The notes beneath the pieces were generated by a model. It ran no database searches. It was given only the letters and a program-made list of their open reading frames with translations, and was not told where the DNA came from. 64,000 nucleotides of DNA from Microbacterium trichothecenolyticum (lineage in GTDB: Bacteria; Actinomycetota; Actinomycetes; Actinomycetales; Microbacteriaceae): NCBI RefSeq assembly GCF_030818955.1, contig NZ_JAUTBF010000001.1, positions 3,596,001 to 3,660,000 on the forward strand, in the 5' to 3' direction. Below, one piece after another: positions 1-64,000 of this stretch. A program made the translations under genes and the position numbers. Numbering within the stretch: the stretch's first letter is position 1; each line of letters starts with the position of its first letter.

Positions 1-358
1 GGGCCGGGTCGAGCCCGTGGGCGTGGCCAGAGGTACCCGCGTGCCCGGCCATCCCGACCTGCAACCCCGCCATCACGATCATCCCGAGCGTCGTGTGCAT
101 CGTCATGAGCGCGGGCACCCGCGGCGGGCGGCGCTGGCGCGGTCGTCGCCATATGGCGAGGGTGACGGCACCGGCGAGCAGCATCGCCGTCCACCACACG
201 GGCGCGACGAGCCGGGACAGCCCCGCGTCGAGCATGGCGAGCAGCATCAGCACGGATGCCATGACCTCGGGCGGCCGCACCCGCGCGCGGTCGGCTGCCA
301 GACAGCAGGCACCGACCGCGGCGGGGGCGACCGCCCAGGCGTGGAGGATGTCGCTCAT
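1..358 (-). CDS. Membrane protein, partial (C-terminus outside window)
   Basis: An open frame of 119 codons starts with ATG at 358 and runs off the left edge. It starts 4 bases after the amine oxidase stop, so it is very probably co-transcribed and translationally coupled with it. The visible part has at least three hydrophobic segments (residues about 8-25, 35-70 and 90-108) and is unusually rich in Met and His in its last third (MTMHTTLGMIVMAGLQVGMA, then an HAHG motif). The family is not recognised with certainty; actinobacterial DUF5134-type membrane proteins have a similar size and Met/His content. Given the copper enzyme next door, a role in copper handling is possible but is only inference. 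Confidence 0.6.
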   Translation of the reverse strand, partial: MSDILHAWAVAPAAVGACCLAADRARVRPPEVMASVLMLLAMLDAGLSRLVAPVWWTAMLLAGAVTLAIWRRPRQRRPPRVPALMTMHTTLGMIVMAGLQVGMAGHAGTSGHAHGLDPA

Positions 359-362
359 CGCC

Positions 363-2363
363 TCAGCAGTGGCATCCGGAGGCGGACTCGCCGTGGCCGT
401 GCGCATCGGCGGGGGCCGCGTGTGCCGCGGGCGCGCAGTGCGTGTTCGCCGGTGCGGGAACGTTCAGCACGGGGTTGCGCTCGAAGAAGTTGTACGGCTT
501 GAGCGTGAACTTGGCGTAGTCCATGGGCATGACCGGCCAGTCCTCGTTGCGCGGGAAGTGCGTGAGACCGAAGGTGTGCCAGAGCACGACGTCTTCGCCG
601 ACGAGCGGCTCGTCGCCCGCGATGAAGGCCGGGATGCCGGCACCACCGGGGTGCTGGTTGACGAAGTCGCCCGCGGCGTAGCGCTCGTCGGGGTCGTACT
701 TCGTGACGAAGAGGTTCTTCGTGGCGAAGGCGGCGCGCGAGGCGATCGAGGAGGCGTCGTCGGCGAGCAGCACGGGCGTCTCGGTCGGGAAGAGCACATA
801 CGAGGTCGCCTGTCCGCGCTCGGTCGTCTTCTCGGTCGAGGCGATCTGCCACACGCGGTTGAGAGCGCCGTCGGCGACCCGGCCCGACACCTTCTCGGAG
901 GCGATCGGCGTCACCTTCTTCGTGAAGGCGTTGCCGGCCGGGTTGGTCTCGGAGATCGGCAGGCGCACGGCGTCGATCTCGTTGACGACGTTGGCGACCC
1001 CGTCGACGGTCATGTCGAGCCGCGCCGAGAACAGGTGCTGGTGGTACGGCGCGCCGAGCCCGGGGGCCACCTCGGAGGCGAAGGGGTAGTCCTCGCCCGG
1101 GTACGCGGAGGTGAACAGGATGCCGGTGAGCTTCGCCTCGCACTCGATGGTGCCGTCGAGGTAGAGGTACCAGTAGAAGCCGTAGTCGTAGTTGCCGACC
1201 GTGGTGAAGAAGGAGATGACCAGGCGCCGCGAGCGACGGACCTCGCTGGATCCCGTGAAGATGTCGGTGTGCTTCCAGAGGGTGCCGAAGTCCTCCTCGT
1301 GCATGCACACCGCGTTGCGGACGGTGCGCGGCATCCCGTTCTCGTCCGACAGCACGGCGTCGACGTAGGTGATGTCGCCGACGCAGTCGCAGCCGAGCTC
1401 GAGCTCGTTCGTGTAGCGGCCGAAGAGGTACTCGCCGGTGTCGAAGTAGTTCTGCCAGAAGCGGTTGGGGGCGGGGTCGGCGTAAGGCACGACCATCTCG
1501 CTGATCGAGCCGCGGTACATCACGGGGCGCCCGGCGAACGACAGCTGGCGCAGGATCAGGCCCTCGCGGGTGTCGAAGCCGATGCGCAGGTCCCACTCAC
1601 CCCACGTGACGTGCTCGCCGTCGACGGTGAAGCTCGAGCCCTCGGGCTGGGTGATGACGATGGGCTTGAGCCCCTCCAGCGGCGGGCCTTGCAGCTCGGG
1701 GTCGTCGAAGTTGCCGTGCGTCTCGGGCACGGTGAACCCGGGGGTGTCGACGATCTCGATGATTCTGCGGTCGGCGACGTCGATGTAGGCGGTGAGTCCG
1801 TCGACGGGGTGCGCCCACGGGTGGTCGGCGGGGTGGTCCTGCCGGAACGCGAAGGTGCGCAGCACCCGGCGGCCCACCTCGTTCTCGTAGCCGTAGTGCC
1901 CGGCCGAGAGGGGGACGAGCACGACGTCGGCGGTGGTGAGTCCGCGCGCGGCGAGGGCGGCGATCCACTCGGCGCTCTCGTTCGCGATGACGCCGACCTC
2001 CTCGAACTCCGCGTCGAGGATCGGCAGCTGCCCGTCCGACCCGTCGAGCTCGGTGGAGCGCAGCACCTCGCCGGTCGGGAGCGAGACGACGAGGTCGAGC
2101 GAGTGGGCGGTGCGCAGGTTCAGCAACTGCACGCGCGCGCGGCGCTCCGGGAAGGCGGTCTCGCCGCGCTCCCAGGCGAGCACCTCGCCCTTGGGTGCTT
2201 CTTCGAGGCCGACGTAGGCGAAGCGGGTGGCCTCGTCGACGCCGTCGAGTGCGGCCACGACCGCGTGGACGGCGGTGATCTCGTCGGGGGAGAGGGATGC
2301 CAGGGGGTGGGCGGGCGTCGCGGGGGCGACGAAGGCGGTCGAGGTCGGGTCGGTGAGCGTCAT
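363..2363 (-). CDS. Primary-amine oxidase (copper/topaquinone)
   Basis: A 666-residue copper amine oxidase, the usual length for Arthrobacter-type phenylethylamine or histamine oxidases. It oxidatively deaminates primary amines to aldehyde, ammonia and H2O2. The N-Y-D-Y motif gives topaquinone precursor Tyr392. Copper ligands are His441 and His443 (HQH) and His602 (in LTHFPRNEDWPVMP). The catalytic-base Asp is probably Asp308 in YFDTGEY. There is no signal peptide, so it is expected to be cytoplasmic. Oddly, it ends in a tail of about 30 residues rich in His and Cys (residues 641-666, ending GCHC), which the catalytic core does not need and which could bind metal. It lies in a minus-strand cluster with an APC permease upstream and a membrane protein downstream, suggesting uptake and oxidation of an amine. 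Confidence 0.95.
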   Translation of the reverse strand: MTLTDPTSTAFVAPATPAHPLASLSPDEITAVHAVVAALDGVDEATRFAYVGLEEAPKGEVLAWERGETAFPERRARVQLLNLRTAHSLDLVVSLPTGEVLRSTELDGSDGQLPILDAEFEEVGVIANESAEWIAALAARGLTTADVVLVPLSAGHYGYENEVGRRVLRTFAFRQDHPADHPWAHPVDGLTAYIDVADRRIIEIVDTPGFTVPETHGNFDDPELQGPPLEGLKPIVITQPEGSSFTVDGEHVTWGEWDLRIGFDTREGLILRQLSFAGRPVMYRGSISEMVVPYADPAPNRFWQNYFDTGEYLFGRYTNELELGCDCVGDITYVDAVLSDENGMPRTVRNAVCMHEEDFGTLWKHTDIFTGSSEVRRSRRLVISFFTTVGNYDYGFYWYLYLDGTIECEAKLTGILFTSAYPGEDYPFASEVAPGLGAPYHQHLFSARLDMTVDGVANVVNEIDAVRLPISETNPAGNAFTKKVTPIASEKVSGRVADGALNRVWQIASTEKTTERGQATSYVLFPTETPVLLADDASSIASRAAFATKNLFVTKYDPDERYAAGDFVNQHPGGAGIPAFIAGDEPLVGEDVVLWHTFGLTHFPRNEDWPVMPMDYAKFTLKPYNFFERNPVLNVPAPANTHCAPAAHAAPADAHGHGESASGCHC

Positions 2364-2439
2364 GGTGTCTCTCTCGGGGTGTGGCGGGTGGGACGAAAGG
2401 GCGATGGATGCCGCGGCGCCGGGGCCGCGGCATCCGGGA

Positions 2440-3912
2440 TCAGCCCGCGATGGTGTCGGTGAGCTTGGCGTAGGCGGCGGGACGGCGGCGGCGGATCCAC
2501 GCGGCCTGGGCGTAGCCGAGCACGGGGAAGAGCACCACGAGAGCGAGCAGCGCCCAGCTCACGGCGCCGAAGACCGGGTTCCCGTCGCCGTCGACGTCGC
2601 CGACCATGATCGGGAAGTACACGACGATGATCACGGCCGACACCGCGAGCCCCACGAAGCCGAGCGCGGGGGCGATGATCGTGTTCCACACGCGGCGGTC
2701 GGCGCGGGTGCGGGCGAAGTACACGATCACGGCGACCGAGGTCGCGGCCATGAGGATCGCGATGGCGAGGGTCGCGACGCCGGCGAACCACGTGAACACC
2801 TGCAGCAGCGGGTCGAGGTTCAGCACCGCGAAGATCGCCGTGAGCGCCGCGGCCGTGACCGTCTGCACGATCGACGACACGTGCGGCGAGAGGTGCTTCG
2901 CGTGAACGCCGGCCACGCGGTCGGGGAGCACCCCGGCGCCGGCCATCGCGTGCTGGTAGCGGGTGAGCACGTTGTGGAACGACAGCACGCACGCGAACAT
3001 CGACGTCAGCAGCAGGACGTTGACGATGATCTCGCCGACCGTGCCGAGGTACAGGGCGACCGTGCGCAGCATCAGGGTGCCGGGGTCTTCCGCGGCGGCC
3101 ATGATCCCGTTCGGGCCCCACGCCATCACCAGGCCCCACGAGGCGAGCGTGTAGAAGACACCGATGCCGATCACGGCGCCGTAGGTCGCGCGGGGGATCG
3201 TGCGGTCGGGGTCGCGGGCCTCGTCGCGGAAGATGGCCGTCGCCTCGAAGCCGATGAACGCCGCGATCGCGAACATCAGACCGACGCCGGGGGAGCCGCT
3301 GAGCACGTTCGCCGGCTCGAAGGGCGCTGCGCTCAGGCCCTCGGGGCCGCCGTTGAAGACGACCGCGGCGACGAGCGCGAGCACGATCGCGACCTCGGCC
3401 ACCAGCAGCACGCCGAGCACTTTGCTCGAGAGGTCGATGTGGCGGTAGCCCAGGATGCCGACGAGCCCGACGACCGCGAGGGCGTACAGCCACCACGCGA
3501 GGTCCGGACCGCCGAGCGAGACGACGGTGATCTCGAGCAGGTAGCCGATGTAGCCGTACACCGAGACCTGGATGGTCGTGTACGTGAGCATCGCGGTCCA
3601 CGCCGCGGCCAGGCCCGAGGGGCGACCGAGGCCGTACCCGATATAGGTGAAGAATGCGCCGGGGCGGGGCACGTGCCGCGTCATGGCGGCCAGACCCACG
3701 GCGAACAGCAGCAGGATGACGGCGCTGATCGCATACAGCGTCGGGAAGCCCGCGCCGTTGCCGATCAGGATGCCGAGGGGCGCGGCGCCTCCGACGACGG
3801 TGAGCGGCGAGGCGGCGGCGACGACCATGAAGACGATCGCCGTGACGCCCAGGGAGCCTTGCAGCGTCCGCTTCGCCGACGCCGCCACCCCCTTCGATTC
3901 GAGCTGGGTCAT
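2440..3912 (-). CDS. APC-family amino acid/amine permease
   Basis: A 490-residue protein with about 12 to 14 hydrophobic segments and the amino acid-polyamine-organocation superfamily signature. TM1 begins near residue 19 with the Gly-rich stretch ASPLTVVGGAAPLGI, and the consensus region FIGFEATAIFRDEARDP lies near residue 220. It imports an amino acid or amine by secondary transport through the cytoplasmic membrane. It lies 76 bp upstream of the amine oxidase on the same strand, so the pair probably forms one operon for amine uptake and oxidation. The substrate cannot be read from sequence. It is divergent from a second APC permease at 4115, with about 200 bp between them for control. Confidence 0.9.
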   Translation of the reverse strand: MTQLESKGVAASAKRTLQGSLGVTAIVFMVVAAASPLTVVGGAAPLGILIGNGAGFPTLYAISAVILLLFAVGLAAMTRHVPRPGAFFTYIGYGLGRPSGLAAAWTAMLTYTTIQVSVYGYIGYLLEITVVSLGGPDLAWWLYALAVVGLVGILGYRHIDLSSKVLGVLLVAEVAIVLALVAAVVFNGGPEGLSAAPFEPANVLSGSPGVGLMFAIAAFIGFEATAIFRDEARDPDRTIPRATYGAVIGIGVFYTLASWGLVMAWGPNGIMAAAEDPGTLMLRTVALYLGTVGEIIVNVLLLTSMFACVLSFHNVLTRYQHAMAGAGVLPDRVAGVHAKHLSPHVSSIVQTVTAAALTAIFAVLNLDPLLQVFTWFAGVATLAIAILMAATSVAVIVYFARTRADRRVWNTIIAPALGFVGLAVSAVIIVVYFPIMVGDVDGDGNPVFGAVSWALLALVVLFPVLGYAQAAWIRRRRPAAYAKLTDTIAG

Positions 3913-4114
3913 GTCGGTTCCTTACGTGTTCGGGTGTGCCACCGAGGTTCCTCCCGGTGCGTTGCCCCGCCGTTGAGCCGGTGTGAAAGTGTGTGAGCCG
4001 CGACTGAGACGCCCCGCGCACGCTGTCTCAGTCGGGGACACGAGCCCGAAACACGGGTGTCGCGGTGGGGCAATGCCCGCGGCGTACGGTCGGGCGCATC
4101 CCGACGGAGACGAT

Positions 4115-5617
4115 ATGACCGCACTTTCCCGCGCCATCGCGCGACCCGATCCCGTCGCTGGATTCGGCCACCGATCCCCCCTGCACGGTCTGGGACGCCG
4201 CCGCATCGGCATCGTCGACCTCGCCGCGCAGTCGGTGGCGGCCGTCGCCCCTGCCGCCGCCGCGACGACGGTGGTGCTTCTCGTCGCGGGCGTCGCGCCC
4301 GGCATCACCGTGCCCGCGATCGTCGCCGCCGCGGTGCTGAGCCTGTGCGTCGCCCGGACGGTCGGGGAGTTCGCACGCCGCTTCGCCGCCGCTGGTGGGC
4401 TCTACACCTACACCGCGCGCGGTCTCGGCACCCGCGCGGGGCTCGCCGCGGGGGCGGCGATCCTCACCGGGTACGCCGCCGTGGCGATGTTCGCCCTGCT
4501 CGGGGGCGGCTACTACGCCACCTACCTGCTGGCCGGGATCTGGCCCGCGCTCGACCGCCCGCTCGTGACCGCCGGCGCCGTGATCGTCGAGGCGGCGCTC
4601 GTCGCGTTCGTGCTGGTGCGCGGCATCCGGGTGTCGGCGCGCGCCGCTCTCGTCGTCGAGTCCCTGTCGGTCGCGCTCATCGTCGTGCTGCTGTGCGTAC
4701 TGCTGGTGAGCATCGGACCCGTGGACGTGGCTGCGGTGATCGGCGCGCGCACAGCGGGCGGGCTGGACCCCGTCGCTCTCGCGGCCGGCGCGGTCATCGC
4801 GCTGACCGCTTTCGTCGGGTTCGAATCGGCGACGACCCTGGGCGTCGAGTCGATCTCGCCGCTGCGCAACGTCCCGCGGGCCATCACGGGCACGGTCGTG
4901 CTGTCGGCGGCGCTGTACGTTCTGGCCGCGGTGACGCAGGTCGCCGGCTTCGACGCCCTCGGCGGCGATCTGGCGGCCAGCGCCTCCCCGGTCAACGACC
5001 TGGCCGCCGCCTACGGCCTGGGCGGCTGGGGCGTGGTCGCCGACATCGGCATCGCCGCCTCCTTCCTGGCCTGCGCGATCGGCACGACCACCGCCCTCGT
5101 GCGCGTGCTGTTCGCGATGAGTCGTGACGGTGTGCTGCCCGCGTCGCTGGGCCGCGCACACCGCCGGTTCGGCACTCCCGCGGCGGCGGTGGGTGCCGCG
5201 CTTCCGGTCATCGCCGGGGTTCCGCTCGTACTCGTCGGCGCAGGGGTGCCGGTGCGCGATGCGATGCACGTGACGCTGTCGGTCGGCGCCGCGGGGTACA
5301 TCGTGTCGTACGTCCTGGTCTGCGTGGCCGCCCCCGTCTTCCTTCGGCGCATCCGCGAGCTGACCCCGGTATCGGCCGTGATCGCCGGTCTCTCCGCGTG
5401 CGCGCTCGCCGCGGCCCTCGTGGCGTTCTTCGTCGACGACGCGGCGGCCGGCGGCACCGCGGGAGTCGTCGTCATGGTGCTCGCCGTCACGGCTGCCGTC
5501 CTGATCGGCGTGCTGCGGCGCCGACACGGTCTCGAGGCGATCGGCCGCTACGACGAGCCCGTCGCCGCCCAGGTGCTCGGGGGAGTGCCCTCGCCGCGCC
5601 GCCACGATGATGCGTGA
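4115..5617 (+). CDS. APC-family permease
   Basis: A 500-residue integral membrane protein of the amino acid permease superfamily, different in sequence from the permease at 2440-3912. The start at 4115 is chosen because GGAGA lies just upstream and the frame upstream of it is poorly conserved-looking; an in-frame ATG at 3983 exists but would fill the divergent promoter region. The APC hallmark FVGFESATTLGVESISPLRN lies near residue 235 and about 12 hydrophobic segments can be drawn. Its stop overlaps the start of an IclR regulator by about 10 bp, so transporter and regulator are translationally coupled. The substrate is unknown; the position next to the amine oxidase suggests an amine or amino acid. 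Confidence 0.88.
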   Translation: MTALSRAIARPDPVAGFGHRSPLHGLGRRRIGIVDLAAQSVAAVAPAAAATTVVLLVAGVAPGITVPAIVAAAVLSLCVARTVGEFARRFAAAGGLYTYTARGLGTRAGLAAGAAILTGYAAVAMFALLGGGYYATYLLAGIWPALDRPLVTAGAVIVEAALVAFVLVRGIRVSARAALVVESLSVALIVVLLCVLLVSIGPVDVAAVIGARTAGGLDPVALAAGAVIALTAFVGFESATTLGVESISPLRNVPRAITGTVVLSAALYVLAAVTQVAGFDALGGDLAASASPVNDLAAAYGLGGWGVVADIGIAASFLACAIGTTTALVRVLFAMSRDGVLPASLGRAHRRFGTPAAAVGAALPVIAGVPLVLVGAGVPVRDAMHVTLSVGAAGYIVSYVLVCVAAPVFLRRIRELTPVSAVIAGLSACALAAALVAFFVDDAAAGGTAGVVVMVLAVTAAVLIGVLRRRHGLEAIGRYDEPVAAQVLGGVPSPRRHDDA

Positions 5618-6329
5618 GCCGGGCGTGCGAGAGACCGCGGCGCCGGCCCTGTCGGCCCGTCAGCCGGGTGCGGTGCACTCGGCGTTGTCGGTTCTCGAGG
5701 CGGTCGCGCACCTGGGAGCGGGGGTGAGCGCCCAGCGCATCTCCGCCGAGCTGGGCCTGCCGCGCGCCACCACCTATCGTCTGGTGAACCTCCTCGTCGA
5801 GGACGAGTACCTGGTGCGCACCCCCGACCTGGCCGGCTTCGCACTCGGAGCGAAGGTCGCGCAGCTCGCGGCCGTCGCCTCGCCACCCGTGCGACTGTCG
5901 TCGGCGGCGCGTTCGGTGGTCGACGACGCCCGTCGTGTGCTGCGCGGCGGCGTGCACGTCGCGCTCTACGTCGATCGGCGTATCGTCGTCGTCGATTCCG
6001 ATCCGGATTTCCCGCTCTCCGACGAGGCGCGGCTGGCGCGGGAACCCGAGCGGTTCGCCCTCGGGCGCCTGCTCCTCGTCGAGGATCCCGCCGCCACCGG
6101 CGAGGTGATCGAGGCGGCGCGCGCCGACCTGGCGCGCTGGGGTGCGACACGCCAGAGCGGCGAGATCACCGCGACCACCGGATGCCTCGCACTGCCGATC
6201 CGCGACGGCGCGGGAGTGCTGGCCGGTGCCCTGGCGTTCTCGGGCGCCCGTCACCGCGTCGACGAGCCCGACGGGGTGCTCGCGCAGCTGCGCCCGGCGG
6301 CCGATGCCCTGGCCCCGCTCATGGTGTGA
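5607..6329 (+). CDS. IclR-family transcriptional regulator
   Basis: A 240-residue regulator. The N-terminal winged helix-turn-helix is at about residues 20-75 (AQRISAELGLPRATTYRLVN, recognition helix RATTYR), followed by an effector-binding IclR C-terminal domain with a short GAF-like fold (TTGCLALPIRD near residue 190). The first codons overlap the upstream permease, so it is probably made in the same operon and controls permease and amine oxidase expression. The C-terminal domain is somewhat shorter than in typical IclR proteins of about 250-260 residues. The start may be ATG 5607 or the adjacent ATG 5610. Confidence 0.85.
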   Translation: MMREPGVRETAAPALSARQPGAVHSALSVLEAVAHLGAGVSAQRISAELGLPRATTYRLVNLLVEDEYLVRTPDLAGFALGAKVAQLAAVASPPVRLSSAARSVVDDARRVLRGGVHVALYVDRRIVVVDSDPDFPLSDEARLAREPERFALGRLLLVEDPAATGEVIEAARADLARWGATRQSGEITATTGCLALPIRDGAGVLAGALAFSGARHRVDEPDGVLAQLRPAADALAPLMV

Positions 6330-6350
6330 CGCGGATCGGCTAAGCTGTAT

Positions 6351-6444
6351 GCGGCTCTCCGCGTGGCGGCATCCAGGCCAACTCCCCCAGGACGGAAACG
6401 TAGCAAGGGTAACCAGGCTCTACCGGGTGCGCGGAGGGTCTTTT
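6351..6444 (+). ncRNA. ffs: Signal recognition particle RNA, small bacterial type (4.5S)
   Basis: The hallmark SRP helix-8 core is present: AGGACGGAAACGTAGCAAGG at 6389-6408 contains the GGAA tetraloop and the asymmetric loop that binds Ffh. The ends pair: CTCTCCGCG at 6355-6363 with CGCGGAGGG at 6430-6438, giving a single hairpin of about 94 nt as in other Gram-positive high-GC bacteria. A T-rich stretch (TCTTTTCTTTG) right after the stem can act as terminator. A TAAGCT box at 6341-6346, about 6 bases before the proposed 5' end, fits a -10 element. Exact ends are uncertain by a few bases. Confidence 0.93.
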
Positions 6445-6560
6445 CTTTGCCCGGAAACAGCTCGGCTCTCCGGTCGAGCTCCCGCGTCAGCCGCGCTCCT
6501 GATCACTCGATGCCGAAGCAACCCCCGGGCGATGTCGTCGGCCCGCAATAGGCTGGACAC

Positions 6561-8705
6561 GTGACGCAGAGCATCTACATCACGTCGGCCGAGGGTCACT
6601 CGGGTAAATCCACCGTCGCTCTGGGCGTCCTCGACGCTTTGAGCCGCGTGACTCCGCGCGTGGGGGTGTTCCGGCCCATCGCGCGTTCGACCGCCGAGCG
6701 CGACTACGTGCTCGAGATGTTGCTCGACCACGATGGCGTCGACCTCGCCTACGACGACGTCGTGGGCGTCACCTACGACGACGTGCGCGACGACGCCGAC
6801 GCGGCTCTCGGCCGCATCGTCGAGCGGTACAAGGCCGTCGAGGCGCAGTGCGACGCCGTGGTCGTGATCGGTAGCGATTACACCGACGTCGGCAGCCCCG
6901 CCGAGCTCGCGTACAACGCGCGCATCGCCGCCAACCTGGGTGCCCCCGTGCTGCTGGTGCTCGGCGGACGTGCGCAGCAGGGGCAGAGCGAGACGCTCGG
7001 CCTCTCGGTGGCGCGCACCCCGCACGAGGTCGGGCAGATCGCGTCGCTTGCGGTCGCCGAACTCGTCCACGAGCGCGCCGAGGTGTTCGCCGTCATCGTG
7101 AACCGCGCCGACCCCGACGAACTCGACGGCGTCGTGGCATCCGTCCGCCAGGTCATCGACACCCTGCCGATCACTTCGTCCGACGAGCGCCGGCCCGTGC
7201 CGGTGTGGGCCCTGCCCGAAGACCGCTTCCTCATCGCCCCCTCCATGCGTGGCGTGTTGCGCTCGGTCGAGGGTGAGCTCATCAAGGGTGACCCCGCACT
7301 GCTCACCCGCGAGGTGCTGGGCGTGGTCGTGGCGGGCATGTCGATGGTCAACGTGCTGCCGCGCCTGAAGGAGTCGGCGGTCATCGTGATCCCCGCCGAC
7401 CGCACCGAGGTGCTCCTCGCGACGCTGCTCGCCAACGCCTCGGGGACGTTCCCGTCGCTGGCCGGCGTGGTGCTGAACGGTGGATTCGAGTTGCCCGACG
7501 CCATCGTGCGCCTCATCGACGGCCTCGGCTCGCCACTGCCGATCATCGCGACCGACCTCGGCACCTACGACACGGCCGTGCGCATCATGAACACGCGGGG
7601 GCGGCTCGCCGCCGACTCCCAGCGCCGGTACGACACCGCGCTGGCGATGTTCGAGCGTCACGTCGACACCGAGCTGCTCACGCGCGAGCTGGGCGTCGCA
7701 CGTCCGAGCGTCGTGACCCCGTTGATGTTCGAATACGGTCTGGTCGACCGCGCGCGCACCGACAAGCGCCGTATCGTCCTGCCCGAGGGCACCGACGACC
7801 GGGTCCTGCGCGCCGCCGCGACGGTGCTCTCGCGCGGCATCGCCGACCTCACGATCCTGGGCGAGCCGATCGAGGTGCGCGGGCGCGCGATCGAGCTCGG
7901 CATCGACATCCGCGACGCCGAGGTGCTGAGTCCCTTCGACGCGGTCCACGTCGATAAGTTCGCGACCGAGTACGCGCGGCTGCGTGCCCACAAGGGCGTC
8001 ACGTACGCGCAGGCGGCCGACACGGTCACCGACGTGTCGTACTTCGGCACGCTCATGGTGCACATGGGCCTGGCCGACGGCATGGTCTCGGGGGCGGCGC
8101 ACACCACCGCGCACACCATCCGCCCGGCGTTCGAGATCATCAAGACCGCCCCCGGCGTCTCGGTGGTCTCGAGCGTCTTCCTCATGGCGCTCGCCGACCG
8201 CGTACTCGTCTACGGCGACTGCGCCGTCATCCCCGATCCCACGAGCGAGCAGCTCGCCGACATCGCCGTGTCGTCGGCGGCGACCGCCGACCAGTTCGGC
8301 ATCGAGCCGCGCGTGGCGATGCTGTCGTACTCGACGGGCGAATCGGGCACCGGAGCCGACGTCGAGAAGGTGCGCGCGGCCACCGCCCTCGTGCGCGAGC
8401 GCGCCCCCGAACTGCTGGTCGAGGGGCCCATCCAGTACGACGCCGCCGCCGACGCGGCCGTCGCGCGGGCGAAGATGCCGAACTCCGCCGTCGCCGGACG
8501 CGCCACGGTGTTCGTCTTCCCCGACCTCAACACCGGCAACAACACCTACAAGGCGGTCCAACGCTCCGCCGGCGCTGTCGCCATCGGCCCGGTGCTGCAG
8601 GGGTTGAACAAGCCCATCAACGACCTGTCGCGCGGCGCTCTCGTCGACGACATCGTCAACACGATCGCGATCACCGCGATCCAGGCACAGGGGAGCGACA
8701 AGTGA
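6561..8705 (+). CDS. pta: Phosphate acetyltransferase (three-domain Pta)
   Basis: A 714-residue Pta that converts acetyl-CoA and phosphate to acetyl phosphate and CoA. The N-terminal P-loop-like dethiobiotin-synthetase domain starts at once (TSAEGHSGKSTVALG, residues 8-22), a DRTGG middle domain follows (about 220-330), and the catalytic PTA_PTB domain occupies about 395-714 (RRIVLPEGTDDRV; SGAAHTTAHTIRPAFEIIKT). This is the long form typical of actinobacteria and enterobacteria, about 700 residues. The start is GTG. The stop overlaps the ackA start by 4 bp (GTGA), so the two are one operon for acetate formation or reuse. Confidence 0.97.
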   Translation: MTQSIYITSAEGHSGKSTVALGVLDALSRVTPRVGVFRPIARSTAERDYVLEMLLDHDGVDLAYDDVVGVTYDDVRDDADAALGRIVERYKAVEAQCDAVVVIGSDYTDVGSPAELAYNARIAANLGAPVLLVLGGRAQQGQSETLGLSVARTPHEVGQIASLAVAELVHERAEVFAVIVNRADPDELDGVVASVRQVIDTLPITSSDERRPVPVWALPEDRFLIAPSMRGVLRSVEGELIKGDPALLTREVLGVVVAGMSMVNVLPRLKESAVIVIPADRTEVLLATLLANASGTFPSLAGVVLNGGFELPDAIVRLIDGLGSPLPIIATDLGTYDTAVRIMNTRGRLAADSQRRYDTALAMFERHVDTELLTRELGVARPSVVTPLMFEYGLVDRARTDKRRIVLPEGTDDRVLRAAATVLSRGIADLTILGEPIEVRGRAIELGIDIRDAEVLSPFDAVHVDKFATEYARLRAHKGVTYAQAADTVTDVSYFGTLMVHMGLADGMVSGAAHTTAHTIRPAFEIIKTAPGVSVVSSVFLMALADRVLVYGDCAVIPDPTSEQLADIAVSSAATADQFGIEPRVAMLSYSTGESGTGADVEKVRAATALVRERAPELLVEGPIQYDAAADAAVARAKMPNSAVAGRATVFVFPDLNTGNNTYKAVQRSAGAVAIGPVLQGLNKPINDLSRGALVDDIVNTIAITAIQAQGSDK

Positions 8706-9931
8706 GCGTGGTGCTCGTCGTCAACAGCGGTTCGTCGTCGTTCAAGTACCAGCTGCTCGACATGCAGCACGAGCGGGTGCTCGCGTCGGGTCTGGTCGAG
8801 CGCATCGGCGAGACCACGGGCATCGCCGAGCACACCGTCGAGGCCGCAGCGCTCGCCGGGTTCGGCGATGCGCCCGCGGTGACGGATGCCACGTTCACGA
8901 TCGAACGTGAGATCCCCGACCACACCGCCGGGTTCGCCGTCATGCTCGAAGCCTTCGCCGCGCACGGTCCCTCGCTCGAAGACCAGGCCCCCGTCGCCGT
9001 CGGCCATCGCGTCGTGCACGGCGGTGCGCGCTTCTTCGAGCCGACCGTCATCACCCCGCTGGTCGAGATCAACATCGACGAGCTGTCGGTGCTGGCGCCC
9101 TTGCACAACCCCGCGAACCTCGCCGGTATCGTCGCAGCCAAGAAGGCTTTCCCCGATGTTCCCCACGTCGCCGTCTTCGACACCGCCTTCCACCAGTCGC
9201 TCGCCCCCGAGGCTTACACGTACGCGATCGACCGAGAGCTGGCCGAGGCGCACCGCATCCGCCGCTACGGCTTTCACGGCACGAGCCACAAGTTCGTCAG
9301 CGAGGCCGCCGCCGCCTTCGTGGGCCGACCCCTGACCGAGCTCAAGCAGATCGTGTTCCACCTCGGAAACGGGGCGTCGGTCACGGCGATCGAGGGCGGA
9401 CGTTCCGTCGACACCTCGATGGGGCTCACCCCGCTCGAGGGGTTGGTCATGGGCACGCGCTCGGGCGACCTCGACCCGGCCGTGCTGTTCCAGCTCGCCC
9501 GCCGCGCCGACATGTCGATCGCCGACCTCGACACCCTGCTCAACAAGCGCTCGGGTCTCAAGGGCCTCGCGGGTGTCAGCGACATGCGCGACATCGGCGA
9601 GCGACGCGACGCCGGCGACCCGGCGGCCCAGCTCGCCTTCGACGTCTACATCCACCGCCTCCGCGCCTACGCGGGTGCCTACCTCGCCCAGCTCGACGGT
9701 GTCGATGTCATCTCGTTCACCGCGGGCGTCGGTGAGAACTCGATCCGCGTGCGCGAAGAGGCTATGGCCACGCTCGGCTTCGCGGGCGTCGAGATCGACC
9801 CCGAGCGCAACGCGACGAGAGGCCGCGGGGCCCGCCGGATCTCGACCGATTCCTCGCGGGTCGAGGTGCTCGTCGTACCGACCAACGAAGAACTCGAGAT
9901 CGCCCGCCAGACGCTCTCGGTCACCTCCTGA
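8702..9931 (+). CDS. ackA: Acetate kinase
   Basis: A 409-residue ASKHA-family kinase that makes ATP and acetate from acetyl phosphate and ADP. Both acetate kinase signatures are visible: VLVVNSGSSSFKYQL at residues 3-17 and the phosphate-binding RRYGFHGTSHKFV near residue 190. FHLGNGASVTAIEGGRSVDTS gives the adenosine-binding GNG motif. The GTG start overlaps the pta stop by 4 bp. Length fits the family (about 395-410). It works with Pta; the acetyl-CoA synthetase at 41.2 kb handles the reverse, high-affinity direction. Confidence 0.97.
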   Translation: MSVVLVVNSGSSSFKYQLLDMQHERVLASGLVERIGETTGIAEHTVEAAALAGFGDAPAVTDATFTIEREIPDHTAGFAVMLEAFAAHGPSLEDQAPVAVGHRVVHGGARFFEPTVITPLVEINIDELSVLAPLHNPANLAGIVAAKKAFPDVPHVAVFDTAFHQSLAPEAYTYAIDRELAEAHRIRRYGFHGTSHKFVSEAAAAFVGRPLTELKQIVFHLGNGASVTAIEGGRSVDTSMGLTPLEGLVMGTRSGDLDPAVLFQLARRADMSIADLDTLLNKRSGLKGLAGVSDMRDIGERRDAGDPAAQLAFDVYIHRLRAYAGAYLAQLDGVDVISFTAGVGENSIRVREEAMATLGFAGVEIDPERNATRGRGARRISTDSSRVEVLVVPTNEELEIARQTLSVTS

Positions 9932-10008
9932 TCCACCCCTCGCCACTACGCTGATCACCGCGGCGCCTGGGGCGGCCGTTCGACTTCTTTGCCGACAGGG
10001 AGCACGCC

Positions 10009-10743
10009 GTGACCGACACCCCCGCACTGCCCGATCTCACCGCGTACGACGGGGTGCTGTTCGACCTCGACGGAGTGCTCACCCCCACCGCCGAAGTGCA
10101 CATGCGGGCGTGGAAAGAGATGTTCGACGAGCTGTTCGCGGCGTGGAAGATCGAGCCCGCGTACACCGACCGCGACTACTTCGAGTACGTCGACGGCAAG
10201 AAGCGCTATGACGGCGTGGCGAGCCTGCTGCGCAGTCGCGACGTCGAGGTGCCGTGGGGCGACCCCTCCGACGACCCCTCCGAAGACACCGTCTGCGGCG
10301 TCGGCAACCGCAAGAACGCCGTCTTCTCCCGCATTCTGCGCGCCGAGGGCATCGCGCCCTACCCGGGTTCCGTCGCCCTCCTCGACGTGCTCCAAGCCGC
10401 CGGCATCCCCATCGCGGTCGTGTCGAGCTCGAAGAACGCCGTCGAGGTGCTCGAGGCAGCCGGGCTGCGAGAACGCTTCCCCGTCGTCATGGACGGTGTC
10501 GTCGCCGAGCGCGACCACCTGGCATCCAAGCCCGCCCCCGACGTCTTCGCCGAGGGGGCCCGCATGCTCGGCGTCGATCCCGCTCGTTCGGTCGCCGTCG
10601 AAGACGCGCTGAGCGGTGTGCAGTCGGCCGTCGCCGCGGGGTACGCCGTCGTCGTCGGGGTGAACCGCGGCGCCGGAGCCGACGATCTCGCCGGCGCCGG
10701 AGCGTCGGTGGTCGTCGACGACCTCGCCGCGTTCGTAGACTGA
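10009..10743 (+). CDS. Beta-phosphoglucomutase-like HAD hydrolase
   Basis: A 244-residue HAD-superfamily protein with motif I FDLDGVLTPTAEVH (nucleophile Asp19, general acid/base Asp21). It has a cap domain (about 30-110), motif II VVSSSKNA near residue 142, motif III Lys in ASKPAPDVF, and motif IV VAVEDALSGVQ. The variant fits the trehalose/maltose-phosphorylase-associated phosphoglucomutases, which turn beta-glucose 1-phosphate into glucose 6-phosphate. The GH65 phosphorylase gene starts 131 bp downstream, and this pairing is well known from maltose, kojibiose and trehalose phosphorolysis. Start GTG. Confidence 0.9.
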   Translation: MTDTPALPDLTAYDGVLFDLDGVLTPTAEVHMRAWKEMFDELFAAWKIEPAYTDRDYFEYVDGKKRYDGVASLLRSRDVEVPWGDPSDDPSEDTVCGVGNRKNAVFSRILRAEGIAPYPGSVALLDVLQAAGIPIAVVSSSKNAVEVLEAAGLRERFPVVMDGVVAERDHLASKPAPDVFAEGARMLGVDPARSVAVEDALSGVQSAVAAGYAVVVGVNRGAGADDLAGAGASVVVDDLAAFVD

Positions 10744-10874
10744 GCCATCGCCTCCCGCGACGAGCCCCACACCGTCTCCGAGCGGCGAACCCGAGTAACA
10801 CCCGCGCATCACCCGCGCGCACGGCCAGCGGCTGTTCGCGTCGACCCGACCCTGCCACCGGAAGGCACGCCCCG

Positions 10875-13406
10875 ATGATCGATCGCGATCGTTTCCCCAT
10901 CGACGAGTGGCGTCTCGTCGAGACGCAGTTCTCGCTCGACGACGTGGGGGTCACCGAGACCCTTTTCGCCGTCGGAAACGGCTACCTGGGCCTGCGCGGC
11001 AACTCCATCGAGGGTCGGTTCGCCCTCGAACAGGGCACGTTCATCAACGGCTTCCACGAAACGTTCCCCATCCGTCACGCCGAGCAGGCCTACGGCTTCG
11101 CCGAGGTCGGGCAGACGATCATCAACGCACCCGATGCCAAGGTCATGCGCGTCTACGTCGACGACGAGCCGCTGTCGCTCGACGTCGCCGACGTGCGCGA
11201 GTACGAGCGCGTGCTCGACATGCGCCAGGGCATCCTCCGCCGCCATCTCCTGTGGGTGACCCCCTCCGGCAAGCGCGTGCGCATCGAAGACGAGCGATTC
11301 GTCTCGTTCGACGAGAAGCATCTCGCGGTGCTGCGCCTGACCGTCACCGTGCTCGACGCCGACGCGCCCGTCACCGTCAGCAGCCAGCTGCTCAACCGCC
11401 AGGACGGCGAGGGCATCTACGGCGGCTCGCCGATGGCATCCAAGCAGTCCGGTTTCGACCCGCGTAAGACCGAGAAGCTCAGCGACCGCGTGCTGCAGCC
11501 GCGGGAGTACTGGCAGGACGGCAACCGGTCGGCGCTGAGCTACGAGGTGACCGACTCGAACATGACCCTCGGTGTCATCGCCGACCACCTCGTCGACACC
11601 GCGAACGAGTACACCTCGCGTCAGCTCGTCGAGCCCGACATCGCCAAGAACGTCTTCCGCGTGCACGCGCGGGCGGGCGTGCCCACCACGATCACCAAGC
11701 TCGTCAGCTATCACACGTCGCGGGGCGTGCCCACGGGCGAGTTGCTCGACCGCTGCCGCCGCACGCTCGACCGCGCGGTCGAGGCGGGCATCGACGGGCT
11801 CTTCGCGCAGCAGATCGCCTGGTACGCGGACTTCTGGGACCGCTCCGACGTGCGCATCGGCGGACAGGGCGAGCTGCAGCAGGCCACCCGCTGGTGCCTG
11901 TTCCAGCTCGCGCAGGCCGCGGCGCGCGCCGACGGGCAGGGCGTGCCCGCCAAGGGCGTCACCGGATCGGGCTACAGCGGCCACTACTTCTGGGACACCG
12001 AGGTCTACGTGCTGCCGTTCCTGGCGTACACGTCGCCGCTGTGGGCGCGAAACGCCCTGCGCATGCGCTACCTGATGCTGCCGGCGGCGCGCAAACGCGC
12101 GCACCAGCTCAACGAGGCCGGTGCCCTGTTCCCCTGGCGCACGATCAACGGCGAGGAAGCCTCGGCCTACTACGCCGCCGGTACCGCGCAGTACCACATC
12201 AACGCCGACGTCGCCTTCGCCCTGGCGAAGTACGTGCGGGCGACGGGTGACGAGGAGTTCCTCGCCCGCGAGGGCGTCGACATCGCCGTCGACACGGCGC
12301 GTCTGTGGTCGACGCTGGGGTTCTGGCGTTCCAGCGACGCCGCCGATCACGGCGAGCACGACTCGTTCCACATCCACGGCGTGACCGGGCCCGACGAGTA
12401 CACCACCGTCGTCAACGACAACCTGTTCACCAACGTCATGGCACGCTTCAACCTCCGCTTCGCGGCGCGCACCGTGCGCGAGCTCGCCGAGAACGATCCC
12501 GACGCGTACGCCGCCATGGCCGACCGCATGAACCTCGACCCCTCGGAGCCCGAGCGCTGGGACAAGGCGGCCGAGGCGATGCACATCCCCTTCAGCGAGG
12601 CCCTCGGCATCCATCCCCAAGACGCCGTGTTCCTCGAGCGCGAGATCTGGGACCTCGAGAACACCCCGCCCGATCAGCGCCCCCTGCTGCTGCACTTTCA
12701 CCCGCTGGTGATCTACCGGTACCAGGTGCTCAAGCAGGCCGACGTGGTGCTCGCGCTGTTCCTGCAGGGCAACCACTTCACGGATGCCGAGAAGCTCGCC
12801 GACTTCGAGTACTACGACCCGCTGACCACGGGCGACTCCACCCTCTCCGCGGTCGTGCAGTCGATCCTCGCCGCCGAAGTGGGCTACCAGGACCTCGCGC
12901 TGGAGTACTTCCGTCAGGCCGCGTTCGTCGACCTCGGCGACCTGCACCACAACGCCGCCGACGGCGTGCATGTGGCCTCGGCCGGTGGGGTGTGGACGGC
13001 GCTGGTCAGCGGCTTCGGCGGCATGCGCGACCACTTCGGGCAGTTGACCTTCGACCCGCGCCTGCCGGCGGACTGGCCCGAGCTGTCATACGTGCTGCAC
13101 TGGCACGGCACGCGCCTGGACGTCACGCTCACCGAGACGTCGCTGACGCTGCGCGCCGGCGCACAGGGCTCGCCCGTCGCCTTCGCCGTGCGCGGTGTGG
13201 ACTACACGGTCGCTCCCGGCGAGACCGTGCGCGTGGCGCTGCACGGCCAGGGGCCGGTGCGGCCGGGCCGGCCCTCGATCCGCCAGCTCGAGGGATCCGT
13301 CCGCGAAGACGGCACCCTGCTGTCGGCGTCGGTGCCCATCGTGACGGCGGCCATCCCGATCGTGAGCGACGACGACGAGCCGGTGGCCGTCGGTCTCGAC
13401 GTCTGA
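10875..13406 (+). CDS. Glycoside hydrolase family 65 disaccharide phosphorylase
   Basis: An 843-residue GH65 enzyme that splits an alpha-glucobiose (maltose, trehalose, kojibiose or nigerose) with phosphate into beta-glucose 1-phosphate and glucose. The N-terminal beta-sandwich (GNGYLGLRGN near residue 34), the (alpha/alpha)6 barrel with GYSGHYFWDTEVYVLPF, the catalytic acid Glu508 in GVTGPDEYT, and the phosphate-binding KQADVVLAL are all present. The start ATG at 10875 follows a GGAAGG-like RBS; the open frame continues upstream to 10254 only as a shadow of the HAD gene. Sequence alone does not settle which disaccharide is used. A strong hairpin follows the stop. Confidence 0.92.
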   Translation: MIDRDRFPIDEWRLVETQFSLDDVGVTETLFAVGNGYLGLRGNSIEGRFALEQGTFINGFHETFPIRHAEQAYGFAEVGQTIINAPDAKVMRVYVDDEPLSLDVADVREYERVLDMRQGILRRHLLWVTPSGKRVRIEDERFVSFDEKHLAVLRLTVTVLDADAPVTVSSQLLNRQDGEGIYGGSPMASKQSGFDPRKTEKLSDRVLQPREYWQDGNRSALSYEVTDSNMTLGVIADHLVDTANEYTSRQLVEPDIAKNVFRVHARAGVPTTITKLVSYHTSRGVPTGELLDRCRRTLDRAVEAGIDGLFAQQIAWYADFWDRSDVRIGGQGELQQATRWCLFQLAQAAARADGQGVPAKGVTGSGYSGHYFWDTEVYVLPFLAYTSPLWARNALRMRYLMLPAARKRAHQLNEAGALFPWRTINGEEASAYYAAGTAQYHINADVAFALAKYVRATGDEEFLAREGVDIAVDTARLWSTLGFWRSSDAADHGEHDSFHIHGVTGPDEYTTVVNDNLFTNVMARFNLRFAARTVRELAENDPDAYAAMADRMNLDPSEPERWDKAAEAMHIPFSEALGIHPQDAVFLEREIWDLENTPPDQRPLLLHFHPLVIYRYQVLKQADVVLALFLQGNHFTDAEKLADFEYYDPLTTGDSTLSAVVQSILAAEVGYQDLALEYFRQAAFVDLGDLHHNAADGVHVASAGGVWTALVSGFGGMRDHFGQLTFDPRLPADWPELSYVLHWHGTRLDVTLTETSLTLRAGAQGSPVAFAVRGVDYTVAPGETVRVALHGQGPVRPGRPSIRQLEGSVREDGTLLSASVPIVTAAIPIVSDDDEPVAVGLDV

Positions 13407-13415
13407 TCTCCCCTC

Positions 13416-13448
13416 CGAACGCGGCGGCCCCTCGGGTCGCCGCGTTCG
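13416..13448 (+). terminator. GC-rich terminator hairpin after GH65 gene
   Basis: Perfect 11-bp inverted repeat CGAACGCGGCG / CGCCGCGTTCG around a GCCCCTCGGGT loop, 9 bases after the phosphorylase stop. There is no U tract, as is common in high-GC actinobacteria. Confidence 0.75.
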
Positions 13449-13449
13449 G

Positions 13450-13545
13450 CGTTTCCGGGGCCGGGCGGCCCGGTGGTGCGGTGGGTGCCGGGTGGGCCGG
13501 GGTGGTGTGGGCCGGGGTGGTGCGGTGGGTGCAGGGGATCGTGTG
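13450..13545. repeat. G-rich imperfect direct repeats upstream of dnaX
   Basis: GGGCCGGGGTGGTG occurs at 13494-13507 and 13509-13522 (15-bp period), and GGTGGTGCGGTGGGTGC at 13472-13488 and 13516-13532. The plus strand has many G runs of 3-4, so G-quadruplex formation is possible. No gene is seen in 13407-13697. Confidence 0.6.
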
Positions 13546-13697
13546 GGGACAGGGCGGATGCCGAGGGGTGGGCCTGTTCTGGGTGGATGCCCTGTTCTCG
13601 TGGGGCGGGGACAGGGGCCGCGCGTGGGGGCGGCGGCGTGTGGGGCGGAGCAGGAGGGAACCGCGGAGGCGATGTCGGAGGTACGCCGTAGGCTGTT

Positions 13698-16475
13698 GTG
13701 GTGACGACAGCCCTGTACCGCCGATACCGCCCGCAGGCGTTTGGCGAGATGATCGGGCAGTCTCAGGTGACCGAGCCCCTGATGACCGCCCTGCGTAGCG
13801 ACCGGGTCGGTCACGCGTACCTGTTCTCGGGGCCGCGCGGGTGTGGCAAGACCACCTCGGCCCGCATCCTCGCCCGGTGCCTCAACTGCGCCGCCGGCCC
13901 CACCGACACGCCATGCGGCACCTGCGACAGTTGCGTCGAGCTCGGCCGCGGCGGGGGCGGTTCGCTCGACGTCGTCGAGATCGATGCCGCCAGCCACAAC
14001 GGCGTCGACGATGCTCGCGACCTGCGCGAGCGCGCGATCTTCGCGCCGGCTCGCGACCGCTTCAAGATCTTCATCCTCGACGAGGCTCACATGGTCACGC
14101 AGCAGGGCTTCAATGCCCTGCTCAAGCTCGTCGAAGAGCCCCCCGCACACGTCAAGTTCATCTTCGCGACCACCGAGCCCGAAAAGGTGCTCGGAACGAT
14201 CCGCTCGCGCACCCACCACTACCCGTTCCGGCTCGTACCGCCGGCGGCCATGCTCGAGTACGTCCAAGAGCTCTGCGAGAGCGAGGCCGTCGGCGTCGAG
14301 GCCGGCGTGCTGCCCCTCGTCGTCCGCGCCGGTGGCGGATCACCCCGCGACACGCTCTCTCTGCTCGATCAGCTCATCGCCGGCTCCGATCAGGATGCCG
14401 CGGGGCACGTCCTCGTGCGATACGAGCGCGCCGTGGCGCTACTCGGGTACACCCACTCCGAGTTGCTCGACGAAGTCGTCGACGCCTTCGCAGCGCTCGA
14501 CGGTGCCGGTGCGTTCGCCGCCGTCGACCGCGTCGTGCAGACCGGGCAAGATCCACGTCGGTTCGTCGACGACCTGCTCGAGCGACTCCGTGACCTCATC
14601 ATCGTCGCGGCGACCGGAGCCGGTGCGGCGGCGGTGCTGCGCGGCGTCCCCGACGACGAGCTCGAGCGCATGGCCCGCCAGGCCACGGCGTTCGGAGCCG
14701 CACGACTGTCGCGTACGGCCGACCTCGTCGTCGCCGCTCTCGATGAGATGACCGGGGCGACATCGCCGCGGCTGCAGCTGGAATTGCTGGTCGCGCGTGT
14801 GCTCACGCATGCCGGGGTTTCGCAGGGGATCTCGCCTGCCAGCGCCCACGATCTCGAGGCGTCACGCGGTGCTGCATCGCCAGCGCCACAGATGGCGCCG
14901 GCAACCGGGCGACCCGCGTCTCCTGCCGCCGACATCGCGGCACCGGATCACAATCTCGCACAGCCCCCCGTCGCGGCCGCTGCACCGCGCGTCGCTTCGC
15001 CTGGTATCGCTTCTCCCGGTATCGCTTCTCCCGGTGCGGCATCGCCTGGGCCGTCGGAGCCGCGCGTCGCGGCGCCCGCCGTCGTTTCCCCTGCCGTCGC
15101 CGCGCCTGCCGTCGCTTCCCCCGCGATCGCTTCGCCCGGTATTGCGTCGCCTGGACCTTCTGCACCGCGCGTTGCGGTACCCGGCGTGGCGTCGCCGTCC
15201 GTGGGCTCACCATCCGTCGCGGCGCCGTCGATCGCCGCGCCGCCCGCGGCGTCGGCATCGTCGCCTCGCACCCCGGCACCCGCTTCCGAGCGCCCGTCGG
15301 CCGCCCCCGCGCGTGCCTCGTCGCCCGCCGTATCCGGTACGTACGACGACGACGTTCCGCCGCCGTTCACCGACGACGATGCCCCGCCGCCCTTCGACGA
15401 ACCCGAGTCCGCGACTCCCGTATCCGCGCCGCAACGACCCGCCCCCGCCGAAGCGTCGGCGGCCGACGATGCGCACCCGTTCGATACCGCACCCACGCCC
15501 GAGAGCGAGGTGGGTGCGACGGTCGCGCCCACCGCTTCTGCTCCGACCGAGCCCGACGCCGGCGCCACGTCGCCCGCGCCCCCGGCCGCGTCTTCTCGCG
15601 AACCCACCGCTGCGCGGGAGTTCGCTCCGTCCTCGTCCGGGCTCCCCGCTGACGACGTCTCACCGCTCGAACCGTCGGCCCCGACTCCGCCCGCGACCCC
15701 GGTCGGACCCATCGAGCTCGGACACGTGCGCGACGCGTGGCCAGAGATTCTGGGGCAGCTCGAAGTCGCACGTCGCTCGGCGTGGCTCGTCGTGTCCACG
15801 GCGACGGTGCGTGCTTACGACGACGACGTGTTGACCCTTTCGTTCCGCACATCCGGCGACCTCGCGGCATTCAAGACACGCACGGTCGATGGAGGACCCA
15901 GCGAAGATCTCCGCCAGGCGATCCACGCCGTCCTGGGCGTCCGTGTGAAGTACCTCGCGCGTCTCGATGGTGAAGGTGGGCCCGGTCACAGCGCGCCCCC
16001 ACGTGGCCCGTCCGCGCCGCCTTCGACAGGCTCTCAGATCGGTCCGCGCGGTGGCGCCCAGACGGGCGGTGCGTCATCGCGCTCGTCGGCCCCTTACGCA
16101 GCAGCGGTCACCGAATGGGCCGTGGCTCCCATCCCATCGGCTGATGGAGCCACTTCCGCTCCCTCCACGGCCCTCGCTGTAGATGACGAGCCCGACGACG
16201 CGTCCGCCACCGCTGCGCCGTTCGCGGTCGCCCCGGGTGCTGTGCTTCCGACCCGAGATGTCACCCCGTCGATGCCTGCGCCCGACGAGGTCGACGACGA
16301 CGATGACATCCCACCGGCCGACGACACCGAGATACCCCTGCCCCCGGTCATCGTTCCGCGCATGACGCCGCTCAGCGGCGGAGCTCAGCGCTACGGTGAG
16401 GCGGTCGTGCGCCAGGTGCTCGGCGCCACCTACGTGCGCGACGAGCCCTATGAACCCCCGACGAGGTTCAGCTGA
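13698..16475 (+). CDS. dnaX: DNA polymerase III subunits gamma and tau
   Basis: A 925-residue clamp-loader subunit. [17 protein letters not shown] opens the AAA+ ATPase, Walker A is [11 protein letters not shown] near residue 51, a four-Cys zinc module follows (C-N-C-A, C-G-T-C-D-S-C), then DEAH as Walker B near residue 129 and the sensor SRC-equivalent IRSRTHH. Domain III ends near residue 370. A very long linker (about 385-680) is built of Pro/Ala/Ser repeats such as GIASP, with an Asp-rich [13 protein letters not shown] part, before a tau C-terminal domain (about 675-760) and another acidic tail. Two adjacent GTG codons (13698, 13701) can start it. It overlaps recR by one base. Confidence 0.97.
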
Positions 16476-17068
16476 TGTACGACGGCATCGTCCAAGACCT
16501 GATCGATGAGTTCGGGCGCCTCCCCGGCATCGGGCCGAAGTCGGCGCAGCGTATCGCGTTCCACATCCTGCAGTCGCCCAGCTTCGACGTATCCCGCCTC
16601 TCGACGCTTCTGGGCGAGGTTCGCGACAAGGTCAAGTTCTGCGAGATCTGCGGCAACGTCTCCGAGCAGGAACGCTGCTCGATCTGTCGCGACCCCCGGC
16701 GTAACCCGGCTCTGATCTGTGTCGTCGAAGACGCGAAAGACGTCGCCGCGATCGAGCGGACCCGTGAGTTCCGTGGCCTCTACCACGTGTTGGGCGGGGC
16801 TATCAGCCCCATCGCGGGCATCGGTCCCGACGATCTGCGCGTCACTCAACTCATGCAGCGTCTCGCCGATGGCACCGTGCAAGAGGTCATCCTCGCCACC
16901 AACCCCAACCTCGAGGGTGAAGCGACGGCCACGTATCTGAGCCGGCTGCTACACACCCTCGAAATTCGCGTCACGCGTTTGGCATCCGGTCTGCCCGTCG
17001 GCGGTGATCTCGAGTACGCCGACGAGGTCACCCTCGGCCGCGCCTTCGAGGGCCGCCGCACGCTCTGA
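16475..17068 (+). CDS. recR: Recombination mediator protein RecR
   Basis: A 197-residue RecR, the standard size, that acts with RecF/RecO in loading RecA at gaps. The N-terminal helix-hairpin-helix ([16 protein letters not shown], residues 15-30), a four-Cys zinc finger (Cys56, Cys59, Cys68, Cys71), a Toprim domain ([15 protein letters not shown]) and the C-terminal Walker-like [16 protein letters not shown] are all visible. The ATG shares its A with the dnaX TGA, so translation is coupled; dnaX-recR is a conserved pair. Confidence 0.97.
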
Positions 17069-17199
17069 TCTCGGTCCCTCTCGTTGCCGCTGACCGACCT
17101 GCACCGCCCTCTCCCGAGGGACAGAGACTCCATGCCCCGACAGGATCCTGCGCCCGCGCGCCGTGTGCGCAGCCCGCGTACGAGCTCGCGCCCGAAGGC

Positions 17200-18597
17200 T
17201 CACCGCCGCGTGCGCGCTCGAGCCCGCACGACGCTGGACAGCGTCGCCCGCACCGGCTGCCCGAGGTAGATGCCGAGGGAGGCCCCGACGGCGAGGGCGA
17301 CGCCGATCGTCGCCGCACCCGCCAGCGTGGTGACTCCCGTCATGAGCACCGCCGGGTCCTCGCCCGATTCCACGACGCCCAGGAGCCCGCGGAACACCGC
17401 GGCCCCCGGCACGAGCGGCAGGATCGCGGCGGTCGTGATCGCCACCGACGGCACGTGTAGACGGTAAGCCACGACGATGCCGACGAAGCTGCCGATGAAG
17501 GCCCCGATCCCGCTGGCGGCGGCGACGTCGAAGCCCAGCCCCGAGGCCCCGACGTATCCCGCCCAGGCGACGAGGCTCAGGGCCGCGCTGACCACGATGA
17601 TCCGCGCCCCTGCGCCGTTGTAGACGGCCACCGCGATCGCGATCACGGCGGCCCCGACGAACTGCACGCTCACCGGTCCCAGTGGTAGCGCGTTCGAGGG
17701 GGCAGACATGCCCAGCCCGATCACCCGGACGGTCTCGAGCCCGGCGAGGATGCCCAGCACCACGCCGAGCGTCTGCGTCGTCAGCTCGAGGATCCGCCCG
17801 GTCGCGGTCAGCGCGAACCCGTCGATGGCGTCTTGCGCCGCCCCCACCACGGTGAGGCCGGCGAGCATCAGGACGATCCCGGATGCCACGATCACCGACG
17901 GACGGATCGCCGCAGCCGCGTCGAGACCGGTGTACTGCAGCAGGGGCGACAGGGCCGCGACGACGGTGAGGACGAACCCGCCCGCGATCTGCGCGAAGAA
18001 GTAGGGCACGCGAGCGCGGGCCAACGCGTACTGCGTGGTCGCGGCGAGGGCGGCGGCGATGAACGAGAGCACGAGGGCCAGCCAGTTCGCCCCGAACATG
18101 ATGGCGACGCCCGTCGCGAGCGACGCCTGCGAGGCCACCACGATCGCGGGGCGATAGCGGAACGGCAGGCGCCGGATGGCGCGGCAGCGGCTGATCGCGT
18201 CGTCGAGCGGCAGCCCGCCCGTGATCTCGGTGACGAGGGCCTGCAGGCGCTGGAGCTTGGCATGGTCGGGCACTGAGCCGCGTACGACGCGCAGCAGCGT
18301 CGTGGGGCGGCTGGCCCCCGGGCGACTGTGGGCGATCGTGATGGAGTTGTAGGTGACGTCGACGTGCACCGGGTCGAGCCCGTACGCGCCGCACACCCGC
18401 ACGATGGTCAGCGTCACCTCGTTGGCGGGCGCGCCCACGACGAGCATGGTCTCGCCGATGCGGATCGCGAGGTCGAGGATGCGTGTCGAGAGGGCTTCGT
18501 CGATCACGGGAAGCAGCTGGGTGTCGAGCATCGCTTCGCCGTCGGTGTGGACGAGGCGACGCAGTGACGACAGCAGTCGAAGCGGGGTGGGGGACAA
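17200..18597 (-). CDS. Threonine/serine exporter family protein (ThrE-like)
   Basis: A 465-residue membrane protein. The N-terminal ThrE domain (ThrE_1, about 35-260) begins with a soluble part (ILDLAIRIGETMLVVGAPANEV, which ends in the conserved GAPAxEV) and continues with five predicted TM helices. A second ThrE_2/ThrE_3-like block of five TM helices follows (about 290-450). This one-gene fusion is the actinobacterial form; the family exports threonine, serine or small neutral amino acids. It converges with recR, with 131 bp between the stops, and is divergent from lysC (187 bp apart). The proximity to the aspartate pathway genes lysC and asd is noteworthy but may be accidental. Confidence 0.88.
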   Translation of the reverse strand: MSPTPLRLLSSLRRLVHTDGEAMLDTQLLPVIDEALSTRILDLAIRIGETMLVVGAPANEVTLTIVRVCGAYGLDPVHVDVTYNSITIAHSRPGASRPTTLLRVVRGSVPDHAKLQRLQALVTEITGGLPLDDAISRCRAIRRLPFRYRPAIVVASQASLATGVAIMFGANWLALVLSFIAAALAATTQYALARARVPYFFAQIAGGFVLTVVAALSPLLQYTGLDAAAAIRPSVIVASGIVLMLAGLTVVGAAQDAIDGFALTATGRILELTTQTLGVVLGILAGLETVRVIGLGMSAPSNALPLGPVSVQFVGAAVIAIAVAVYNGAGARIIVVSAALSLVAWAGYVGASGLGFDVAAASGIGAFIGSFVGIVVAYRLHVPSVAITTAAILPLVPGAAVFRGLLGVVESGEDPAVLMTGVTTLAGAATIGVALAVGASLGIYLGQPVRATLSSVVRARARTRR

Positions 18598-18784
18598 CCG
18601 CGGGCCTCCAGGAGCACGAACCGGGCGGAAGGGTCGATCCTATCCGCCGGATCCGGGTACCGGCAGGGCGGGTCGCCGCATGACGGAGAGGGAATGCGCC
18701 CGCCCCTAGGATGGATGATCGGGTGCGGCATCCGAGCGCCCCGTCGTGGCATCCCGACGCCCGACCCTCCCGGGAGTTCCTCTT

Positions 18785-20071
18785 ATGGCGCTGATCGTCC
18801 AGAAGTACGGCGGCTCGTCCGTCGCCGACGCCGAGAGCATCAAGCGCGTCGCCAAGCGCATCGTCGACACGCGTCGCGCGGGTCACGAGGTCGTCGTCGC
18901 GGTCAGCGCGATGGGCGACACGACCGATGAGCTGCTCGACCTCGCGGGCCAGGTCGCCCCCATCCCCGCGCCGCGCGAGCTGGACATGCTGCTCTCCAGC
19001 GGTGAGCGCATCTCGATGGCGCTGCTGGCCATGGCGATCCACTCGATGGGCTTCGAGGCCCGCTCCTTCACCGGCAGCCAGGCGGGCATGATCACGGATG
19101 CCACGCACGGCGCCGCGCGCATCGTCGACGTCACCCCGGTGCGCCTGCGCGAAGCGCTCGACGAGGGCGCGATCGTGATCGTGGCAGGCTTCCAGGGCTT
19201 CAACCGCGACACCCGCGACATCACCACGCTGGGCCGCGGCGGCTCCGACACCACCGCCGTCGCGCTCGCCGCGGCCCTCGAGGCCGACGTGTGCGAGATC
19301 TACAGCGACGTCGACGGCATCTTCACCGCCGACCCGCGCGTCGTGCCGCTCGCGCGCAAGCTCGACCGCGTCGGCAGCGAAGAGATGCTCGAGCTCGCCG
19401 CCAACGGCGCGAAGGTCCTCTACATCCGCGCCGTCGAGTACGCGCGCCGTCACGGCGTGCTCATCCACGCCCGGTCCACGTTCAGCTCGGGTGAGGGCAC
19501 GTGGGTGCTCGACCCGTCGAAGACCTCCCCCCTCGTCCCCGAAAGTGAAGCCATGGAAGAGCCCATCGTCGCCGGCGTCGCCACCGACCTCAGCCAGGCG
19601 AAGATCACCGTCATCGGCGTACCCGACGTTCCCGGCAAGGCCGCCGACATCTTCAAGATCGTCGCCAAGTCGGGCGCGAACGTCGACATGATCGTCCAGA
19701 ACGTCTCGGCCGCCGCGACCGGCCGCACCGACATCTCGTTCACCCTGCCCAAGACCGACGCGGCGACGGCGCTCAAGGCCCTCGCGAGCGAGCAGACCGA
19801 GGTGGGCTTCGAGAGCCTCGTGCACGACGACCAGATCGGCAAGCTGTCGGTCGTGGGTGCGGGCATGCGCACGCACTCGGGCGTCTCGGCGACCCTCTTC
19901 GAGGCGTTGAGCATGGCCGGGGTCAACATCGAGATGATCTCGACCTCCGAGATCCGCATCTCGGTCGTCGTGCGCGGTGTCGACCTCGCCGAAGCCGCGC
20001 GCCTCGTGCACACGGCGTATGGTCTCGACGGCGACGCCGAGGCGACCGTCCACGCCGGCACCGGTCGCTGA
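18785..20071 (+). CDS. lysC: Aspartate kinase
   Basis: A 428-residue aspartokinase, first step of the lysine, threonine, methionine and diaminopimelate pathway. [22 protein letters not shown] (split over residues 2-23) is the kinase signature, and the catalytic region is [16 protein letters not shown]. Two ACT domains lie at about 265-340 and 345-425 and mediate feedback control. ATG 18785 is chosen because family members start with [10 protein letters not shown]; the frame is open upstream but carries no homology. An internal ATG at residue 257 (19553) sits just where the Corynebacterium gene starts its separate beta subunit. asd follows 209 bp downstream. Confidence 0.96.
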
Positions 20072-20097
20072 CGCGCTGCGCCCGCCGCGGCCGTGCG

Positions 20098-20113
20098 AAA
20101 CTCCTGAGTTTCC
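20098..20113. repeat. Palindrome GAAACTCCTGAGTTTC downstream of lysC
   Basis: Seven-base arms GAAACTC/GAGTTTC around CT, 27 bases after the lysC stop, in turn flanked by two CCGCCGCGGC-like stretches. It may act as a terminator or be a dispersed intergenic palindrome. A related CTCCGGAG core occurs at about 20174 and 23633. Confidence 0.45.
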
Positions 20114-20229
20114 GCCGCGGCGCCGGCCCGCACCCGCGTAATCCCGCCATCTCCCGGCGCATCCCGGTCGATTTCTCCGGAGTTCGGCCCGCTCGCGGCC
20201 TGAGCGACCAGCAGCTCGCGCTACCCTGA

Positions 20230-21351
<1,122 letters not shown>

Positions 21352-21355
21352 GATC

Positions 21356-21371
21356 CGGCATCCGGATGCCG
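21356..21371. terminator. Short palindromic hairpin after asd
   Basis: CGGCATCCGGATGCCG, a perfect 16-bp palindrome starting 5 bases after the asd stop. It contains the genome-typical GGCATCC/GGATGCC words; it could be a terminator or a by-product of that motif. Confidence 0.4.
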
Positions 21372-21383
21372 CCCGCCCGGGGT

Positions 21384-21424
21384 TGTCTCGACATCGAACC
21401 GACCGATCTCTCGATGTCGAGACA
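21384..21424. promoter_or_regulatory. Paired TCTCGA-N2-TCGAGA operator-like repeats upstream of mqo
   Basis: TGTCTCGACATCGA (21384-21397) and its exact reverse complement TCGATGTCGAGACA (21411-21424) flank 13 bases. The right copy includes the full palindrome TCTCGATGTCGAGA and the left copy a partial one (TCTCGACATCGAAC). The centres are about 24 bases apart, roughly two helical turns, and lie 29 bases or more upstream of the mqo start, so two regulator dimers on one face of the DNA is plausible. It could instead be a terminator hairpin of asd. Confidence 0.5.
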
Positions 21425-21452
21425 CCTCATGGCGCGCACCTAGAATCGTCGG

Positions 21453-22925
21453 GTGACTGAAAACGTCGATGTTCTCCTCATCGGTGGCGGCATCATGTCC
21501 GCCACCCTCGGCACCCTGCTGAAAGACCTGCAGCCCGATCTGAAGATCGCGGTCCTGGAGCGCCTCAGCGACGTCGCGCAGGAGAGCTCGAACGCGTGGA
21601 ACAACGCCGGCACCGGTCACGCGGCGCTGTGCGAGCTCAATTACATGCCCGAGGGCAAAGACGGTTCGATGGACCCGGCCAAGGCCATCGCCATCAACGA
21701 GCAGTTCCAGCAGAGCCGTCAGCTGTGGGCGTCGCTCGTGGCCGAGGGCGTGCTCGACGAGCCGTCGACATTCATCAACGCCACCCCGCACATGACGTTC
21801 GTGCGCGGTGAGAAAGACGTCGCCTACCTCCGCAAGCGTTACGAGATGCTGAAGCAGCAGCCGCTGTTCGCCGGCATCGAGTACAGCGAAGACTCGCGCG
21901 TCATCAACCAGTGGGCGCCTCTGCTCATGCAGAAGCGGCGCAAGGGCGAGCCGTTCGCCGCGACCCGCGTCCCGGCCGGCACCGACGTCGACTTCGGCTC
22001 GCTCACCCGCCAGCTGTTCGCGGACCTGCGTGAGAAGGGCGTCGACGTCGCCACGAACCACGACGTCAAGAAGCTGAAGAAGCAGAAGGACGGCTCATGG
22101 CGGGTGACCTACCGCCATGTCATCGGGGGGACTCCCGGCACGATCAACGCGAAGTTCGTCTTCGTCGGCGCCGGCGGGTGGGCGCTGAAGCTGCTGCAGC
22201 GCTCCGGCATCCCCGAGATCAAGGGCTATGGCGTGTTCCCCATCGGCGGGCAGTGGCTGAAGACGTCCAACCCCGACATCGTCGCCCAGCACCGCGCCAA
22301 GGTCTACTCGCAGGCCTCGGTCGGCGCCCCGCCGATGTCGGTGCCGCACCTCGACACGCGCGTGGTCGACGGCGAGACGTCGCTGCTGTTCGGCCCGTTC
22401 GCAACCTTCAGCCCCAAGTTCCTCAAGAACGGCTCGATGCTCGACATCGTCACGCAGGTGCGCCCGCACAACCTGCTGCCCATGCTCAAGGTCGCCGTCG
22501 ACAACCCCGGCCTCATCAAGTACCTCGTCAGCGAACTGCTGAAGACCCACGCCAAGAAGGTCGACAGCCTGCGCGACTTCATGCCCACGGCGAAGGCCGA
22601 GGACTGGGAACTGCTCGACGCCGGCCAGCGCGCCCAGGTCATGAAGAAGGACAAAGACAAGGGCGGCGTGCTGCAGTTCGGCACCGAGGTCATCACCGCC
22701 GAGGACCGCTCGATCGCCGGTCTCCTGGGCGCCTCTCCGGGGGCCTCGACGGCCGTGTCGATCATGCTCGGCCTCATCAAGACCTGCTTCCCCGAGCGCA
22801 TGCCCGAGTGGGAGCCGCGTCTGCGCGAGCTCATCCCCAGCTATGGCGAGTCGCTCAACACGCATCCCGACGCGGCGCGCAAAGAACTGGATGCCACCGC
22901 CCAGGCGCTGAAGATCACCCCCTGA
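21453..22925 (+). CDS. mqo: Malate:quinone oxidoreductase
   Basis: A 490-residue FAD-dependent membrane-associated enzyme that oxidises malate to oxaloacetate and passes electrons to quinone, part of the TCA cycle in many actinobacteria. The N-terminal FAD motif VLLIGGGIMSATLGTLLKDL is followed by the family signature ERLSDVAQESSNAWNNAGTG and by GASPGASTAVSIML near the C-terminus. Length fits (about 490-500). The GTG start at 21453 is the first codon after the operator-like inverted repeat. The tdk start lies 4 bases beyond the stop. Confidence 0.96.
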   Translation: MTENVDVLLIGGGIMSATLGTLLKDLQPDLKIAVLERLSDVAQESSNAWNNAGTGHAALCELNYMPEGKDGSMDPAKAIAINEQFQQSRQLWASLVAEGVLDEPSTFINATPHMTFVRGEKDVAYLRKRYEMLKQQPLFAGIEYSEDSRVINQWAPLLMQKRRKGEPFAATRVPAGTDVDFGSLTRQLFADLREKGVDVATNHDVKKLKKQKDGSWRVTYRHVIGGTPGTINAKFVFVGAGGWALKLLQRSGIPEIKGYGVFPIGGQWLKTSNPDIVAQHRAKVYSQASVGAPPMSVPHLDTRVVDGETSLLFGPFATFSPKFLKNGSMLDIVTQVRPHNLLPMLKVAVDNPGLIKYLVSELLKTHAKKVDSLRDFMPTAKAEDWELLDAGQRAQVMKKDKDKGGVLQFGTEVITAEDRSIAGLLGASPGASTAVSIMLGLIKTCFPERMPEWEPRLRELIPSYGESLNTHPDAARKELDATAQALKITP

Positions 22926-22929
22926 TCCC

Positions 22930-23535
22930 GTGGCGAAGCTGTACTTCCGCTACGGGGCGATGAACTCGGGCAAGTCCACGGCCCTGTTGCAGGCGGCGTA
23001 CAACTACGAGGAGCGCGGCCAGCGCGTGCTGCTGGCCAAGCCCGAGATCGACACCAAGGGCGCCGATCAGATCGAGAGCCGCCTGGGCGTGAGTCGTCCC
23101 GTCGACTTCCTCGTCGGCGCCGACGACGATCTGCGCGAGGTGTTCCACGCCGCCGCCGGTCACGCGCCGGTCGCGTGCTTGCTGGTCGATGAGGCGCAGT
23201 TCTTCACCGCCGGGCAGATCGACGATCTCCTGCGCATCGCCGTGCTCGACGGCATCCCGGTGTTGGCCTACGGCATTCGTACCGACTTCCGCACGGAGGC
23301 GTTCCCCGGCTCCGCGCGCCTGCTCGAGATCGCGCACAGCCTCGAGGAGCTCAAGACGATCTGCCGCTGCGGACGCAAGGCGCTCTTCAACGCGCGCCTC
23401 GTGGGCGGCCGGTTCGTCTTCGACGGCGACCAGGTCGCCATCGACGAGGGTCAGATCGCGGGTGAAGTGACCTACGAGTCCATGTGCGCCGCGTGTTACC
23501 TGCGCGAATCGGGCGGGCGGCTCGACGGGCGCTGA
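22930..23535 (+). CDS. tdk: Thymidine kinase
   Basis: A 201-residue type II thymidine kinase for thymidine salvage. Walker A is YGAMNSGKST (residues 8-17), Walker B is LLVDEAQFF near residue 86, the lasso/zinc region has CRCG and C-A-A-C near the C-terminus, and the substrate-binding YESMCAAC... part is present. The start is GTG, 4 bases after the mqo stop, so the two genes are probably co-transcribed, an unusual but harmless pairing. Length is slightly above the usual 190-195. Confidence 0.94.
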   Translation: MAKLYFRYGAMNSGKSTALLQAAYNYEERGQRVLLAKPEIDTKGADQIESRLGVSRPVDFLVGADDDLREVFHAAAGHAPVACLLVDEAQFFTAGQIDDLLRIAVLDGIPVLAYGIRTDFRTEAFPGSARLLEIAHSLEELKTICRCGRKALFNARLVGGRFVFDGDQVAIDEGQIAGEVTYESMCAACYLRESGGRLDGR

Positions 23536-23537
23536 CG

Positions 23538-23557
23538 CCGTTCGCTGCGCCGAACGG
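23538..23557 (+). terminator. Hairpin after tdk
   Basis: CCGTTCG / CGAACGG around CTGCGC immediately after the tdk stop. No U run. The rest of the 206-bp gap to galE (GC-rich, with a TCTCCGGAGA palindrome near 23632) shows no gene. Confidence 0.45.
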
Positions 23558-23741
23558 GCCGTGCTCGGGGACCGCGCGCCGGCCGCGCGTGTCGGGCTCT
23601 GGGTGCCGCGGGCCGGCCCGGGCGTGCCGGTCTCCGGAGAACTCCGTCGAGAACCGCCCGACTCGGTCGGGCCGTCTGTCGCGCCGGATGATTCACCGGA
23701 GCCCGGCACACCCGCCCAGTGCCGACCGATAGCCTGGGATC

Positions 23742-24767
23742 ATGCGCGTACTCCTGGCCGGCGGTGCCGGTTACATCGGAACCCACACAGCCGTGGCCCT
23801 TCTCGAAGCCGGTCACGACGTCGTCCTCCTCGACGATCTGTCGGGCACCCACGCGGTGGCCGCCGAGCGGGTGGAGCGCATCACCGGTAAGCCGGCGCCG
23901 CTCGTCGTGGGCGATGCCGCCGACGACGCCGTGGTGTCCGCCGTCTTCGACGAGCACGGTCCCATCGATGCGATCATCCACCTCGCGGCGTTCAAGGCCG
24001 TGGGGGAGTCCACGCAGAAGCCGCTGGAGTACTACTCCAACAACCTCGACACCACGTTCGCGCTGCTGCGCGTGGGGCTGGCGCACGGCATCCGTTCGTT
24101 CGTGTTCTCCAGCACCGGCACGGTCTACTCCGACCCGGCCGACCTGCCGTTCACCGAGGAATCGACCACGAGCGTCGACCTGTCCAACGCCTACAGCAAG
24201 TCCAAGCGCATGAACGAGGTCGTGCTGGCCGACGTCGCTCGCGTGAACCCGGATCTGAACGTCACGGTGCTGCGCTACTTCAACCCGGTCGGGGCGCACC
24301 CCTCGGGGCTGATCGGCGAAGACCCCGCCGGCATCCCGAACAACCTCATGCCGTACGTCTCGCGCGTCGCGATCGGCACGCTCGATGAGATCGGCGTCTT
24401 CGGCGACGATTACGACACCCCCGACGGCACGGGCCTGCGCGACTACATCCACGTCGTCGACCTGGCCGAGGGACACGTCGTCGCGCTCGAGCAGGCCCAG
24501 CCCGGCCACGCCGTGTTCAACCTCGGTACCGGTCGTCCGGTCAGCGTGCTCGAGCTCATCGCCTCGTTCGAGAAGGCGGTCGGCCACGCCCTGCCGAAGA
24601 AGATCCTCGATCGCCGCCCTGGTGACGTCGCGGCGACCTACTGCGACCCCGCCAAGGCCGCCCAGGTACTCGGCTGGCGCACGCGCCTCGAGATCGACGA
24701 CGCGTGCCGTGACTACTGGAACTGGCAGCAGACCAACCCGGCCGGGTACGCCACGCCCGAGGCCTGA
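23742..24767 (+). CDS. galE: UDP-glucose 4-epimerase
   Basis: A 341-residue extended short-chain dehydrogenase/reductase that interconverts UDP-glucose and UDP-galactose. NAD-binding GGAGYIG at residues 7-13, catalytic Ser124-Thr125 and Tyr151-x3-Lys155 (YSKSK), and substrate-binding RYFNPVGAHPSGLIGEDP are all present. It is a standard-length GalE and supplies galactosyl donors for cell-wall or exopolysaccharide. It is alone in its transcription unit, with a GntR regulator 60 bp downstream. Confidence 0.94.
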   Translation: MRVLLAGGAGYIGTHTAVALLEAGHDVVLLDDLSGTHAVAAERVERITGKPAPLVVGDAADDAVVSAVFDEHGPIDAIIHLAAFKAVGESTQKPLEYYSNNLDTTFALLRVGLAHGIRSFVFSSTGTVYSDPADLPFTEESTTSVDLSNAYSKSKRMNEVVLADVARVNPDLNVTVLRYFNPVGAHPSGLIGEDPAGIPNNLMPYVSRVAIGTLDEIGVFGDDYDTPDGTGLRDYIHVVDLAEGHVVALEQAQPGHAVFNLGTGRPVSVLELIASFEKAVGHALPKKILDRRPGDVAATYCDPAKAAQVLGWRTRLEIDDACRDYWNWQQTNPAGYATPEA

Positions 24768-24827
24768 TCCGCGCGTAGGGTGGTGTGGTCCGGCCACATC
24801 ACCACGGCGGGACGGACGGGGGATGTC

Positions 24828-25610
24828 ATGGCGGATACCCAGCCGCGCGCGTGGCAGGTCGTGCTCGAGCGCATCGAGGCCGACCTGCGCGACGGCCTCC
24901 TCGCCCCCGGCGATCGGGTGACTCCCGAGCGCGAGCTCGCCGCGCAGCTCGGTGTCGGTCGCTCCAGCGTTCGAGAGGCCATACGCGTGCTCGAGGTGCT
25001 CGGCGTCGTACGCACGGCCACCGGCTCGGGACCGAATGCGGGGGCGATGATCGTGACGACACCGCGCGGCGGTCTCGCCGCCTTTCTCCGCCTCCAGGTG
25101 GCGGCCAACGGCTTCCCCCTCGCCGATGTGGTGCGTACCCGCGTCGTGCTCGAGAGCGACGTCGCCGAACGGCTCGCCGTGGCCGACGCCGATCTCAGCG
25201 GGGTCGTCGACGTGCTCGACGCGATGGATGCCGCCGACCTCGCGCCGGGGGAGTTCCTCGCCCTGGACGCGCGTTTTCACCAGGCTCTGGCCGAGGCATC
25301 GGGCAACGCGGTGATCGCGGCGATGATGGCGGGGCTGCGCAGCTCGATCGAGTCGTACACTCAGGCCGGTGCCGCGCGGCTCGACGACTGGGTCGCCACC
25401 GCCGATCGCCTGCGGCACGAACACCGCGCCATCGTCGCCGCCGTCGCGGCCGGCGACGCCGCCCGTGCTCGCGAGAGCGTGCGCGCCCACATCGCCGACT
25501 ATTACACGCAGGTGGCGGTCGCGCTCAGTCCCGACGACCGCGGCGAGGCTGCTGTCGCCGACGCCGCGCGCATGGCCGCCGCCGTCGACCGTCCCACGAC
25601 CTCCGCGTGA
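24828..25610 (+). CDS. GntR-family regulator, FadR subfamily
   Basis: A 260-residue regulator with the winged helix at about residues 10-75 (GDRVTPERELAAQLGVGRSS, recognition VGRSSVREAIRVLEVLG) and an all-helical FCD effector domain (about 95-230), which usually binds a metal and a carboxylate. Conserved FCD features include LDARFHQALAEASGN and the closing EHRAIVAAVAAGDAARARESVRAHI. ATG 24828 follows GGGGGAT and gives the expected N-terminus. It starts 60 bp after galE and ends 10 bp before the siderophore-interacting protein gene, so it is probably co-transcribed with the latter. The ligand is unknown. Confidence 0.88.
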   Translation: MADTQPRAWQVVLERIEADLRDGLLAPGDRVTPERELAAQLGVGRSSVREAIRVLEVLGVVRTATGSGPNAGAMIVTTPRGGLAAFLRLQVAANGFPLADVVRTRVVLESDVAERLAVADADLSGVVDVLDAMDAADLAPGEFLALDARFHQALAEASGNAVIAAMMAGLRSSIESYTQAGAARLDDWVATADRLRHEHRAIVAAVAAGDAARARESVRAHIADYYTQVAVALSPDDRGEAAVADAARMAAAVDRPTTSA

Positions 25611-25620
25611 AAGGACCGCT

Positions 25621-26442
25621 ATGACCGATCGTCCCGTCCGCCCGCCGCGCCCGCAGCACGTGCTGCAGGTGGTCTCGACCGAGCGCCTCACGCCGCACCT
25701 CGTGCGCGTGCGTGCCCGGGGCGACGACCTGTCGACGTTCCGCGCGAGCGCGTACACCGACAAGTACGTCAAGATCACCTTCGTCAAGGCCGAGCTCGGT
25801 CTCGAGCCGCCCTACGATCTCGCCACCCTGCGCGAGACGCTGCGCCCGGAGGATCTCCCCGTCACCCGCACCTATACGGTGCGCCACGTCGACGGCGACG
25901 AGCTGGTGATCGACTTCGTCGTGCACGGCGACGAGGGACTGGCCGGCCCCTGGGCGGCATCGGCGCAGCCCGGTGACCGCCTCGTGGTGTCTTCGCCTGG
26001 AGGCGGGTATGCCCCAGATCCCACGGCTGACTGGCATCTGCTGATCGGCGACGAATCGGCGGTACCGGCCATCGCCGCTGCCCTCGAGGCGTTGGCTCCG
26101 GATGCCGTGGGCACGGCGTTCCTCGAGGTGCAGCACGAGGGTGAGCAGCTCGAGCTGGTGGCGCCCGACGGCGTCGAGGTCGTGTGGCTGCACCGCGGTG
26201 CCTCGGCCGCGGGCACGTCGACGGTCCTTCGCGATGCGGTGGCCGCATGGCATCCCCACGAAGGGCGCGGACACGTGTTCGCCCATGGTGAGCGCGAGGC
26301 GATGAAAGCGATTCGCGACATCGTTTTCACCCGCTGGGGCCTCGAACGAGGTCAGGTATCGCTGTCGGGGTACTGGGCGTACGGGCGAACCGAAGACCGC
26401 TTCCAGGCCGAGAAGCGGGAACCGATCGGTCAGATCGTCTGA
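25621..26442 (+). CDS. Siderophore-interacting protein (FAD ferric reductase)
   Basis: A 273-residue FAD-dependent reductase of the ViuB/SIP family, which releases iron from ferric siderophores in the cytoplasm. The FAD-binding motif R-T-Y-T-V-R lies near residue 83, GPWAASAQPGDRLVVSSPGG follows, and the C-terminal NAD(P)H part ends in the family signature SGYWAYGRTEDRF near residue 250. ATG 25621 has AAAGGA just upstream; the frame is open upstream only by chance. It follows the GntR gene with 10 bp between them. No obvious iron box was found directly upstream. Confidence 0.92.
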   Translation: MTDRPVRPPRPQHVLQVVSTERLTPHLVRVRARGDDLSTFRASAYTDKYVKITFVKAELGLEPPYDLATLRETLRPEDLPVTRTYTVRHVDGDELVIDFVVHGDEGLAGPWAASAQPGDRLVVSSPGGGYAPDPTADWHLLIGDESAVPAIAAALEALAPDAVGTAFLEVQHEGEQLELVAPDGVEVVWLHRGASAAGTSTVLRDAVAAWHPHEGRGHVFAHGEREAMKAIRDIVFTRWGLERGQVSLSGYWAYGRTEDRFQAEKREPIGQIV

Positions 26443-26446
26443 CGGC

Positions 26447-26464
26447 GAGGCCCTCGTCGGCCTC
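26447..26464. terminator. Weak bidirectional hairpin between convergent genes
   Basis: GAGGCC / GGCCTC around CTCGTC, just after the SIP stop and just before the convergent HAD stop. Short stem, no U tract. Confidence 0.4.
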
Positions 26465-26476
26465 CCAGGTCGGACG

Positions 26477-27256
26477 TTACGCCCGTGCGCGCTCCGGCAG
26501 CGTCGGGATCAGCGTCTCGAGGAACGCCGCGGTGTCTTCCCAGCCGTGCACGGCCTGGCACGTGACGCCCATCGCGAGCACGGGGTAGTCGTTGCCGTCC
26601 GGGTCGAGCCGGTCACCGACGAACAGCATGTCGTCGAGAGGGATACCGGTGGCCTCGGTGAGCTTGTTCATGCCGTAGGCCTTGTCGATGCCCCGATGGG
26701 TGATGTCGACGGAGGTCGAGCCGCCCGAGCGTACCTCGAGGTCGGGGATACGCAGTGCGACGGCCTCGCGCAGGCTGTTCTTCTTCTCGCCGGTGGGATC
26801 CCACGCCATCTTGGCGTCGAGAGGAGCCGACTGCCCAAGTGCCGAGAATGTGATCTGCGAGCCGCGGTCTTCGAGGATGTCGCCCCAGGGCTCCGCCTCC
26901 CACAGACCGAGGCGCTCGGCCTCCTCGCGCACAGCGGCCAGAGCCCGCTGCTTCTCGTCGTCGGTGAGCGAGTGAGCGTAGACGGTCTGGATGCCGTCGA
27001 CCGACAGGCGGTAGTACTGCGTGCCACAGGTCGGCATGAGGTGCAGGTGTGCAAGCAGCTCGGGATCGGCGTGCGGGAGTCGATCGACGACCTGGCTACG
27101 GAACTGCTGCAGCTGACCACCCGAGATGATGGCGACCTCGACACGTCCGGCCAGGGCCAGCAGCAGGTCGCCGATACGCGGATCGATCGCCGACTTCGAC
27201 GGAGCGAGAGTGTCATCGAGGTCGAAGGCGACGAGGCGGGGCGAGGCGTCGGACAC
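26477..27256 (-). CDS. HAD-IIB phosphatase (phosphomannomutase-like fold)
   Basis: A 259-residue HAD hydrolase of the IIB (Cof/SPP/PMM) group. Motif I is FDLDDTLAPSKS (Asp12 nucleophile, Asp14), motif II is IISGGQ near residue 42, the C2B cap covers about 85-190, motif III is the Lys of DKAYGMNKL, and motif IV is FVGDRLDPDGND near residue 215. It resembles bacterial proteins annotated as HAD-IIB or phosphomannomutase-like. The substrate is probably a sugar phosphate, but this is inference. It converges with the SIP gene; the upstream 250 bp hold no recognisable gene. Confidence 0.85.
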   Translation of the reverse strand: MSDASPRLVAFDLDDTLAPSKSAIDPRIGDLLLALAGRVEVAIISGGQLQQFRSQVVDRLPHADPELLAHLHLMPTCGTQYYRLSVDGIQTVYAHSLTDDEKQRALAAVREEAERLGLWEAEPWGDILEDRGSQITFSALGQSAPLDAKMAWDPTGEKKNSLREAVALRIPDLEVRSGGSTSVDITHRGIDKAYGMNKLTEATGIPLDDMLFVGDRLDPDGNDYPVLAMGVTCQAVHGWEDTAAFLETLIPTLPERARA

Positions 27257-27507
27257 GGTGCTCCTGAGAGATCGGCGGGTGGCGCGCGGGGCGCGTGCGG
27301 CAGGAAGAGATCCCGGACGTCGAGTCGATCGGCGTGCGGTCGGGTTCGATTCTAGGCGGGCTGCGCTCTTCCGGTGGGTGGGGGGTGGCGAGCGATGGTG
27401 CCGTGGTGGAGCGGGTGAGGGCGATCGGGTGAGCGGCTACGAATGTTCGGATCGCGCAATCCGGGCATCGAGCCGTCGGGAGTCCGCCAACCGGCCGTGT
27501 CGGCGGA

Positions 27508-27873
27508 TCACTCGTCGCGGGTCAGGATGCCGATCTCGTTGCCCTCGCGGTCGAGCACCGTCATGACCTCGCCGCGGATCGTGGCGCGGGCCGCGCCGCG
27601 CAGCCACGTATCGACGCCCACGCACGCTTTGAGCGTCGACATGCCGCGGTGGAAGGTCAGGGTCTCGCCGTCCCGCGTATAGGTGCCCGCGACGCCGTTG
27701 CACCCGTCGCTGCCACGCAGCTCTCCGTCGACGAGGGTGAGATACTCCGGGCCGCTCCCCACCCATCGTCCCTCCGCTTCGATATCTGTCTCACGGGCGG
27801 ATCTTCCGCTCCACGCGGTCATTCCCATTCCGATGAATGCAATTGCAGTGAGAGCGGTGGCGTGGCGTTTCAT
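27508..27873 (-). CDS. META (HslJ-like) domain secreted protein
   Basis: A 121-residue protein with an N-terminal hydrophobic signal (MKRHATALTAIAFIGMGMTA) and then a META domain: GRWVG, LTLVDGELRGSDGCNGVAGTY and a Cys in STLKAC are the family hallmarks. META proteins are small periplasmic or surface proteins of unclear function. The ATG at 27873 follows GAGGAAATT, a better start than the upstream ATG at 27921. The lipobox Cys usual in this family is missing (AWSGR), so it is probably secreted or membrane-tethered by an uncleaved signal. It is divergent from the protease at 28035. Confidence 0.78.
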   Translation of the reverse strand: MKRHATALTAIAFIGMGMTAWSGRSARETDIEAEGRWVGSGPEYLTLVDGELRGSDGCNGVAGTYTRDGETLTFHRGMSTLKACVGVDTWLRGAARATIRGEVMTVLDREGNEIGILTRDE

Positions 27874-27924
27874 GAGAATTTCCTCATCTTCGACAAATAA
27901 CGAAAAAGCGTTCATATACAACTC

Positions 27925-27943
27925 TCAGGTAGTCCTAACCTAG
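27925..27943. promoter_or_regulatory. DtxR/IdeR iron-box-like sequence
   Basis: TCAGGTAGTCCTAACCTAG matches 14 of 19 positions of the classical DtxR box TTAGGTTAGSCTAACCTAA; the right half CTAACCTA is perfect and the left half is TCAGGT. It lies in the 161-bp divergent region between the META protein and the secreted protease, 52 bases from one start and 92 from the other, so it could repress either under iron-replete conditions. Confidence 0.4.
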
Positions 27944-28034
27944 GCCGCGACGCTGAGAGATGGGTGGGGGCCCGATCGTGCGGTTCCTTTCCTTCTGGGT
28001 ATGCGTTTAACCACGACACATACGAGATGAGACG

Positions 28035-30051
28035 ATGACTCGAAACATGAAGCGCTTGGGGTGGGCTGGAGCTTCGGCCGCCATCGCGCTCACCGCGTCC
28101 GGTCTGCTGGCCCCTGGGGTGGCCTTCGCCGGAGAAGACCCGTCGACCGCGCCCACGTCGGGCCCCGAGTTCGATGCCACCGCGCAACGCCTGATGACGA
28201 GCAGCGACCAGGTGCAGGGCGTCGCCAAAGACGGCTCCGGCAACGTCGTGGTCTACACCACCGCCGAGCAGTCCCAGCTCGAAGGCGAGGCGAAGTCCTT
28301 CGTCGAGACGTCGTCGAACGTCGTCGTGAAGAAGGTCGGCCCCATCAAGGCGGCTGCGACCGACGACCTCGTTGGCGGGGCTGGCTATCTCTCTCCGGCC
28401 GGAGGTCGCTCCGTCGCGCTGTGCTCGGTCGGCTTCACCGGCTGGAGCCCCGAGGGTGACCCGGCGGTCATCACCGCGGGCCACTGCAACGCCGACGGCA
28501 CGCTGACTGAGAGCCTGCTGTCGCTTCCCTCCGGCGACCCCGCCGGTGGTGGTGCTGACGACAACAGCGACATCGACGACAGGGCGCCGCTGGGCACCCT
28601 CGCCTTCTCACAGTTCGGTGGGCCCGGAAACTCCGCCGGGGCGAACGGCGACACCTCGTCGGTCGACATCGCGACCATCGACGTCACGAACACCGATCTC
28701 GATCTCCTCCCGGAGATCACGGACTGGACGACGGCGTCCTCCGAGGACCTCTCCGCGTCCACGACCGACGTGCGCGCCATCGGCGCAGCGCAGGTCGACC
28801 AGCAGGCGTCGAAGTCGGGTCGCACGACCGGTCTCACCAGTGGAACCGTGACCGCCGTCGAGGGCTGGATGCAGGTCGCCGAAGAGAACGACGTGCGGTG
28901 GGTGTACGGCTTCGCTGTCGAGGGTGCCCCCGAGACGGTGCTGGGTGGCGACTCGGGTGGCGCCGTCTTCCAAGGCACGACGGCGGTCGGCGTGGTATCC
29001 GGCGGGAACGAGGCCGGCGACTTCCTCTGGGCCGCCGACCTCCAGGCGGGTCTCGCACAGACCGGCGGCTACTCGGTCGCCGTGAAGATCGATGCCCCCG
29101 CGCTGACCACGCCCGCCGAGGGCGGCTCCGTCGGCGTCGGCGGTGCCATTTCGGGAACGGCCCCCGTCGGAACGACTCTGAAGGTCACCCCCGCCTCGGG
29201 GGACACCTTCGATGTGCCCGTCGACGCTGCGGGCGCGTGGAGCTTCCCCGCGCCCGACAAGCTCGGCGTGTTCACGTTCGCGTTGCGTGCGGTGAACGGC
29301 TTCAACGAGTCGGCGTCCGTCGATGCGTCGGTCGAGGTCAAGGCCGAGGCGCCCGTCATCTCGACCCCCGCCGACGCTTCGATCGTCGAGAACGAGGTCA
29401 CCTCGATCTCGGGCACCGGTCTCCCGGGTGCCACGGTCACCCTCGCCGGCGATGTCACGGGCAGCGCCAAGGTGGCCGCCGACGGCACGTGGGCGGTCGA
29501 GGTCGACCTCGGTATCGGTCGCTATGCCCTCACCGCCACGCAGGCACGCGACGGCGAGACCTCGGCCGAGGCGCGCGCAGCGTTCGTCGTCGCCCCGTCG
29601 GCGCCGACCATCACCGGTATCGAGAACGGGGCCACGTACACCGGCGCCGCCGTTCCGACGTCGATCTCGGGCACCGGCATCGACGGCGCCACCATCACGG
29701 TGACGCTGAACGACGCCACGGTCGGCGAGACCACGGTCAAGGATGGCCGCTGGTCGATCGTGCTGAAGGACACCCTGGGCGAAGGCGCCTACGCCGTCGT
29801 CGCCACCCAGACCGTCGACGGTGTCTCCAGCTCGAGCTCGGTCGGTTTCTCGGTCGCGGTCGAGCCCGCTCCCTCGCCGTCGCCCTCGGCGACACCTGCC
29901 CCGGGTGGGAACCCCGGCGGCGGTAACGGCGGGGGACTCCGCCGTGACCGGTGTGGCGGACCAGGCCCCGTTGGCGTGGGGTGCCGTTGCGCTCCTGCTC
30001 GGAGGCTTCGGCGCTCTCGGCTACCGCCGGTTGCGCCGCGTCACCCGCTGA
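28035..30051 (+). CDS. Secreted S1-family serine protease with Ig-like repeats (frameshifted C-terminus)
   Basis: A Sec signal (residues 1-32, ending GVAFAG) precedes a pro-region and an alpha-lytic-type trypsin fold: His150 (ITAGHC), Asp211 (SSVDIATID) and Ser307 (LGGDSGGAV). Three bacterial Ig-like repeats (about 350-435, 437-525, 527-613) and a Pro/Ser/Gly linker follow. The frame then breaks: in the G5 run at 29931-29935 one G too many turns the natural end into unrelated residues up to 30278. With four Gs the protein ends DSAVTGVADQ..., a TM helix and YRRLRR at 30051, that is a sortase-like or membrane anchor after a S-A-V-T-G variant of LAxTG. The full protein would be about 671 residues. 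Sequencing error or phase variation cannot be told apart here. Confidence 0.85.
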
Positions 30052-30065
30052 ACAGCGTTGATCGA

Positions 30066-30105
30066 GCGCCCTCGACATCCCCGTCCCGGGAGATGTCGAG
30101 GGCGC
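30066..30105 (+). terminator. Terminator hairpin after protease gene
   Basis: Perfect 14-bp inverted repeat GCGCCCTCGACATC / GATGTCGAGGGCGC around a 12-base loop, followed by TTCGG. It lies 14 bases after the frame-restored stop at 30051, which supports 30051 as the true gene end. Confidence 0.8.
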
Positions 30106-30290
30106 TTCGGCGTGGGTCAAAGGTTCGGGTCTTTTCTGCCCGGACGTCTTCACATTCGTCGCTTCCCTCGCGCCGGAATTGCGCGGAAAGGGCTTTCTTG
30201 CGCGAAAGGGGCGATGTGATGTCGTGCCACTTCTCCTGGAATCCTGATGGACCAGGAATTGAAGCGCCCTGGGTCTGATGGAGACTCGCG

Positions 30291-31130
30291 CTATTTGATT
30301 CCCACCAGCTGATCGCTGGTCGTTTGGTCAGCATAGAACGCCTGCTCGAACTCGATGGGCGGGATGTCGCCGAGGTAGCCGTGGAGGCGTTGAGTGTTGT
30401 GCCAGTGCACCCACCCGAGGGTCGCGAGCTCGAGGTCCTCGACCGTCTTCCAGGGCCCGGATCGGGCGGGTCCGCGGACGAGTTCAGTCTTGTAGTAGCC
30501 GTTCACGGTCTCTGCCAGGGCGTTGTCATAGCTGTCGCCGACGGTCCCGATCGACGGGGTGGCCCCGATGTCCGCGAGGCGTTCGCCGTAGCGGATCGAC
30601 GTGAATTGACTGCCCGCATCGGAATGACAGCGCAGGTCGTGGTGGCGGGCGCCGCGGGACCACCGGGCCATCTCGATCGCGTCGAGGACCATGTCGGTGC
30701 GCATGTGCGACGCGACCCGCCATCCCACGATCATCCGGCTGAACGCGTCGATGATGAAGCAGACGTAGGCGACACCGGCCCAGGTCGGTACGAACGTGAG
30801 GTCCGTCACCCAGAGCCGGTTCGGGGCAGTCGCGGTGAACTCCCGCTTCACCAGATCCGGGTGACGCGCAGCGGCAGGATCAGGGCATGTTGTCTTGACC
30901 CGCTTCGACCGTCTCGCGCCCTCGATCCCCGCAGCGCGCATCAACCGACCCGTCTGGTCTCGGCCGATGTCGATCCCGTCGCGGCGGGCCGCCTTCCAGA
31001 GCTTGCGGACCCCGTAGACGCAGTAGTTCTCCATCCACAGCCGCACCAGCTCCGGCATCACGACCGCGTCGTTCACCGCTCGCGCCGACGGCGCCCGATC
31101 ACGGGCGGCGTAGTACGTGCTCGGAGCCAC
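30291..31130 (-). CDS. IS3-family transposase OrfB (catalytic part)
   Basis: The 279-residue DDE integrase part. The HTH_21 region (ENYCVYGVRKLWKAARRDG) precedes the rve core with first Asp in LWVTDLTFVPTW, second Asp in RCHSDAGSQFTS and Glu in YDNALAETVNGYYKTEL. An ATG at 31130 exists, but the frame is open further upstream to the end of orfA (VVAFVDANKDDIVEGRPLGV), so the real product is probably an OrfAB fusion made by a -1 frameshift near the end of orfA. Intact by eye, so possibly active. Confidence 0.92.
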   Translation of the reverse strand: MAPSTYYAARDRAPSARAVNDAVVMPELVRLWMENYCVYGVRKLWKAARRDGIDIGRDQTGRLMRAAGIEGARRSKRVKTTCPDPAAARHPDLVKREFTATAPNRLWVTDLTFVPTWAGVAYVCFIIDAFSRMIVGWRVASHMRTDMVLDAIEMARWSRGARHHDLRCHSDAGSQFTSIRYGERLADIGATPSIGTVGDSYDNALAETVNGYYKTELVRGPARSGPWKTVEDLELATLGWVHWHNTQRLHGYLGDIPPIEFEQAFYADQTTSDQLVGIK

Positions 31131-31210
31131 CTGCAGCAGTGCGCAGATGGGCTCGACTCCGAGCGGGCGCCCCTCGACGATGTCGTCCTTGTTCGCGTCG
31201 ACGAACGCGA

Positions 31211-31555
31211 CTACTTCCGGTGTTGGCGGTCGAGCTCCGCCCCGAAGAAACTCGCCGCACGCTTGAGGATCTCGTTGGCGCGACGCAACTCCCGGACTTC
31301 TTGCTCCAACTCCCGCACCCGAGCCGCCTCCGACGAGGTCACGCCCGGCGCGACGCCGTCGTCGATGTCAGCTTGCTTGACCCAGGTGCGCACGGATTCG
31401 ACCCCGTATCCGAGCTGCGACGCGACCCGCTGCACCGTCCCTTGCGTGACACCCAACTCGGCGCGCAGCGTTCGCACCATTCGCACCGCGGCGGCCTTCT
31501 CCTCGCTCGAATACCGACGCGTCGTCGGCTTCCCGATCGCCTTTTCCTTCGGCAT
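31211..31555 (-). CDS. IS3-family transposase OrfA (helix-turn-helix)
   Basis: A 114-residue protein with an HTH_Tnp_1 domain (RRYSSEEKAAAVRMVRTL; LGYGVESVRTWVKQAD) and a C-terminal leucine-zipper-like helix (ARVRELEQEVRELRRANEIL), then SFFGAELDRQHRK. The start is placed at ATG 31555 (MPKEKAIGK), as usual for the family, and not at the ATG 39 bases upstream. It overlaps the extended orfB frame, as expected for programmed frameshifting. Confidence 0.9.
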   Translation of the reverse strand: MPKEKAIGKPTTRRYSSEEKAAAVRMVRTLRAELGVTQGTVQRVASQLGYGVESVRTWVKQADIDDGVAPGVTSSEAARVRELEQEVRELRRANEILKRAASFFGAELDRQHRK

Positions 31556-31659
31556 AACTCCATCCTCGTTTCCAAGGCCAGGAGCCTCCAACAAACCCAG
31601 GGCGCTTCAACCATCGACCCCGACGGCCACAACGCGCTCGCCCCCAGAAAGGAGGAAGC

Positions 31660-32112
31660 ATGAGCCCCGAAACACCACCCCCCGCCGAGCCCGAACGCGA
31701 ACCCTCCCGACCCGGCGGACACGCCACCTTCGGCCCCGAAGCAGCCACAGCCCTCGAAAGAACACTCGCCGAGCTCCGCGACCCAGACGACGCCCTCCGC
31801 ATCCTCCACGCCATCGACGAAGCAGGCGCGTCCTTCGCTGCCTACCTCCTTCTGCCTGACACCACCCCTGCCGCCCCCGACGTCCTCGACCGCTTCTACA
31901 ACAGCTACGCCGACGCCTGGGAAACCTTCGCCGAGTTCCGTCACGACGTCCTCGAAGCCCTCGGCTGGCTCGAAGCGCTCGCCAAAGTCATGAACGAGCA
32001 GGGCATCCCCGAGGACCACATCACTTGGAACCACCCCGTCATCGACAGACAGATCCTCGACACCTACGACGTCGTCCATCTCGACGGGTGGTGGCACGTC
32101 TTCAACAAGTAG
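31660..32112 (+). CDS. Hypothetical protein, possibly ArdA-like remnant
   Basis: A 150-residue acidic protein with a good RBS (AAAGGAGG) before ATG 31660. The first 60 residues are Pro/Ala/Glu-rich; the second half (FYNSYADAWETFAEFRHDV, then NHPVIDRQILDTYDVVHLDG and a WWHVF ending) resembles in pattern the C-terminal part of ArdA antirestriction proteins (Y-x-S-x3-Asp, then Ile-Asp...Asp...Phe). That resemblance is by eye only. It stands between an IS3 copy and a serine recombinase, which fits a mobile-element gene. Its promoter region may have been cut off by the IS. Confidence 0.55.
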   Translation: MSPETPPPAEPEREPSRPGGHATFGPEAATALERTLAELRDPDDALRILHAIDEAGASFAAYLLLPDTTPAAPDVLDRFYNSYADAWETFAEFRHDVLEALGWLEALAKVMNEQGIPEDHITWNHPVIDRQILDTYDVVHLDGWWHVFNK

Positions 32113-32240
32113 CGCAGTGAGGCTTTTCCCCAGGTCAGCGATGACAATTCCACAACGCCAAACATCTCGACTTAAGAGGTGAAGTGAGCGTAAATCAAGG
32201 AGCTAAGTCCGCCCGAACGGGCGGCAGAAAGGAGGCATTC

Positions 32241-33992
32241 ATGAGCCAATCATCGAATCTCCCGCGTAAGACGTCATTTTCCGGCTGGGAGCAACTCCTC
32301 GGCCTCGATGGTTCGTCGCCCGCGGTTGCTGATCAGAGCGACGGTCACGCGGTCGTCTACCTCCGTGTGTCCACGCCACGACAGATGCTCACGGCAATCG
32401 ACATCGACGCGGATGGCAACTCGATCGCGACTCAGCGAGAGGCCTGCCTCGTTCGCGCGAAACGTGCGAAAGCCCCCATCGCCGCCGAGTTCGTGGAACC
32501 CGGCAATTCAGCGCAGTCGATTGGAAAGCGGCCTGTTTTCAGGGAGATGCTGCGGTACATCGAGGAGCATCCCGAAATCAGTTTCGTAGTTATATATATG
32601 CGCTCTCGGGCTTTTCGGAACCTCGCTGACGCGGCGATCACCAAGCGGATCTTGGCCGGTATGGGCGTCAAGCTCATCTCCGCGAAAGAGGATTTCGGTG
32701 AGGGCTACATGGCTGACGCCATGGAAGCTGTCACCGACATCATGAACGAAGTCCAGGTCCGTCAGAGCGGCGAGGACATCAAACAGAAAATGCGCCACAA
32801 GGCGGTCAACGGCGGAACGATCGGGCGAGCCAAGCTCGGTTACATCAACGATCGCAAAGACTTCGGTGGTCGTCTTGTCAACACGATCAGCCTGGATGAG
32901 GAACGAGCTCCGCTCATCCGGTTCGCTTTCGAGCAGTACGCGACGGACCGCTACTCGGTGTGGCAGCTCGCGACGCTTCTTGAGGATATGGGGCTGACGA
33001 GTCGTGGCCCTCGTGATCGCCCGACGCGTCCCGTGTCGTCTAGTGCGTTGGCCAAAATTCTCCGTGACCCGTACTACACCGGCATGCTCCCGTACAAAGG
33101 AGAACTTTATGAAGGTCGTCATCCGGCCTTGGTGACCCAGGAGATTTTCGACGTATGCCAGAAGATTCTTGACCGCAGGAACCGGCGCGGCGACCGGGAC
33201 TTCATTCACTTTCACTACCTGAAGGGACTGCTGTTCTGCGGCCTCTGCAAGGCTGAGGGGCGCACTCGTCGGCTCGTCTATACCCAGAGTCAGGGCAACG
33301 GGGGAGTGTATGAGTACTGGGTCTGTTCAGGGAAGACCCGCGACCATTGCCACCTTCCCTCGCTGCGTTTGGAAGCCATCGAAGAGGAGGTCGCTCGCGA
33401 GGTTGCTCGCGAAGGACTGACCGTCGACGAGATCGAGGTGATGCGCTCACAACTGCAGGAAACCGCCGATGAGATGCAGGCGCAGGATCGGCAAGTGAAA
33501 GCGTCGCTGCGCTCAGAGCTGCGCAAACTGGAGGGGCAAGAGGAGCGTCTGATCGAGCTCGCCGCGGAGGGCAGCGTCTCCACGCCAAAGCTTCGAGAGA
33601 AGCTGAACGACATCACGATGAAGAAGCGCGTCATCGAAGAGAAACTGACGCACACGATCGAGCGGCTTGCCGCGGGGGCGGAGCGAGCTGCTGCTCAGCT
33701 TGATCTGCTGGAGCGCCTAGGGGCGGTGTACGAGAAGGCCGGGGAAAGCGTTCGACGTGACCTCATCGCGGCGCTCTTCAACAGGTTCGTTGTGTCTATC
33801 CGCGAAGAAGGCGCCCCCGCCCTCGACGGAGAACGAACCGTCATCAACGAGGCAGTCCACGTGCTTAACCGTCGTAACGGTGCACGCGGCACGTCCAACA
33901 GCACGAAGAGAGCCTCCCGCAATACTGCAGAAGGCTCTCTTACATCGTCACTTCAGCCGAATTCTTCGTCCGAAGGTTGGAACATCCATGAC
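32241..33992 (+). CDS. Large serine recombinase, frame reads into tRNA-Pro
   Basis: Site-specific recombinase. The N-terminal resolvase domain has catalytic Ser44 in YLRVSTPRQ, then a recombinase domain (GYINDR...), a zinc ribbon (CGLCKAEGR...C near residues 335-375) and a long coiled coil (about 395-480). ATG 32241 follows AAAGGAGG; the frame is open to 32184. No in-frame stop precedes the tRNA-Pro gene: the frame continues antisense through it (GVTGFEPAASSSRTTRATK) and on to 36671 as a chance opening. I end the feature just before the tRNA. This is the picture expected when an element recombines at a tRNA 3' end and its integrase gene abuts the att site. Confidence 0.85.
33906..33941. terminator. 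Inverted repeat at the end of the recombinase frame / downstream of tRNA-Pro
   Basis: Perfect 10-bp arms AAGAGAGCCT / AGGCTCTCTT around 16 bases. It lies 53 bases downstream of the tRNA-Pro 3' end (minus strand), so it can serve as the tRNA terminator although it is inside the recombinase frame. Confidence 0.55.
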
Positions 33993-33993
33993 A

Positions 33994-34070
33994 TGGTCGG
34001 GGTGACAGGATTTGAACCTGCGGCCTCGTCGTCCCGAACGACGCGCGCTACCAAGCTGCGCCACACCCCG
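33994..34070 (-). tRNA. tRNA-Pro (anticodon CGG)
   Basis: On the minus strand the acceptor stem CGGGGTG pairs with CACCCCG, the D arm is GCGC-AGCTTGGTA-GCGC, the anticodon arm is CGTCG-TTCGGGA-CGACG (anticodon CGG), the T arm is GCAGG-TTCAAAT-CCTGT, and ACCA is encoded at the end (33994-33997). A TAGACT box at 34087-34092 (reverse strand) fits a -10. Its 3' end faces the serine recombinase gene, the usual side for an integrated element. Confidence 0.96.
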
Positions 34071-34235
34071 TTGCAACTTGAAAAGTCTACCCTGTCACGG
34101 CGCATGCTCCGAACCACGTCGCGTCTCGGGCGTGCCCCGTCCGGGATGCGGAGCGCCGTCGCTGTCATGCGAATGGTGCCCGTGTCGGGAGGCCGTTCCG
34201 ACACCGGGGAGTTCGACAGGCCGCTACGCGCCGAG

Positions 34236-35756
34236 TCAGACCCGCGGGGTGCGGCGTCGACGCGCGACCTGCGCCACGACGATTCCGATTCCGATCATCA
34301 CCGCCGCGATGCCGCTCGTTGCCCCCACACCCGCGCTCGACAGCCCCGTCACCGGGAGAGCCGGCGGGGTGAGAGCCGGAGCGGGGGGCGCGACGGAGGC
34401 GGGCACAGGAGTCGGGGTCGACGACGGCGTGGGCGAGGGAGCCGGCACGGGGTCGACGGGAGGTGCCGGCACCAGCTGCTCGGTCTGCGTGGGAGAGGCG
34501 AAGCGTTCCGTCCACACGTAAGACGGCGGCAGATGCGGAACGACGTCCGGATCCTGGGAGGTGCGCTCGATCCGCCACACGGCCGTGTAGACACCCGAGC
34601 CGGGGAGGTCGCCCTGCGTGCCGACGGTGTATCTGCCGGCGCCGACTCGCGGGTCCGTGCGCAGGATGAGTTGCGCGACCGGTTTCAGGTTGTCGGGAAC
34701 CTCGGCCGCTTCCGCGGGGAAGGCGCCGGTGCGATACACATCCGCCGTCGCCGACAGAACGACGAACGAGCCATCGGTGTGGCGGGGCCAGACGCCCTCG
34801 GCCGCCGAGACGGTGACCTCGTCGACGAAGCGACGTCCGTCGATCCGTGCCACCGTCTGCACGCGCGGGGAGAAACGGACCGGACGGGGGGTGGCATCCT
34901 GCGTCGACAGCTCGAACGTCTGCGGGCCGGCGGGCCCGGCGGATTCCTGCTGACCGGGCGTCGAGTAAAACCGGATGGCCGCTGCCCGTACCGAGAACGC
35001 GCCGGTCGCCTGCACGCTGTACGGACGCCCGTCGTCGGCCGCGGAAGCGGGGGCCACGATGGGGTAGCTCCCGCCCCCGCGAACGCCCTGACGCTCGGCG
35101 GAGCCGGTGTCGGCGAACACCGCATTGTGCAGGGTGATGGTGCCGACGGCTTCGGCATCGACATCAACCGTCAGGACCCCGCGCGTGGGGTCGTCCTCCT
35201 GCGTGGACAGGGTCAGGGAACCTCCGACGCGCGGCACGCGGATGGCCTCGGCCTCGGTGAGGTACTGGACGGCACGTTGCTGGACCGCTGCGCTGTTCTC
35301 GGGACTCGCGCGTCGCATGATGTCGTCGATCGCCCCGGCGAGGTCGTCTCCCTCGTACCCCCACGAGTGCAGCGTCGTGTCGCGATCGACGATGGCTTTC
35401 ACCGCCCACCCGACGCTCGCCGCCTGCACGGGGTCGTCGGTCTGGCCGTACGTGCTGACCAGATGGTTGATCGAGACGAGCTGTTGCGCGCTCAGCCCGT
35501 TCACGTCCGAGGTGACACCGTGGTCGGTCGTGGTTCCGGTGGCCACGGGCAGGCCGGGATGGATGCAGTAGGTGTGAACGTCGCCGACACGCATCGAGCC
35601 ATGCCAGCCCGTGCGCGAGAGCGGGGCCCAGGTGCCGAAGCCTGTGCCGCGATCGGCGGCGTGCGCTGCGGGTCCGAGACCGAGCCCGGTGGTCAGAACC
35701 ACGAACACGGCGAGGATCGCGGGGAGGCGGAGAGAGAGCGGTGGTGGATGCTGCAT
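34236..35756 (-). CDS. Sortase-anchored surface protein with thioester-like domain
   Basis: A 506-residue protein with a signal peptide (1-34, ending AAHAAD) and a C-terminal sorting signal LPVTG (467-471), TM helix and RRRR tail. The N-terminal part has the pattern of Gram-positive thioester adhesion domains: Cys64 in HTYCIHPG and Gln111 in VQAASVGWAV could form the internal Cys-Gln bond that binds host or surface amines. Two beta-rich modules (about 185-290 and 300-425) and a Pro/Thr/Ser stalk (about 425-465) follow. A clear terminator is not seen downstream; tRNA-Pro is next. The family call on the thioester domain is by pattern only. Confidence 0.75.
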   Translation of the reverse strand: MQHPPPLSLRLPAILAVFVVLTTGLGLGPAAHAADRGTGFGTWAPLSRTGWHGSMRVGDVHTYCIHPGLPVATGTTTDHGVTSDVNGLSAQQLVSINHLVSTYGQTDDPVQAASVGWAVKAIVDRDTTLHSWGYEGDDLAGAIDDIMRRASPENSAAVQQRAVQYLTEAEAIRVPRVGGSLTLSTQEDDPTRGVLTVDVDAEAVGTITLHNAVFADTGSAERQGVRGGGSYPIVAPASAADDGRPYSVQATGAFSVRAAAIRFYSTPGQQESAGPAGPQTFELSTQDATPRPVRFSPRVQTVARIDGRRFVDEVTVSAAEGVWPRHTDGSFVVLSATADVYRTGAFPAEAAEVPDNLKPVAQLILRTDPRVGAGRYTVGTQGDLPGSGVYTAVWRIERTSQDPDVVPHLPPSYVWTERFASPTQTEQLVPAPPVDPVPAPSPTPSSTPTPVPASVAPPAPALTPPALPVTGLSSAGVGATSGIAAVMIGIGIVVAQVARRRRTPRV

Positions 35757-35816
35757 GGGGAATCCCTTCGGTCGAGGAGACTCGATCCTGCGTTCTCACG
35801 CGATCCTGGTGACGAC

Positions 35817-35852
35817 GAAGGGGGCCGATCCGTGAACGGATCGACCCCCTTC
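35817..35852 (-). terminator. Terminator downstream of the PBP-metallophosphoesterase operon
   Basis: GAAGGGGGCCGATCCG / CGGATCGACCCCCTTC with a TGAA loop: 16-bp arms, 15 of which pair by Watson-Crick rules. Read on the minus strand it follows the metallophosphoesterase stop by 18 bases. Confidence 0.85.
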
Positions 35853-35870
35853 GCAACTGTGGAGGAGCGG

Positions 35871-36794
35871 TCAGCGCGGCAGCAGGGTGAGCAGCGTGGC
35901 TTCCGGGCGGCACGCGAACCGCACCGGCGCGTAGATCGAGTGGCCGAGACCCGCGCTGACGTTCAATGGCACCGTGCGATCGGCGTGCGTCCATTCGCTC
36001 AGACCGCGGGCCTGATCGAGTGGGATGTCGCAGTTCGACACGAGCGCCTTGTCACTGAACGGTATGCGCACCTGTCCGCCGTGCGTGTGCCCCGCCAGCA
36101 GCACATCGGCTCCGAGCTCGATGAAGGTGTCGAGCGTGCGCCGGTACGGCGCGTGCATGACACCGATCGTGAGGTCGGCGGCATCCAGGCTTTCGAGTGC
36201 GGGAGGGATGAGCTCGGGGTGGTCCCAGTTGCGGTGGGCGTCGTTCACGCCGAACGCGGTGATACGGGTGCCCTTCACCTCGAGCGAGACCGCGGTGTCG
36301 TCGAGGATGCTCCAGCCCAGATCATCGGTGAAGAAGCGGTCCAGGGAGTCGACGTCGAGGTGCTTGTGCACGGGCAGGTTGCCCGATGGGCCCAGGAAGT
36401 ACCGCAGCGGGTTGCGCGGCGCGGGTTCCTGGTAGTCGTTCGATCCGTGTACGACGAGCCCGGGGATCTCACGGAGCGTCGAGAACGCCGTGCGCACACC
36501 GACGAGCCCGTCACGGTGCCCCATGTTGTCGCCGGTGTTGACGACCAGGTCGGGGCTCAGCTCGACGAGCCGCGACATCCACTCCTGTTTACGGTGCTGC
36601 CACGGAGCCATGTGGGCGTCGGACACGTGCAGCACCCGCAGGGGCTCGGCGCCCTTCGGCAGAACCCGTAGAGCGTGATAGCGCACGGTGAACAGGTACC
36701 GTTCGATCCCCACGCCCCACACGGCGGCCCCCACAGCGGCCGCCCCCGCAACCCCGAGGGGTGCGAGGGCGGCCGTCACGAGGGGGCGCGTCAC
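35871..36794 (-). CDS. Metallophosphoesterase, membrane-anchored
   Basis: A 307-residue calcineurin-like phosphoesterase. One N-terminal TM helix (about 8-28) precedes the metal-binding motifs: HVSDAHM (residues 55-61), VNTGDNMGHRD, GSNDY in place of GNHD, and LLAGHTHGGQVRIP. The missing His of GNHD (SND) is also seen in this YkuE-like branch. It overlaps the class A PBP stop by 4 bp and is thus in its operon, an arrangement widely conserved in actinobacteria next to ponA; a cell-envelope role is likely but its substrate is unknown. Confidence 0.88.
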   Translation of the reverse strand: MTRPLVTAALAPLGVAGAAAVGAAVWGVGIERYLFTVRYHALRVLPKGAEPLRVLHVSDAHMAPWQHRKQEWMSRLVELSPDLVVNTGDNMGHRDGLVGVRTAFSTLREIPGLVVHGSNDYQEPAPRNPLRYFLGPSGNLPVHKHLDVDSLDRFFTDDLGWSILDDTAVSLEVKGTRITAFGVNDAHRNWDHPELIPPALESLDAADLTIGVMHAPYRRTLDTFIELGADVLLAGHTHGGQVRIPFSDKALVSNCDIPLDQARGLSEWTHADRTVPLNVSAGLGHSIYAPVRFACRPEATLLTLLPR

Positions 36795-39487
36795 GGGCAG
36801 TCCTTGGCCACGACCGACAGCGTGACCGCGGTGTTCTTATTGGCCGACGTGCCCCCCGCGGGGTTCTGGCTCGTCACGCGGCCCTCGGCGGGCGCGCTGC
36901 CGTCTTTCTGGCACGATCCGATCGACACGGTGCCGAACCCTGCCGACAGCATGGCCGCACGGGCGGAACTCACCGGCTGCCCCGACACGTCGGGGACGGT
37001 GCCCCCCTGGCCGTTGCCGGGGCTCAGCGTGATGACCGAGCCGGCGGCCGCCGAACCCGCACCGGGGTTCATCGCCGCGACGCGGTCGCCGCCGAGCTCG
37101 GAGTCGACCGTGTCGCCGATCGAGACGCGGAAGCCGGCGCCTTCGAGGGTGGACCGGGCGCTGTCGAGGCTCTGCCCCACGACGTTGGGAAGGTCGCGCT
37201 GAACGGTGCGCAGCAGGTTGGAGGCCGGCCCGGGGAAATCGTCTCCACCGTAGAACTCGTCGGCGGTGCGCTGCACGTCGGCTGCCATCGGGTATCGGAT
37301 GTCGGACAGCGCGCGTCCGCCCCAGAAACGCTTGAACAGATCCTGGCTGCCCTCGTAGTTGCCGACCCACGCCGCGGTGGTGGTGTTGGTGGACGATTCG
37401 ATCATCCACGTCTGCCATCCCTCGTGCGTGCCCGTCTTGCCCAGCACCTGCGTACCATCACGCGGGTTGCCCTGGGAACCCGTGCCGCCACCCGCCATGA
37501 CGCCCTGCAGGGCATAGGCGGCCGTTGCAGCGATCTCGGGCGTCAGCGCCGGCGAGCACGTGCGCTCGGGGATCGCCCGCTCTGCGCCGTCGCTGTCGGT
37601 GACCTTGTCGATGACCTTGGGCTGACACAGCGTTCCGCCGTTCGCGACGGTGGCATAAGCGGCCGCCATGGCGATGGGCGAGACGTTGTCGTCACCGATG
37701 ACCTTGTTGGGGTAGGGCATCGTGATCTCGCTGCCGTCGCCCTTCTTGACGCCGAGCTTCTGCGCGACCTTGGCGATGTCGCACAGGTCGAGCTGAGCTG
37801 CCATCGCGAGGTAGCCCGTGTTCAGCGAGTCGCGGGTGAACATCATCGGAGTGCCGATGTACCCGCCGCTGTTGGCGAAGTTGTTGATGCGGTCGTTGTT
37901 GGTGTTGACGTAGTTGCCCGTGCAGGAGTTCTTCATGTTCGGCACGGGACCGAGGCGGCCGTTCAGGTTCTCGTTGAGCGAGTGCCCCTTCTCGAGCCAG
38001 TCCACGAGCGTGAAGAGCTTGAACGTCGAGCCGGCGCTGAAGCCGATCGAACCGCCGTTCGCGCTGTCGCCGGCGAAGACCACCGAGTTGTACGAGGGAT
38101 CGGCCTCTGCCTGGCTCGGATCCTGGGTGAACTTCGTGTTCTGCGCGATCGCGAGGATGCGACCGGTCTTGGACTCCAGGTTGATCACGGTGGAGCCGAA
38201 CTTCATGCCGTCGACGCTTTGCGGGGCGTACGCGTCCATCGCGTACCGCGCTGCGTCTTGCACGCGCCAGTCGAGCGTCGTCTGGATCGTCAGGCCGTCC
38301 TGGCGCAGCGCCCGGACGCGATCATCGGTCTCGGCACCGAAGGCCGGGTCGTTGAGGATCGTCGAGACGACGTACTGGCAGAAGTACGGCGCGGCCGAGG
38401 CGGCGCAGCCCTGAGGGGTCGAGGTGATCGAGGGCGTGATGGGCTCGATGGCGTACTGCACGTACTGCTCGTGCGTGATCTTGCCGTCGGCCTCCATCCG
38501 GCTCAGCACGTACAGCTGGCGGCCCTTGGTCTCGCTGTAGCCGTCGGCGGCGTTGACCAGCTGCTCCTGCGTGATCTCGCCGTTGTCGCGCAGGGTGTAC
38601 AGACCCTGGATGGTGCTCTGGTCGACGTCGTCGATCGAGCCGTCGGGTGCCTTGTTCCAGGTCTGGTCGCCATCGCTGATGGAGCCGTCGGGCTGGTCGA
38701 TGCGGAAGCGGTTGGGGTTCTGCACCATGCCCGCGAGAACCGCCGCCTGGCCGATGTTCAACTGCGAGGCCGGAACGTTGAAATAGCGCTTGGCTGCGGC
38801 GTCGATGCCGTACGTGACGCCGCCGAAGTTGGCGATGTTGAGGTAACCCAGAAGGATCTGGTCCTTCGTGTACTCCTTCTCGAGCTGGATCGCGTAGCGC
38901 ATCTCCTGCAGCTTGCGCTGGTAGCCCGCGGCACCGTCGGCTTGAACCGCTTGTTGTGCGCAGGCTTGCAGCGCTTCTTCGCGCGTCTGCCCGGGGGAGG
39001 TGTCGGTGCCTTCGACGGCCTTGGCGTCGCGTTCGCAGCGCTGCACGAGCACGTTCTTCACGTACTGCTGGCTGATCGAGGATCCACCTTGCGTCTCGCC
39101 GCTGGTGGCGTTGTTCAGCAGGGCACGGGTCGTTCCGATGAGGTCGACGCCGCCGTGCTGGTAGTAGCGGGGGTCTTCCGACGACAGGATCGCGTCGTAC
39201 ATCACGGGGTTGACCTGGTCGAAGGTCACGGGGGAGCGGTTCTGGTCGAAGAACTTTGCCAGCACCTGGTCGCCGGCCATGAGCGTGGTCGGCTGCATGA
39301 GCTCGTCGGGCTGCAGGTAGCTGGGCATCTTGTCGAAGATGGTGATGGCGCTGGAGGCGGCGGCGCCGGACACGGCGATGGCCGGTGTCACGGCGGCGGT
39401 GACGAGGAGACCGGCGACCGCGCTCAGGCCGACGAGGCCGACGATGCCGCCCAGGGCACCGCTAGCCGTTCGTTTGTTCTCGGGCAT
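36791..39487 (-). CDS. Class A penicillin-binding protein with PASTA domains
   Basis: An 898-residue bifunctional peptidoglycan synthase. A short cytoplasmic N-terminus and TM helix (about 10-40) are followed by a GT51 transglycosylase (catalytic Glu in SSEDPRYYQHGGVD; QGGSSISQQYVKN) and a transpeptidase with Ser-x-x-Lys in AGSTFKLFTL and the KTG triad in LGKTGTHEGW. Two PASTA repeats (LPNVVGQSLDSARSTLEGAG; VPDVSGQPVSSARAAMLSAG) close the protein. ATG 39487 gives the MPENKRTASG start; the open frame reaches 39649. It is the PonA type and is followed by the metallophosphoesterase. Confidence 0.95.
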   Translation of the reverse strand: MPENKRTASGALGGIVGLVGLSAVAGLLVTAAVTPAIAVSGAAASSAITIFDKMPSYLQPDELMQPTTLMAGDQVLAKFFDQNRSPVTFDQVNPVMYDAILSSEDPRYYQHGGVDLIGTTRALLNNATSGETQGGSSISQQYVKNVLVQRCERDAKAVEGTDTSPGQTREEALQACAQQAVQADGAAGYQRKLQEMRYAIQLEKEYTKDQILLGYLNIANFGGVTYGIDAAAKRYFNVPASQLNIGQAAVLAGMVQNPNRFRIDQPDGSISDGDQTWNKAPDGSIDDVDQSTIQGLYTLRDNGEITQEQLVNAADGYSETKGRQLYVLSRMEADGKITHEQYVQYAIEPITPSITSTPQGCAASAAPYFCQYVVSTILNDPAFGAETDDRVRALRQDGLTIQTTLDWRVQDAARYAMDAYAPQSVDGMKFGSTVINLESKTGRILAIAQNTKFTQDPSQAEADPSYNSVVFAGDSANGGSIGFSAGSTFKLFTLVDWLEKGHSLNENLNGRLGPVPNMKNSCTGNYVNTNNDRINNFANSGGYIGTPMMFTRDSLNTGYLAMAAQLDLCDIAKVAQKLGVKKGDGSEITMPYPNKVIGDDNVSPIAMAAAYATVANGGTLCQPKVIDKVTDSDGAERAIPERTCSPALTPEIAATAAYALQGVMAGGGTGSQGNPRDGTQVLGKTGTHEGWQTWMIESSTNTTTAAWVGNYEGSQDLFKRFWGGRALSDIRYPMAADVQRTADEFYGGDDFPGPASNLLRTVQRDLPNVVGQSLDSARSTLEGAGFRVSIGDTVDSELGGDRVAAMNPGAGSAAAGSVITLSPGNGQGGTVPDVSGQPVSSARAAMLSAGFGTVSIGSCQKDGSAPAEGRVTSQNPAGGTSANKNTAVTLSVVAKDCP

Positions 39488-39607
39488 AGGGTTGATGCTA
39501 AGCGACGTTGCTGGGCGATGCCTTGATGGCGTGCGCTCGCGCGCGTACGTTTTCCGCCCCCGCGCGCATGGCTCGTGCGCGCTCCGAGTCACCGCCGGGA
39601 GTCCGAC

Positions 39608-39826
39608 ATGACCACGTGGGAGTACCTCACCACGCCGCTGCTGATCCATAACACCGCCGCGATCCTCAATAACTGGGGCAAGCAGGGGTGGGAGCTCGTA
39701 CAGGTGGTGACCGGCCCCGAGGGCGGCCTGGTCGCCTACTTCAAGCGTCCTACCGGAGGCGGCACCGCCAACGCGGGTCTCGGCGCGGCCGAGGCCGCCG
39801 CCCGTCAGTTCGAGGGGCAGCAGTGA
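39608..39826 (+). CDS. DUF4177-like small protein
   Basis: A 72-residue protein starting MTTWEYLTTPLLIHN. The pattern W-E-Y...ILNNWGKQGWELVQVV is that of DUF4177, small proteins of unknown function. It ends in an Ala/Gly-rich tail. Its stop overlaps the ridA start by 4 bp (GTGA), so the two are one operon; it is divergent from the PBP gene with 120 bp between the starts. This DUF4177-ridA pair next to ponA is commonly kept in Microbacteriaceae, as far as I recall. Confidence 0.8.
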   Translation: MTTWEYLTTPLLIHNTAAILNNWGKQGWELVQVVTGPEGGLVAYFKRPTGGGTANAGLGAAEAAARQFEGQQ

Positions 39827-40290
39827 GCGTCTCGGAGCGTCTCGCGGCGCTCGGCGTCGACCTGCCCTCGGTCGTGCCTCCCGTGGCGGCGTACATCCCG
39901 GCCAAGCGACACGGCGATCTCGTCTACACGTCGGGCCAGCTGCCGATGGTGCAGGGGGCTCTGCCGGCGACCGGCAAAGTGGGCGAGGCCGAGGGGCTCG
40001 TGAGCCCGGCGGATGCCAAGACCTACGCCCGTCAATGCGCGCTCAACGCCATCGCGGCCGCGGCCGCCCTCGTCGGCGGTGTCGACAACCTCACCGGCGT
40101 GCTCAAGCTCACCGGGTTCGTGGCATCCGTTCCCGACTTCACCGGGCAGCCGGGTGTCATCAACGGCGCGAGCGAGTTCCTCGGCGAGGTGTTCGGCGCC
40201 CCCGGCGCGCACGCGCGTTCGGCCGTGGGTGTGCCGGTGCTGCCGCTCGACAGCCCGGTCGAGGTCGAGGTGGTCTTCACCGTCGCGTGA
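39823..40290 (+). CDS. RidA-family reactive intermediate deaminase
   Basis: A 155-residue protein of the RidA/YjgF/UK114 family, which hydrolyses enamine/imine intermediates released by PLP enzymes. Features: YTSGQLPMVQGALPATGKVG, and the C-terminal ARSAVGVPVLPLDSPVEVEVVF, with the Arg (AR-SAVGV) that binds the substrate carboxylate. It belongs to the longer RidA subtype of about 150 residues. GTG start inside the preceding gene's stop. A strong terminator follows. Confidence 0.9.
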   Translation: MSVSERLAALGVDLPSVVPPVAAYIPAKRHGDLVYTSGQLPMVQGALPATGKVGEAEGLVSPADAKTYARQCALNAIAAAAALVGGVDNLTGVLKLTGFVASVPDFTGQPGVINGASEFLGEVFGAPGAHARSAVGVPVLPLDSPVEVEVVFTVA

Positions 40291-40324
40291 GAACGGATTC
40301 CGGATGCCGCTGACGCGGTGCCAT

Positions 40325-40360
40325 GAGGGGGACGCCCGATCGTGACGGGCGTCCCCCTCA
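40325..40360 (+). terminator. Terminator after ridA
   Basis: Perfect 15-bp inverted repeat TGAGGGGGACGCCCG / CGGGCGTCCCCCTCA around ATCGTG, 34 bases after the ridA stop. Confidence 0.82.
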
Positions 40361-40430
40361 GGTCTGCGCGGGCCTCACCCGCATCCCGTCTCGGCTGATT
40401 CATCACCGACGGGGAGGATCATCCGTCTCC

Positions 40431-41165
40431 GTGACCTCGCATTCGGAACCGGTCGTCGCGTCTGCCGCTCGCCAGAACCCCCTCGTCCGTCCCACGCCCC
40501 ACCCCGTGCGGTCGGTGATCGTCGCGGTGGCGACCGCCGTCGTGCTCATCGCCGTCGGCCTGCTCCTGCGTGCCGTGCCGCTGGACGTCGCGGTGTCGGC
40601 CCAGCTGAACGCCCTGCAGCACGGGCTTCTCGGCCACGTGACCCGGGCCTTCTACCTCTCGCTCAAGCCGGGGCCCGCGGCGGCCGTCACGGCCCTTGCT
40701 GCGATCGTCGTCGTCGCGGTGACGAGACGATGGCAGGTCGCGCTGACTTTCGTGGGAACGATCGGGGTGACCTGGGGCCTGGCCGAGCTGCTCAAACTCG
40801 TCGTCGACCGCCCACGGCCGGGGTTGAGCGTGGCCGCGCACCAGATGACCGAGAGAACGGTGGATGCATCGTTTCCCAGTGGCCACGTCGCCTTCACCAC
40901 CGCGCTCGTCGTGGCGCTCGTCGTGGCGCTGTGGGATTCCCGCTCGCGTGTCGCCGCGATCGCGATCGGCGTCGGTCTCGTGATGATGATGATCGTCTCG
41001 GTCGTGGTCGTCGGGGTGCACTACGCCGGTGACGCCGTGGCATCCGTCTTCTGGGTCGCAGGTGTCTTCCCGGCCGTGCGCGCGGGATGGGCGATGGTCG
41101 TGGTGCCGCGGATCGCCGCCCTGGTCGCCCGGACACCGGGGCAGCGGCGACGAGCGGTGCGGTAG
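40431..41165 (+). CDS. PAP2-family phosphatase
   Basis: A 244-residue membrane protein with about five TM helices and the three acid-phosphatase motifs: K-L-V-V-D-R-P-R-P (C1, KxxxxxxRP) near residue 128, FPSGHVAFT (C2, PSGH) near residue 148, and VVVVGVHYAGDAVAS (C3, SRxxxxxHxxxD-like) near residue 200. Such enzymes dephosphorylate undecaprenyl pyrophosphate or phosphatidate at the membrane. The GTG start at 40431 is preceded by GGGGAGG at some distance; the open frame reaches 40323, through the terminator, and is not credible there. Confidence 0.87.
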   Translation: MTSHSEPVVASAARQNPLVRPTPHPVRSVIVAVATAVVLIAVGLLLRAVPLDVAVSAQLNALQHGLLGHVTRAFYLSLKPGPAAAVTALAAIVVVAVTRRWQVALTFVGTIGVTWGLAELLKLVVDRPRPGLSVAAHQMTERTVDASFPSGHVAFTTALVVALVVALWDSRSRVAAIAIGVGLVMMMIVSVVVVGVHYAGDAVASVFWVAGVFPAVRAGWAMVVVPRIAALVARTPGQRRRAVR

Positions 41166-41199
41166 CTCTCTTCGCGCCGGTATCGGCGGGGTCCGTGGA

Positions 41200-41233
41200 G
41201 ATCCCGGATGCCGGAGTGTCGGCATCCGGGATC
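41200..41233. terminator. Bidirectional terminator between PAP2 and acs
   Basis: GATCCCGGATGCCG / CGGCATCCGGGATC, 14-bp perfect arms, loop GAGTGT, followed by TTTG. It lies between convergent genes. Confidence 0.85.
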
Positions 41234-41238
41234 TTTGC

Positions 41239-43206
41239 TCACTTGACCTGGGCGCTGATGACGCTCATGACCGCGGTGTCGGCAAGCGTGGTGGTGTCGC
41301 CCACCTCGCGGCCCTCGGCCACGTCGCGGAGCAGCCGACGCATGATTTTGCCCGAGCGGGTCTTGGGCAGCTCGCCGACGATGTAGACGTCGCGGGGGCG
41401 GGCGATCGGACCGATCTGCGCGCCGACCCACGTGCGCAGCTCGTCGCCGAGCCCTTCTACCCCCTTCTGCTTCAGGTAGCGGCTCTTGATGATGACGAAG
41501 GCGACCACGGCTTGGCCGGTGGTCTCATCGGACGCCCCCACGACCGCTGCCTCGGCGACCCCCTCGTGCCCGACGAGCGCCGATTCGATCTCGGCGGTCG
41601 ACAGGCGGTGGCCCGAGACGTTCATGACATCGTCGACGCGGCCCAGGAGCCAGACGTCGCCGTCGTCGTCGAGGCGCGCACCGTCGCCGGCGAAGTAGTA
41701 CCCCTTGTCGGCGAACTTCTCCCAGTAGGTCTCGCGGTAGCGGTCGGGATCGCCCCAGATGCCGCGCAGCATGCTCGGCCACGGCTCGGTCACGACGAGG
41801 AGCCCGCCGCTGCCGTTGCCGACAGGTTCGCCCTGGTCGTCGACGACGGCGATCGAGACGCCCGGCAGCGGTACCTGCGCCGAGCCCGGCTTCGTCTCGG
41901 TGACACCCGGCAGCGCCGAGATCATGATCGCGCCGGTCTCGGTCTGCCACCACGTGTCGACGATCGGCGTCTCGTCGGCGCCGATGATCTCGCGGTACCA
42001 GACCCACGCCTCGGGGTTGATGGGCTCGCCGACCGAGCCGAGCAGGCGCAGCGATGACAGGTCGAACTTCTGGGGGACGTCGCGGCCGATCTTCATGAAC
42101 GAACGGATGGCGGTCGGCGCGGTGTAGAAGATGGTGACGCCGTGCTTCTCGATGAGCTCCCACCACCGGCCGGGGTGGGGGGTGTCGGGGGTTCCTTCGT
42201 AGAGGAGCTGCGTGGCGCCGTTCGCGAGCGGACCGTAGGTGACATACGTGTGGCCCGTGATCCAGCCGATGTCGGCGGTGCACCAGTAGACATCGGTCTC
42301 GGGGTGCACGTCGTGCACGACCCGGTTGGTGAACGCCGCCTGCGTGAGGTAACCGCCCGACGTGTGCAGGATGCCCTTCGGCTTTCCCGTCGTGCCGGAG
42401 GTGTACAGGATGAACAGGGGCGTCTCGGCGGGGAAGGCTTCGGCCTCGTGCGCGTTCGACGCCTGCGGGACGACGTCGTGCCACCAGAGGTCGCGCCCCT
42501 CGGACCAGTCGACGTCGTTCTCGCCGCGCTTGACGACGAGGACGTGCTCGACGCTCTCTTGGATGCCGGACCCGTTGCGGTCGGCGAGAGCGAGGTCGAC
42601 CGCGGGCTTGAGGGGAGACACCTTGCCTTTGCGCCATCCGCCGTCGGCGGTGATGACGACCTTCGCACCGGCGTCGTCGATGCGGGCGCGCAGGCTGTCG
42701 GCGGAGAAGCCGCCGAAGACGACCGAGTGCACCGCCCCGATACGGGCGACCGCGAGCATCGATGCGATCGCTTCGGGGATCATCGGCAGGTAGATGGCCA
42801 CGCGGTCTCCGCGTTCGACGCCGAGGTCGGTGAGGACGTTGGCCAGGCGCTTCACCTCGTCGGTCAGCTGGGCGTAGGTGACAGTGCGTTGATCGCCCGG
42901 CTCACCCTCCCAGCGCAGGGCGACGCGCTCGCCGTTGCCGGCTTCGACGTGGCGGTCGAGGCAGTTGTAGGCGACGTTCAGTTCGCCATCGCCGAACCAC
43001 TCGGCGAACGGCGGGTTGGACCAGTCGAGCACGCGGGTGAAGGGGGTGTGCCAGTGCAGTGCGCGGGCCTGATCGGCCCAGAAGCCCTCGCGGTCGGCCG
43101 CCGCGCGCTCGTAGAGCTCGCGATCCGCGACCGCTTGGGCGGCGAACGACGCCGACGGGGCGAAGCGGCGGGTCTCCGTGAGGAGATGGTCGATCTGGCT
43201 GCTCAT
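41239..43206 (-). CDS. acs: Acetyl-CoA synthetase (AMP-forming)
   Basis: A 655-residue ANL-superfamily enzyme that activates acetate to acetyl-CoA through acetyl-AMP, the high-affinity route that complements Pta-AckA. Key motifs: [12 protein letters not shown] (P-loop, near residue 268), [25 protein letters not shown] and [10 protein letters not shown], and the regulatory Lys in [11 protein letters not shown] near residue 617, the usual site of lysine acetylation. Full length. The upstream 440 bp hold a divergently placed small RNA and the tad locus. Confidence 0.97.
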
Positions 43207-43397
43207 CGCGGCGCTCCTTTGCGTTCACGGGATGCCACGTCGATGCGCGACATCGTCACGTCGTCACGCTAGCGAGAGCCTCCGACACCGGTTACCTCCG
43301 ATAGTTGGCATCCGGGTGGATCTGGCACAGGTGATATATCGGGATGAAGAGGTCGAAAGAGTTGGCCAGGCCGTTCCGGCGCACGTACCCTGATCTT

Positions 43398-43508
43398 GCC
43401 CGAACATCGCTTCCGGCATCCGCGTCGGGGGGAGCCCCCCAATTTTCCTCCGGCGCGTGGCGGCATCCCTCGCCCCCCACTGTTAGGGATGCCGCCCCCT
43501 CCTTTTCG
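43398..43508 (+). ncRNA. 6C RNA (B11-like small RNA)
   Basis: Two successive hairpins with C-run loops lie here. The second is unmistakable: GGCGGCATCCCT (43459-43470), a loop with CCCCCC (43473-43478), and AGGGATGCCGCC (43485-43496), then CCCTCCTTTTCGG as terminator. The first exposes AGCCCCCCAATTTT (CCCCCC at 43435-43440), framed by G/C-rich arms around 43412-43430 and 43448-43460. Two loops of six cytosines define the actinobacterial 6C RNA. In Mycobacterium tuberculosis the homologue B11 lies beside Rv3660c, at the head of the same tad-like locus, so the location supports the call. TTGGCC (43362) and TACCCT (43386), 18 apart, could be the promoter. Ends are approximate. The remaining 43207-43397 and 43509-43649 show no gene. 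Confidence 0.75.
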
Positions 43509-43649
43509 GGCGGTCCCCGTCTGCCATCGGCGTGCGCCGCCGCGCGAGCAGACCCGACGCTCCTCCCCAAGGGGACGAACCGGCGCCCTCTCCACGGATG
43601 CGGCTTCTCGTCCGACGCGGACGCACACGCCCCCTCTACGGTCGTCGTC

Positions 43650-44624
43650 GTGTCTTCCGTCATCCCCCTTCCCCAGAGCTCCCTCACGCCCTCGGCGTGG
43701 GGCGATCCCGCGCTCGCATTTCTTCGTCCGTTCCTCGACGACCGATCGGTCACCGACCTCTTCGTCAACGGTGAGCGGGGTCTCTTCGTCGATCGTGGGC
43801 GGGGGATCGAGCACGTCGCCGCGTGGAGGGCGGGCGAGGGAGAGGTGCGTCGGCTCGCGGTGCGCCTGATCGCCCTCGGCGGTCGACATCTCGACGACGC
43901 CTCACCGTGCGTCGACGTGCGCTGGGAAGGCGGTGTGCGCGTCCACGCGGTGCTCGCTCCCGTTGCGGTGAGCGGGACCACCATCTCGGTGCGCGTGCCC
44001 CGGTGGGATGCCCCCGACCTCGCGGAGCTGGAACGTGCGGGAATGCTGTCGCCGCGGCAACGCGACAGGCTCGACGAGCTCATCGAGCGGCGTCAGAACG
44101 TGCTCATCAGCGGCGCCACGGGTGCGGGGAAGACCACGCTGCTCGCGGCACTGCTCGGGCGCGTCCCGGCGGCCGAACGCCTCATCACGATCGAGGAGGT
44201 CGCCGAGCTTCGCCCCCGGCATCCGCACCACGTCGCGCTCGAAGCCCGCCAACCCAACATCGAAGGCGCGGGAGCGATCACGTTGTCGCGGCTCGTGCGC
44301 GAAGCGCTACGCATGCGTCCCGACCGCTTGATCCTCGGCGAGTGCCGCGGAGAAGAAGTGCGCGACCTGTTGATGGCCTTGAACACGGGCCACGACGGAG
44401 GTGCCGCGACCGTGCACGCGAGCGGGCTGAGCGACGTCGCGGCCCGACTCGAGGCGCTCGGCTCGCTCGCCGGAATGGATGCCACGACGACGGCTCGGCA
44501 GACGGTGAGCGCCATCGGCGCGGTGGTGCACGTCGAGCGGCGCGGCGGCCGTCGCCGTGTGACGCAATGGGGGCGGCCGGTCCTGCGAGACGGTCGCTTG
44601 AGCATCGCGGCAGAGCCGTGGTGA
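43650..44624 (+). CDS. tadA: Tad pilus/secretion ATPase (TadA/CpaF family)
   Basis: A 324-residue hexameric secretion ATPase that powers assembly of Flp-type pili. The N-terminal domain is followed by Walker A ISGATGAGKTT (residues 153-163), ITIEEVAEL (Walker B-like), the His box HVALEARQPN and LRMRPDRLILGECRGEE. It belongs to the short actinobacterial helicase/secretion-neighbourhood type (Rv3659c-like). GTG 43650 is chosen because homology starts there; the open frame reaches 43344, through the small RNA. The CpaE/Ssd-like gene that often precedes it is absent. Its stop overlaps the next start (GTGA). Confidence 0.9.
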   Translation: MSSVIPLPQSSLTPSAWGDPALAFLRPFLDDRSVTDLFVNGERGLFVDRGRGIEHVAAWRAGEGEVRRLAVRLIALGGRHLDDASPCVDVRWEGGVRVHAVLAPVAVSGTTISVRVPRWDAPDLAELERAGMLSPRQRDRLDELIERRQNVLISGATGAGKTTLLAALLGRVPAAERLITIEEVAELRPRHPHHVALEARQPNIEGAGAITLSRLVREALRMRPDRLILGECRGEEVRDLLMALNTGHDGGAATVHASGLSDVAARLEALGSLAGMDATTTARQTVSAIGAVVHVERRGGRRRVTQWGRPVLRDGRLSIAAEPW

Positions 44625-45508
44625 CGGCGCCGCCGACCGCGCGCGCGGATCAGATCGAGACGGCTCTGCGCCTGTCGGTGCTGCTCGAAGCCGGTCTGGC
44701 CCCCGCCGCCGCGTGGGCGGCGATCGCCGAGCACGCAGACGCGACGACCGCTGCCGCGGCCCGTGCGGCCGCGAGAGGCGAAGACGTGGGCGAGGTGCTC
44801 CGTCGAGCGGGTCCGGGCTGGAGTGACGTCGCGGCGGTGTATACCCTCGCCGTCGACGCCGGTGCGCCGCTGGCCGACACGCTCCGGGAGGTCGTCGGCG
44901 CGCTCCGCGACGCGGGGGAGGTCGCGGCCGATGTGCGGGTGGCGCTCGCCGAACCGGCGGCCACGGCGAACCTGCTGGCTTGGCTCCCGGTGCTCGGCAT
45001 TCCGATGGGGGTCGTGCTCGGATTCGACACGGTCGGCATCCTCTGCGGCGACCCGGTGGGCATTTCCTGCCTGGTCGCGGGAAGCGCCCTCGTGCTCGTG
45101 TCGCGGGTATGGTCACGTCGCCTGGTACGCCGTGTCACTCCGCCCGCCGTCGTGCCGGGCTTGGATGCGGAGTTGTGGGCGGTGGCGCTGTCGGCAGGCG
45201 TCTCGGTGGACCGGGCGGAAGAACTCGTCGCCCGGGCGCGGGGCGGCGGCGGCGCGCCCGTGTCTTTCTCCGATCCCGTCGCAGCCACCCTCGATATGGC
45301 GATGCGTACGGGTGTCCCGGCGAGTGAACTGCTGCGCGGTGACGCCTGGCTCGCCCGTCACCGCGCGCGCACCGATGGGCGCGCAGCGGCCGCGCGGCTG
45401 TCGACGATGCTCCTGCTTCCCCTCGGCATCTGCACGCTCCCCGCGTTCCTTCTGCTCGCGGTCGCTCCGATGATGCTCGGCGTGTTGCGATCGAGCGCCC
45501 TTCCCTGA
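44621..45508 (+). CDS. Tad secretion inner-membrane protein, TadB/TadC fusion
   Basis: A 295-residue membrane protein with two type II secretion F-like modules. The first (about 10-100, RADQIETALRLSVLLEAGLA) is followed by two TM helices (about 110-160), the second (about 175-265, LWAVALSAGVSVDRAEELV) by one or two TM helices at the end (RLSTMLLLPLGICTLPAFLL). In mycobacteria the two modules are separate genes (Rv3658c, Rv3657c). It forms the platform on which TadA acts. GTG 44621 overlaps the tadA stop by 4 bp. The pilin gene follows after 70 bp. Confidence 0.82.
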   Translation: MTAPPTARADQIETALRLSVLLEAGLAPAAAWAAIAEHADATTAAAARAAARGEDVGEVLRRAGPGWSDVAAVYTLAVDAGAPLADTLREVVGALRDAGEVAADVRVALAEPAATANLLAWLPVLGIPMGVVLGFDTVGILCGDPVGISCLVAGSALVLVSRVWSRRLVRRVTPPAVVPGLDAELWAVALSAGVSVDRAEELVARARGGGGAPVSFSDPVAATLDMAMRTGVPASELLRGDAWLARHRARTDGRAAAARLSTMLLLPLGICTLPAFLLLAVAPMMLGVLRSSALP

Positions 45509-45578
45509 CGCGGCTTCGCGTCATCCATCCGGGCGGCGTGGGGGAGCCCCACCCGCCCTTTCACCCCAAGGAGATCCC

Positions 45579-45725
45579 ATGTCCGTTCCCTTCCTTCCGT
45601 CCGCACCGCGGCGATCGGTCCTTCCGCCGCTCACCCAGGCCCGAGCAGGCGCGCTGTTCCTCGACGACAGGGGTGCCGCGACCGCCGAGTACGCCATCGC
45701 GACCATGGCTATCGTCGCGCCCTAA
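45579..45725 (+). pseudogene. DUF4244 (Flp/TadE-associated pilin-like) gene, 5' part
   Basis: Begins at ATG 45579 with an AAGGAG RBS, and encodes 42 native residues ending AATAEYAIAT, the cleavage/processing region of DUF4244 pilin-like proteins (GAATAEYAIATxAA). From the ATG at 45705 on, the sequence is that of an inserted element, adding MAIVAP before a stop. The missing 34 residues are 16.86 kb away at 62561-62665. Joining the two at the shared ATGGC restores a perfect 76-residue DUF4244 protein. The gene is therefore split by integration, not decayed, and would be repaired by excision. Confidence 0.93.
45699..45718. other. attL of the 16.86-kb element
   Basis: GCGACCATGGCTATCGTCGC. The left half is pilin coding sequence; the right half is element sequence. 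The crossover lies within the ATGGC shared with attR (45705-45709). The integrase gene starts 23 bases further on. Confidence 0.9.
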
Positions 45726-45740
45726 TGACATACTTTTGAG

Positions 45741-47357
45741 ATGGCGAGTGAGCGCGTGGCCCTGTACGCACGACAGAGCGTGCAGGAGGACCAGGGCATC
45801 ACACAACAGTTGGAGGCGATGCGAAAACGGGCCATTGCTGAGGACTGGATCGTCGCCGGTGAATACGTGGACAACTTCACATCGGCCACGAAGGCGAGGG
45901 GCGACGGGACCGACTGGGCGCGTATGCTCGCGGACGCGGACGCCGGGAAGATTGACACGATCGTCGCAGTGAAGTCCGCTCGCCTGCTGCGTCGTGTCGA
46001 AGATGCCCTCGAAGTCACTGCACCGCGTCGCGACGTCCGCGTCGTCACCTTCGATGGCATTGACACTGCGGGGCACTGGGGCAAAGTGATCCTGCTCATC
46101 ATGACCTCCATAGCCGAAGCCGAGATCGAGGAGAAGGAGGCTCGCGCACTACCGTTCCGTGCGGCTCGACGTGAGGCAGGGCACCCGACCCCGGGGCTGG
46201 TGCCCTACGGATACAACTGGGTGTCGAACAAGGACCGTGACGATCGCGGTACGCGATATCAGGTGGTCCCGCACGAAGCCCATGCACTCCTCTACATGTC
46301 CCGTGAGCTGCGGGCGGGCGCGAAGCTCGGAGAGATCGCCAAGGCGTTGAACGACGGCACTGCACACGATGAAGATGGTGATTCACTGTCCGAGCAAACG
46401 CGGCTCACACGTCCCATCCTTAACCGCGACGGCACGGTGAAGCGGCCGGGGGCGAAGTGGACCAGCACGACCGTGCGACGCATTCTCCTGTCCCCCTTCC
46501 CCGCCGCGCTCCTGCCACCTCCGATGCCGGACGGGATGCCCTATCGCGCCGACCGTTTCACCCTCTCGGAGTGCACCCCAGGCGCGTGGGACGCGATCTT
46601 GACGGAGGATGCCGTGGCCGCCGCGCGAGGTCGTCTATTGGACTCCTCCAGGCGCACGCACGACGGGAACACCCGCGCTAAGTGGCTGCTATCCGGACTC
46701 GGTGAATGCGGCCGGTGCGGCGGGGCGTTACGCAAGTGCCAGACGAAGACGACGGCGACGAGCGTGCGCGGGTACCGGTGCACAACGGGCTGTTTCCAGC
46801 GCCCCGCAGCCTTGATCGAAGAGTACGTCGAGAACGCGGCGGTGGAGGTGCTGAGTGCCCCCGGACTGCTCGCCTGGGTCGATGATAGGCGGCACGACAT
46901 CGGCGCGCTGAGAGCGCGACGTGACGCGATTGACGCAGACGAGAAGGAATGGTTCGCTCGAGTCCAGGCAGGCACGCTTCGACCCGAACAGTGGGACGTG
47001 CTGAGCACCAAATGGGCCGAGGAACGTACACAGCTCGACGGCGACATCGCCGAGGCCGTCAGCGTCGACCCGACGGCCGCGTTCGTCGGCGCCGAGGACG
47101 TGCGCGGGCTGTGGGAGCGAATGAGCACGGCCCGGCGCCGTGCGGTGCTCGGTGCTCTGCTCCTGGGTGTCCAGGTGCATCCTGTCGGCAAGGGGCGGCG
47201 GCTCACCTCGATCGAGGCGGTGGAGGGCACCGTGACCATCATGTGGAGGCGTGCGGAGAGGCGCGTGAAGATCGATGCGGAACGCACGGTCTCCTCGGTG
47301 CGCGGCCGGGTGCCGGATGATGCGCGAGACGCCGTTGGGCGGGCGCTAGATAGTTAG
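45741..47357 (+). CDS. Serine integrase of the 16.86-kb element
   Basis: A 538-residue large serine recombinase that inserts and removes the element at the pilin gene. The resolvase domain starts directly (RVALYARQSV, catalytic Ser13; conserved GKVILLIMTSIAEAE), the recombinase domain has GYNWV...R, and a zinc ribbon follows (CGRCGGALRKC...C-T-T-G-C, about residues 318-355), then a coiled coil (about 375-445) that controls directionality. It begins 23 bases from attL, transcribed inward, the usual place. The length is typical (about 450-550). A separate excision factor is needed for reversal; the small ORFs next door are candidates only by position. Confidence 0.95.
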   Translation: MASERVALYARQSVQEDQGITQQLEAMRKRAIAEDWIVAGEYVDNFTSATKARGDGTDWARMLADADAGKIDTIVAVKSARLLRRVEDALEVTAPRRDVRVVTFDGIDTAGHWGKVILLIMTSIAEAEIEEKEARALPFRAARREAGHPTPGLVPYGYNWVSNKDRDDRGTRYQVVPHEAHALLYMSRELRAGAKLGEIAKALNDGTAHDEDGDSLSEQTRLTRPILNRDGTVKRPGAKWTSTTVRRILLSPFPAALLPPPMPDGMPYRADRFTLSECTPGAWDAILTEDAVAAARGRLLDSSRRTHDGNTRAKWLLSGLGECGRCGGALRKCQTKTTATSVRGYRCTTGCFQRPAALIEEYVENAAVEVLSAPGLLAWVDDRRHDIGALRARRDAIDADEKEWFARVQAGTLRPEQWDVLSTKWAEERTQLDGDIAEAVSVDPTAAFVGAEDVRGLWERMSTARRRAVLGALLLGVQVHPVGKGRRLTSIEAVEGTVTIMWRRAERRVKIDAERTVSSVRGRVPDDARDAVGRALDS

Positions 47358-47367
47358 GGTGACGGGC

Positions 47368-47718
47368 ATGACGCTGAATACATCACGCCACGAGCTGGCG
47401 CGTCGGCATGTCGATCTCGAAGAGACCTTCACCGCTTTGCCAGTTCATCCCGGTCTGGTCAGCGACCTGCTAAAGCTGGCGGCTACAGTCGCTGCCGACC
47501 GCAACAATCGCAAGGCCGACGGCCTCCCACCTTGCGAAGACACCGAGACGCCAGCGGAGACAGAGGCCGCGGTGCCTTCCCGGATGCCGAAGGTGCCCAC
47601 GGTAAAGCCGGTCAAGCCAGTTCCGCCAGTGAAGCCCGTACCGCCGGTGAAGCCTGTTCGGCCCGTTAAGCCAATCCAGCCCCAAGAGCGATTCACTGTG
47701 CAGGAGAGGGCCGCGTGA
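47368..47718 (+). CDS. Small protein with Pro-Val-Lys repeats
   Basis: A 116-residue protein starting 10 bases after the integrase stop (ATG 47368 with TAGGGTG upstream; a GTG at 47359 is the alternative). The N-terminal 55 residues look helical (HELARRHVDLEETFTALPVH, LVSDLLKLAATVAADRNNR). The C-terminal half is a low-complexity repeat of PVKPV/PPVKPV units, about nine Lys/Arg-Pro steps, ending QERFTVQERAA. The family is not recognised. Position next to the integrase makes it a candidate recombination directionality factor, but the sequence does not show this. The 243 bp that follow (47719-47961) hold only overlapping short frames without support. Confidence 0.65.
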   Translation: MTLNTSRHELARRHVDLEETFTALPVHPGLVSDLLKLAATVAADRNNRKADGLPPCEDTETPAETEAAVPSRMPKVPTVKPVKPVPPVKPVPPVKPVRPVKPIQPQERFTVQERAA

Positions 47719-47961
47719 CAGCGCGCGTATCGAGTTACTCACATGGCCCACCTGGCCTGCACCTGGTGGCGTGCGCGAGGCGCTCCGGACGGTGGAGAGA
47801 CGCGCCGCATAGCCTCCGCGTGCTGTCCTGCACAGGCTCTTCGCGGTCCCTTCATTGCACCGAACGAGCGCAGGCGTGCCGCTTGCTCTTCGTGCGTTCG
47901 AGAAGCGAAGTTCGGCACACCTGCGGGAGCATCGCCTAGTCGATTCTGCACAACAGTGAAA

Positions 47962-48639
47962 CTAGGACCCAGTTCTTTGCGGCCCGCCCCGTTTCGCTAT
48001 CAGGTCGCGTACTCGCATGTCGAACCTCTCGTCGGCGTCTTGATGGCGCTCGATGTACACACCCTCGTCGTCTATGTATCTCGCCAGACCGTCTTCCACG
48101 AGATCATGATTTGAGGTGTGACGGAAGATCTGGACGCCACCCTCCATCGTGCCGTGTGTCTCTACAACATCCTCGCGAGCAACGTAATCGAACAGATGGG
48201 CCAGTCTCTCGAAGCCCATCCCGTATAAGTGCTTATGCCGGTCGTGGTCCGACACGAAAATCACGCCCGTTGTGGAATCCTCATCGGCGTGTATTTGAAA
48301 CACGAAGCTGTGGATAATTTGGTTACACAAGCGGCTGACACTCAGCTCGCCGTTCGCGGGCCTACCGATGTCGTAGAAGCGCTCAGGACTGAAGCGGTCG
48401 AGCACCATGGGCGTTCGACCGGTTATGGGGTACTGACGCACCTGGTAGCGCTTACCGGGTAGCCGGGACGATGACTTGCCAGAGTCGATGAGGCGTCGGA
48501 TGGAATAAGCGCCCATCATGATGTCGCGCTCAGCTAGGAAGTAGGTGCGGCTCGTCCAGCGCTTCTGGATGTTCCAACGCCTCAGGCGTATGGCAGACTT
48601 CCACAGCTCCGCTCGCCAAGGACCAGACTCATCAATCAC
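47962..48639 (-). CDS. Unknown protein, third gene of a three-gene module
   Basis: A 225-residue soluble protein with no recognised domain. It has many His/Asp residues (VSDHDRHKHLYGMGFERLAH; EGGVQIFRHTSNHDLVE) and a basic N-terminus (IRLRRWNIQKRW). Its ATG overlaps the stop of the 4-TM gene by 4 bp (48636-48639), so it is coupled to it and made with it. A signal, TM helix or nuclease motif was not found. It ends in a tail region RDLIAKRGGPQ. As part of a sensor-membrane effector cassette it could be a regulator, antidote or adaptor; this is inference only. Confidence 0.75.
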   Translation of the reverse strand: MIDESGPWRAELWKSAIRLRRWNIQKRWTSRTYFLAERDIMMGAYSIRRLIDSGKSSSRLPGKRYQVRQYPITGRTPMVLDRFSPERFYDIGRPANGELSVSRLCNQIIHSFVFQIHADEDSTTGVIFVSDHDRHKHLYGMGFERLAHLFDYVAREDVVETHGTMEGGVQIFRHTSNHDLVEDGLARYIDDEGVYIERHQDADERFDMRVRDLIAKRGGPQRTGS

Positions 48640-49280
48640 TCGCGGAAGAGCTTCCTCGATCGCCTCGTCGGCTCGATCAGAATGCCGCGCGGCGTGTTCT
48701 CCGAGGCCTGCGTGACGGGCGCCTCGCCGGACTGCGGAACACGCGCGTTGAAGTCTGCGGCGAACATGTCGACGTAGATGATGAACAACCGGCGGATGAC
48801 CGTGGCCAAGATCAGTCCGATGTGGACGGCGACCGCGAACAGAGCACCCACGACCCAGGGGGTCACATCGGGCGTTCGGAGGCCCGGCAGGCTACCAACG
48901 AGCGCGAGCATACCTGCGAAGACAATGCAGATGAGTGCGAGATAGAGGCAGGCGGCTGCGGCGGCGCCCACGTACCGCTGGAGATCGTTACGGAAGGCAA
49001 AGGTGGCCGACTCTGCGAGCTTCACCCGGAGATTCGTCAGGAAGACAAACGCGCCGAACATCGCTCCCACGAGGAGCGAGGACGCTGGCAAGGCCACAGA
49101 CACACCATTCTGGATGTCGAGGCCCCAGGAGACCCACAGGCCAAGGCCAACCCCAGCGACAATCGGTACGCCGAACTGCACCAGGGCGGCCGCGGCGGCA
49201 CGACCTCGGGACCGTTCCGGGTCAACGAAGTTGACCCGGAAAAGTGGTCGAAGATCGTACTTCTTCTGTGCCGTCATCAC
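48636..49280 (-). CDS. Four-TM membrane protein of a RexAB-like module
   Basis: A 214-residue protein with four clear TM helices: about 30-52 (ALVQFGVPIVAGVGLGLWV), 61-83 (ALPASSLLVGAMFGAFVFL), 104-130 (AAAAACLYLALICIVFAGML) and 140-165 (WVVGALFAVAVHIGLILATV), with cytoplasmic-type basic ends (KKYDLRPLFRVNF; RRSRKLFRE). It lies 2 bases after the stop of the 318-residue gene upstream and overlaps the next gene by 4 bp. The topology and gene order (soluble protein, then 4-TM protein) match lambda RexA-RexB and the RexAB-like pairs of mycobacteriophage prophages, where the membrane protein depolarises the cell. Sequence homology to RexB is not visible. Confidence 0.78.
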   Translation of the reverse strand: MMTAQKKYDLRPLFRVNFVDPERSRGRAAAAALVQFGVPIVAGVGLGLWVSWGLDIQNGVSVALPASSLLVGAMFGAFVFLTNLRVKLAESATFAFRNDLQRYVGAAAAACLYLALICIVFAGMLALVGSLPGLRTPDVTPWVVGALFAVAVHIGLILATVIRRLFIIYVDMFAADFNARVPQSGEAPVTQASENTPRGILIEPTRRSRKLFRE

Positions 49281-49282
49281 GC

Positions 49283-50239
49283 CTACGGAGTGAGCTTGTC
49301 CAATTTGGTGGGTAGCCAGTCACTCGGGAAATTCATCCCGATCTGACCCATTAGATACTCAACGTCCGACACTGCCGCTGCGGCCAGTTCCGCTGCTGTC
49401 GGCGGCGTCGTTCCGTCCAGGGGGTAGATGAAGTGCGGGAAGTCGTTGGAGATGGACAACGCCTTCTGTCGACCGTCCTGAACGTACAGGACACGATAGT
49501 CGTCGAAGTCGGAGTCGTTGAGGGACATCCCAAACGCTCCCGTGAGCGCCAGCTTCTTGTTGTTCAACACCTTGTCTCTCACCCGCTGGATCACAGTCTT
49601 CTTGGTGAGTGAGTCAGCCAGGGTCAGCGTCACTCGCGCACGGGAGACGTGTCCCGGCGTGCCAAACGTGGGGCGCGTACCATCGATACTCGACTGGATC
49701 AGCTCGACGTGGGTCACGTCGATGTTGGTCTGACCCAAGTAGGTCGCCCAGGCGGTGCGATCGGCCATATCGGTCGTCAGCTTCAGAACCAGACCCCGGT
49801 CTTTCCAGTGGTTCTCCAGCGCGCGCACGAACGGGAACGCGTTGTTTGACCGGCCCGCGGTTGCCGCCACGATGAAGCCGTGCTTGCCGTAGCTCGGGAC
49901 GATCAACAGCAGTGGCAGGTCGTCCAAGACAGCGTCACTCGCTCCGATAGGAGTGCCGTCAGCGTTCGTGTTGGTATCGCGCACGCGTCGGACACGACCG
50001 AATTGCCCATTACTAGCGTCCACCAGGAACGACCACTGCCCATGCTGCACGGCGTCTACGCCGAAGTACGTCAATCGATCGTCGTCGCGGGTGCTGGAGT
50101 CGATGAGTGCCTTTAGAGCGTCCCGGAAGAGGCCCTGCGCGCCGTCAGTGTGCAGCCCCACATTGTCGAAGTCGTACCGCTCACTGGGCGCTCTGCGCTT
50201 GCCCAATTCAACCTGAAAGATTCGGTACCCGTATGCCAC
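49283..50239 (-). CDS. Unknown soluble protein, first gene of a RexAB-like module
   Basis: About 318 residues when started at GTG 50239 (VAYGYRIFQV, with GGGGGG nearby as RBS); the frame is open to an ATG at 50359, which would leave only 38 bp to the divergent gene. The N-terminal part (YGYRIFQVELGKRR; YFGVDAVQHGQWSFLVD) and the centre (LPLLLIVPSYGKHGFIVAAT; HWKDRGLVLKLTTDMADRT) look like a mixed alpha/beta protein; the C-terminus ends MNFPSDWLPTKLDKL. No catalytic motif is obvious. As the leading soluble gene before a 4-TM protein in an integrated element it occupies the place of RexA, the sensor of phage DNA. Family unknown. Confidence 0.78.
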   Translation of the reverse strand: MAYGYRIFQVELGKRRAPSERYDFDNVGLHTDGAQGLFRDALKALIDSSTRDDDRLTYFGVDAVQHGQWSFLVDASNGQFGRVRRVRDTNTNADGTPIGASDAVLDDLPLLLIVPSYGKHGFIVAATAGRSNNAFPFVRALENHWKDRGLVLKLTTDMADRTAWATYLGQTNIDVTHVELIQSSIDGTRPTFGTPGHVSRARVTLTLADSLTKKTVIQRVRDKVLNNKKLALTGAFGMSLNDSDFDDYRVLYVQDGRQKALSISNDFPHFIYPLDGTTPPTAAELAAAAVSDVEYLMGQIGMNFPSDWLPTKLDKLTP

Positions 50240-50397
50240 GCTGCTGCCCCCCGGACTTGTTTCCAGAATCTTGGCACAGGCGATGACGCCTTGGGCATCA
50301 CCACTGCCCAGTCGCGGAAGCCTCGTCGGGTGGCGGCCGGTTAAGGGCATCGATCCCACCGGAGCATCCGAGACTCTTCTGCCGCTACGATTCGTCG

Positions 50398-51054
50398 ATG
50401 GACGCGGCTCGCATGCTAGACGAGTTGAGGACCCAGCACTGGACCAGCGCCATCGGCGACCCCGCGGAGATAGAGATCACTCTGGTCGTGCACGGGTTGG
50501 CCGCCGCACGGACACAGAGGGGGCATTTTCGCCAAGTCCTGCGACCTGCATCCGCGGGGGATGCCGCGCCGAACACAATGAGCGCCATTTTTGGCAACGG
50601 GGAGCAGCCGCTGCACACAGACGGGGCGCACTTGCAGCAGCCGCCCGACGTTATCCTTCTCGCGAGCGCGGAACCCAACCTCACGCCCACCCGTGTCTGG
50701 AGCGGCGCGCAGCAAGTGCCAGGAACCTCTGCGATCATCACGAATTCGCACCCAGAGTTCGCTCGCCATGGGTTGTTCGTCGTCCGTAACGGTCGCGATT
50801 CTTTCCTGTCCCCAGCGTTCGACTGGATGCGACTGCGGGTCGATCCCGCCTGTATGAGTCCCGCCGACGGATACGCGCGACAGGCCGCCGAGTATTTCCA
50901 GAATCTGCCCGCGTTCGAGTTTCACTGGGATGTTCCGCAGAAGGTGCTCCTCATCGACAACTTGTACGCGTTGCATGGTCGAACCGCCGTTTCGGCTGAG
51001 GATGCCGGTCGCGGTCTGGAACGCCGCTCGTACATCTGGGGGGCAGCCTCGTGA
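50398..51054 (+). CDS. Small TauD-like 2OG-Fe(II) dioxygenase
   Basis: A 218-residue protein with the iron-binding facial triad His73-x-Asp75 (LHTDGAHLQQPPD) and His193 (NLYALHGRTA), and a C-terminal Arg (Arg209/210 in ERRSYIW) where TauD/TfdA enzymes bind 2-oxoglutarate. It is shorter than typical TauD enzymes (about 280). The WSGAQQVPGTSAII region corresponds to the lid. It is divergent from the RexAB-like module and overlaps the downstream HEPN gene by 4 bp (51051-51054), so the two proteins are made together. The substrate is unknown; a modified nucleic acid, amino acid or small molecule is possible. Confidence 0.82.
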   Translation: MDAARMLDELRTQHWTSAIGDPAEIEITLVVHGLAAARTQRGHFRQVLRPASAGDAAPNTMSAIFGNGEQPLHTDGAHLQQPPDVILLASAEPNLTPTRVWSGAQQVPGTSAIITNSHPEFARHGLFVVRNGRDSFLSPAFDWMRLRVDPACMSPADGYARQAAEYFQNLPAFEFHWDVPQKVLLIDNLYALHGRTAVSAEDAGRGLERRSYIWGAAS

Positions 51055-51956
51055 GCCGCGTTCGCCCGTTCGACAGCGATGGTCTGTGGCTCAAAGCTCG
51101 GTTGTTCATCAACCGCGCCCTTGACGATTCGACTGCTTTCGAGGAGGCGGCGTTCTGGGCGTGTTGTTCGCTTGAGTTGCTCGGTAAAGCCGCACTGTCC
51201 CGCATCAACCCAGCTTTGATCGCCAACCCTATGGACGACGGTCGCAGCATACTGATCGCGAGCGGCGTCATCGAAGATTTCGACGGCTTCCTGTCAGTAC
51301 AGGCCAAGACCGTGTGGGCGCGCTGTTCTCGGTCGTTCCGGCAGTTCAATGCGGACGAGGCGAGGGAGATCTCGCTCGGCAGGAATGCCTACATTCACTC
51401 CGCTTCGATCGGCTTCGACGTACTCGGTCCAGCAGAGTGGTGGCCTCGCTTCTGGGCGCAGGCCAACGTGCTGATAGCTCACTGCGATTCGACCATCGAG
51501 GAATTTGTCGGACCGACTCGGGCGAAGACTGCCGAGAGCCACCTACAGACCAACCGCGCCAATCTCAGTCGCCGATTGGAGTCACAGTTGGACTCTGCTC
51601 GACTACGTCTTCGAATGCACGAGTCCGGCAACATGACCGGCCAGATGCGCCGGGAGTGGTCTCGTTTTTTCCTCGACTATCCCTCCTACACAGGCGAGGT
51701 GGACTGCCCCGCTTGCGGGAACGTTGCGAAGGTCGGAGGCGAGGAGGTGGAAGAGCGGAGGCTCGAACGCTTCGAATTCGACGATGTGGCCCTCACGCTG
51801 GTGGTCTGGACGGTCTACCTCGGCTGCGAGCACTGCCACCTAGAGCTGGTCGATGTTGACCTCCTAGACGCCGCAGGCATCCCGTCTGCGTTCGAAGTGG
51901 AAGGAAGCGGCGAGGACATCGCCGACCTCTATGACAGCGAGTACAACAACGAGTAA
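51051..51956 (+). CDS. HEPN-like protein with C-terminal zinc ribbon
   Basis: A 301-residue protein. An all-helical N-terminal half (about 10-150) carries R-N-A-Y-I-H (Arg111, His116), the Rx4-6H motif of HEPN RNases, in LGRNAYIHSASIGFD. The C-terminal half has a four-Cys zinc ribbon (Cys219, Cys222, Cys259, Cys262: CPACGN ... CEHC), which may bind nucleic acid. GTG start overlapping the dioxygenase stop. HEPN domains with this motif are RNase effectors in many toxin-antitoxin and anti-phage systems. The pairing with a 2OG dioxygenase is not one I can assign to a described system. Confidence 0.78.
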   Translation: MSRVRPFDSDGLWLKARLFINRALDDSTAFEEAAFWACCSLELLGKAALSRINPALIANPMDDGRSILIASGVIEDFDGFLSVQAKTVWARCSRSFRQFNADEAREISLGRNAYIHSASIGFDVLGPAEWWPRFWAQANVLIAHCDSTIEEFVGPTRAKTAESHLQTNRANLSRRLESQLDSARLRLRMHESGNMTGQMRREWSRFFLDYPSYTGEVDCPACGNVAKVGGEEVEERRLERFEFDDVALTLVVWTVYLGCEHCHLELVDVDLLDAAGIPSAFEVEGSGEDIADLYDSEYNNE

Positions 51957-52024
51957 GCAAAACCTAGACGCGCCGCCATCAACCTGTTGAGGCCAACTCA
52001 GTCGCCGATCCGTCTCGTCTTCGA

Positions 52025-52777
52025 CTACTCGTTGTCAGCGCGGCGAATCTCCCACTCAACGCCGAGTCGCTGCCGCGCCTTCTTCAGCTGGGTGCGATGC
52101 ATGGGCTTGTCCTGCGCATCGTCTGCCGCGATCTGCGAGAGCAAAAGCATGAGCGCCTGTACGCGGAGCCAGTCCTCCGCCCCGTCCCAGTCCCCGCGCC
52201 ACAGCAAGGAGACGCCGTAGGGGTTTTTCGCATCTTCCGGATCGGATCTGAGATAGACATCGGCCACGCTCGACGTGGCGTGCGAGTACAGGCTGAGGGT
52301 CCGGTACATGGCATAGATTTGCGCCCCGCCCGCAATCGCCCTGCACCTCTCTTCGAAGCTTCGGGTGTGCGTAACGGTTTGGGTGTTACGCGCCTCCTCC
52401 GCGTCGAGTTGATCGCGCAGTTCCGTCAGGTCCGCGAGACCCAGATTGGTTACCTCGGTGAACATCGTGCGACGGCTTTTGGTGTCGACCGCGCTCAATG
52501 CGGCTCCGCCGTCGTCCGTCAGGAGTAGCCATGCAGCGTTCATGGCGCACTCCATGGTTTGTCGAATCAGTGGCATTGCCTCAAGGTCGTGGCCAGCTTG
52601 ATGGAGAGCGAGAACGGCGCGCGAAAGTCGAGAGGCGTGATGAGCGAACGTCCACACTTGGACGGCATTGGAAGGTTGCATGCCGTCCTTGGGCGTGAAG
52701 GTGCGCGAACTGAGCTGCTCCCAGAGGGTGACCAGTCTCTGAGTTTCGACGGCGCCATCCGGCCACTTGTCGCTCAT
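52025..52777 (-). CDS. DUF5677-like helical protein
   Basis: A 250-residue mainly helical protein. ALHQAGHDLEAMPLIRQTME fits DUF5677 proteins (A-x2-L...G...A..L.R...E), followed by CAMNAAWLLLTDD and later MYRTLSLYSHAT, a Y-x5-S-x-H element that matches HEPN-related families where His is retained. It is convergent with the HEPN/zinc-ribbon gene (68 bp between stops). DUF5677 proteins are frequent in mobile islands of actinobacteria; function unknown. Start ATG 52777. Confidence 0.72.
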   Translation of the reverse strand: MSDKWPDGAVETQRLVTLWEQLSSRTFTPKDGMQPSNAVQVWTFAHHASRLSRAVLALHQAGHDLEAMPLIRQTMECAMNAAWLLLTDDGGAALSAVDTKSRRTMFTEVTNLGLADLTELRDQLDAEEARNTQTVTHTRSFEERCRAIAGGAQIYAMYRTLSLYSHATSSVADVYLRSDPEDAKNPYGVSLLWRGDWDGAEDWLRVQALMLLLSQIAADDAQDKPMHRTQLKKARQRLGVEWEIRRADNE

Positions 52778-52849
52778 GGCCCGAATCTATCTCGCGCGTC
52801 TGTTGTCGGCGCCTCGCACAGCTTCTCGAATCCGTCGCTCTCCGTGTTA

Positions 52850-53296
52850 TCAGCGATAGCCGATGCCGGAGCTGAGCGCAGCAGCGATTAGAGACAAGAC
52901 GATTCCAACGAACGTACCCACGATGGCGACGACAATCGCGACGACGCCCGGCCACTTGGCACGGCCTCGGAGGCAAGCTGCGATAACACCTAAGACGAGA
53001 GCGACCGCCAGGAGTGCGAATCCCATTACCGGGTAGGCGAACCCAACGAGGAACAGAGCGCGAGAGCAGGCCAAGCCGAAGCCAAGTACTGCCAGCGCTA
53101 TGGCGGCGAGTCCAAGGTAGTTGGGTTGAGACGCCTGCGGCCGGGGGCCAGAGTGTGCCCGCGCTGCCACACGAGGCGCAGCAACTATCCGTCGAGTGCG
53201 TGCAGTCCAAGACCGCCCGTTCCAGTACCGCACCACCCCCGGCATGGAGCGATCCGCGTACCAACCGGCTGGAGCCTGGGGCGCGTTTTCGGTCAT
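52850..53296 (-). CDS. DUF2510-domain membrane protein
   Basis: A 148-residue protein. DUF2510 is at residues 8-34 (PAGWYADRS..VVRYWNGRSWT), the short actinobacterial PxGWYxDP...RYWDGxxWT module. About three TM helices follow (62-85, 88-110, 118-142). Such proteins are often near DUF4190-type or phage-related genes; their role is not known. It ends 72 bp upstream of the DUF5677-like gene on the same strand. Confidence 0.78.
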   Translation of the reverse strand: MTENAPQAPAGWYADRSMPGVVRYWNGRSWTARTRRIVAAPRVAARAHSGPRPQASQPNYLGLAAIALAVLGFGLACSRALFLVGFAYPVMGFALLAVALVLGVIAACLRGRAKWPGVVAIVVAIVGTFVGIVLSLIAAALSSGIGYR

Positions 53297-53479
53297 GGTT
53301 TCCTCATCTTCTGTGGCACTGATCGATCATCTGGGTGTCTTGCAGCATCCGGGCGTGCCAACTGCCGCTCGTGCTCCAGAGCTGAGCGCAGACGTGGCAC
53401 CCTGTTGGCGCCGCTGACATTCCTAGTTGTGCTGTAATTACATAACATAGCTCGACCCCATCCCGGGTTGCGTTGTCGA

Positions 53480-53761
53480 GTGCCCGAAGGACCGATCCCT
53501 GACCCAAACTTTGACGCTCTCCGACTACACCTCGCTCAGCTTCGTGCGGAGCGCGGCTGGTCGTTCGACGAGCTTGCCGCTCGGGCTGGGATCGGTCGGG
53601 CGACGCTGGTGACGCTGGAATCAGGTAAGGCACGGGCGACTACCGCCGGCCCTGCATCGCAAGGGACCTTGGCGACTTGGTGGAAGATCGCCACGGCGCT
53701 CGGGGTGAGTCTCGAAGAACTGACACGTCCCCTGTATGAGGGCACCGGTCTCGACGTCTAG
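53480..53761 (+). CDS. XRE-family helix-turn-helix regulator
   Basis: A 93-residue DNA-binding protein. The helix-turn-helix is LRAERGWSFDELAARAGIGR followed by ATLVTLESGKARATTAGPAS at about residues 22-60, with LATWWKIATALGVSLEELTRP completing the domain. The start is taken as GTG 53480; a TTG at 53468 is also in frame. The upstream AT-rich stretch (TGTAATTACATAACATAG, 53434-53451) is a likely promoter. It is the only repressor-type protein in the element and may set its dormant state or control the neighbouring cargo. Confidence 0.82.
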   Translation: MPEGPIPDPNFDALRLHLAQLRAERGWSFDELAARAGIGRATLVTLESGKARATTAGPASQGTLATWWKIATALGVSLEELTRPLYEGTGLDV

Positions 53762-53839
53762 AAGGACGGTGTCGGACGCCCTTGTAAGCACGCTGGCTAC
53801 CCATGCCAGGCTCAGGGTGAGAGCGACCGCAGGAAGCGC

Positions 53840-54049
53840 GTGCCGTGGATCATAATTATCGTGTTGGGTGTCCTGAGCCTCATTGCCGCCGTGGTCAGGG
53901 TCGCGATGATTATCAGCGAGGGGCGCATTGACGGTGGAACCATCGTCGGCGCGTTCGGATCACTAATTGGGGGTATCGCGTGCACCTCATTCGGGTGGAC
54001 GACGCTTAGTCGGTCACGCAATCCCATTGAGGGCAACGATGAGCGGTAG
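53840..54049 (+). CDS. Small two-TM membrane protein
   Basis: A 69-residue protein, GTG start at 53840, with two hydrophobic helices (residues 3-25 IIIIVLGVLSLIAAVVRVAM and 33-55 GTIVGAFGSLIGGIACTSFG) and a charged C-terminus. It overlaps the next small gene by 11 bp. Not recognised; such proteins occur as toxins, holin-like proteins or immunity proteins, and nothing here decides. Confidence 0.5.
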   Translation: MPWIIIIVLGVLSLIAAVVRVAMIISEGRIDGGTIVGAFGSLIGGIACTSFGWTTLSRSRNPIEGNDER

Positions 54050-54224
54050 AACGTGGGCGGGGGTGATCTGCGTTGCGGTGATCCTGCCCTTCGCCGTGGC
54101 CATGACGGTGCACGACTTCTCGGTCGGACAGTTCCCCGCCCGTCCGGTCGCGATCATCGTGCTGGTCATCGTGGGGGTCGTGCTGTGGCTGCGTCGTAAC
54201 ACGCGCGACGACAAAGACGCCTAA
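54039..54224 (+). CDS. Small two-TM membrane protein
   Basis: A 61-residue protein (ATG 54039) with helices at about 5-23 (TWAGVICVAVILPFAVAM) and 35-51 (PVAIIVLVIVGVVLWL), and a basic/acidic tail RRNTRDDKDA. It is translationally coupled to the preceding small membrane gene. Not recognised. Confidence 0.5.
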   Translation: MSGRTWAGVICVAVILPFAVAMTVHDFSVGQFPARPVAIIVLVIVGVVLWLRRNTRDDKDA

Positions 54225-54263
54225 GCCGTCAGGCGGTAAGCGCTCTCATGGCACGACGGGGTT

Positions 54264-54479
54264 CTAGCTAGCAGGCCAGACCTCAGGCTCGGGCACCGGG
54301 CGCAGGCTGAGCGCGCCGATCGAAGCCCAGGGGACGATCTCCGTCTCGTCCCGGTTCTGGAAGACGAGGAAGCGATCGTCGTAGTCGATTAGCTCGCGTT
54401 CCTGCTCGCCTCGGCTGGCGTCGAGAAATGTGACTTTGACTGCGGCGGGAAGAGACGGGATGTATCCGCGAAGGTTCAT
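54264..54479 (-). CDS. Hypothetical protein, small
   Basis: A 71-residue protein starting at ATG 54479 (MNLRGYIPSLP; the frame is open to 54518). It has an alternating strand pattern (VKVTFLDASRGEQERELIDYDDRFLVF, divided as two strands) followed by VPWASIGALSLRP, which looks like a small Sm/SH3-like beta barrel. Not recognised. It is downstream of the coiled-coil membrane protein and precedes its stop by about 40 bp in the opposite reading order, on the same strand. Confidence 0.5.
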   Translation of the reverse strand: MNLRGYIPSLPAAVKVTFLDASRGEQERELIDYDDRFLVFQNRDETEIVPWASIGALSLRPVPEPEVWPAS

Positions 54480-54520
54480 GGCCAGACAGTAGCCCCGTCG
54501 CGGCCCGCCCTCGTGCATGC

Positions 54521-55246
54521 TCAGGCCGACGGCATCGTGTCGTCCTTGACGATACGCGCTCGCACCAAAGCAATACCCTGCTGGTGTGCCCGGTCGGCCT
54601 CTCGGATGCGCTTACGCAGGAGCACGGCGTGTGCCAGGAAGAACACGCTGGCTGTCCCCGTGAGCTTCTCGATCTGGAGTTCCCTGTAGAGACGGTGCGT
54701 GTATCGCTCGCGTAGTTCGTCGCAGGCTTCCTGCGCGGCCTCCAGGTCGACGATGGCGGTAAGCAGGTCCGACTGCTGAGTCCCCGCATTGACGGCATCT
54801 ACGACCTCGGCGCGCTTGTCGTCGAATGCGCGCATCGCCGTGTAGGTCTCGTCTGAGGCGAAGACGTGGGCCTCGGCCATGACGGTACGCCAGGCCTCGG
54901 TGGCGGCGATGACGCGGGCATCCTCTTTTGGGCTGAGCGTGTCTGCGTCGACATTGACCGTGACGGTTCCGGAAGCCCCCGCGGCGGCTTGCGCGCGGAG
55001 TCCAGCCTCTATCCCTTGCAGGCCTTGCAGTCGGGCGCGGATGAGCTGGCCGGTAGCGACCCCCAGAACGTTGACGGCTGAGACCGCCCGCACCTGGAAG
55101 GCTCGGCGCTCGCGTTCGTCGTCGCGCAACATGTCGATCAAACGGCCACGAAGGGACGATCGCGCCGCCATCCATCCGCCGATCGCGACCGCAACGGCCC
55201 CGACCGCGGCGACGACGAGGGGCACGACGGCGGAGTTCCAGTCCAT
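54521..55246 (-). CDS. Single-TM protein with long helical domain
   Basis: A 241-residue protein. One N-terminal TM helix (VVPLVVAAVGAVAVAIGGWM, residues 7-26) is followed by a long charged, mainly helical part (about 35-225; RDDERERRAFQVRAVSAVNV, DLEAAQEACDELRERYTHRL). ATG 55246 is used because the upstream in-frame sequence is the shifted frame of the recombinase. It may be an anchored coiled-coil protein; not recognised. It ends 41 bp before the small gene at 54479 on the same strand. Confidence 0.6.
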   Translation of the reverse strand: MDWNSAVVPLVVAAVGAVAVAIGGWMAARSSLRGRLIDMLRDDERERRAFQVRAVSAVNVLGVATGQLIRARLQGLQGIEAGLRAQAAAGASGTVTVNVDADTLSPKEDARVIAATEAWRTVMAEAHVFASDETYTAMRAFDDKRAEVVDAVNAGTQQSDLLTAIVDLEAAQEACDELRERYTHRLYRELQIEKLTGTASVFFLAHAVLLRKRIREADRAHQQGIALVRARIVKDDTMPSA

Positions 55247-55320
55247 GGGCGGCACCATACCGGGCCGTGACGCGAGAGAGGCCCCCGCCGCCCCACGAGA
55301 CGCGCCAAGGGCCTGGGCGG

Positions 55321-56257
55321 TCAGCTCAGCACGGATGCCACGGCGTAGGCGCTGCTGCGCTCCAGGCGGGCACGGGCGCGATCGTATCGGCGGGTCGTGC
55401 GGGGGTCGGCGTGGCCCATTGAATCCTGGAGGTCGCGGAGGGGTACCCCGGCGTCCAGGGCGAGGGTCGCGTGCGTGTGACGAAGGCCGTGCGGCGACAC
55501 CTGGCCCTCGATGCCCGCGGCTCGCGCCAGGCGCTGGACAGTACGGAACGCCTCGGATGCGGCCCAGCGCTTGCCTGTGCTCGTGGTGAAGATCGGCGCG
55601 TCCGTCTGCGCGGAGGCGTTCGTGATGACCTCGGCCCCTTGGGCGGTGGATGCGCCGAGATATGCGGCGAGGGCATCCAGAACGGGGGCGGGTAGGGCGA
55701 TCTTGGCGCGCTTGCCACCCTTGCGGGAGACGACGAGCACGCGGTGGCCGGTGTCGTGCTGGAGGTCGTCGTGGGTGGCGGCGAGAGCCTCGGAGATGCG
55801 CACGCCCGTGTGCACGAGAAGCGCGGCGAGGGCACGGGATCGGGGGCCGTCCTTGGCGGCGGCATCCAGGAACGCGACGGCCTCGGTCTTGGACAGTCCA
55901 CGGGTCGAGCTGTGGTCCGCATCCACACGGGGGGCGGATGACGCGGCGCACCGGGTGCGGGTCGTCGGCGGACATTGCGCCCTCCTCGGCGGCGTAGCTG
56001 TAGAACGACGAGGCCGCAGACAACTTGCGGGCGGTGGTCGAGGCCGCACCTGTCAGGGTGCTGCGCCATAGGTCGACGTGGCGGCGCTGAGCCTGGAGGG
56101 CGTCCACGCCGCCGGAGTCGAGGAACGCGAACAGCTCGTGAAGATCGCGACGGTAGGCGCGGCGGGTGTTCTCGGAGGCGAGCGAGAGGAGCCATTCGCC
56201 TGCGAGGCCGCCGTGCCGTTCGGCGTTGGTCGAGCCGTGGGTGGCGAGCGTCGTCAT
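55321..56257 (-). pseudogene. Tyrosine recombinase, frameshifted
   Basis: The N-terminal SAM-like core-binding domain is in one frame from ATG 56257 (MTTLATHGSTNAE; SENTRRAYRRDLHELFAFLD) to about 55935, and the catalytic domain in the next frame down to 55321. The catalytic set is complete: Arg in HTGVRISEAL, Lys in SRKGGKRAKI, HGLRHTHAT, MGHAD and nucleophile Tyr in TTRRYDRA. The two parts join if the G6 run at 55929-55934 (C6 in the coding strand) has one base fewer, giving RRVIRPRVDADHSSTRGLS. Whether this is a sequencing error, a mutation or phase variation is open. A whole protein would be about 311 residues. Confidence 0.85.
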
Positions 56258-56298
56258 ACACACATGATAACTGACATTATCGTGTGTGTATGACGATG

Positions 56299-56541
56299 CT
56301 AGTCGTCGTCCAGGCCGTACAGGCCGGCAGACCGACAAACCAGGCCACCGAGCACGCCATAGACCTTTCCGGCGAGGTTGGCGAGCGCGAGAGCACGGCA
56401 CTGCGTCAGGAGGGGGCACCCACGACACACCAGCTTCAACGCCGCGGGGTCGCTCTCATCGCTCGTGAAGCGGCTGTCGCCATGGCACGCTGGCGACGTC
56501 GTGCGCAGGGCCACCTGGAGCGCGGCGAACGCCTGCGCCAC
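56299..56541 (-). CDS. WhiB-family iron-sulfur regulator
   Basis: An 80-residue WhiB-like protein. Four cysteines for a [4Fe-4S] cluster: Cys19, then Cys39-x2-Cys42-x5-Cys48 (CRGCPLLTQC), followed by the G-V-L-G-G turn (residues 62-66, usually GVWGG) and a short C-terminus without the basic AT-hook. It is phage/plasmid-like in size. GTG start. It stands 41 bp upstream of the recombinase gene on the same strand and probably regulates element genes. Confidence 0.85.
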   Translation of the reverse strand: MAQAFAALQVALRTTSPACHGDSRFTSDESDPAALKLVCRGCPLLTQCRALALANLAGKVYGVLGGLVCRSAGLYGLDDD

Positions 56542-56577
56542 GGTCGGGGCGTCGGCGGTCTTCGCCCAAGGCGCGGC

Positions 56578-57222
56578 TCAGCCGTCCGAGAGGCCGTCGG
56601 CCAATCGCACGAGGCGGTCGACCTCGCTGTCGCCGCTGGTGGCGCCGTCGTCCATGGTGGCCGCCAACGCGACGAGTCGGTCGACCTCGCGAGCGTCGCC
56701 GGTGGTCGCCCTGGCTGCCACGTAGCTGTTGTCGATCATCGGAGCGGTGGAGGCCGACAGGCTGAGGAGCTTATCCAGGCGGGCCGCCTCGGCTGCGGTG
56801 ACGTCCTTCCCCTCGATCGGTCGCCCGCCGGTGCGCTCGCCGATCTTGGCCAGGAGCTTTTCCAGCTCCGTCTGGTTCTCGGGGGTCACGGCGGCGACAT
56901 CGAGCCATTCGCGGATCGCGTCGACCTGCTCGGCGCTCCAGCCGATGACCTCGACGACGCCGCCCACGCTATCGACGAGGACGTGCACCGCCTTGCCAGC
57001 GCGGGCGAGGAGCACGGGCGCGCCATCGATCTTCGTCGCCCGCGCCTCGAAGCTGCGGGGCAAGCGGATGACGTGGGCACCGACGGCATGCGCGGTCGCC
57101 TTTGGATCAGTCGGAGCGGGCGCGAGGAACGTCGGACGCACCATACGGAGGTCGTCCGGCTTGCCGGTCGGCTGAGCACCCGTGATGTTCGCCGGAAGGC
57201 GGAGGGGGGTGAGGTTGGTCAT
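56578..57222 (-). CDS. Hypothetical mobile-element protein
   Basis: A 214-residue acidic protein of no recognised family. Begins MTNLTPLRLPANITGAQ; the centre has a beta-rich part (DGAPVLLARAGKAVHVLVDS) and the C-terminus is helical with two similar stretches, REVDRLVALAATMDDGA and SEVDRLVRLADGLSDG, suggesting a short internal duplication. It is part of the minus-strand series 56.3-60.4 kb. Confidence 0.6.
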   Translation of the reverse strand: MTNLTPLRLPANITGAQPTGKPDDLRMVRPTFLAPAPTDPKATAHAVGAHVIRLPRSFEARATKIDGAPVLLARAGKAVHVLVDSVGGVVEVIGWSAEQVDAIREWLDVAAVTPENQTELEKLLAKIGERTGGRPIEGKDVTAAEAARLDKLLSLSASTAPMIDNSYVAARATTGDAREVDRLVALAATMDDGATSGDSEVDRLVRLADGLSDG

Positions 57223-57231
57223 GGCGGACTC

Positions 57232-57585
57232 CTACGAGTTGGTGGGAAACAACGTGCGGCGGAGGCGCACGAGGACGTCGGCAGGGACGCCTGTCAGCTC
57301 GCGCACACCGCCGCGGGTGCCGACGAGAACGTGGAGACGGCTGTGGTCCTGGGAGCTGCCGCGACGGGTGTCGAGCACGTAGCAGTGGTCGATCCCCCGG
57401 GACCGTCCGAAGGCGATGCCGATGCCGCCGGGGAGCCGGTGCTGGTGCCCGCCGAGGAAGACGAACGGCCCCTGCGCGTCGCCCAGGATCGTGGGGTGCA
57501 CGAGCTGCTGGTCGCCCACGACGAGGCTGTCGAGCGCGTAGGCGTCGGGCGCGCCCTGGGCGAGCTTGGAGCTGATGTCGCGCAT
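57232..57585 (-). CDS. Hypothetical mobile-element protein
   Basis: A 117-residue protein not recognised. It is mixed alpha/beta (FVFLGGHQHRLPGGIGIAFG, HSRLHVLVGTRGGVRELTG) with several His residues, which may be coincidence. Its stop is 9 bases before the start of the 214-residue gene downstream, so both are likely co-translated. The 239 bp upstream (57586-57824) hold a hairpin-rich spacer: GCCCCTCGACGG/GCTCGCCGGG-type stems and a CCCCTGC...GCAGGGG inverted repeat at about 57783-57826, a probable terminator of the gene upstream. Confidence 0.55.
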   Translation of the reverse strand: MRDISSKLAQGAPDAYALDSLVVGDQQLVHPTILGDAQGPFVFLGGHQHRLPGGIGIAFGRSRGIDHCYVLDTRRGSSQDHSRLHVLVGTRGGVRELTGVPADVLVRLRRTLFPTNS

Positions 57586-57824
57586 GGTCGTCCTGTCGTG
57601 GTGGGAGGGGAGCTGGGCGCCCGGGAAAGGTTGAGCCAGGCGCCCGGCCGTCGAGGGGTGCCCCGCTCGCCGGGAGACCCTCCAGCGAGCGGGGCGTGAC
57701 GCCGGGTCCTGACTCCCGGGTCGCCGCCGCAGATCGCCATGCCCAGCGAGATGCGACGGAGCTTGTGTTGAGTTGTGGCCTGCCCCTGCTCGGCGATGTC
57801 CGGACTCCGAGAAGGGGCAGGGGC

Positions 57825-58217
57825 TTAGGGGGTCGAGCTGCTGCGCAGGAGCTTCGCGAAGTCCGTGAGGGACAGGACGACGAGCGAGTCACCAACCGAT
57901 CGGCCGCTGCGCCACTGGCAGAAGGCCGCCACAGGCTTGCCGGTGATGTCGGCGCCGACGCGGGCGCGGTCCAGGTCGTCCCAGGGCCGGAAATCCTGCC
58001 TGCTCGTGACGTTCACGTAGATGCCGTCGAGGCCGCGAACGTCGCCGTCAAGGCCGTTCTCCAGACCGGCGGCGAGCGCGTCGCTGATCTTGGACCCACG
58101 GGCTAGGAACGGCTTCGGGGTGGCGGGAAGTCCGGCGTCCTCCAGGAAGGTGCTCACGAGCTGCACGACACCTCTGTGCATGGCGCGGTTCACGTTGCCG
58201 ATGGCGGCGCTCATCAT
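57825..58217 (-). CDS. Hypothetical mobile-element protein
   Basis: A 130-residue protein starting at ATG 58217 (MMSAAIGNVNRAMHRGVVQL), overlapping the stop of the gene upstream by 4 bp. The middle GSKISDALAAGLENGLDGDV and the segment YVNVTSRQDFRPWDDLDRAR look conserved-type but are not assigned. The series is typical of plasmid or phage accessory genes. Confidence 0.6.
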   Translation of the reverse strand: MMSAAIGNVNRAMHRGVVQLVSTFLEDAGLPATPKPFLARGSKISDALAAGLENGLDGDVRGLDGIYVNVTSRQDFRPWDDLDRARVGADITGKPVAAFCQWRSGRSVGDSLVVLSLTDFAKLLRSSSTP

Positions 58218-58798
58218 CGGCCCCGAGGGAGGTCGCCGTCGTCGCCGCGGTAGACCGTCGAGGAGCTGTTGGACGCGGGCGGCCCCCCGAATCGGGCGTT
58301 CACTGCGGCGATCGCGTCGGCGCGCTCGTGCGGGTCTCCCAGGGCAGCGGCGGCCAGCATGGCGCGCTCGCGAGCCTCGCTCCAGTCGCGGTCGCCTCTT
58401 ACCCAGGGTTCCATCCCCACGGGGCGGGGACCGGGAACGATAACGACGTGACCCCAGCGCCGCATCTGCTCCGACGGGTCGTGGACGAGGGCCAACCATC
58501 CCGGCTGACCGAGGCGGTTCCGTGCCGCCTCGCGGTGACGCTCGGTGATCACCAGCTCATCGCCGCGGGTCATCGGGCGGTTGCCGGGGCCGCCGAAGAG
58601 TTCGTGATCCAGGGACTGCGGCACCGAGAAGCCGGACCGCACGAAGTGGACGGTCTCACCGACCTGGGCCACACGGGGGCCGTCGTCGGGGGCGGCGGGG
58701 TCCGCGGTGGCGGCGGCCTTGCGCTCCGCAAGTTCTGCGGCCTCGGCGCGCAGGGCGGCCAGGCGTTCCTGGGCGGGGGTGAGAGTCGAGTCGGTCAT
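58214..58798 (-). CDS. Hypothetical mobile-element protein
   Basis: A 194-residue protein with an N-terminal coiled coil (TPAQERLAALRAEAAELAER, residues 8-27), a beta-rich middle (GETVHFVRSGFSVPQSLDHE; DELVITERHREAARNRLGQP) and a helical C-terminal region. It overlaps the gene upstream and the one downstream by 4 bp each. In layout it resembles small actinophage proteins of unknown role. Confidence 0.6.
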   Translation of the reverse strand: MTDSTLTPAQERLAALRAEAAELAERKAAATADPAAPDDGPRVAQVGETVHFVRSGFSVPQSLDHELFGGPGNRPMTRGDELVITERHREAARNRLGQPGWLALVHDPSEQMRRWGHVVIVPGPRPVGMEPWVRGDRDWSEARERAMLAAAALGDPHERADAIAAVNARFGGPPASNSSSTVYRGDDGDLPRGR

Positions 58799-59364
58799 GC
58801 GGATGCCTCCGGGGCGTCGGTGCGAGTGCTGTCGAGAAGGTCGTCGGCGAGGTCGTCTCGGTCTCGACGGTGAAGATCGGCGGCAAGGAGTGCGGCCAGC
58901 TCGGGGTGCTGCTGGGCGACGGTGAGCGCACTCCGGGCGAGCACGGCCACGCCCTGCTGGAGGAACACGTCGGCCTCGGTGTCGATCCCTGCCCCGCCGA
59001 GTGCCTGGAGGGCGCGTAGCTCGCTGTCACCGGCCGCGAGGACGCCACGGCGGTCCCGGGCCTCCTGCGCCTCCAGGGCGGTCTCCCTTGCACGTCGAGC
59101 GATGTCGACGACGCGAGCCGCGATCGAGGTCGCGTCGAGACCGTGCGCTCGTGCGACCTCCTCAGCGATCGCTGCCGGAAGGTGACCGCCCTGCACGTGG
59201 CGCCGGATGGAGTCACGGCTGGGCATCTCGTGATTGCGCGAAATGCGCGCAATGCTGTGACCGGCGAGGAGGGCCTGCTCCAGCCGCGATCGACGAACGG
59301 GATCGAGAGAACAGCACTCACAGCGACGCCCACGACGGGCGGGGGCTGCTGCTAGTGCGTTCAT
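58795..59364 (-). CDS. Zinc/HTH-type small DNA-binding protein
   Basis: A 189-residue protein with C-E-C-C near the N-terminus (RRCECCSLDPVRRSRLEQAL) followed by a helix-turn-helix (GHSIARISRNHEMPSRDSIR, then RHVQGGHLP). The pattern C-x-C/C-x2-C...G-x-S...I-x-R...S-x2-S-I-x-R-H...H-L-P is common in small regulators and in terminase-small-subunit-like proteins of actinobacterial elements. A long helical tail follows. It is the first gene of the coupled trio 58795-57825. Confidence 0.65.
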   Translation of the reverse strand: MNALAAAPARRGRRCECCSLDPVRRSRLEQALLAGHSIARISRNHEMPSRDSIRRHVQGGHLPAAIAEEVARAHGLDATSIAARVVDIARRARETALEAQEARDRRGVLAAGDSELRALQALGGAGIDTEADVFLQQGVAVLARSALTVAQQHPELAALLAADLHRRDRDDLADDLLDSTRTDAPEASA

Positions 59365-59446
59365 GTCGACTCTCCCTCACCTCAAGATGTCGACCCACGC
59401 GCTGCGATCGTGCATCGAATCGCGTATCCCGCGCGTGTCGGGATGC

Positions 59447-60403
59447 TCAGCCCCTGCCCGAGGCCAACCATTTGTCGAAGTCGATTGGAGATTCAGAGGT
59501 GGGGGGATCCAGGCGGACGTGGGCGGTGTCGGCGTTGCGGGAGAGGGTGCCGTACTGGCGTACAAGACCGCGGTGTCGTGCTGCGTCGAGATACTCCCGG
59601 TATGCGAGGAGGTCGTCTGCATCGCCCGCGTGTGCTCCAGCGAGAAGATCACCGGGGTACCGACCCAGCTTTGTTTCCGGGGCGCGCTTCAGGAGCGTCT
59701 GCTTGGTGACGTACTCGGCCATGTCGTCGGCGCTGAGATCGTCCCGCATCCAGGAGAACGTCTGTAGGTGTTCTGCGGCGTCATGGCCCAGGTGACGAGC
59801 GGCACGTACCCACCGGGCGGTTACGGCCTGCTGAAGGCGCCGACGGCCTGCTGGAGAGGAGTTCTGGTCGAAGGTGAGGATGACGTGGGAGTGCACGTTC
59901 CAGCCGTCTGAGGTCTTCGTCAGCTCCTCAGTGACGGCGTACCCGGTAATGCCGTGCTGTTTCTTGAAATGAGACCAGTCCCCCCTCTTCGTGAACCGAA
60001 CGAGGATCGCATCGAGGTCCGACCACTCCTCGGCCAACGGCTTCGTGTCGTGGCGGAACGTCAGCGACACCATGACGGCGGCGGGCGCTACGCGCAGGGC
60101 TGCCGCAAGGGTGGCTTGACGCTCGGCCATGCGGTAGACGGAGCACGTGACGCACCGGAGGGTGCTGTCGCACTCGTGCCCACGACGGCAGAGGCGCACG
60201 GTGTTGTCGTCTACCAGCGCCCTGTTCCACTCATCCTGGGATGCATTCTGAGCACTCTCTTTGACCACGAGAAAACGGAGCGACGGCGGGCGCTCATATT
60301 TTGCACGTGACGCACTAACCAAACGGAGAGGGTCGTCGGTGCGGTAGTCGAAGGGCACACGCCGAGGAGTGCGCGGGTATGGGTGATCGTCTACGATCGT
60401 CAC
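59447..60403 (-). CDS. Rolling-circle replication initiator (HUH Rep)
   Basis: A 318-residue Rep with start GTG 60403 (CGGAGATG lies 9 bases upstream; the frame is open to 60496). A zinc finger (Cys72, Cys78, Cys84, Cys87) precedes motif 1 VMVSLTFRHD, motif 2 WNVHSHVIL with the metal-binding His171-x-His173, and motif 3 with nucleophile Tyr231 in AEYVTKQ. This arrangement is that of Streptomyces/Arthrobacter-type Rep proteins (Rep_1 group) of pIJ101-like plasmids. It indicates that the excised element can replicate as a circle. It heads the minus-strand gene series. Confidence 0.85.
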   Translation of the reverse strand: MTIVDDHPYPRTPRRVPFDYRTDDPLRLVSASRAKYERPPSLRFLVVKESAQNASQDEWNRALVDDNTVRLCRRGHECDSTLRCVTCSVYRMAERQATLAAALRVAPAAVMVSLTFRHDTKPLAEEWSDLDAILVRFTKRGDWSHFKKQHGITGYAVTEELTKTSDGWNVHSHVILTFDQNSSPAGRRRLQQAVTARWVRAARHLGHDAAEHLQTFSWMRDDLSADDMAEYVTKQTLLKRAPETKLGRYPGDLLAGAHAGDADDLLAYREYLDAARHRGLVRQYGTLSRNADTAHVRLDPPTSESPIDFDKWLASGRG

Positions 60404-60616
60404 AAGAGAACATCTCCGTAAGCCGCCACTGACCTTGGTACGTCGGGGGCGGCTTTCTCTTTGCCCACGGGCGGATGTCGCCGACAGTACACGCATTCTG
60501 AGATGTATGCTCTCACCAGGTATTTAGTGCGCGTTACGCACTAGTCTTATCCCCAGGGTTCTCCCCAGTTTCGTCCACAGGCGGCACGGTTCCGTCGCCG
60601 TCGACATGATGGAGCC
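60404..60616. promoter_or_regulatory. Intergenic region upstream of rep, possible origin/control region
   Basis: It contains the inverted repeat TAGTGCG-CGTTA-CGCACTA (60525-60543), a DnaA-box-like TTATCCCCA (60547-60555, one mismatch to TTATCCACA) and a related TCCACAGG at about 60574. The word ACGCACTA recurs at 60309-60316 inside rep. It is a divergent region between rep and the gene at 60617 and must hold both promoters. Origin function is inference. Confidence 0.4.
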
Positions 60617-61582
60617 GTGGACGACGAACGCGAAGAGCGGGAAGACCAGTCAGAGATCTTTCGAGACTCGTGGCGCCGCCTTGCATGGGTAGAGGCACAG
60701 GTGGATCGCGTGCAATCCCTAACCCAGCCTTGGGATGAGATGCCCCGCTATGCACGGCTAGAAGGTCATCTTCACGAGGAAACCGTGCGCAAGGGCTACT
60801 TCGAGTTCTCGGTGAGCGTGACTGAGCTAGCCCACCCCGCCGAAGAGGTGAACTTCCGGCTGGGCAACATCGTCACGGACGCCCGCTCCTGCCTCGATAT
60901 GGCGATAGAGCAGATCTGGAAGGAGTACGGCATCGATCGGAGCTTCGGCAGGAAGGGGACGTTGACGGTCCAGTTCCCACTGGAGGACAACTTCGAGGAG
61001 AAGCGCAAGAGCGAACGCTTGCAGGCGTTCCTGGCTCGCATGGACGAGCGTTTTGTCGAGGTCATCGAGGCGGCCCAGCCCGATTACACGATGCGTGACA
61101 TACCCGGCAACATCTCGGCCCTCTTCATCCGCAACTTCTCGAACGCTAACAAGCATCGGAACATCACGCCCGTGCAAGTCGTCCAAGATCACGTCAGCAC
61201 GGGTACGAACGGCTACGGTCTCAAACTGGACCGGATCGGGGACCCTCAGGTAGAGAAGGACTTGCGATTCGCGCTGACGTACAAGTCCGAGCACTATTCC
61301 GAGTCCGAAGCGCGTTCGTGGCTCCCCATTCTTAACGATCTGCGGGCGTGCCCTATTCACGTCACTGTGATGCAACGGCTGGTCGTGACCGGCGACGAGC
61401 TGCTCATCTATCCGCCACGCCTCGGTGGCCAAGGCGTGCCATGGCGAGCGGAGCTGGACGATCTTCTGCGCCAGGTCCCGGCTTACGTGCGCCTCACGCT
61501 GCGAAATCTCAACCGTGTGCACAACATCATCCGTGAGGGTGGCGACGCCTTCTACATGCTCGACTGGGATGGCGCACTATGA
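60617..61582 (+). CDS. Helical protein of a common actinobacterial unknown family
   Basis: A 321-residue soluble protein, GTG start. The order is: charged N-terminus; LGNIVTDARSCLDMAIEQIW (a helix seen in many proteins annotated only as hypothetical, there SALDxxA); LTVQFPLEDN; IEAAQPDYTM; then IRNFSNANKHRNITPV with the conserved L-x-N-x-x-K-H-R element. This fold is HEPN-like in helix pattern, with the K-H-R in the place of a catalytic His, but the assignment is tentative. It is common in mobile islands and next to defence genes. The following membrane-protein gene starts 68 bp downstream. Confidence 0.65.
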   Translation: MDDEREEREDQSEIFRDSWRRLAWVEAQVDRVQSLTQPWDEMPRYARLEGHLHEETVRKGYFEFSVSVTELAHPAEEVNFRLGNIVTDARSCLDMAIEQIWKEYGIDRSFGRKGTLTVQFPLEDNFEEKRKSERLQAFLARMDERFVEVIEAAQPDYTMRDIPGNISALFIRNFSNANKHRNITPVQVVQDHVSTGTNGYGLKLDRIGDPQVEKDLRFALTYKSEHYSESEARSWLPILNDLRACPIHVTVMQRLVVTGDELLIYPPRLGGQGVPWRAELDDLLRQVPAYVRLTLRNLNRVHNIIREGGDAFYMLDWDGAL

Positions 61583-61650
61583 AGACGTCTTGACGCGGGC
61601 CGAGCAAGTGCCGCATCAAGTCGTGCTGACGGCGTGGCAGGATCTGCGCC

Positions 61651-62520
61651 ATGGGGAATCTCTTCGACCGACTGACGGGGCGCGCTGAACGTAGAGTGAG
61701 TCAACGCTCTGAAACACCAGCTAGAGACGCCCCCACGCCGCTGTCAGACCGCCCACCCGGCCCCGCGGACGAGTTGCTTCCGATCAAGTTGGGGCGGGCG
61801 CTTCTGGACGCGCGCTGGCAGGCAGACCCCAGCTACAAGTCGATGGTCACTCGTCACACATGGATTGTGGGACTAGCAGTACTCCTCTTCCTTGGTGCAA
61901 TCGCCTCCGCGTTGTTGATCCCAAGTGAGGTGATCAGTGGCCCCATGGTCGGAGTGCTAGCTGGCCTTGCCGTCGTAGTTGCATACGCCGCCGGACTTTA
62001 CGTGTTCTGGGACAGGGCGCGCCGACGGAGAGTATTTCAGGCGCTTGTCGCGATGGGCATGGCTGGCCAACTCCAGGAACGAGAGCGGGATCTCGCCCAG
62101 TCCGGAGAGCCACTGAGCCTCGCCGCACTCTGGTCCGTGACGCAGGAACGCATCGAGTATTACCACCAGATTGTGACCACTCAATCTGAGGTGAGCTTCC
62201 GCAACGGGGCCATCACCAGTTACCTGGGGCTGGGCCTGCTGCTGACCCTTGCGGTTGTGGCCATTTTCGCTGCTGGAAACCTGGCCACCTCGATAACTAT
62301 CGGCGTCCTCGGGGCGGTTGGAGCGGCCCTGTCCGGCTACCTCGGTGCAACCTTCATCAAGCTTCACACCGAGTCGTCCGCTCAGCTGCGTGAGTTCTTC
62401 TCTCAGCCTGTCGAGTTCTCCCGTCTGCTCGGCGCCGAGCGGTTGATCGAATCTCTTCCGCCGACAGAGAGAGCTGAATCGGTCCAACTAGTGATCCGCG
62501 CCATGATGGGCGATGACTAA
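61651..62520 (+). CDS. Membrane protein, TRADD-N-associated-domain-like
   Basis: A 289-residue protein with four TM helices in two pairs (about 72-92, 97-118 and 186-208, 213-235). Between them lies a helix with LAALWSVTQERIEYYHQIVT, and QSEVSFRNGAITSYLG runs into the third TM. This TQxRLxxYHxI...QSxxSFRxA layout is what I remember for proteins annotated with a TRADD-N-associated membrane domain, which is linked to bacterial conflict systems with death-like adaptor domains. The N-terminus is polar (Pro/Asp-rich) and the C-terminus is a short helical domain. It is the last gene of the element, 34 bases from attR. Confidence 0.6.
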   Translation: MGNLFDRLTGRAERRVSQRSETPARDAPTPLSDRPPGPADELLPIKLGRALLDARWQADPSYKSMVTRHTWIVGLAVLLFLGAIASALLIPSEVISGPMVGVLAGLAVVVAYAAGLYVFWDRARRRRVFQALVAMGMAGQLQERERDLAQSGEPLSLAALWSVTQERIEYYHQIVTTQSEVSFRNGAITSYLGLGLLLTLAVVAIFAAGNLATSITIGVLGAVGAALSGYLGATFIKLHTESSAQLREFFSQPVEFSRLLGAERLIESLPPTERAESVQLVIRAMMGDD

Positions 62521-62554
62521 GCGAGACTGCGCGCGGTAGACCTGTCGAAAAACT

Positions 62555-62574
62555 GCGACGATGGCGGCCGTCGC
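62555..62574. other. attR of the 16.86-kb element
   Basis: GCGACGATGGCGGCCGTCGC. The left half is element sequence and the right half is pilin coding sequence. Core ATGGC at 62561-62565, shared with attL. Confidence 0.9.
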
Positions 62575-62665
62575 CTTCGCCGGGCTGCTGGTCATCATCA
62601 TGCGCAGCGACGAGGTGCGCGGAATTCTCACGGAGCTGGTGCGTCGCGCGTTGACGGTGCAGTGA
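62561..62665 (+). pseudogene. DUF4244 pilin-like gene, 3' part
   Basis: 34 codons from ATG 62561 to the TGA at 62663-62665: MAAVAFAGLLVIIMRSDEVR, then GILTELVRRALTVQ. This is the hydrophobic helix and C-terminus of DUF4244. Joined to residues 1-42 encoded at 45579-45704 it gives a complete 76-residue protein. Its stop overlaps the tadE start by 4 bp (GTGA), as in an intact tad operon, so the following genes are cut off from their usual promoter by the insertion. Confidence 0.93.
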
Positions 62666-63021
62666 GACGCGGGCTGAGCGTGCACGTCACGCGATGGCGT
62701 CGACGACTCGATGATCGGGGATCCGTCGCCGCTGAATTCGCCGTGGCGCTTCCCGCCGTGGTCGTCGTGCTGGCACTGGCGGTCGGAGCGCTCGGCTCCG
62801 TGGCCACCGCGGTTCGCCTGCAGCACGGCGCGGCCGAAGCGGCGCGCCTGCTCGGTCGCGGTGACGGCGACGGGCTCGCAGCGGTCGAGGGCGGGGGCGT
62901 GGCGGCCGTCGTCGAGCACGCCGGTGGCCTCGTGTGCGTCACGGCATCCGCTCCCGTGGCGGCCGCACTTCCCCTTCCTCCCGTCACGGCACGTGCCTGC
63001 GCCCTCGACGGCGGCCGCTGA
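62662..63021 (+). CDS. tadE: TadE-like minor pilin
   Basis: A 119-residue protein with an N-terminal basic stretch, then the TadE motif GSVAAEFAVALPAVVVVLAL (residues 20-39), a prepilin-type hydrophobic helix preceded by Gly and containing Glu at +5. The C-terminal part is a small secreted domain. It is the Rv3655c-like gene. GTG start inside the stop of the pilin remnant, and its own stop overlaps the next ATG by 1 base. Confidence 0.85.
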   Translation: MRRGLSVHVTRWRRRLDDRGSVAAEFAVALPAVVVVLALAVGALGSVATAVRLQHGAAEAARLLGRGDGDGLAAVEGGGVAAVVEHAGGLVCVTASAPVAAALPLPPVTARACALDGGR

Positions 63022-63341
63022 TGGCGGGCACGGTGGCGACGGTCGGCGTGACGGTCGTCGTGGTCGCGACCGGCGCCGCGTTCGGGCTGGTCCTCGGCGC
63101 CGTGCTGCACGTACAGCGACTCGCCGACACGGCGGACGCTGCCGCGCTCGCCGCCGCCGACACGGCGAGCGGGGCGGTCTCCGGCATCCCCTGCGACGCC
63201 GCATCTGCGGTCGCCGCGGCGGCGGGCGCGAGGGTCCAGGAGTGCGACGTCGACGGCCTCGTCGCGACCATCACCGTCGCGGGGGCGTACGGTGGAGTTC
63301 CATTCGATGTGCGCTCGCGGGCCGGCCCCCCGACGTCTTGA
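63021..63341 (+). CDS. TadG-like protein of the tad locus
   Basis: A 106-residue protein with one N-terminal TM helix (about 4-30, VATVGVTVVVVATGAAFGLV) and the Tad-secretion hallmark QRLADTADAAALAAADTASG (RxxADxAALAAA), as in the helicase/secretion-neighbourhood TadE-like proteins (Rv3654c type). One cysteine pair (Cys59, Cys75 by rough count) may form a disulfide. ATG 63021 shares a base with the tadE TGA. It ends the tad operon. Confidence 0.8.
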   Translation: MAGTVATVGVTVVVVATGAAFGLVLGAVLHVQRLADTADAAALAAADTASGAVSGIPCDAASAVAAAAGARVQECDVDGLVATITVAGAYGGVPFDVRSRAGPPTS

Positions 63342-63409
63342 GCCCGTCAGACCTCCCGGAACCCGGATAGGGAGGCGTGTGTATGGTGTGCATCGACGAA
63401 AGGACCCCA

Positions 63410-64000
63410 GTGGCAAACGGCAAGAAGCTCGTCATCGTCGAGTCCCCGACGAAGATGAAGTCGATCCAGGGATACCTCGGCGACGACTACGAAGTGCTCA
63501 GCTCGGTCGGTCACATCCGCGACCTGGCGTCGAAGAAAGAGATCCCGGCCGACAAGAAGGCGGCGTACGGCAAGTACTCCATCGACGTCGAGAACGACTT
63601 CGACCCCTTCTACGTGGTCAACGACCGCAAGACGAAGACGGTGGCCGAGCTCAAGCGGGCTCTCAAAGGCGCCGACGAAGTCCTGCTCGCCACCGATGGC
63701 GACCGCGAGGGCGAGGCCATCGCGTGGCACCTGCTCGAGGTGCTGAAGCCCAAGGTCCCCGTGCGCCGCATGATCTTCCACGAGATCACCAAAGACGCCA
63801 TCCGCGACGCCGCCGAGCACACGCGCGACCTCGACGTGTCGCTCGTCGACGCGCAAGAGACCCGCCGCGTGCTCGACCGCCTCTACGGCTGGGACGTCTC
63901 GCCGGTGCTGTGGCGCAAGGTCGGCTCCGGCCGCGAGGGCACCGCCCTCAGCGCCGGTCGGGTGCAGTCCGCCGCCACCCGTATGGTCGTCGAGCGCGAA
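63410..64000 (+). CDS. topA: DNA topoisomerase I, 5' part
   Basis: 197 codons are visible before the window ends. The N-terminus [20 protein letters not shown] is the Toprim start of type IA topoisomerases, with [14 protein letters not shown] and the Toprim acidic triad [30 protein letters not shown] and [20 protein letters not shown] continue into domain IV, then [21 protein letters not shown] 63410 follows AAAGGA. It relaxes negative supercoils. The position after the tad locus is conserved in actinobacteria. Confidence 0.97.

Follow-up and report, generated by a model that had tools for sequence, protein, structure and literature searches.

Prophages in comYC of Streptococcus pneumoniae and prophage A118 in comK of Listeria are the closest parallels to the locus described here. 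In the comYC case, related integrases recurrently enter the gene of the major DNA-uptake pilin in several species and genera, according to the portions of PMC4774983 and PMC12637031 considered here. The excerpts of PMC3556126 describe A118 as integrating into a competence gene by a large serine integrase with a two-base crossover; its attP is imperfectly palindromic with a minimum of 50 bp, and symmetric-core mutants yielded both insertion directions. Both directions were likewise obtained with Bxb1 sites carrying a GC core, in the available part of PMC10661055. For the pilus itself, the sections of PMC4322843 on Micrococcus luteus define Flp/Tad pilins as proteins of 50–80 amino acids with a G/XXXXEY processing site and a hydrophobic stretch, encoded within a tad locus, and report that tad mutants lost both surface Flp pilin and transformability. 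M. luteus requires two tad clusters, and the comparison made here rests on one tad locus.

A serine-integrase element within a Tad pilin gene

In the window (the whole 64,000-nucleotide stretch of Microbacterium trichothecenolyticum DNA analysed here), a 16,856-bp serine-integrase element interrupted a 76-codon gene predicted to encode a Flp-type Tad pilin (DUF4244). The left junction (attL) begins at 45699 and the right junction (attR) at 62555, a spacing of 16,856 bp, and joining the flanks across the element gave a single open frame of 76 codons. The sequence-only reading, which had placed such an element in the pilin gene, was correct about the junctions and the restored frame. It had divided the gene into 42 and 34 codons; here, 43 codons lay to the left of the crossover and 33 to the right, the crossover position being the first two bases of Ala44. 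The 5′ part (45579..45709, forward strand) comprised the 43 codons plus the crossover GC and contained, by eye, a processing site of the type given in PMC4322843 (partial text). The 3′ part (62564..62665, forward strand) comprised 33 codons and the stop codon and matched PF14029 (8.7e-11). Each half matched this family, one over profile positions 21–53 above the cut-off and the other over positions 6–27 under it. At E 0.001 the genome contained no other PF14029 match, and a third, weak one appeared when E was allowed up to 10. The rejoined 76-amino-acid product carried the segment DDRGAATAEY (G/XXXXEY) and a hydrophobic stretch, both recognised by eye, and its gene lay in a tad locus, in line with the Flp/Tad pilin definition. 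It did not match the Flp_Fap family (PF04964), and a Flp_Fap pilin was sought elsewhere in the genome and not found at E up to 10.

Upstream of the pilin gene were tadA, predicted to encode the Tad pilus ATPase (43344..44624, forward strand; TIGR03819 at 386.6 bits against a cut-off of 373.15; PF00437), whose real start is probably further in, and a tadB/C-like membrane protein gene (44576..45508, forward strand) with a single T2SSF open reading frame (PF00482, E 1.3e-10; no NCBIfam match). Beyond the element were genes for a putative TadE-like minor pilin (62662..63021, forward strand; NF041390 TadE_Rv3655c at E 1.9e-8 and PF07811, both under cut-off) and a TadE/G-like protein (63021..63341, forward strand; TIGR03816, the Rv3654c family, above cut-off; PF13400 under cut-off). 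This gene order agrees with the earlier proposal that the insertion parts tadE/tadG from tadA/BC. Genes for a ComEC-domain protein and for a ComEA-like protein were also present in the genome; the ComEC domain is unspecific, being matched in 10 of 14 control genomes, Escherichia coli included.

The integrase gene (45741..47357, forward strand) started 31 bp from the crossover and encoded a 538-residue protein with a resolvase catalytic domain at the N-terminus (PF00239, E 2.5e-18) and a predicted catalytic Ser13. This serine and an RQSV motif were invariant in all 15 aligned integrases. phrog_95 covered residues 3–508, and the family profile covered most of the length of the solved integrases that it matched, consistent with the long C-terminal DNA-binding part with a zinc domain expected of a large serine integrase. 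The Pfam zinc-ribbon match of the window integrase fell under the cut-off, and the Pfam Recombinase domain was not matched. Distant integrases, all below 60% identity, turned up in 63 phage records and one plasmid record (24–32% among the 30 phage matches listed of the 63); these records yielded no free phage with the pilin-site family.

Directly after the integrase gene followed a 119-residue proline-rich open reading frame, taken from the reading-frame list and matching no family (47359..47718, forward strand). Further cargo comprised a putative Cro/C1-type regulator of the element (53468..53761, forward strand; PF01381), an internal tyrosine recombinase (55321..56049, reverse strand; PF00589, phrog_1) and a protein weakly similar to small terminases (58795..59364, reverse strand; PF20901 just under cut-off, phrog_1482 at E 4.4e-5). 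The latter clustered with a protein of G096 that itself matched no family. A putative replication protein (59447..60496, reverse strand) was recognised from an HSH motif by eye; it matched phrog_11698 (function unknown) and nothing in Pfam or NCBIfam, and also clustered with a protein of another genome (G120). At its right end, the element carried a further pair of cargo genes (60617..62520, forward strand), predicted as open reading frames, that matched no family above cut-off. No capsid, portal or large terminase was detected among the element's 19 open reading frames in Pfam or among 10 of them in PHROGs. Apart from the one weak small-terminase match, the structural and packaging genes that mark a prophage were thus not found in the window element. 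PADLOC gave no match to defence genes at E 0.01 among the 10 element proteins scanned.

Attachment sites and insertion in both directions

Comparison of attL and attR placed the probable crossover GC at 45708..45709 and 62564..62565, respectively. GC was the only stretch that every attL/attR pair had in common, across the 20 insertions whose two junctions were both available; its presence on each side is given, because the script anchored the core on the pilin alanine codon. In three insertions (G053, L133 and L136), the common stretch was exactly GC. The dinucleotide would correspond to the two-base crossover typical of large serine integrases. The attP arms, each approximately 26 bp, were assigned to 45710..45735 (P′, integrase side, forward strand), from column conservation over 48 arms, and to 62538..62563 (P, the side away from the integrase, reverse strand), from the junction comparison together with column conservation. 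With conserved positions out to about 26 on either side, attP was approximately 54 bp long. The two arms matched each other at a mean of 15.05 of 27 positions over the 20 insertions, compared with a mean of 6.9 for shuffled arms (maximum mean 8.5 over 2000 shuffles) and 5.8–7.4 for arms offset by 1–4 bases. The symmetry of the att sites and its centre, as first described from the window, were therefore upheld, and the 20-bp length given with them was not.

The rejoined core was clean in all 20 two-junction insertions, the window among them. The 3′ pilin part ran for 32–34 codons to a stop in each of the 23 loci having that side, and an in-frame ATG lay at most 400 bases away in 20 of 25 5′ parts. 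With the integrase frame open and the rejoined core clean, excision would be possible and is expected to restore the pilin gene. Together with the intact junctions, these features are also consistent with a reversible switch, in which regulated excision restores pilin and pilus to the benefit of the host. The excision of the Listeria comK prophage is regulated in this manner. We regard such a switch, of which the sequence-only reading had suggested a form acting on pilus formation, as very unlikely here: no excision factor was identified, and very different elements use one site, which fits targeting better than co-evolved regulation.

Insertions occurred in both orientations, at 18:10 over 28 loci (two-sided p = 0.18 against 1:1). 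GC is palindromic and is therefore unable to set direction. Studied large serine integrases usually have an asymmetric core that fixes direction, a feature that does not define the class; the probable core here is palindromic. On an integrase tree covering 25 of the 28 directed loci (L139, L141 and L145, below 300 residues, were omitted), direction changed 8 times, against a mean of 7.6 after shuffling, and 396 of 500 shuffles were as low. Insertion direction is independent of integrase phylogeny. Eight hand-picked integrase pairs were compared: three same-facing (G208/L127, G089/G133 and L126/L141) and five opposite, namely window/G096 at 54% identity and four at 90–94% (92.8, 90.4, 93.7 and 93.9%; G260 occurs in two of them).

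In one pair, G062/G235, inner arms fitted inner arms best (21 of 34, against 15–16), the sole such case among the five opposite pairs, all with both junctions. Ungapped comparison of inner arms gave no such signal for G208/G260 (10), G151/G208 (11) and G270/G208 (12). By eye, the arm block of G208 was offset by one base. In window/G096, the inner arm of the window element was closer to the outer arm of G096 (23 versus 15), which may mean that attP is flipped in this pair.

Recurrence and a possible role of pilin disruption

The refuting condition set by the sequence-only reading, relatives whose pilin gene disagrees with the joined halves, was not borne out. Of 295 same-genus genomes, one per species, 268 scored intact (a DUF4244 match at E 1e-17 or better), 25 had matches of fragment strength and two incomplete genomes had no real match; the 25 are a lower bound, since a split copy accompanied by an intact one would have been scored as intact. 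Both halves were located in 21 of the 25, either 7.9–66 kb apart or on separate contigs. One integrase family lay at the identical pilin codon in 15 of these 21 genomes and at 13 additional loci, found in other genera as well as in Microbacterium. Of the 20 same-genus genomes with a related integrase (at E 1e-30), 15 had it at the pilin. In a scan of named genomes, a DUF4244 half adjoined an integrase at 19 of 25 loci, and the gene was split in ten named genera. Two further serine-integrase groups interrupted the same gene at three other places, giving three groups and four cut points in one 230-bp gene. An insertion closer to the 3′ end of the pilin gene, in G091, had been guessed from its longer common stretch to be a tyrosine-integrase event; the adjoining gene encodes a large serine integrase. 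Pilin insertion recurs in nature, by one integrase family, whose elements face either way, and by two other groups; the sequence-only reading understated this recurrence and missed the GC palindrome and the two orientations.

We think it fairly probable that direction-blind integration at GC into the Tad prepilin gene inactivates a DNA-uptake pilus, to the elements' own protection. A large serine integrase would join the ~54-bp attP to an attB inside the DUF4244 prepilin gene, cutting at the GC of a conserved alanine codon in the processing and membrane segment. GC being its own reverse complement, the integrase could not tell the directions apart and either orientation would result. With the only DUF4244 pilin found in the genome lost and tadE/tadG parted from tadA/BC, the pilus should not form. 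As M. luteus needs this pilus for DNA uptake, it would be a target worth inactivating: a cell that does not import DNA could not replace the element through homologous recombination. A wider version, in which unrelated actinobacterial elements converge on breaking the major Tad/Flp pilin to counter DNA uptake, the main integrase family doing so with a naturally palindromic core and direction being abandoned because only the break matters, is somewhat less likely than not.

The main rival is that the pilin is a neutral safe harbour, its conserved codons offering a widely available attB whose use serves host range, with pilus loss being cheap under the conditions in which these strains live. The motif T-M/L-A-A-V-A-F-A-G was invariant in the 30 intact pilins extracted (from 35 loci tried, mostly best-scoring DUF4244 matches, and hence a biased sample), and the crossover falls on two fixed bases of the alanine codon; a highly conserved, dispensable gene would also suit a neutral insertion. 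Conserved genes other than the pilin are many, and the convergence of three integrase groups on four points of this one gene, as a raw count, argues against neutrality. So does the high number of intact genes in the genus, by which the pilin is probably not useless. We find a neutral site possible but rather doubtful.

The inserted elements were of several kinds: some were prophages, some conjugative or mobilisable, and others small. Tad pili of Caulobacter are phage receptors, and the prophages among the inserted elements would fit a role in keeping rival phages out by breaking the pilin. Such exclusion is unlikely as the general explanation, since small and conjugative elements occupy the site too. 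That different elements cut the same small gene suggests that switching off the pilus may help elements to persist, as in the uptake-blocking reading we prefer. If that reading is true, the idea that elements disable DNA uptake to escape removal would reach high-GC Gram-positives, in which elements would attack the Tad/Flp pilus. Natural symmetric-core serine integrases with many paired att sites would also make the rule that the central two bases alone set direction testable in nature, and the pilin target, split in ten genera, may serve integration vectors for tool-poor organisms.

Comparison with described systems

None of the titles listed in a literature search on serine integrases, DUF4244, pilin, the Tad/Flp pilus, prophages or Microbacterium pointed to this target, which leaves its novelty unproven; the DUF4244 papers, by title and opening of the abstract, did not concern insertion. 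Symmetric cores are described as mutants or engineered sites in the excerpts of PMC3556126 and PMC10661055. The available parts of PMC3783163 and PMC4111918 name no natural symmetric core, and those of PMC12915292 and PMC12884075 contain nothing bearing on one.

The tad-2 locus of M. luteus resembles the window in the order tadA, fused tadB/C, a 77-residue pilin with G/XXXXEY, then tadE/F and tadG (PMC4322843, in part). Its pilin gene is intact, unlike that of the window, and the likeness lies in gene order and the processing site. The attP described here is similar to the imperfectly palindromic attP of A118. Whereas the A118 core, GG, is asymmetric and sets direction (PMC3556126, excerpts), the probable core here is the palindromic GC, and natural insertions face either way. 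Bxb1 with an engineered GC core likewise gives both product orientations (PMC10661055, in part), but GC is a laboratory variant in that system and apparently the natural core in this one. The recurrent entry into a pilin gene is shared with the comYC prophages, from which the present case differs in its target, an actinobacterial Tad/Flp pilin with an uptake role proposed by analogy, and in its agents, three serine-integrase groups carried by several types of element.

The split Tad pilin gene and the inserted element

The Tad locus consists, in order, of tadA (43344-44624), which passes the NCBIfam cut-off, a single tadB/C-like gene (44576-45508), a small pilin gene, and the genes of a TadE-like protein (NCBIfam Rv3655c family match, below cut-off) and a TadE/G-like protein (over the cut-off of the Rv3654c family). 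By eye, a topoisomerase I-like gene lies near 63411, 3' of the TadE/G-like gene; its counterpart at the same place in the same-genus genome G151 matches PF01131. The pilin gene is in two parts: the 5' part, comprising 43 codons plus the first two bases (GC) of codon 44, ends at 45709, and the 3' part (the last 33 codons), 16,856 bp away, begins at 62564 and ends with the stop codon at 62665. Joining the two yields an uninterrupted frame of 76 aa. The two halves were the only DUF4244 (PF14029) matches in the genome at E 0.001, and the other Flp family, PF04964, had no match in the genome in a profile search. The pilin stretch DDRGAATAEY agrees with G/XXXXEY, the processing site reported for the Flp pilin of M. 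luteus (PMC4322843). We regard the insertion and its place as nearly certain.

Directly after attL, the element encodes a 538-aa large serine integrase, with its start codon 31 bp from the crossover. The RQSV motif, including the catalytic serine, was present in all 15 aligned integrases, this one counted. Integrases of solved structure, among them 9iu2 and the TP901-1 catalytic domain, are matched by the family profile. The element also encodes a Cro/C1-type regulator, a protein weakly like small terminases, a tyrosine recombinase (55321-56049), a putative replication protein with an HSH motif by eye (59447-60496), and cargo without assigned function. The ORFs of the recombinase and the replication-like protein cluster with ORFs of the G120 element, and the two proteins suggest that the element may have a replicating-circle phase. 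Three neighbouring minus-strand genes at 47962-50359 (225, 214 and 358 aa, one of which seems to contain membrane segments) had no family match in Pfam or PADLOC and are possible cargo; an ORF at 50398-51054 matches a short part of the TauD-like dioxygenase family, just over the cut-off. Since no structural phage or conjugation gene was found among 19 element ORFs scanned with Pfam, ten of which were also compared with PHROGs, the element may be a satellite or an integrative replicon.

Recurrence of insertions in the pilin gene

DUF4244 was searched in 295 same-genus genomes, themselves a sample from a larger group. The match was at full strength (E 1e-17 or better) in 268 and at fragment strength (best match E 6e-12 to 1.5e-4) in 25, by our reading of the matches; the two genomes with no match at 0.01 were both incomplete. 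Restricting the set to completeness of 90% or more and contamination of 5% or less left 272 genomes, 22 of them at fragment strength. Of the 25, 21 had both pilin parts, separated by 7.9 to 66 kb or placed on different contigs (G045, G270); G041, G042, G068 and G123 showed one part only. The single fragments in G041, G042 and G068 (loci L103, L099 and L102) are perhaps decayed insertions; in G041, a piece that by eye resembles the C-terminal part of an integrase, without Pfam match, lies beside the fragment.

In 15 of the 21 two-part genomes, the gene was split at the same codon as here and adjoined an integrase of the same family. Related integrases (E 1e-30) occurred in 20 same-genus genomes, comprising these 15 and five with more distant integrases in which the pilin scores as intact (G010, G021, G035, G160, G234). 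An integrase-alignment scan of named genomes gave 25 loci, with a DUF4244 half beside the integrase in 19 (weak in L139, E 1.6e-4, and L145, E 0.03) and absent in six. Six of the 19 duplicated same-genus genomes already counted, leaving 13 new loci from Microbacterium (L128, L137), a member of the Microbacteriaceae (L127), Brevibacterium, Leucobacter, Salinibacterium, Labedella, Brachybacterium (two), Leifsonia, Naasia, Herbiconiux and Scrofimicrobium. The Herbiconiux integrase (L140:9974-11652) is split into ORFs of 402 and 157 aa, apparently by a frameshift, so this insertion may be fixed. The six off-pilin integrases formed one starred group (100/99) between two pilin-targeting groups, in a tree rooted at the midpoint only, from which the order of the groups is not claimed.

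Other integrases enter the same gene. Those of G148, G205 and G257 are long serine integrases, 38-49% identical mutually and weakly matching the others compared; their junctions have AT in common, by eye one codon earlier. G045 shares their match boundaries and carries an ORF with a recombinase domain. At the G148, G205 and G257 loci (L104, L105, L106), the integrase meets the junction with its 3' end instead of its start, and its ORF extends over the pilin remnant; the apparent AT core is also a palindrome, and all three face one direction. The insertions of G091 and G201 carry serine integrases 41% identical to each other and by eye cut the pilin near the V-V-I-M and A-F codons, respectively. 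Three integrase groups thus use four points in the gene.

The inserted elements differ widely in type. Both the G091 and the G201 element encode terminase and portal proteins, and that of G091 also head and tape-measure proteins; large-terminase and tape-measure matches occurred in G205 and G148, respectively, a conjugative coupling protein in G070 and a Mob_Pre relaxase in G208. Among 13 small elements (6.4-9.7 kb), seven fell in a cluster with an AAA_25 domain and four in a primase-polymerase cluster, each characterised from one scanned protein.

Attachment sites and crossover core

The sequence-only reading had proposed 20-bp att sites, which proved to be the centre of longer ones. Conservation in the attP arms (48 arms) extends to about 26 bases from the core and includes GT.G at positions 5-8 and, at 18-26, a block resembling GGCATACTT, so attP is about 54 bp, consistent with the 50-bp minimum of A118 attP. 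The two attP arms of one element matched at a mean of 15.05 of 27 positions, versus 6.9 for shuffled arms, and the two attB arms at 9.75 of 20, versus 3.4-5.0 when shifted by 1-4.

A -10-like block, C..A.T (mostly CATACT), lies at arm positions 20-25, 6 bases 5' of ATG in many inner (integrase-proximal) arms, here at 45729-45743. The block was present in 22/28 inner versus 9/20 outer arms, and ATG at positions 32-34 in 17/28 versus 1/20. Together they look like a promoter of a leaderless integrase transcript within attP, in which case integrase binding could repress its own gene. In G053 and G208 (L062:17716-19221, L057:17691-19340), the 5' pilin fragment runs in frame and stop-free into the integrase, for 512 and 509 codons past the core; the tad operon could thus express a pilin-integrase fusion.

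Both junctions were available for 20 of the 28 insertions. Their attL/attR common stretch was 2 to 12 bases, included GC in all 20 and was exactly GC in three. As the A118 integrase exchanges DNA at two central bases (PMC3556126), we infer that GC is the crossover core. GC is a palindrome. For A118, direction is reported to be set by these two bases alone, symmetric-core mutants giving both deletion and inversion (PMC3556126), and Bxb1 with an engineered GC core reportedly gave both products in equal amounts in vitro (PMC10661055). The natural insertions agree with such a direction-blind core: 18 have the integrase beside the 5' half and 10 beside the 3' half (two-sided test against 1:1, p 0.18), and direction required 8 changes on a tree of 31 integrases, 25 with known direction, versus a shuffled-label mean of 7.6 (396 of 500 shuffles as low). 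Integrases 90-94% identical faced opposite ways in four pairs; three other close pairs examined faced the same way. We consider a GC core without direction very probable.

Arm comparisons gave a mixed picture. In the oppositely directed G062 and G235, the inner arms matched each other best (21/34 versus 15-16), the pattern predicted for one attP joined to opposite halves of attB. Ungapped comparison of G208 with G260, G151 and G270 showed no inner-inner preference (10, 11 and 12, respectively). The window's inner arm fits the outer arm of G096 (integrase 54% identical, opposite direction) better, 23 versus 15, so in this pair the att site may be turned relative to the integrase gene.

Proposed consequence for DNA uptake

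Integration destroys the pilin gene and parts tadE/tadG from the upstream tad genes. In M. luteus, tad deletion mutants are reported to be no longer transformable and to lack Flp pilin on the surface; each of the two tad clusters is required (PMC4322843). The genome has a ComEC-domain gene with an adjoining ComEA-like gene (HHH_3 and SLBB pass their Pfam cut-offs; TIGR01259, the comE model, falls short of its cut-off). The ComEC domain is weak evidence of DNA uptake because it was also matched in 10 of 14 control genomes. The sequence-only reading saw a possible reversible switch of Tad pilus formation, for which the clean rejoining of the pilin frame is the sole support. The main alternative is that the gene is a neutral conserved target. 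That the element benefits through loss of DNA uptake is a tentative proposal, to which we give slightly less than even credence, made by analogy with pneumococcal prophages in comYC, where losing uptake has been argued to keep recombination from removing the prophage (PMC4774983); these prophages are the described parallel to insertions in the Tad pilin gene.
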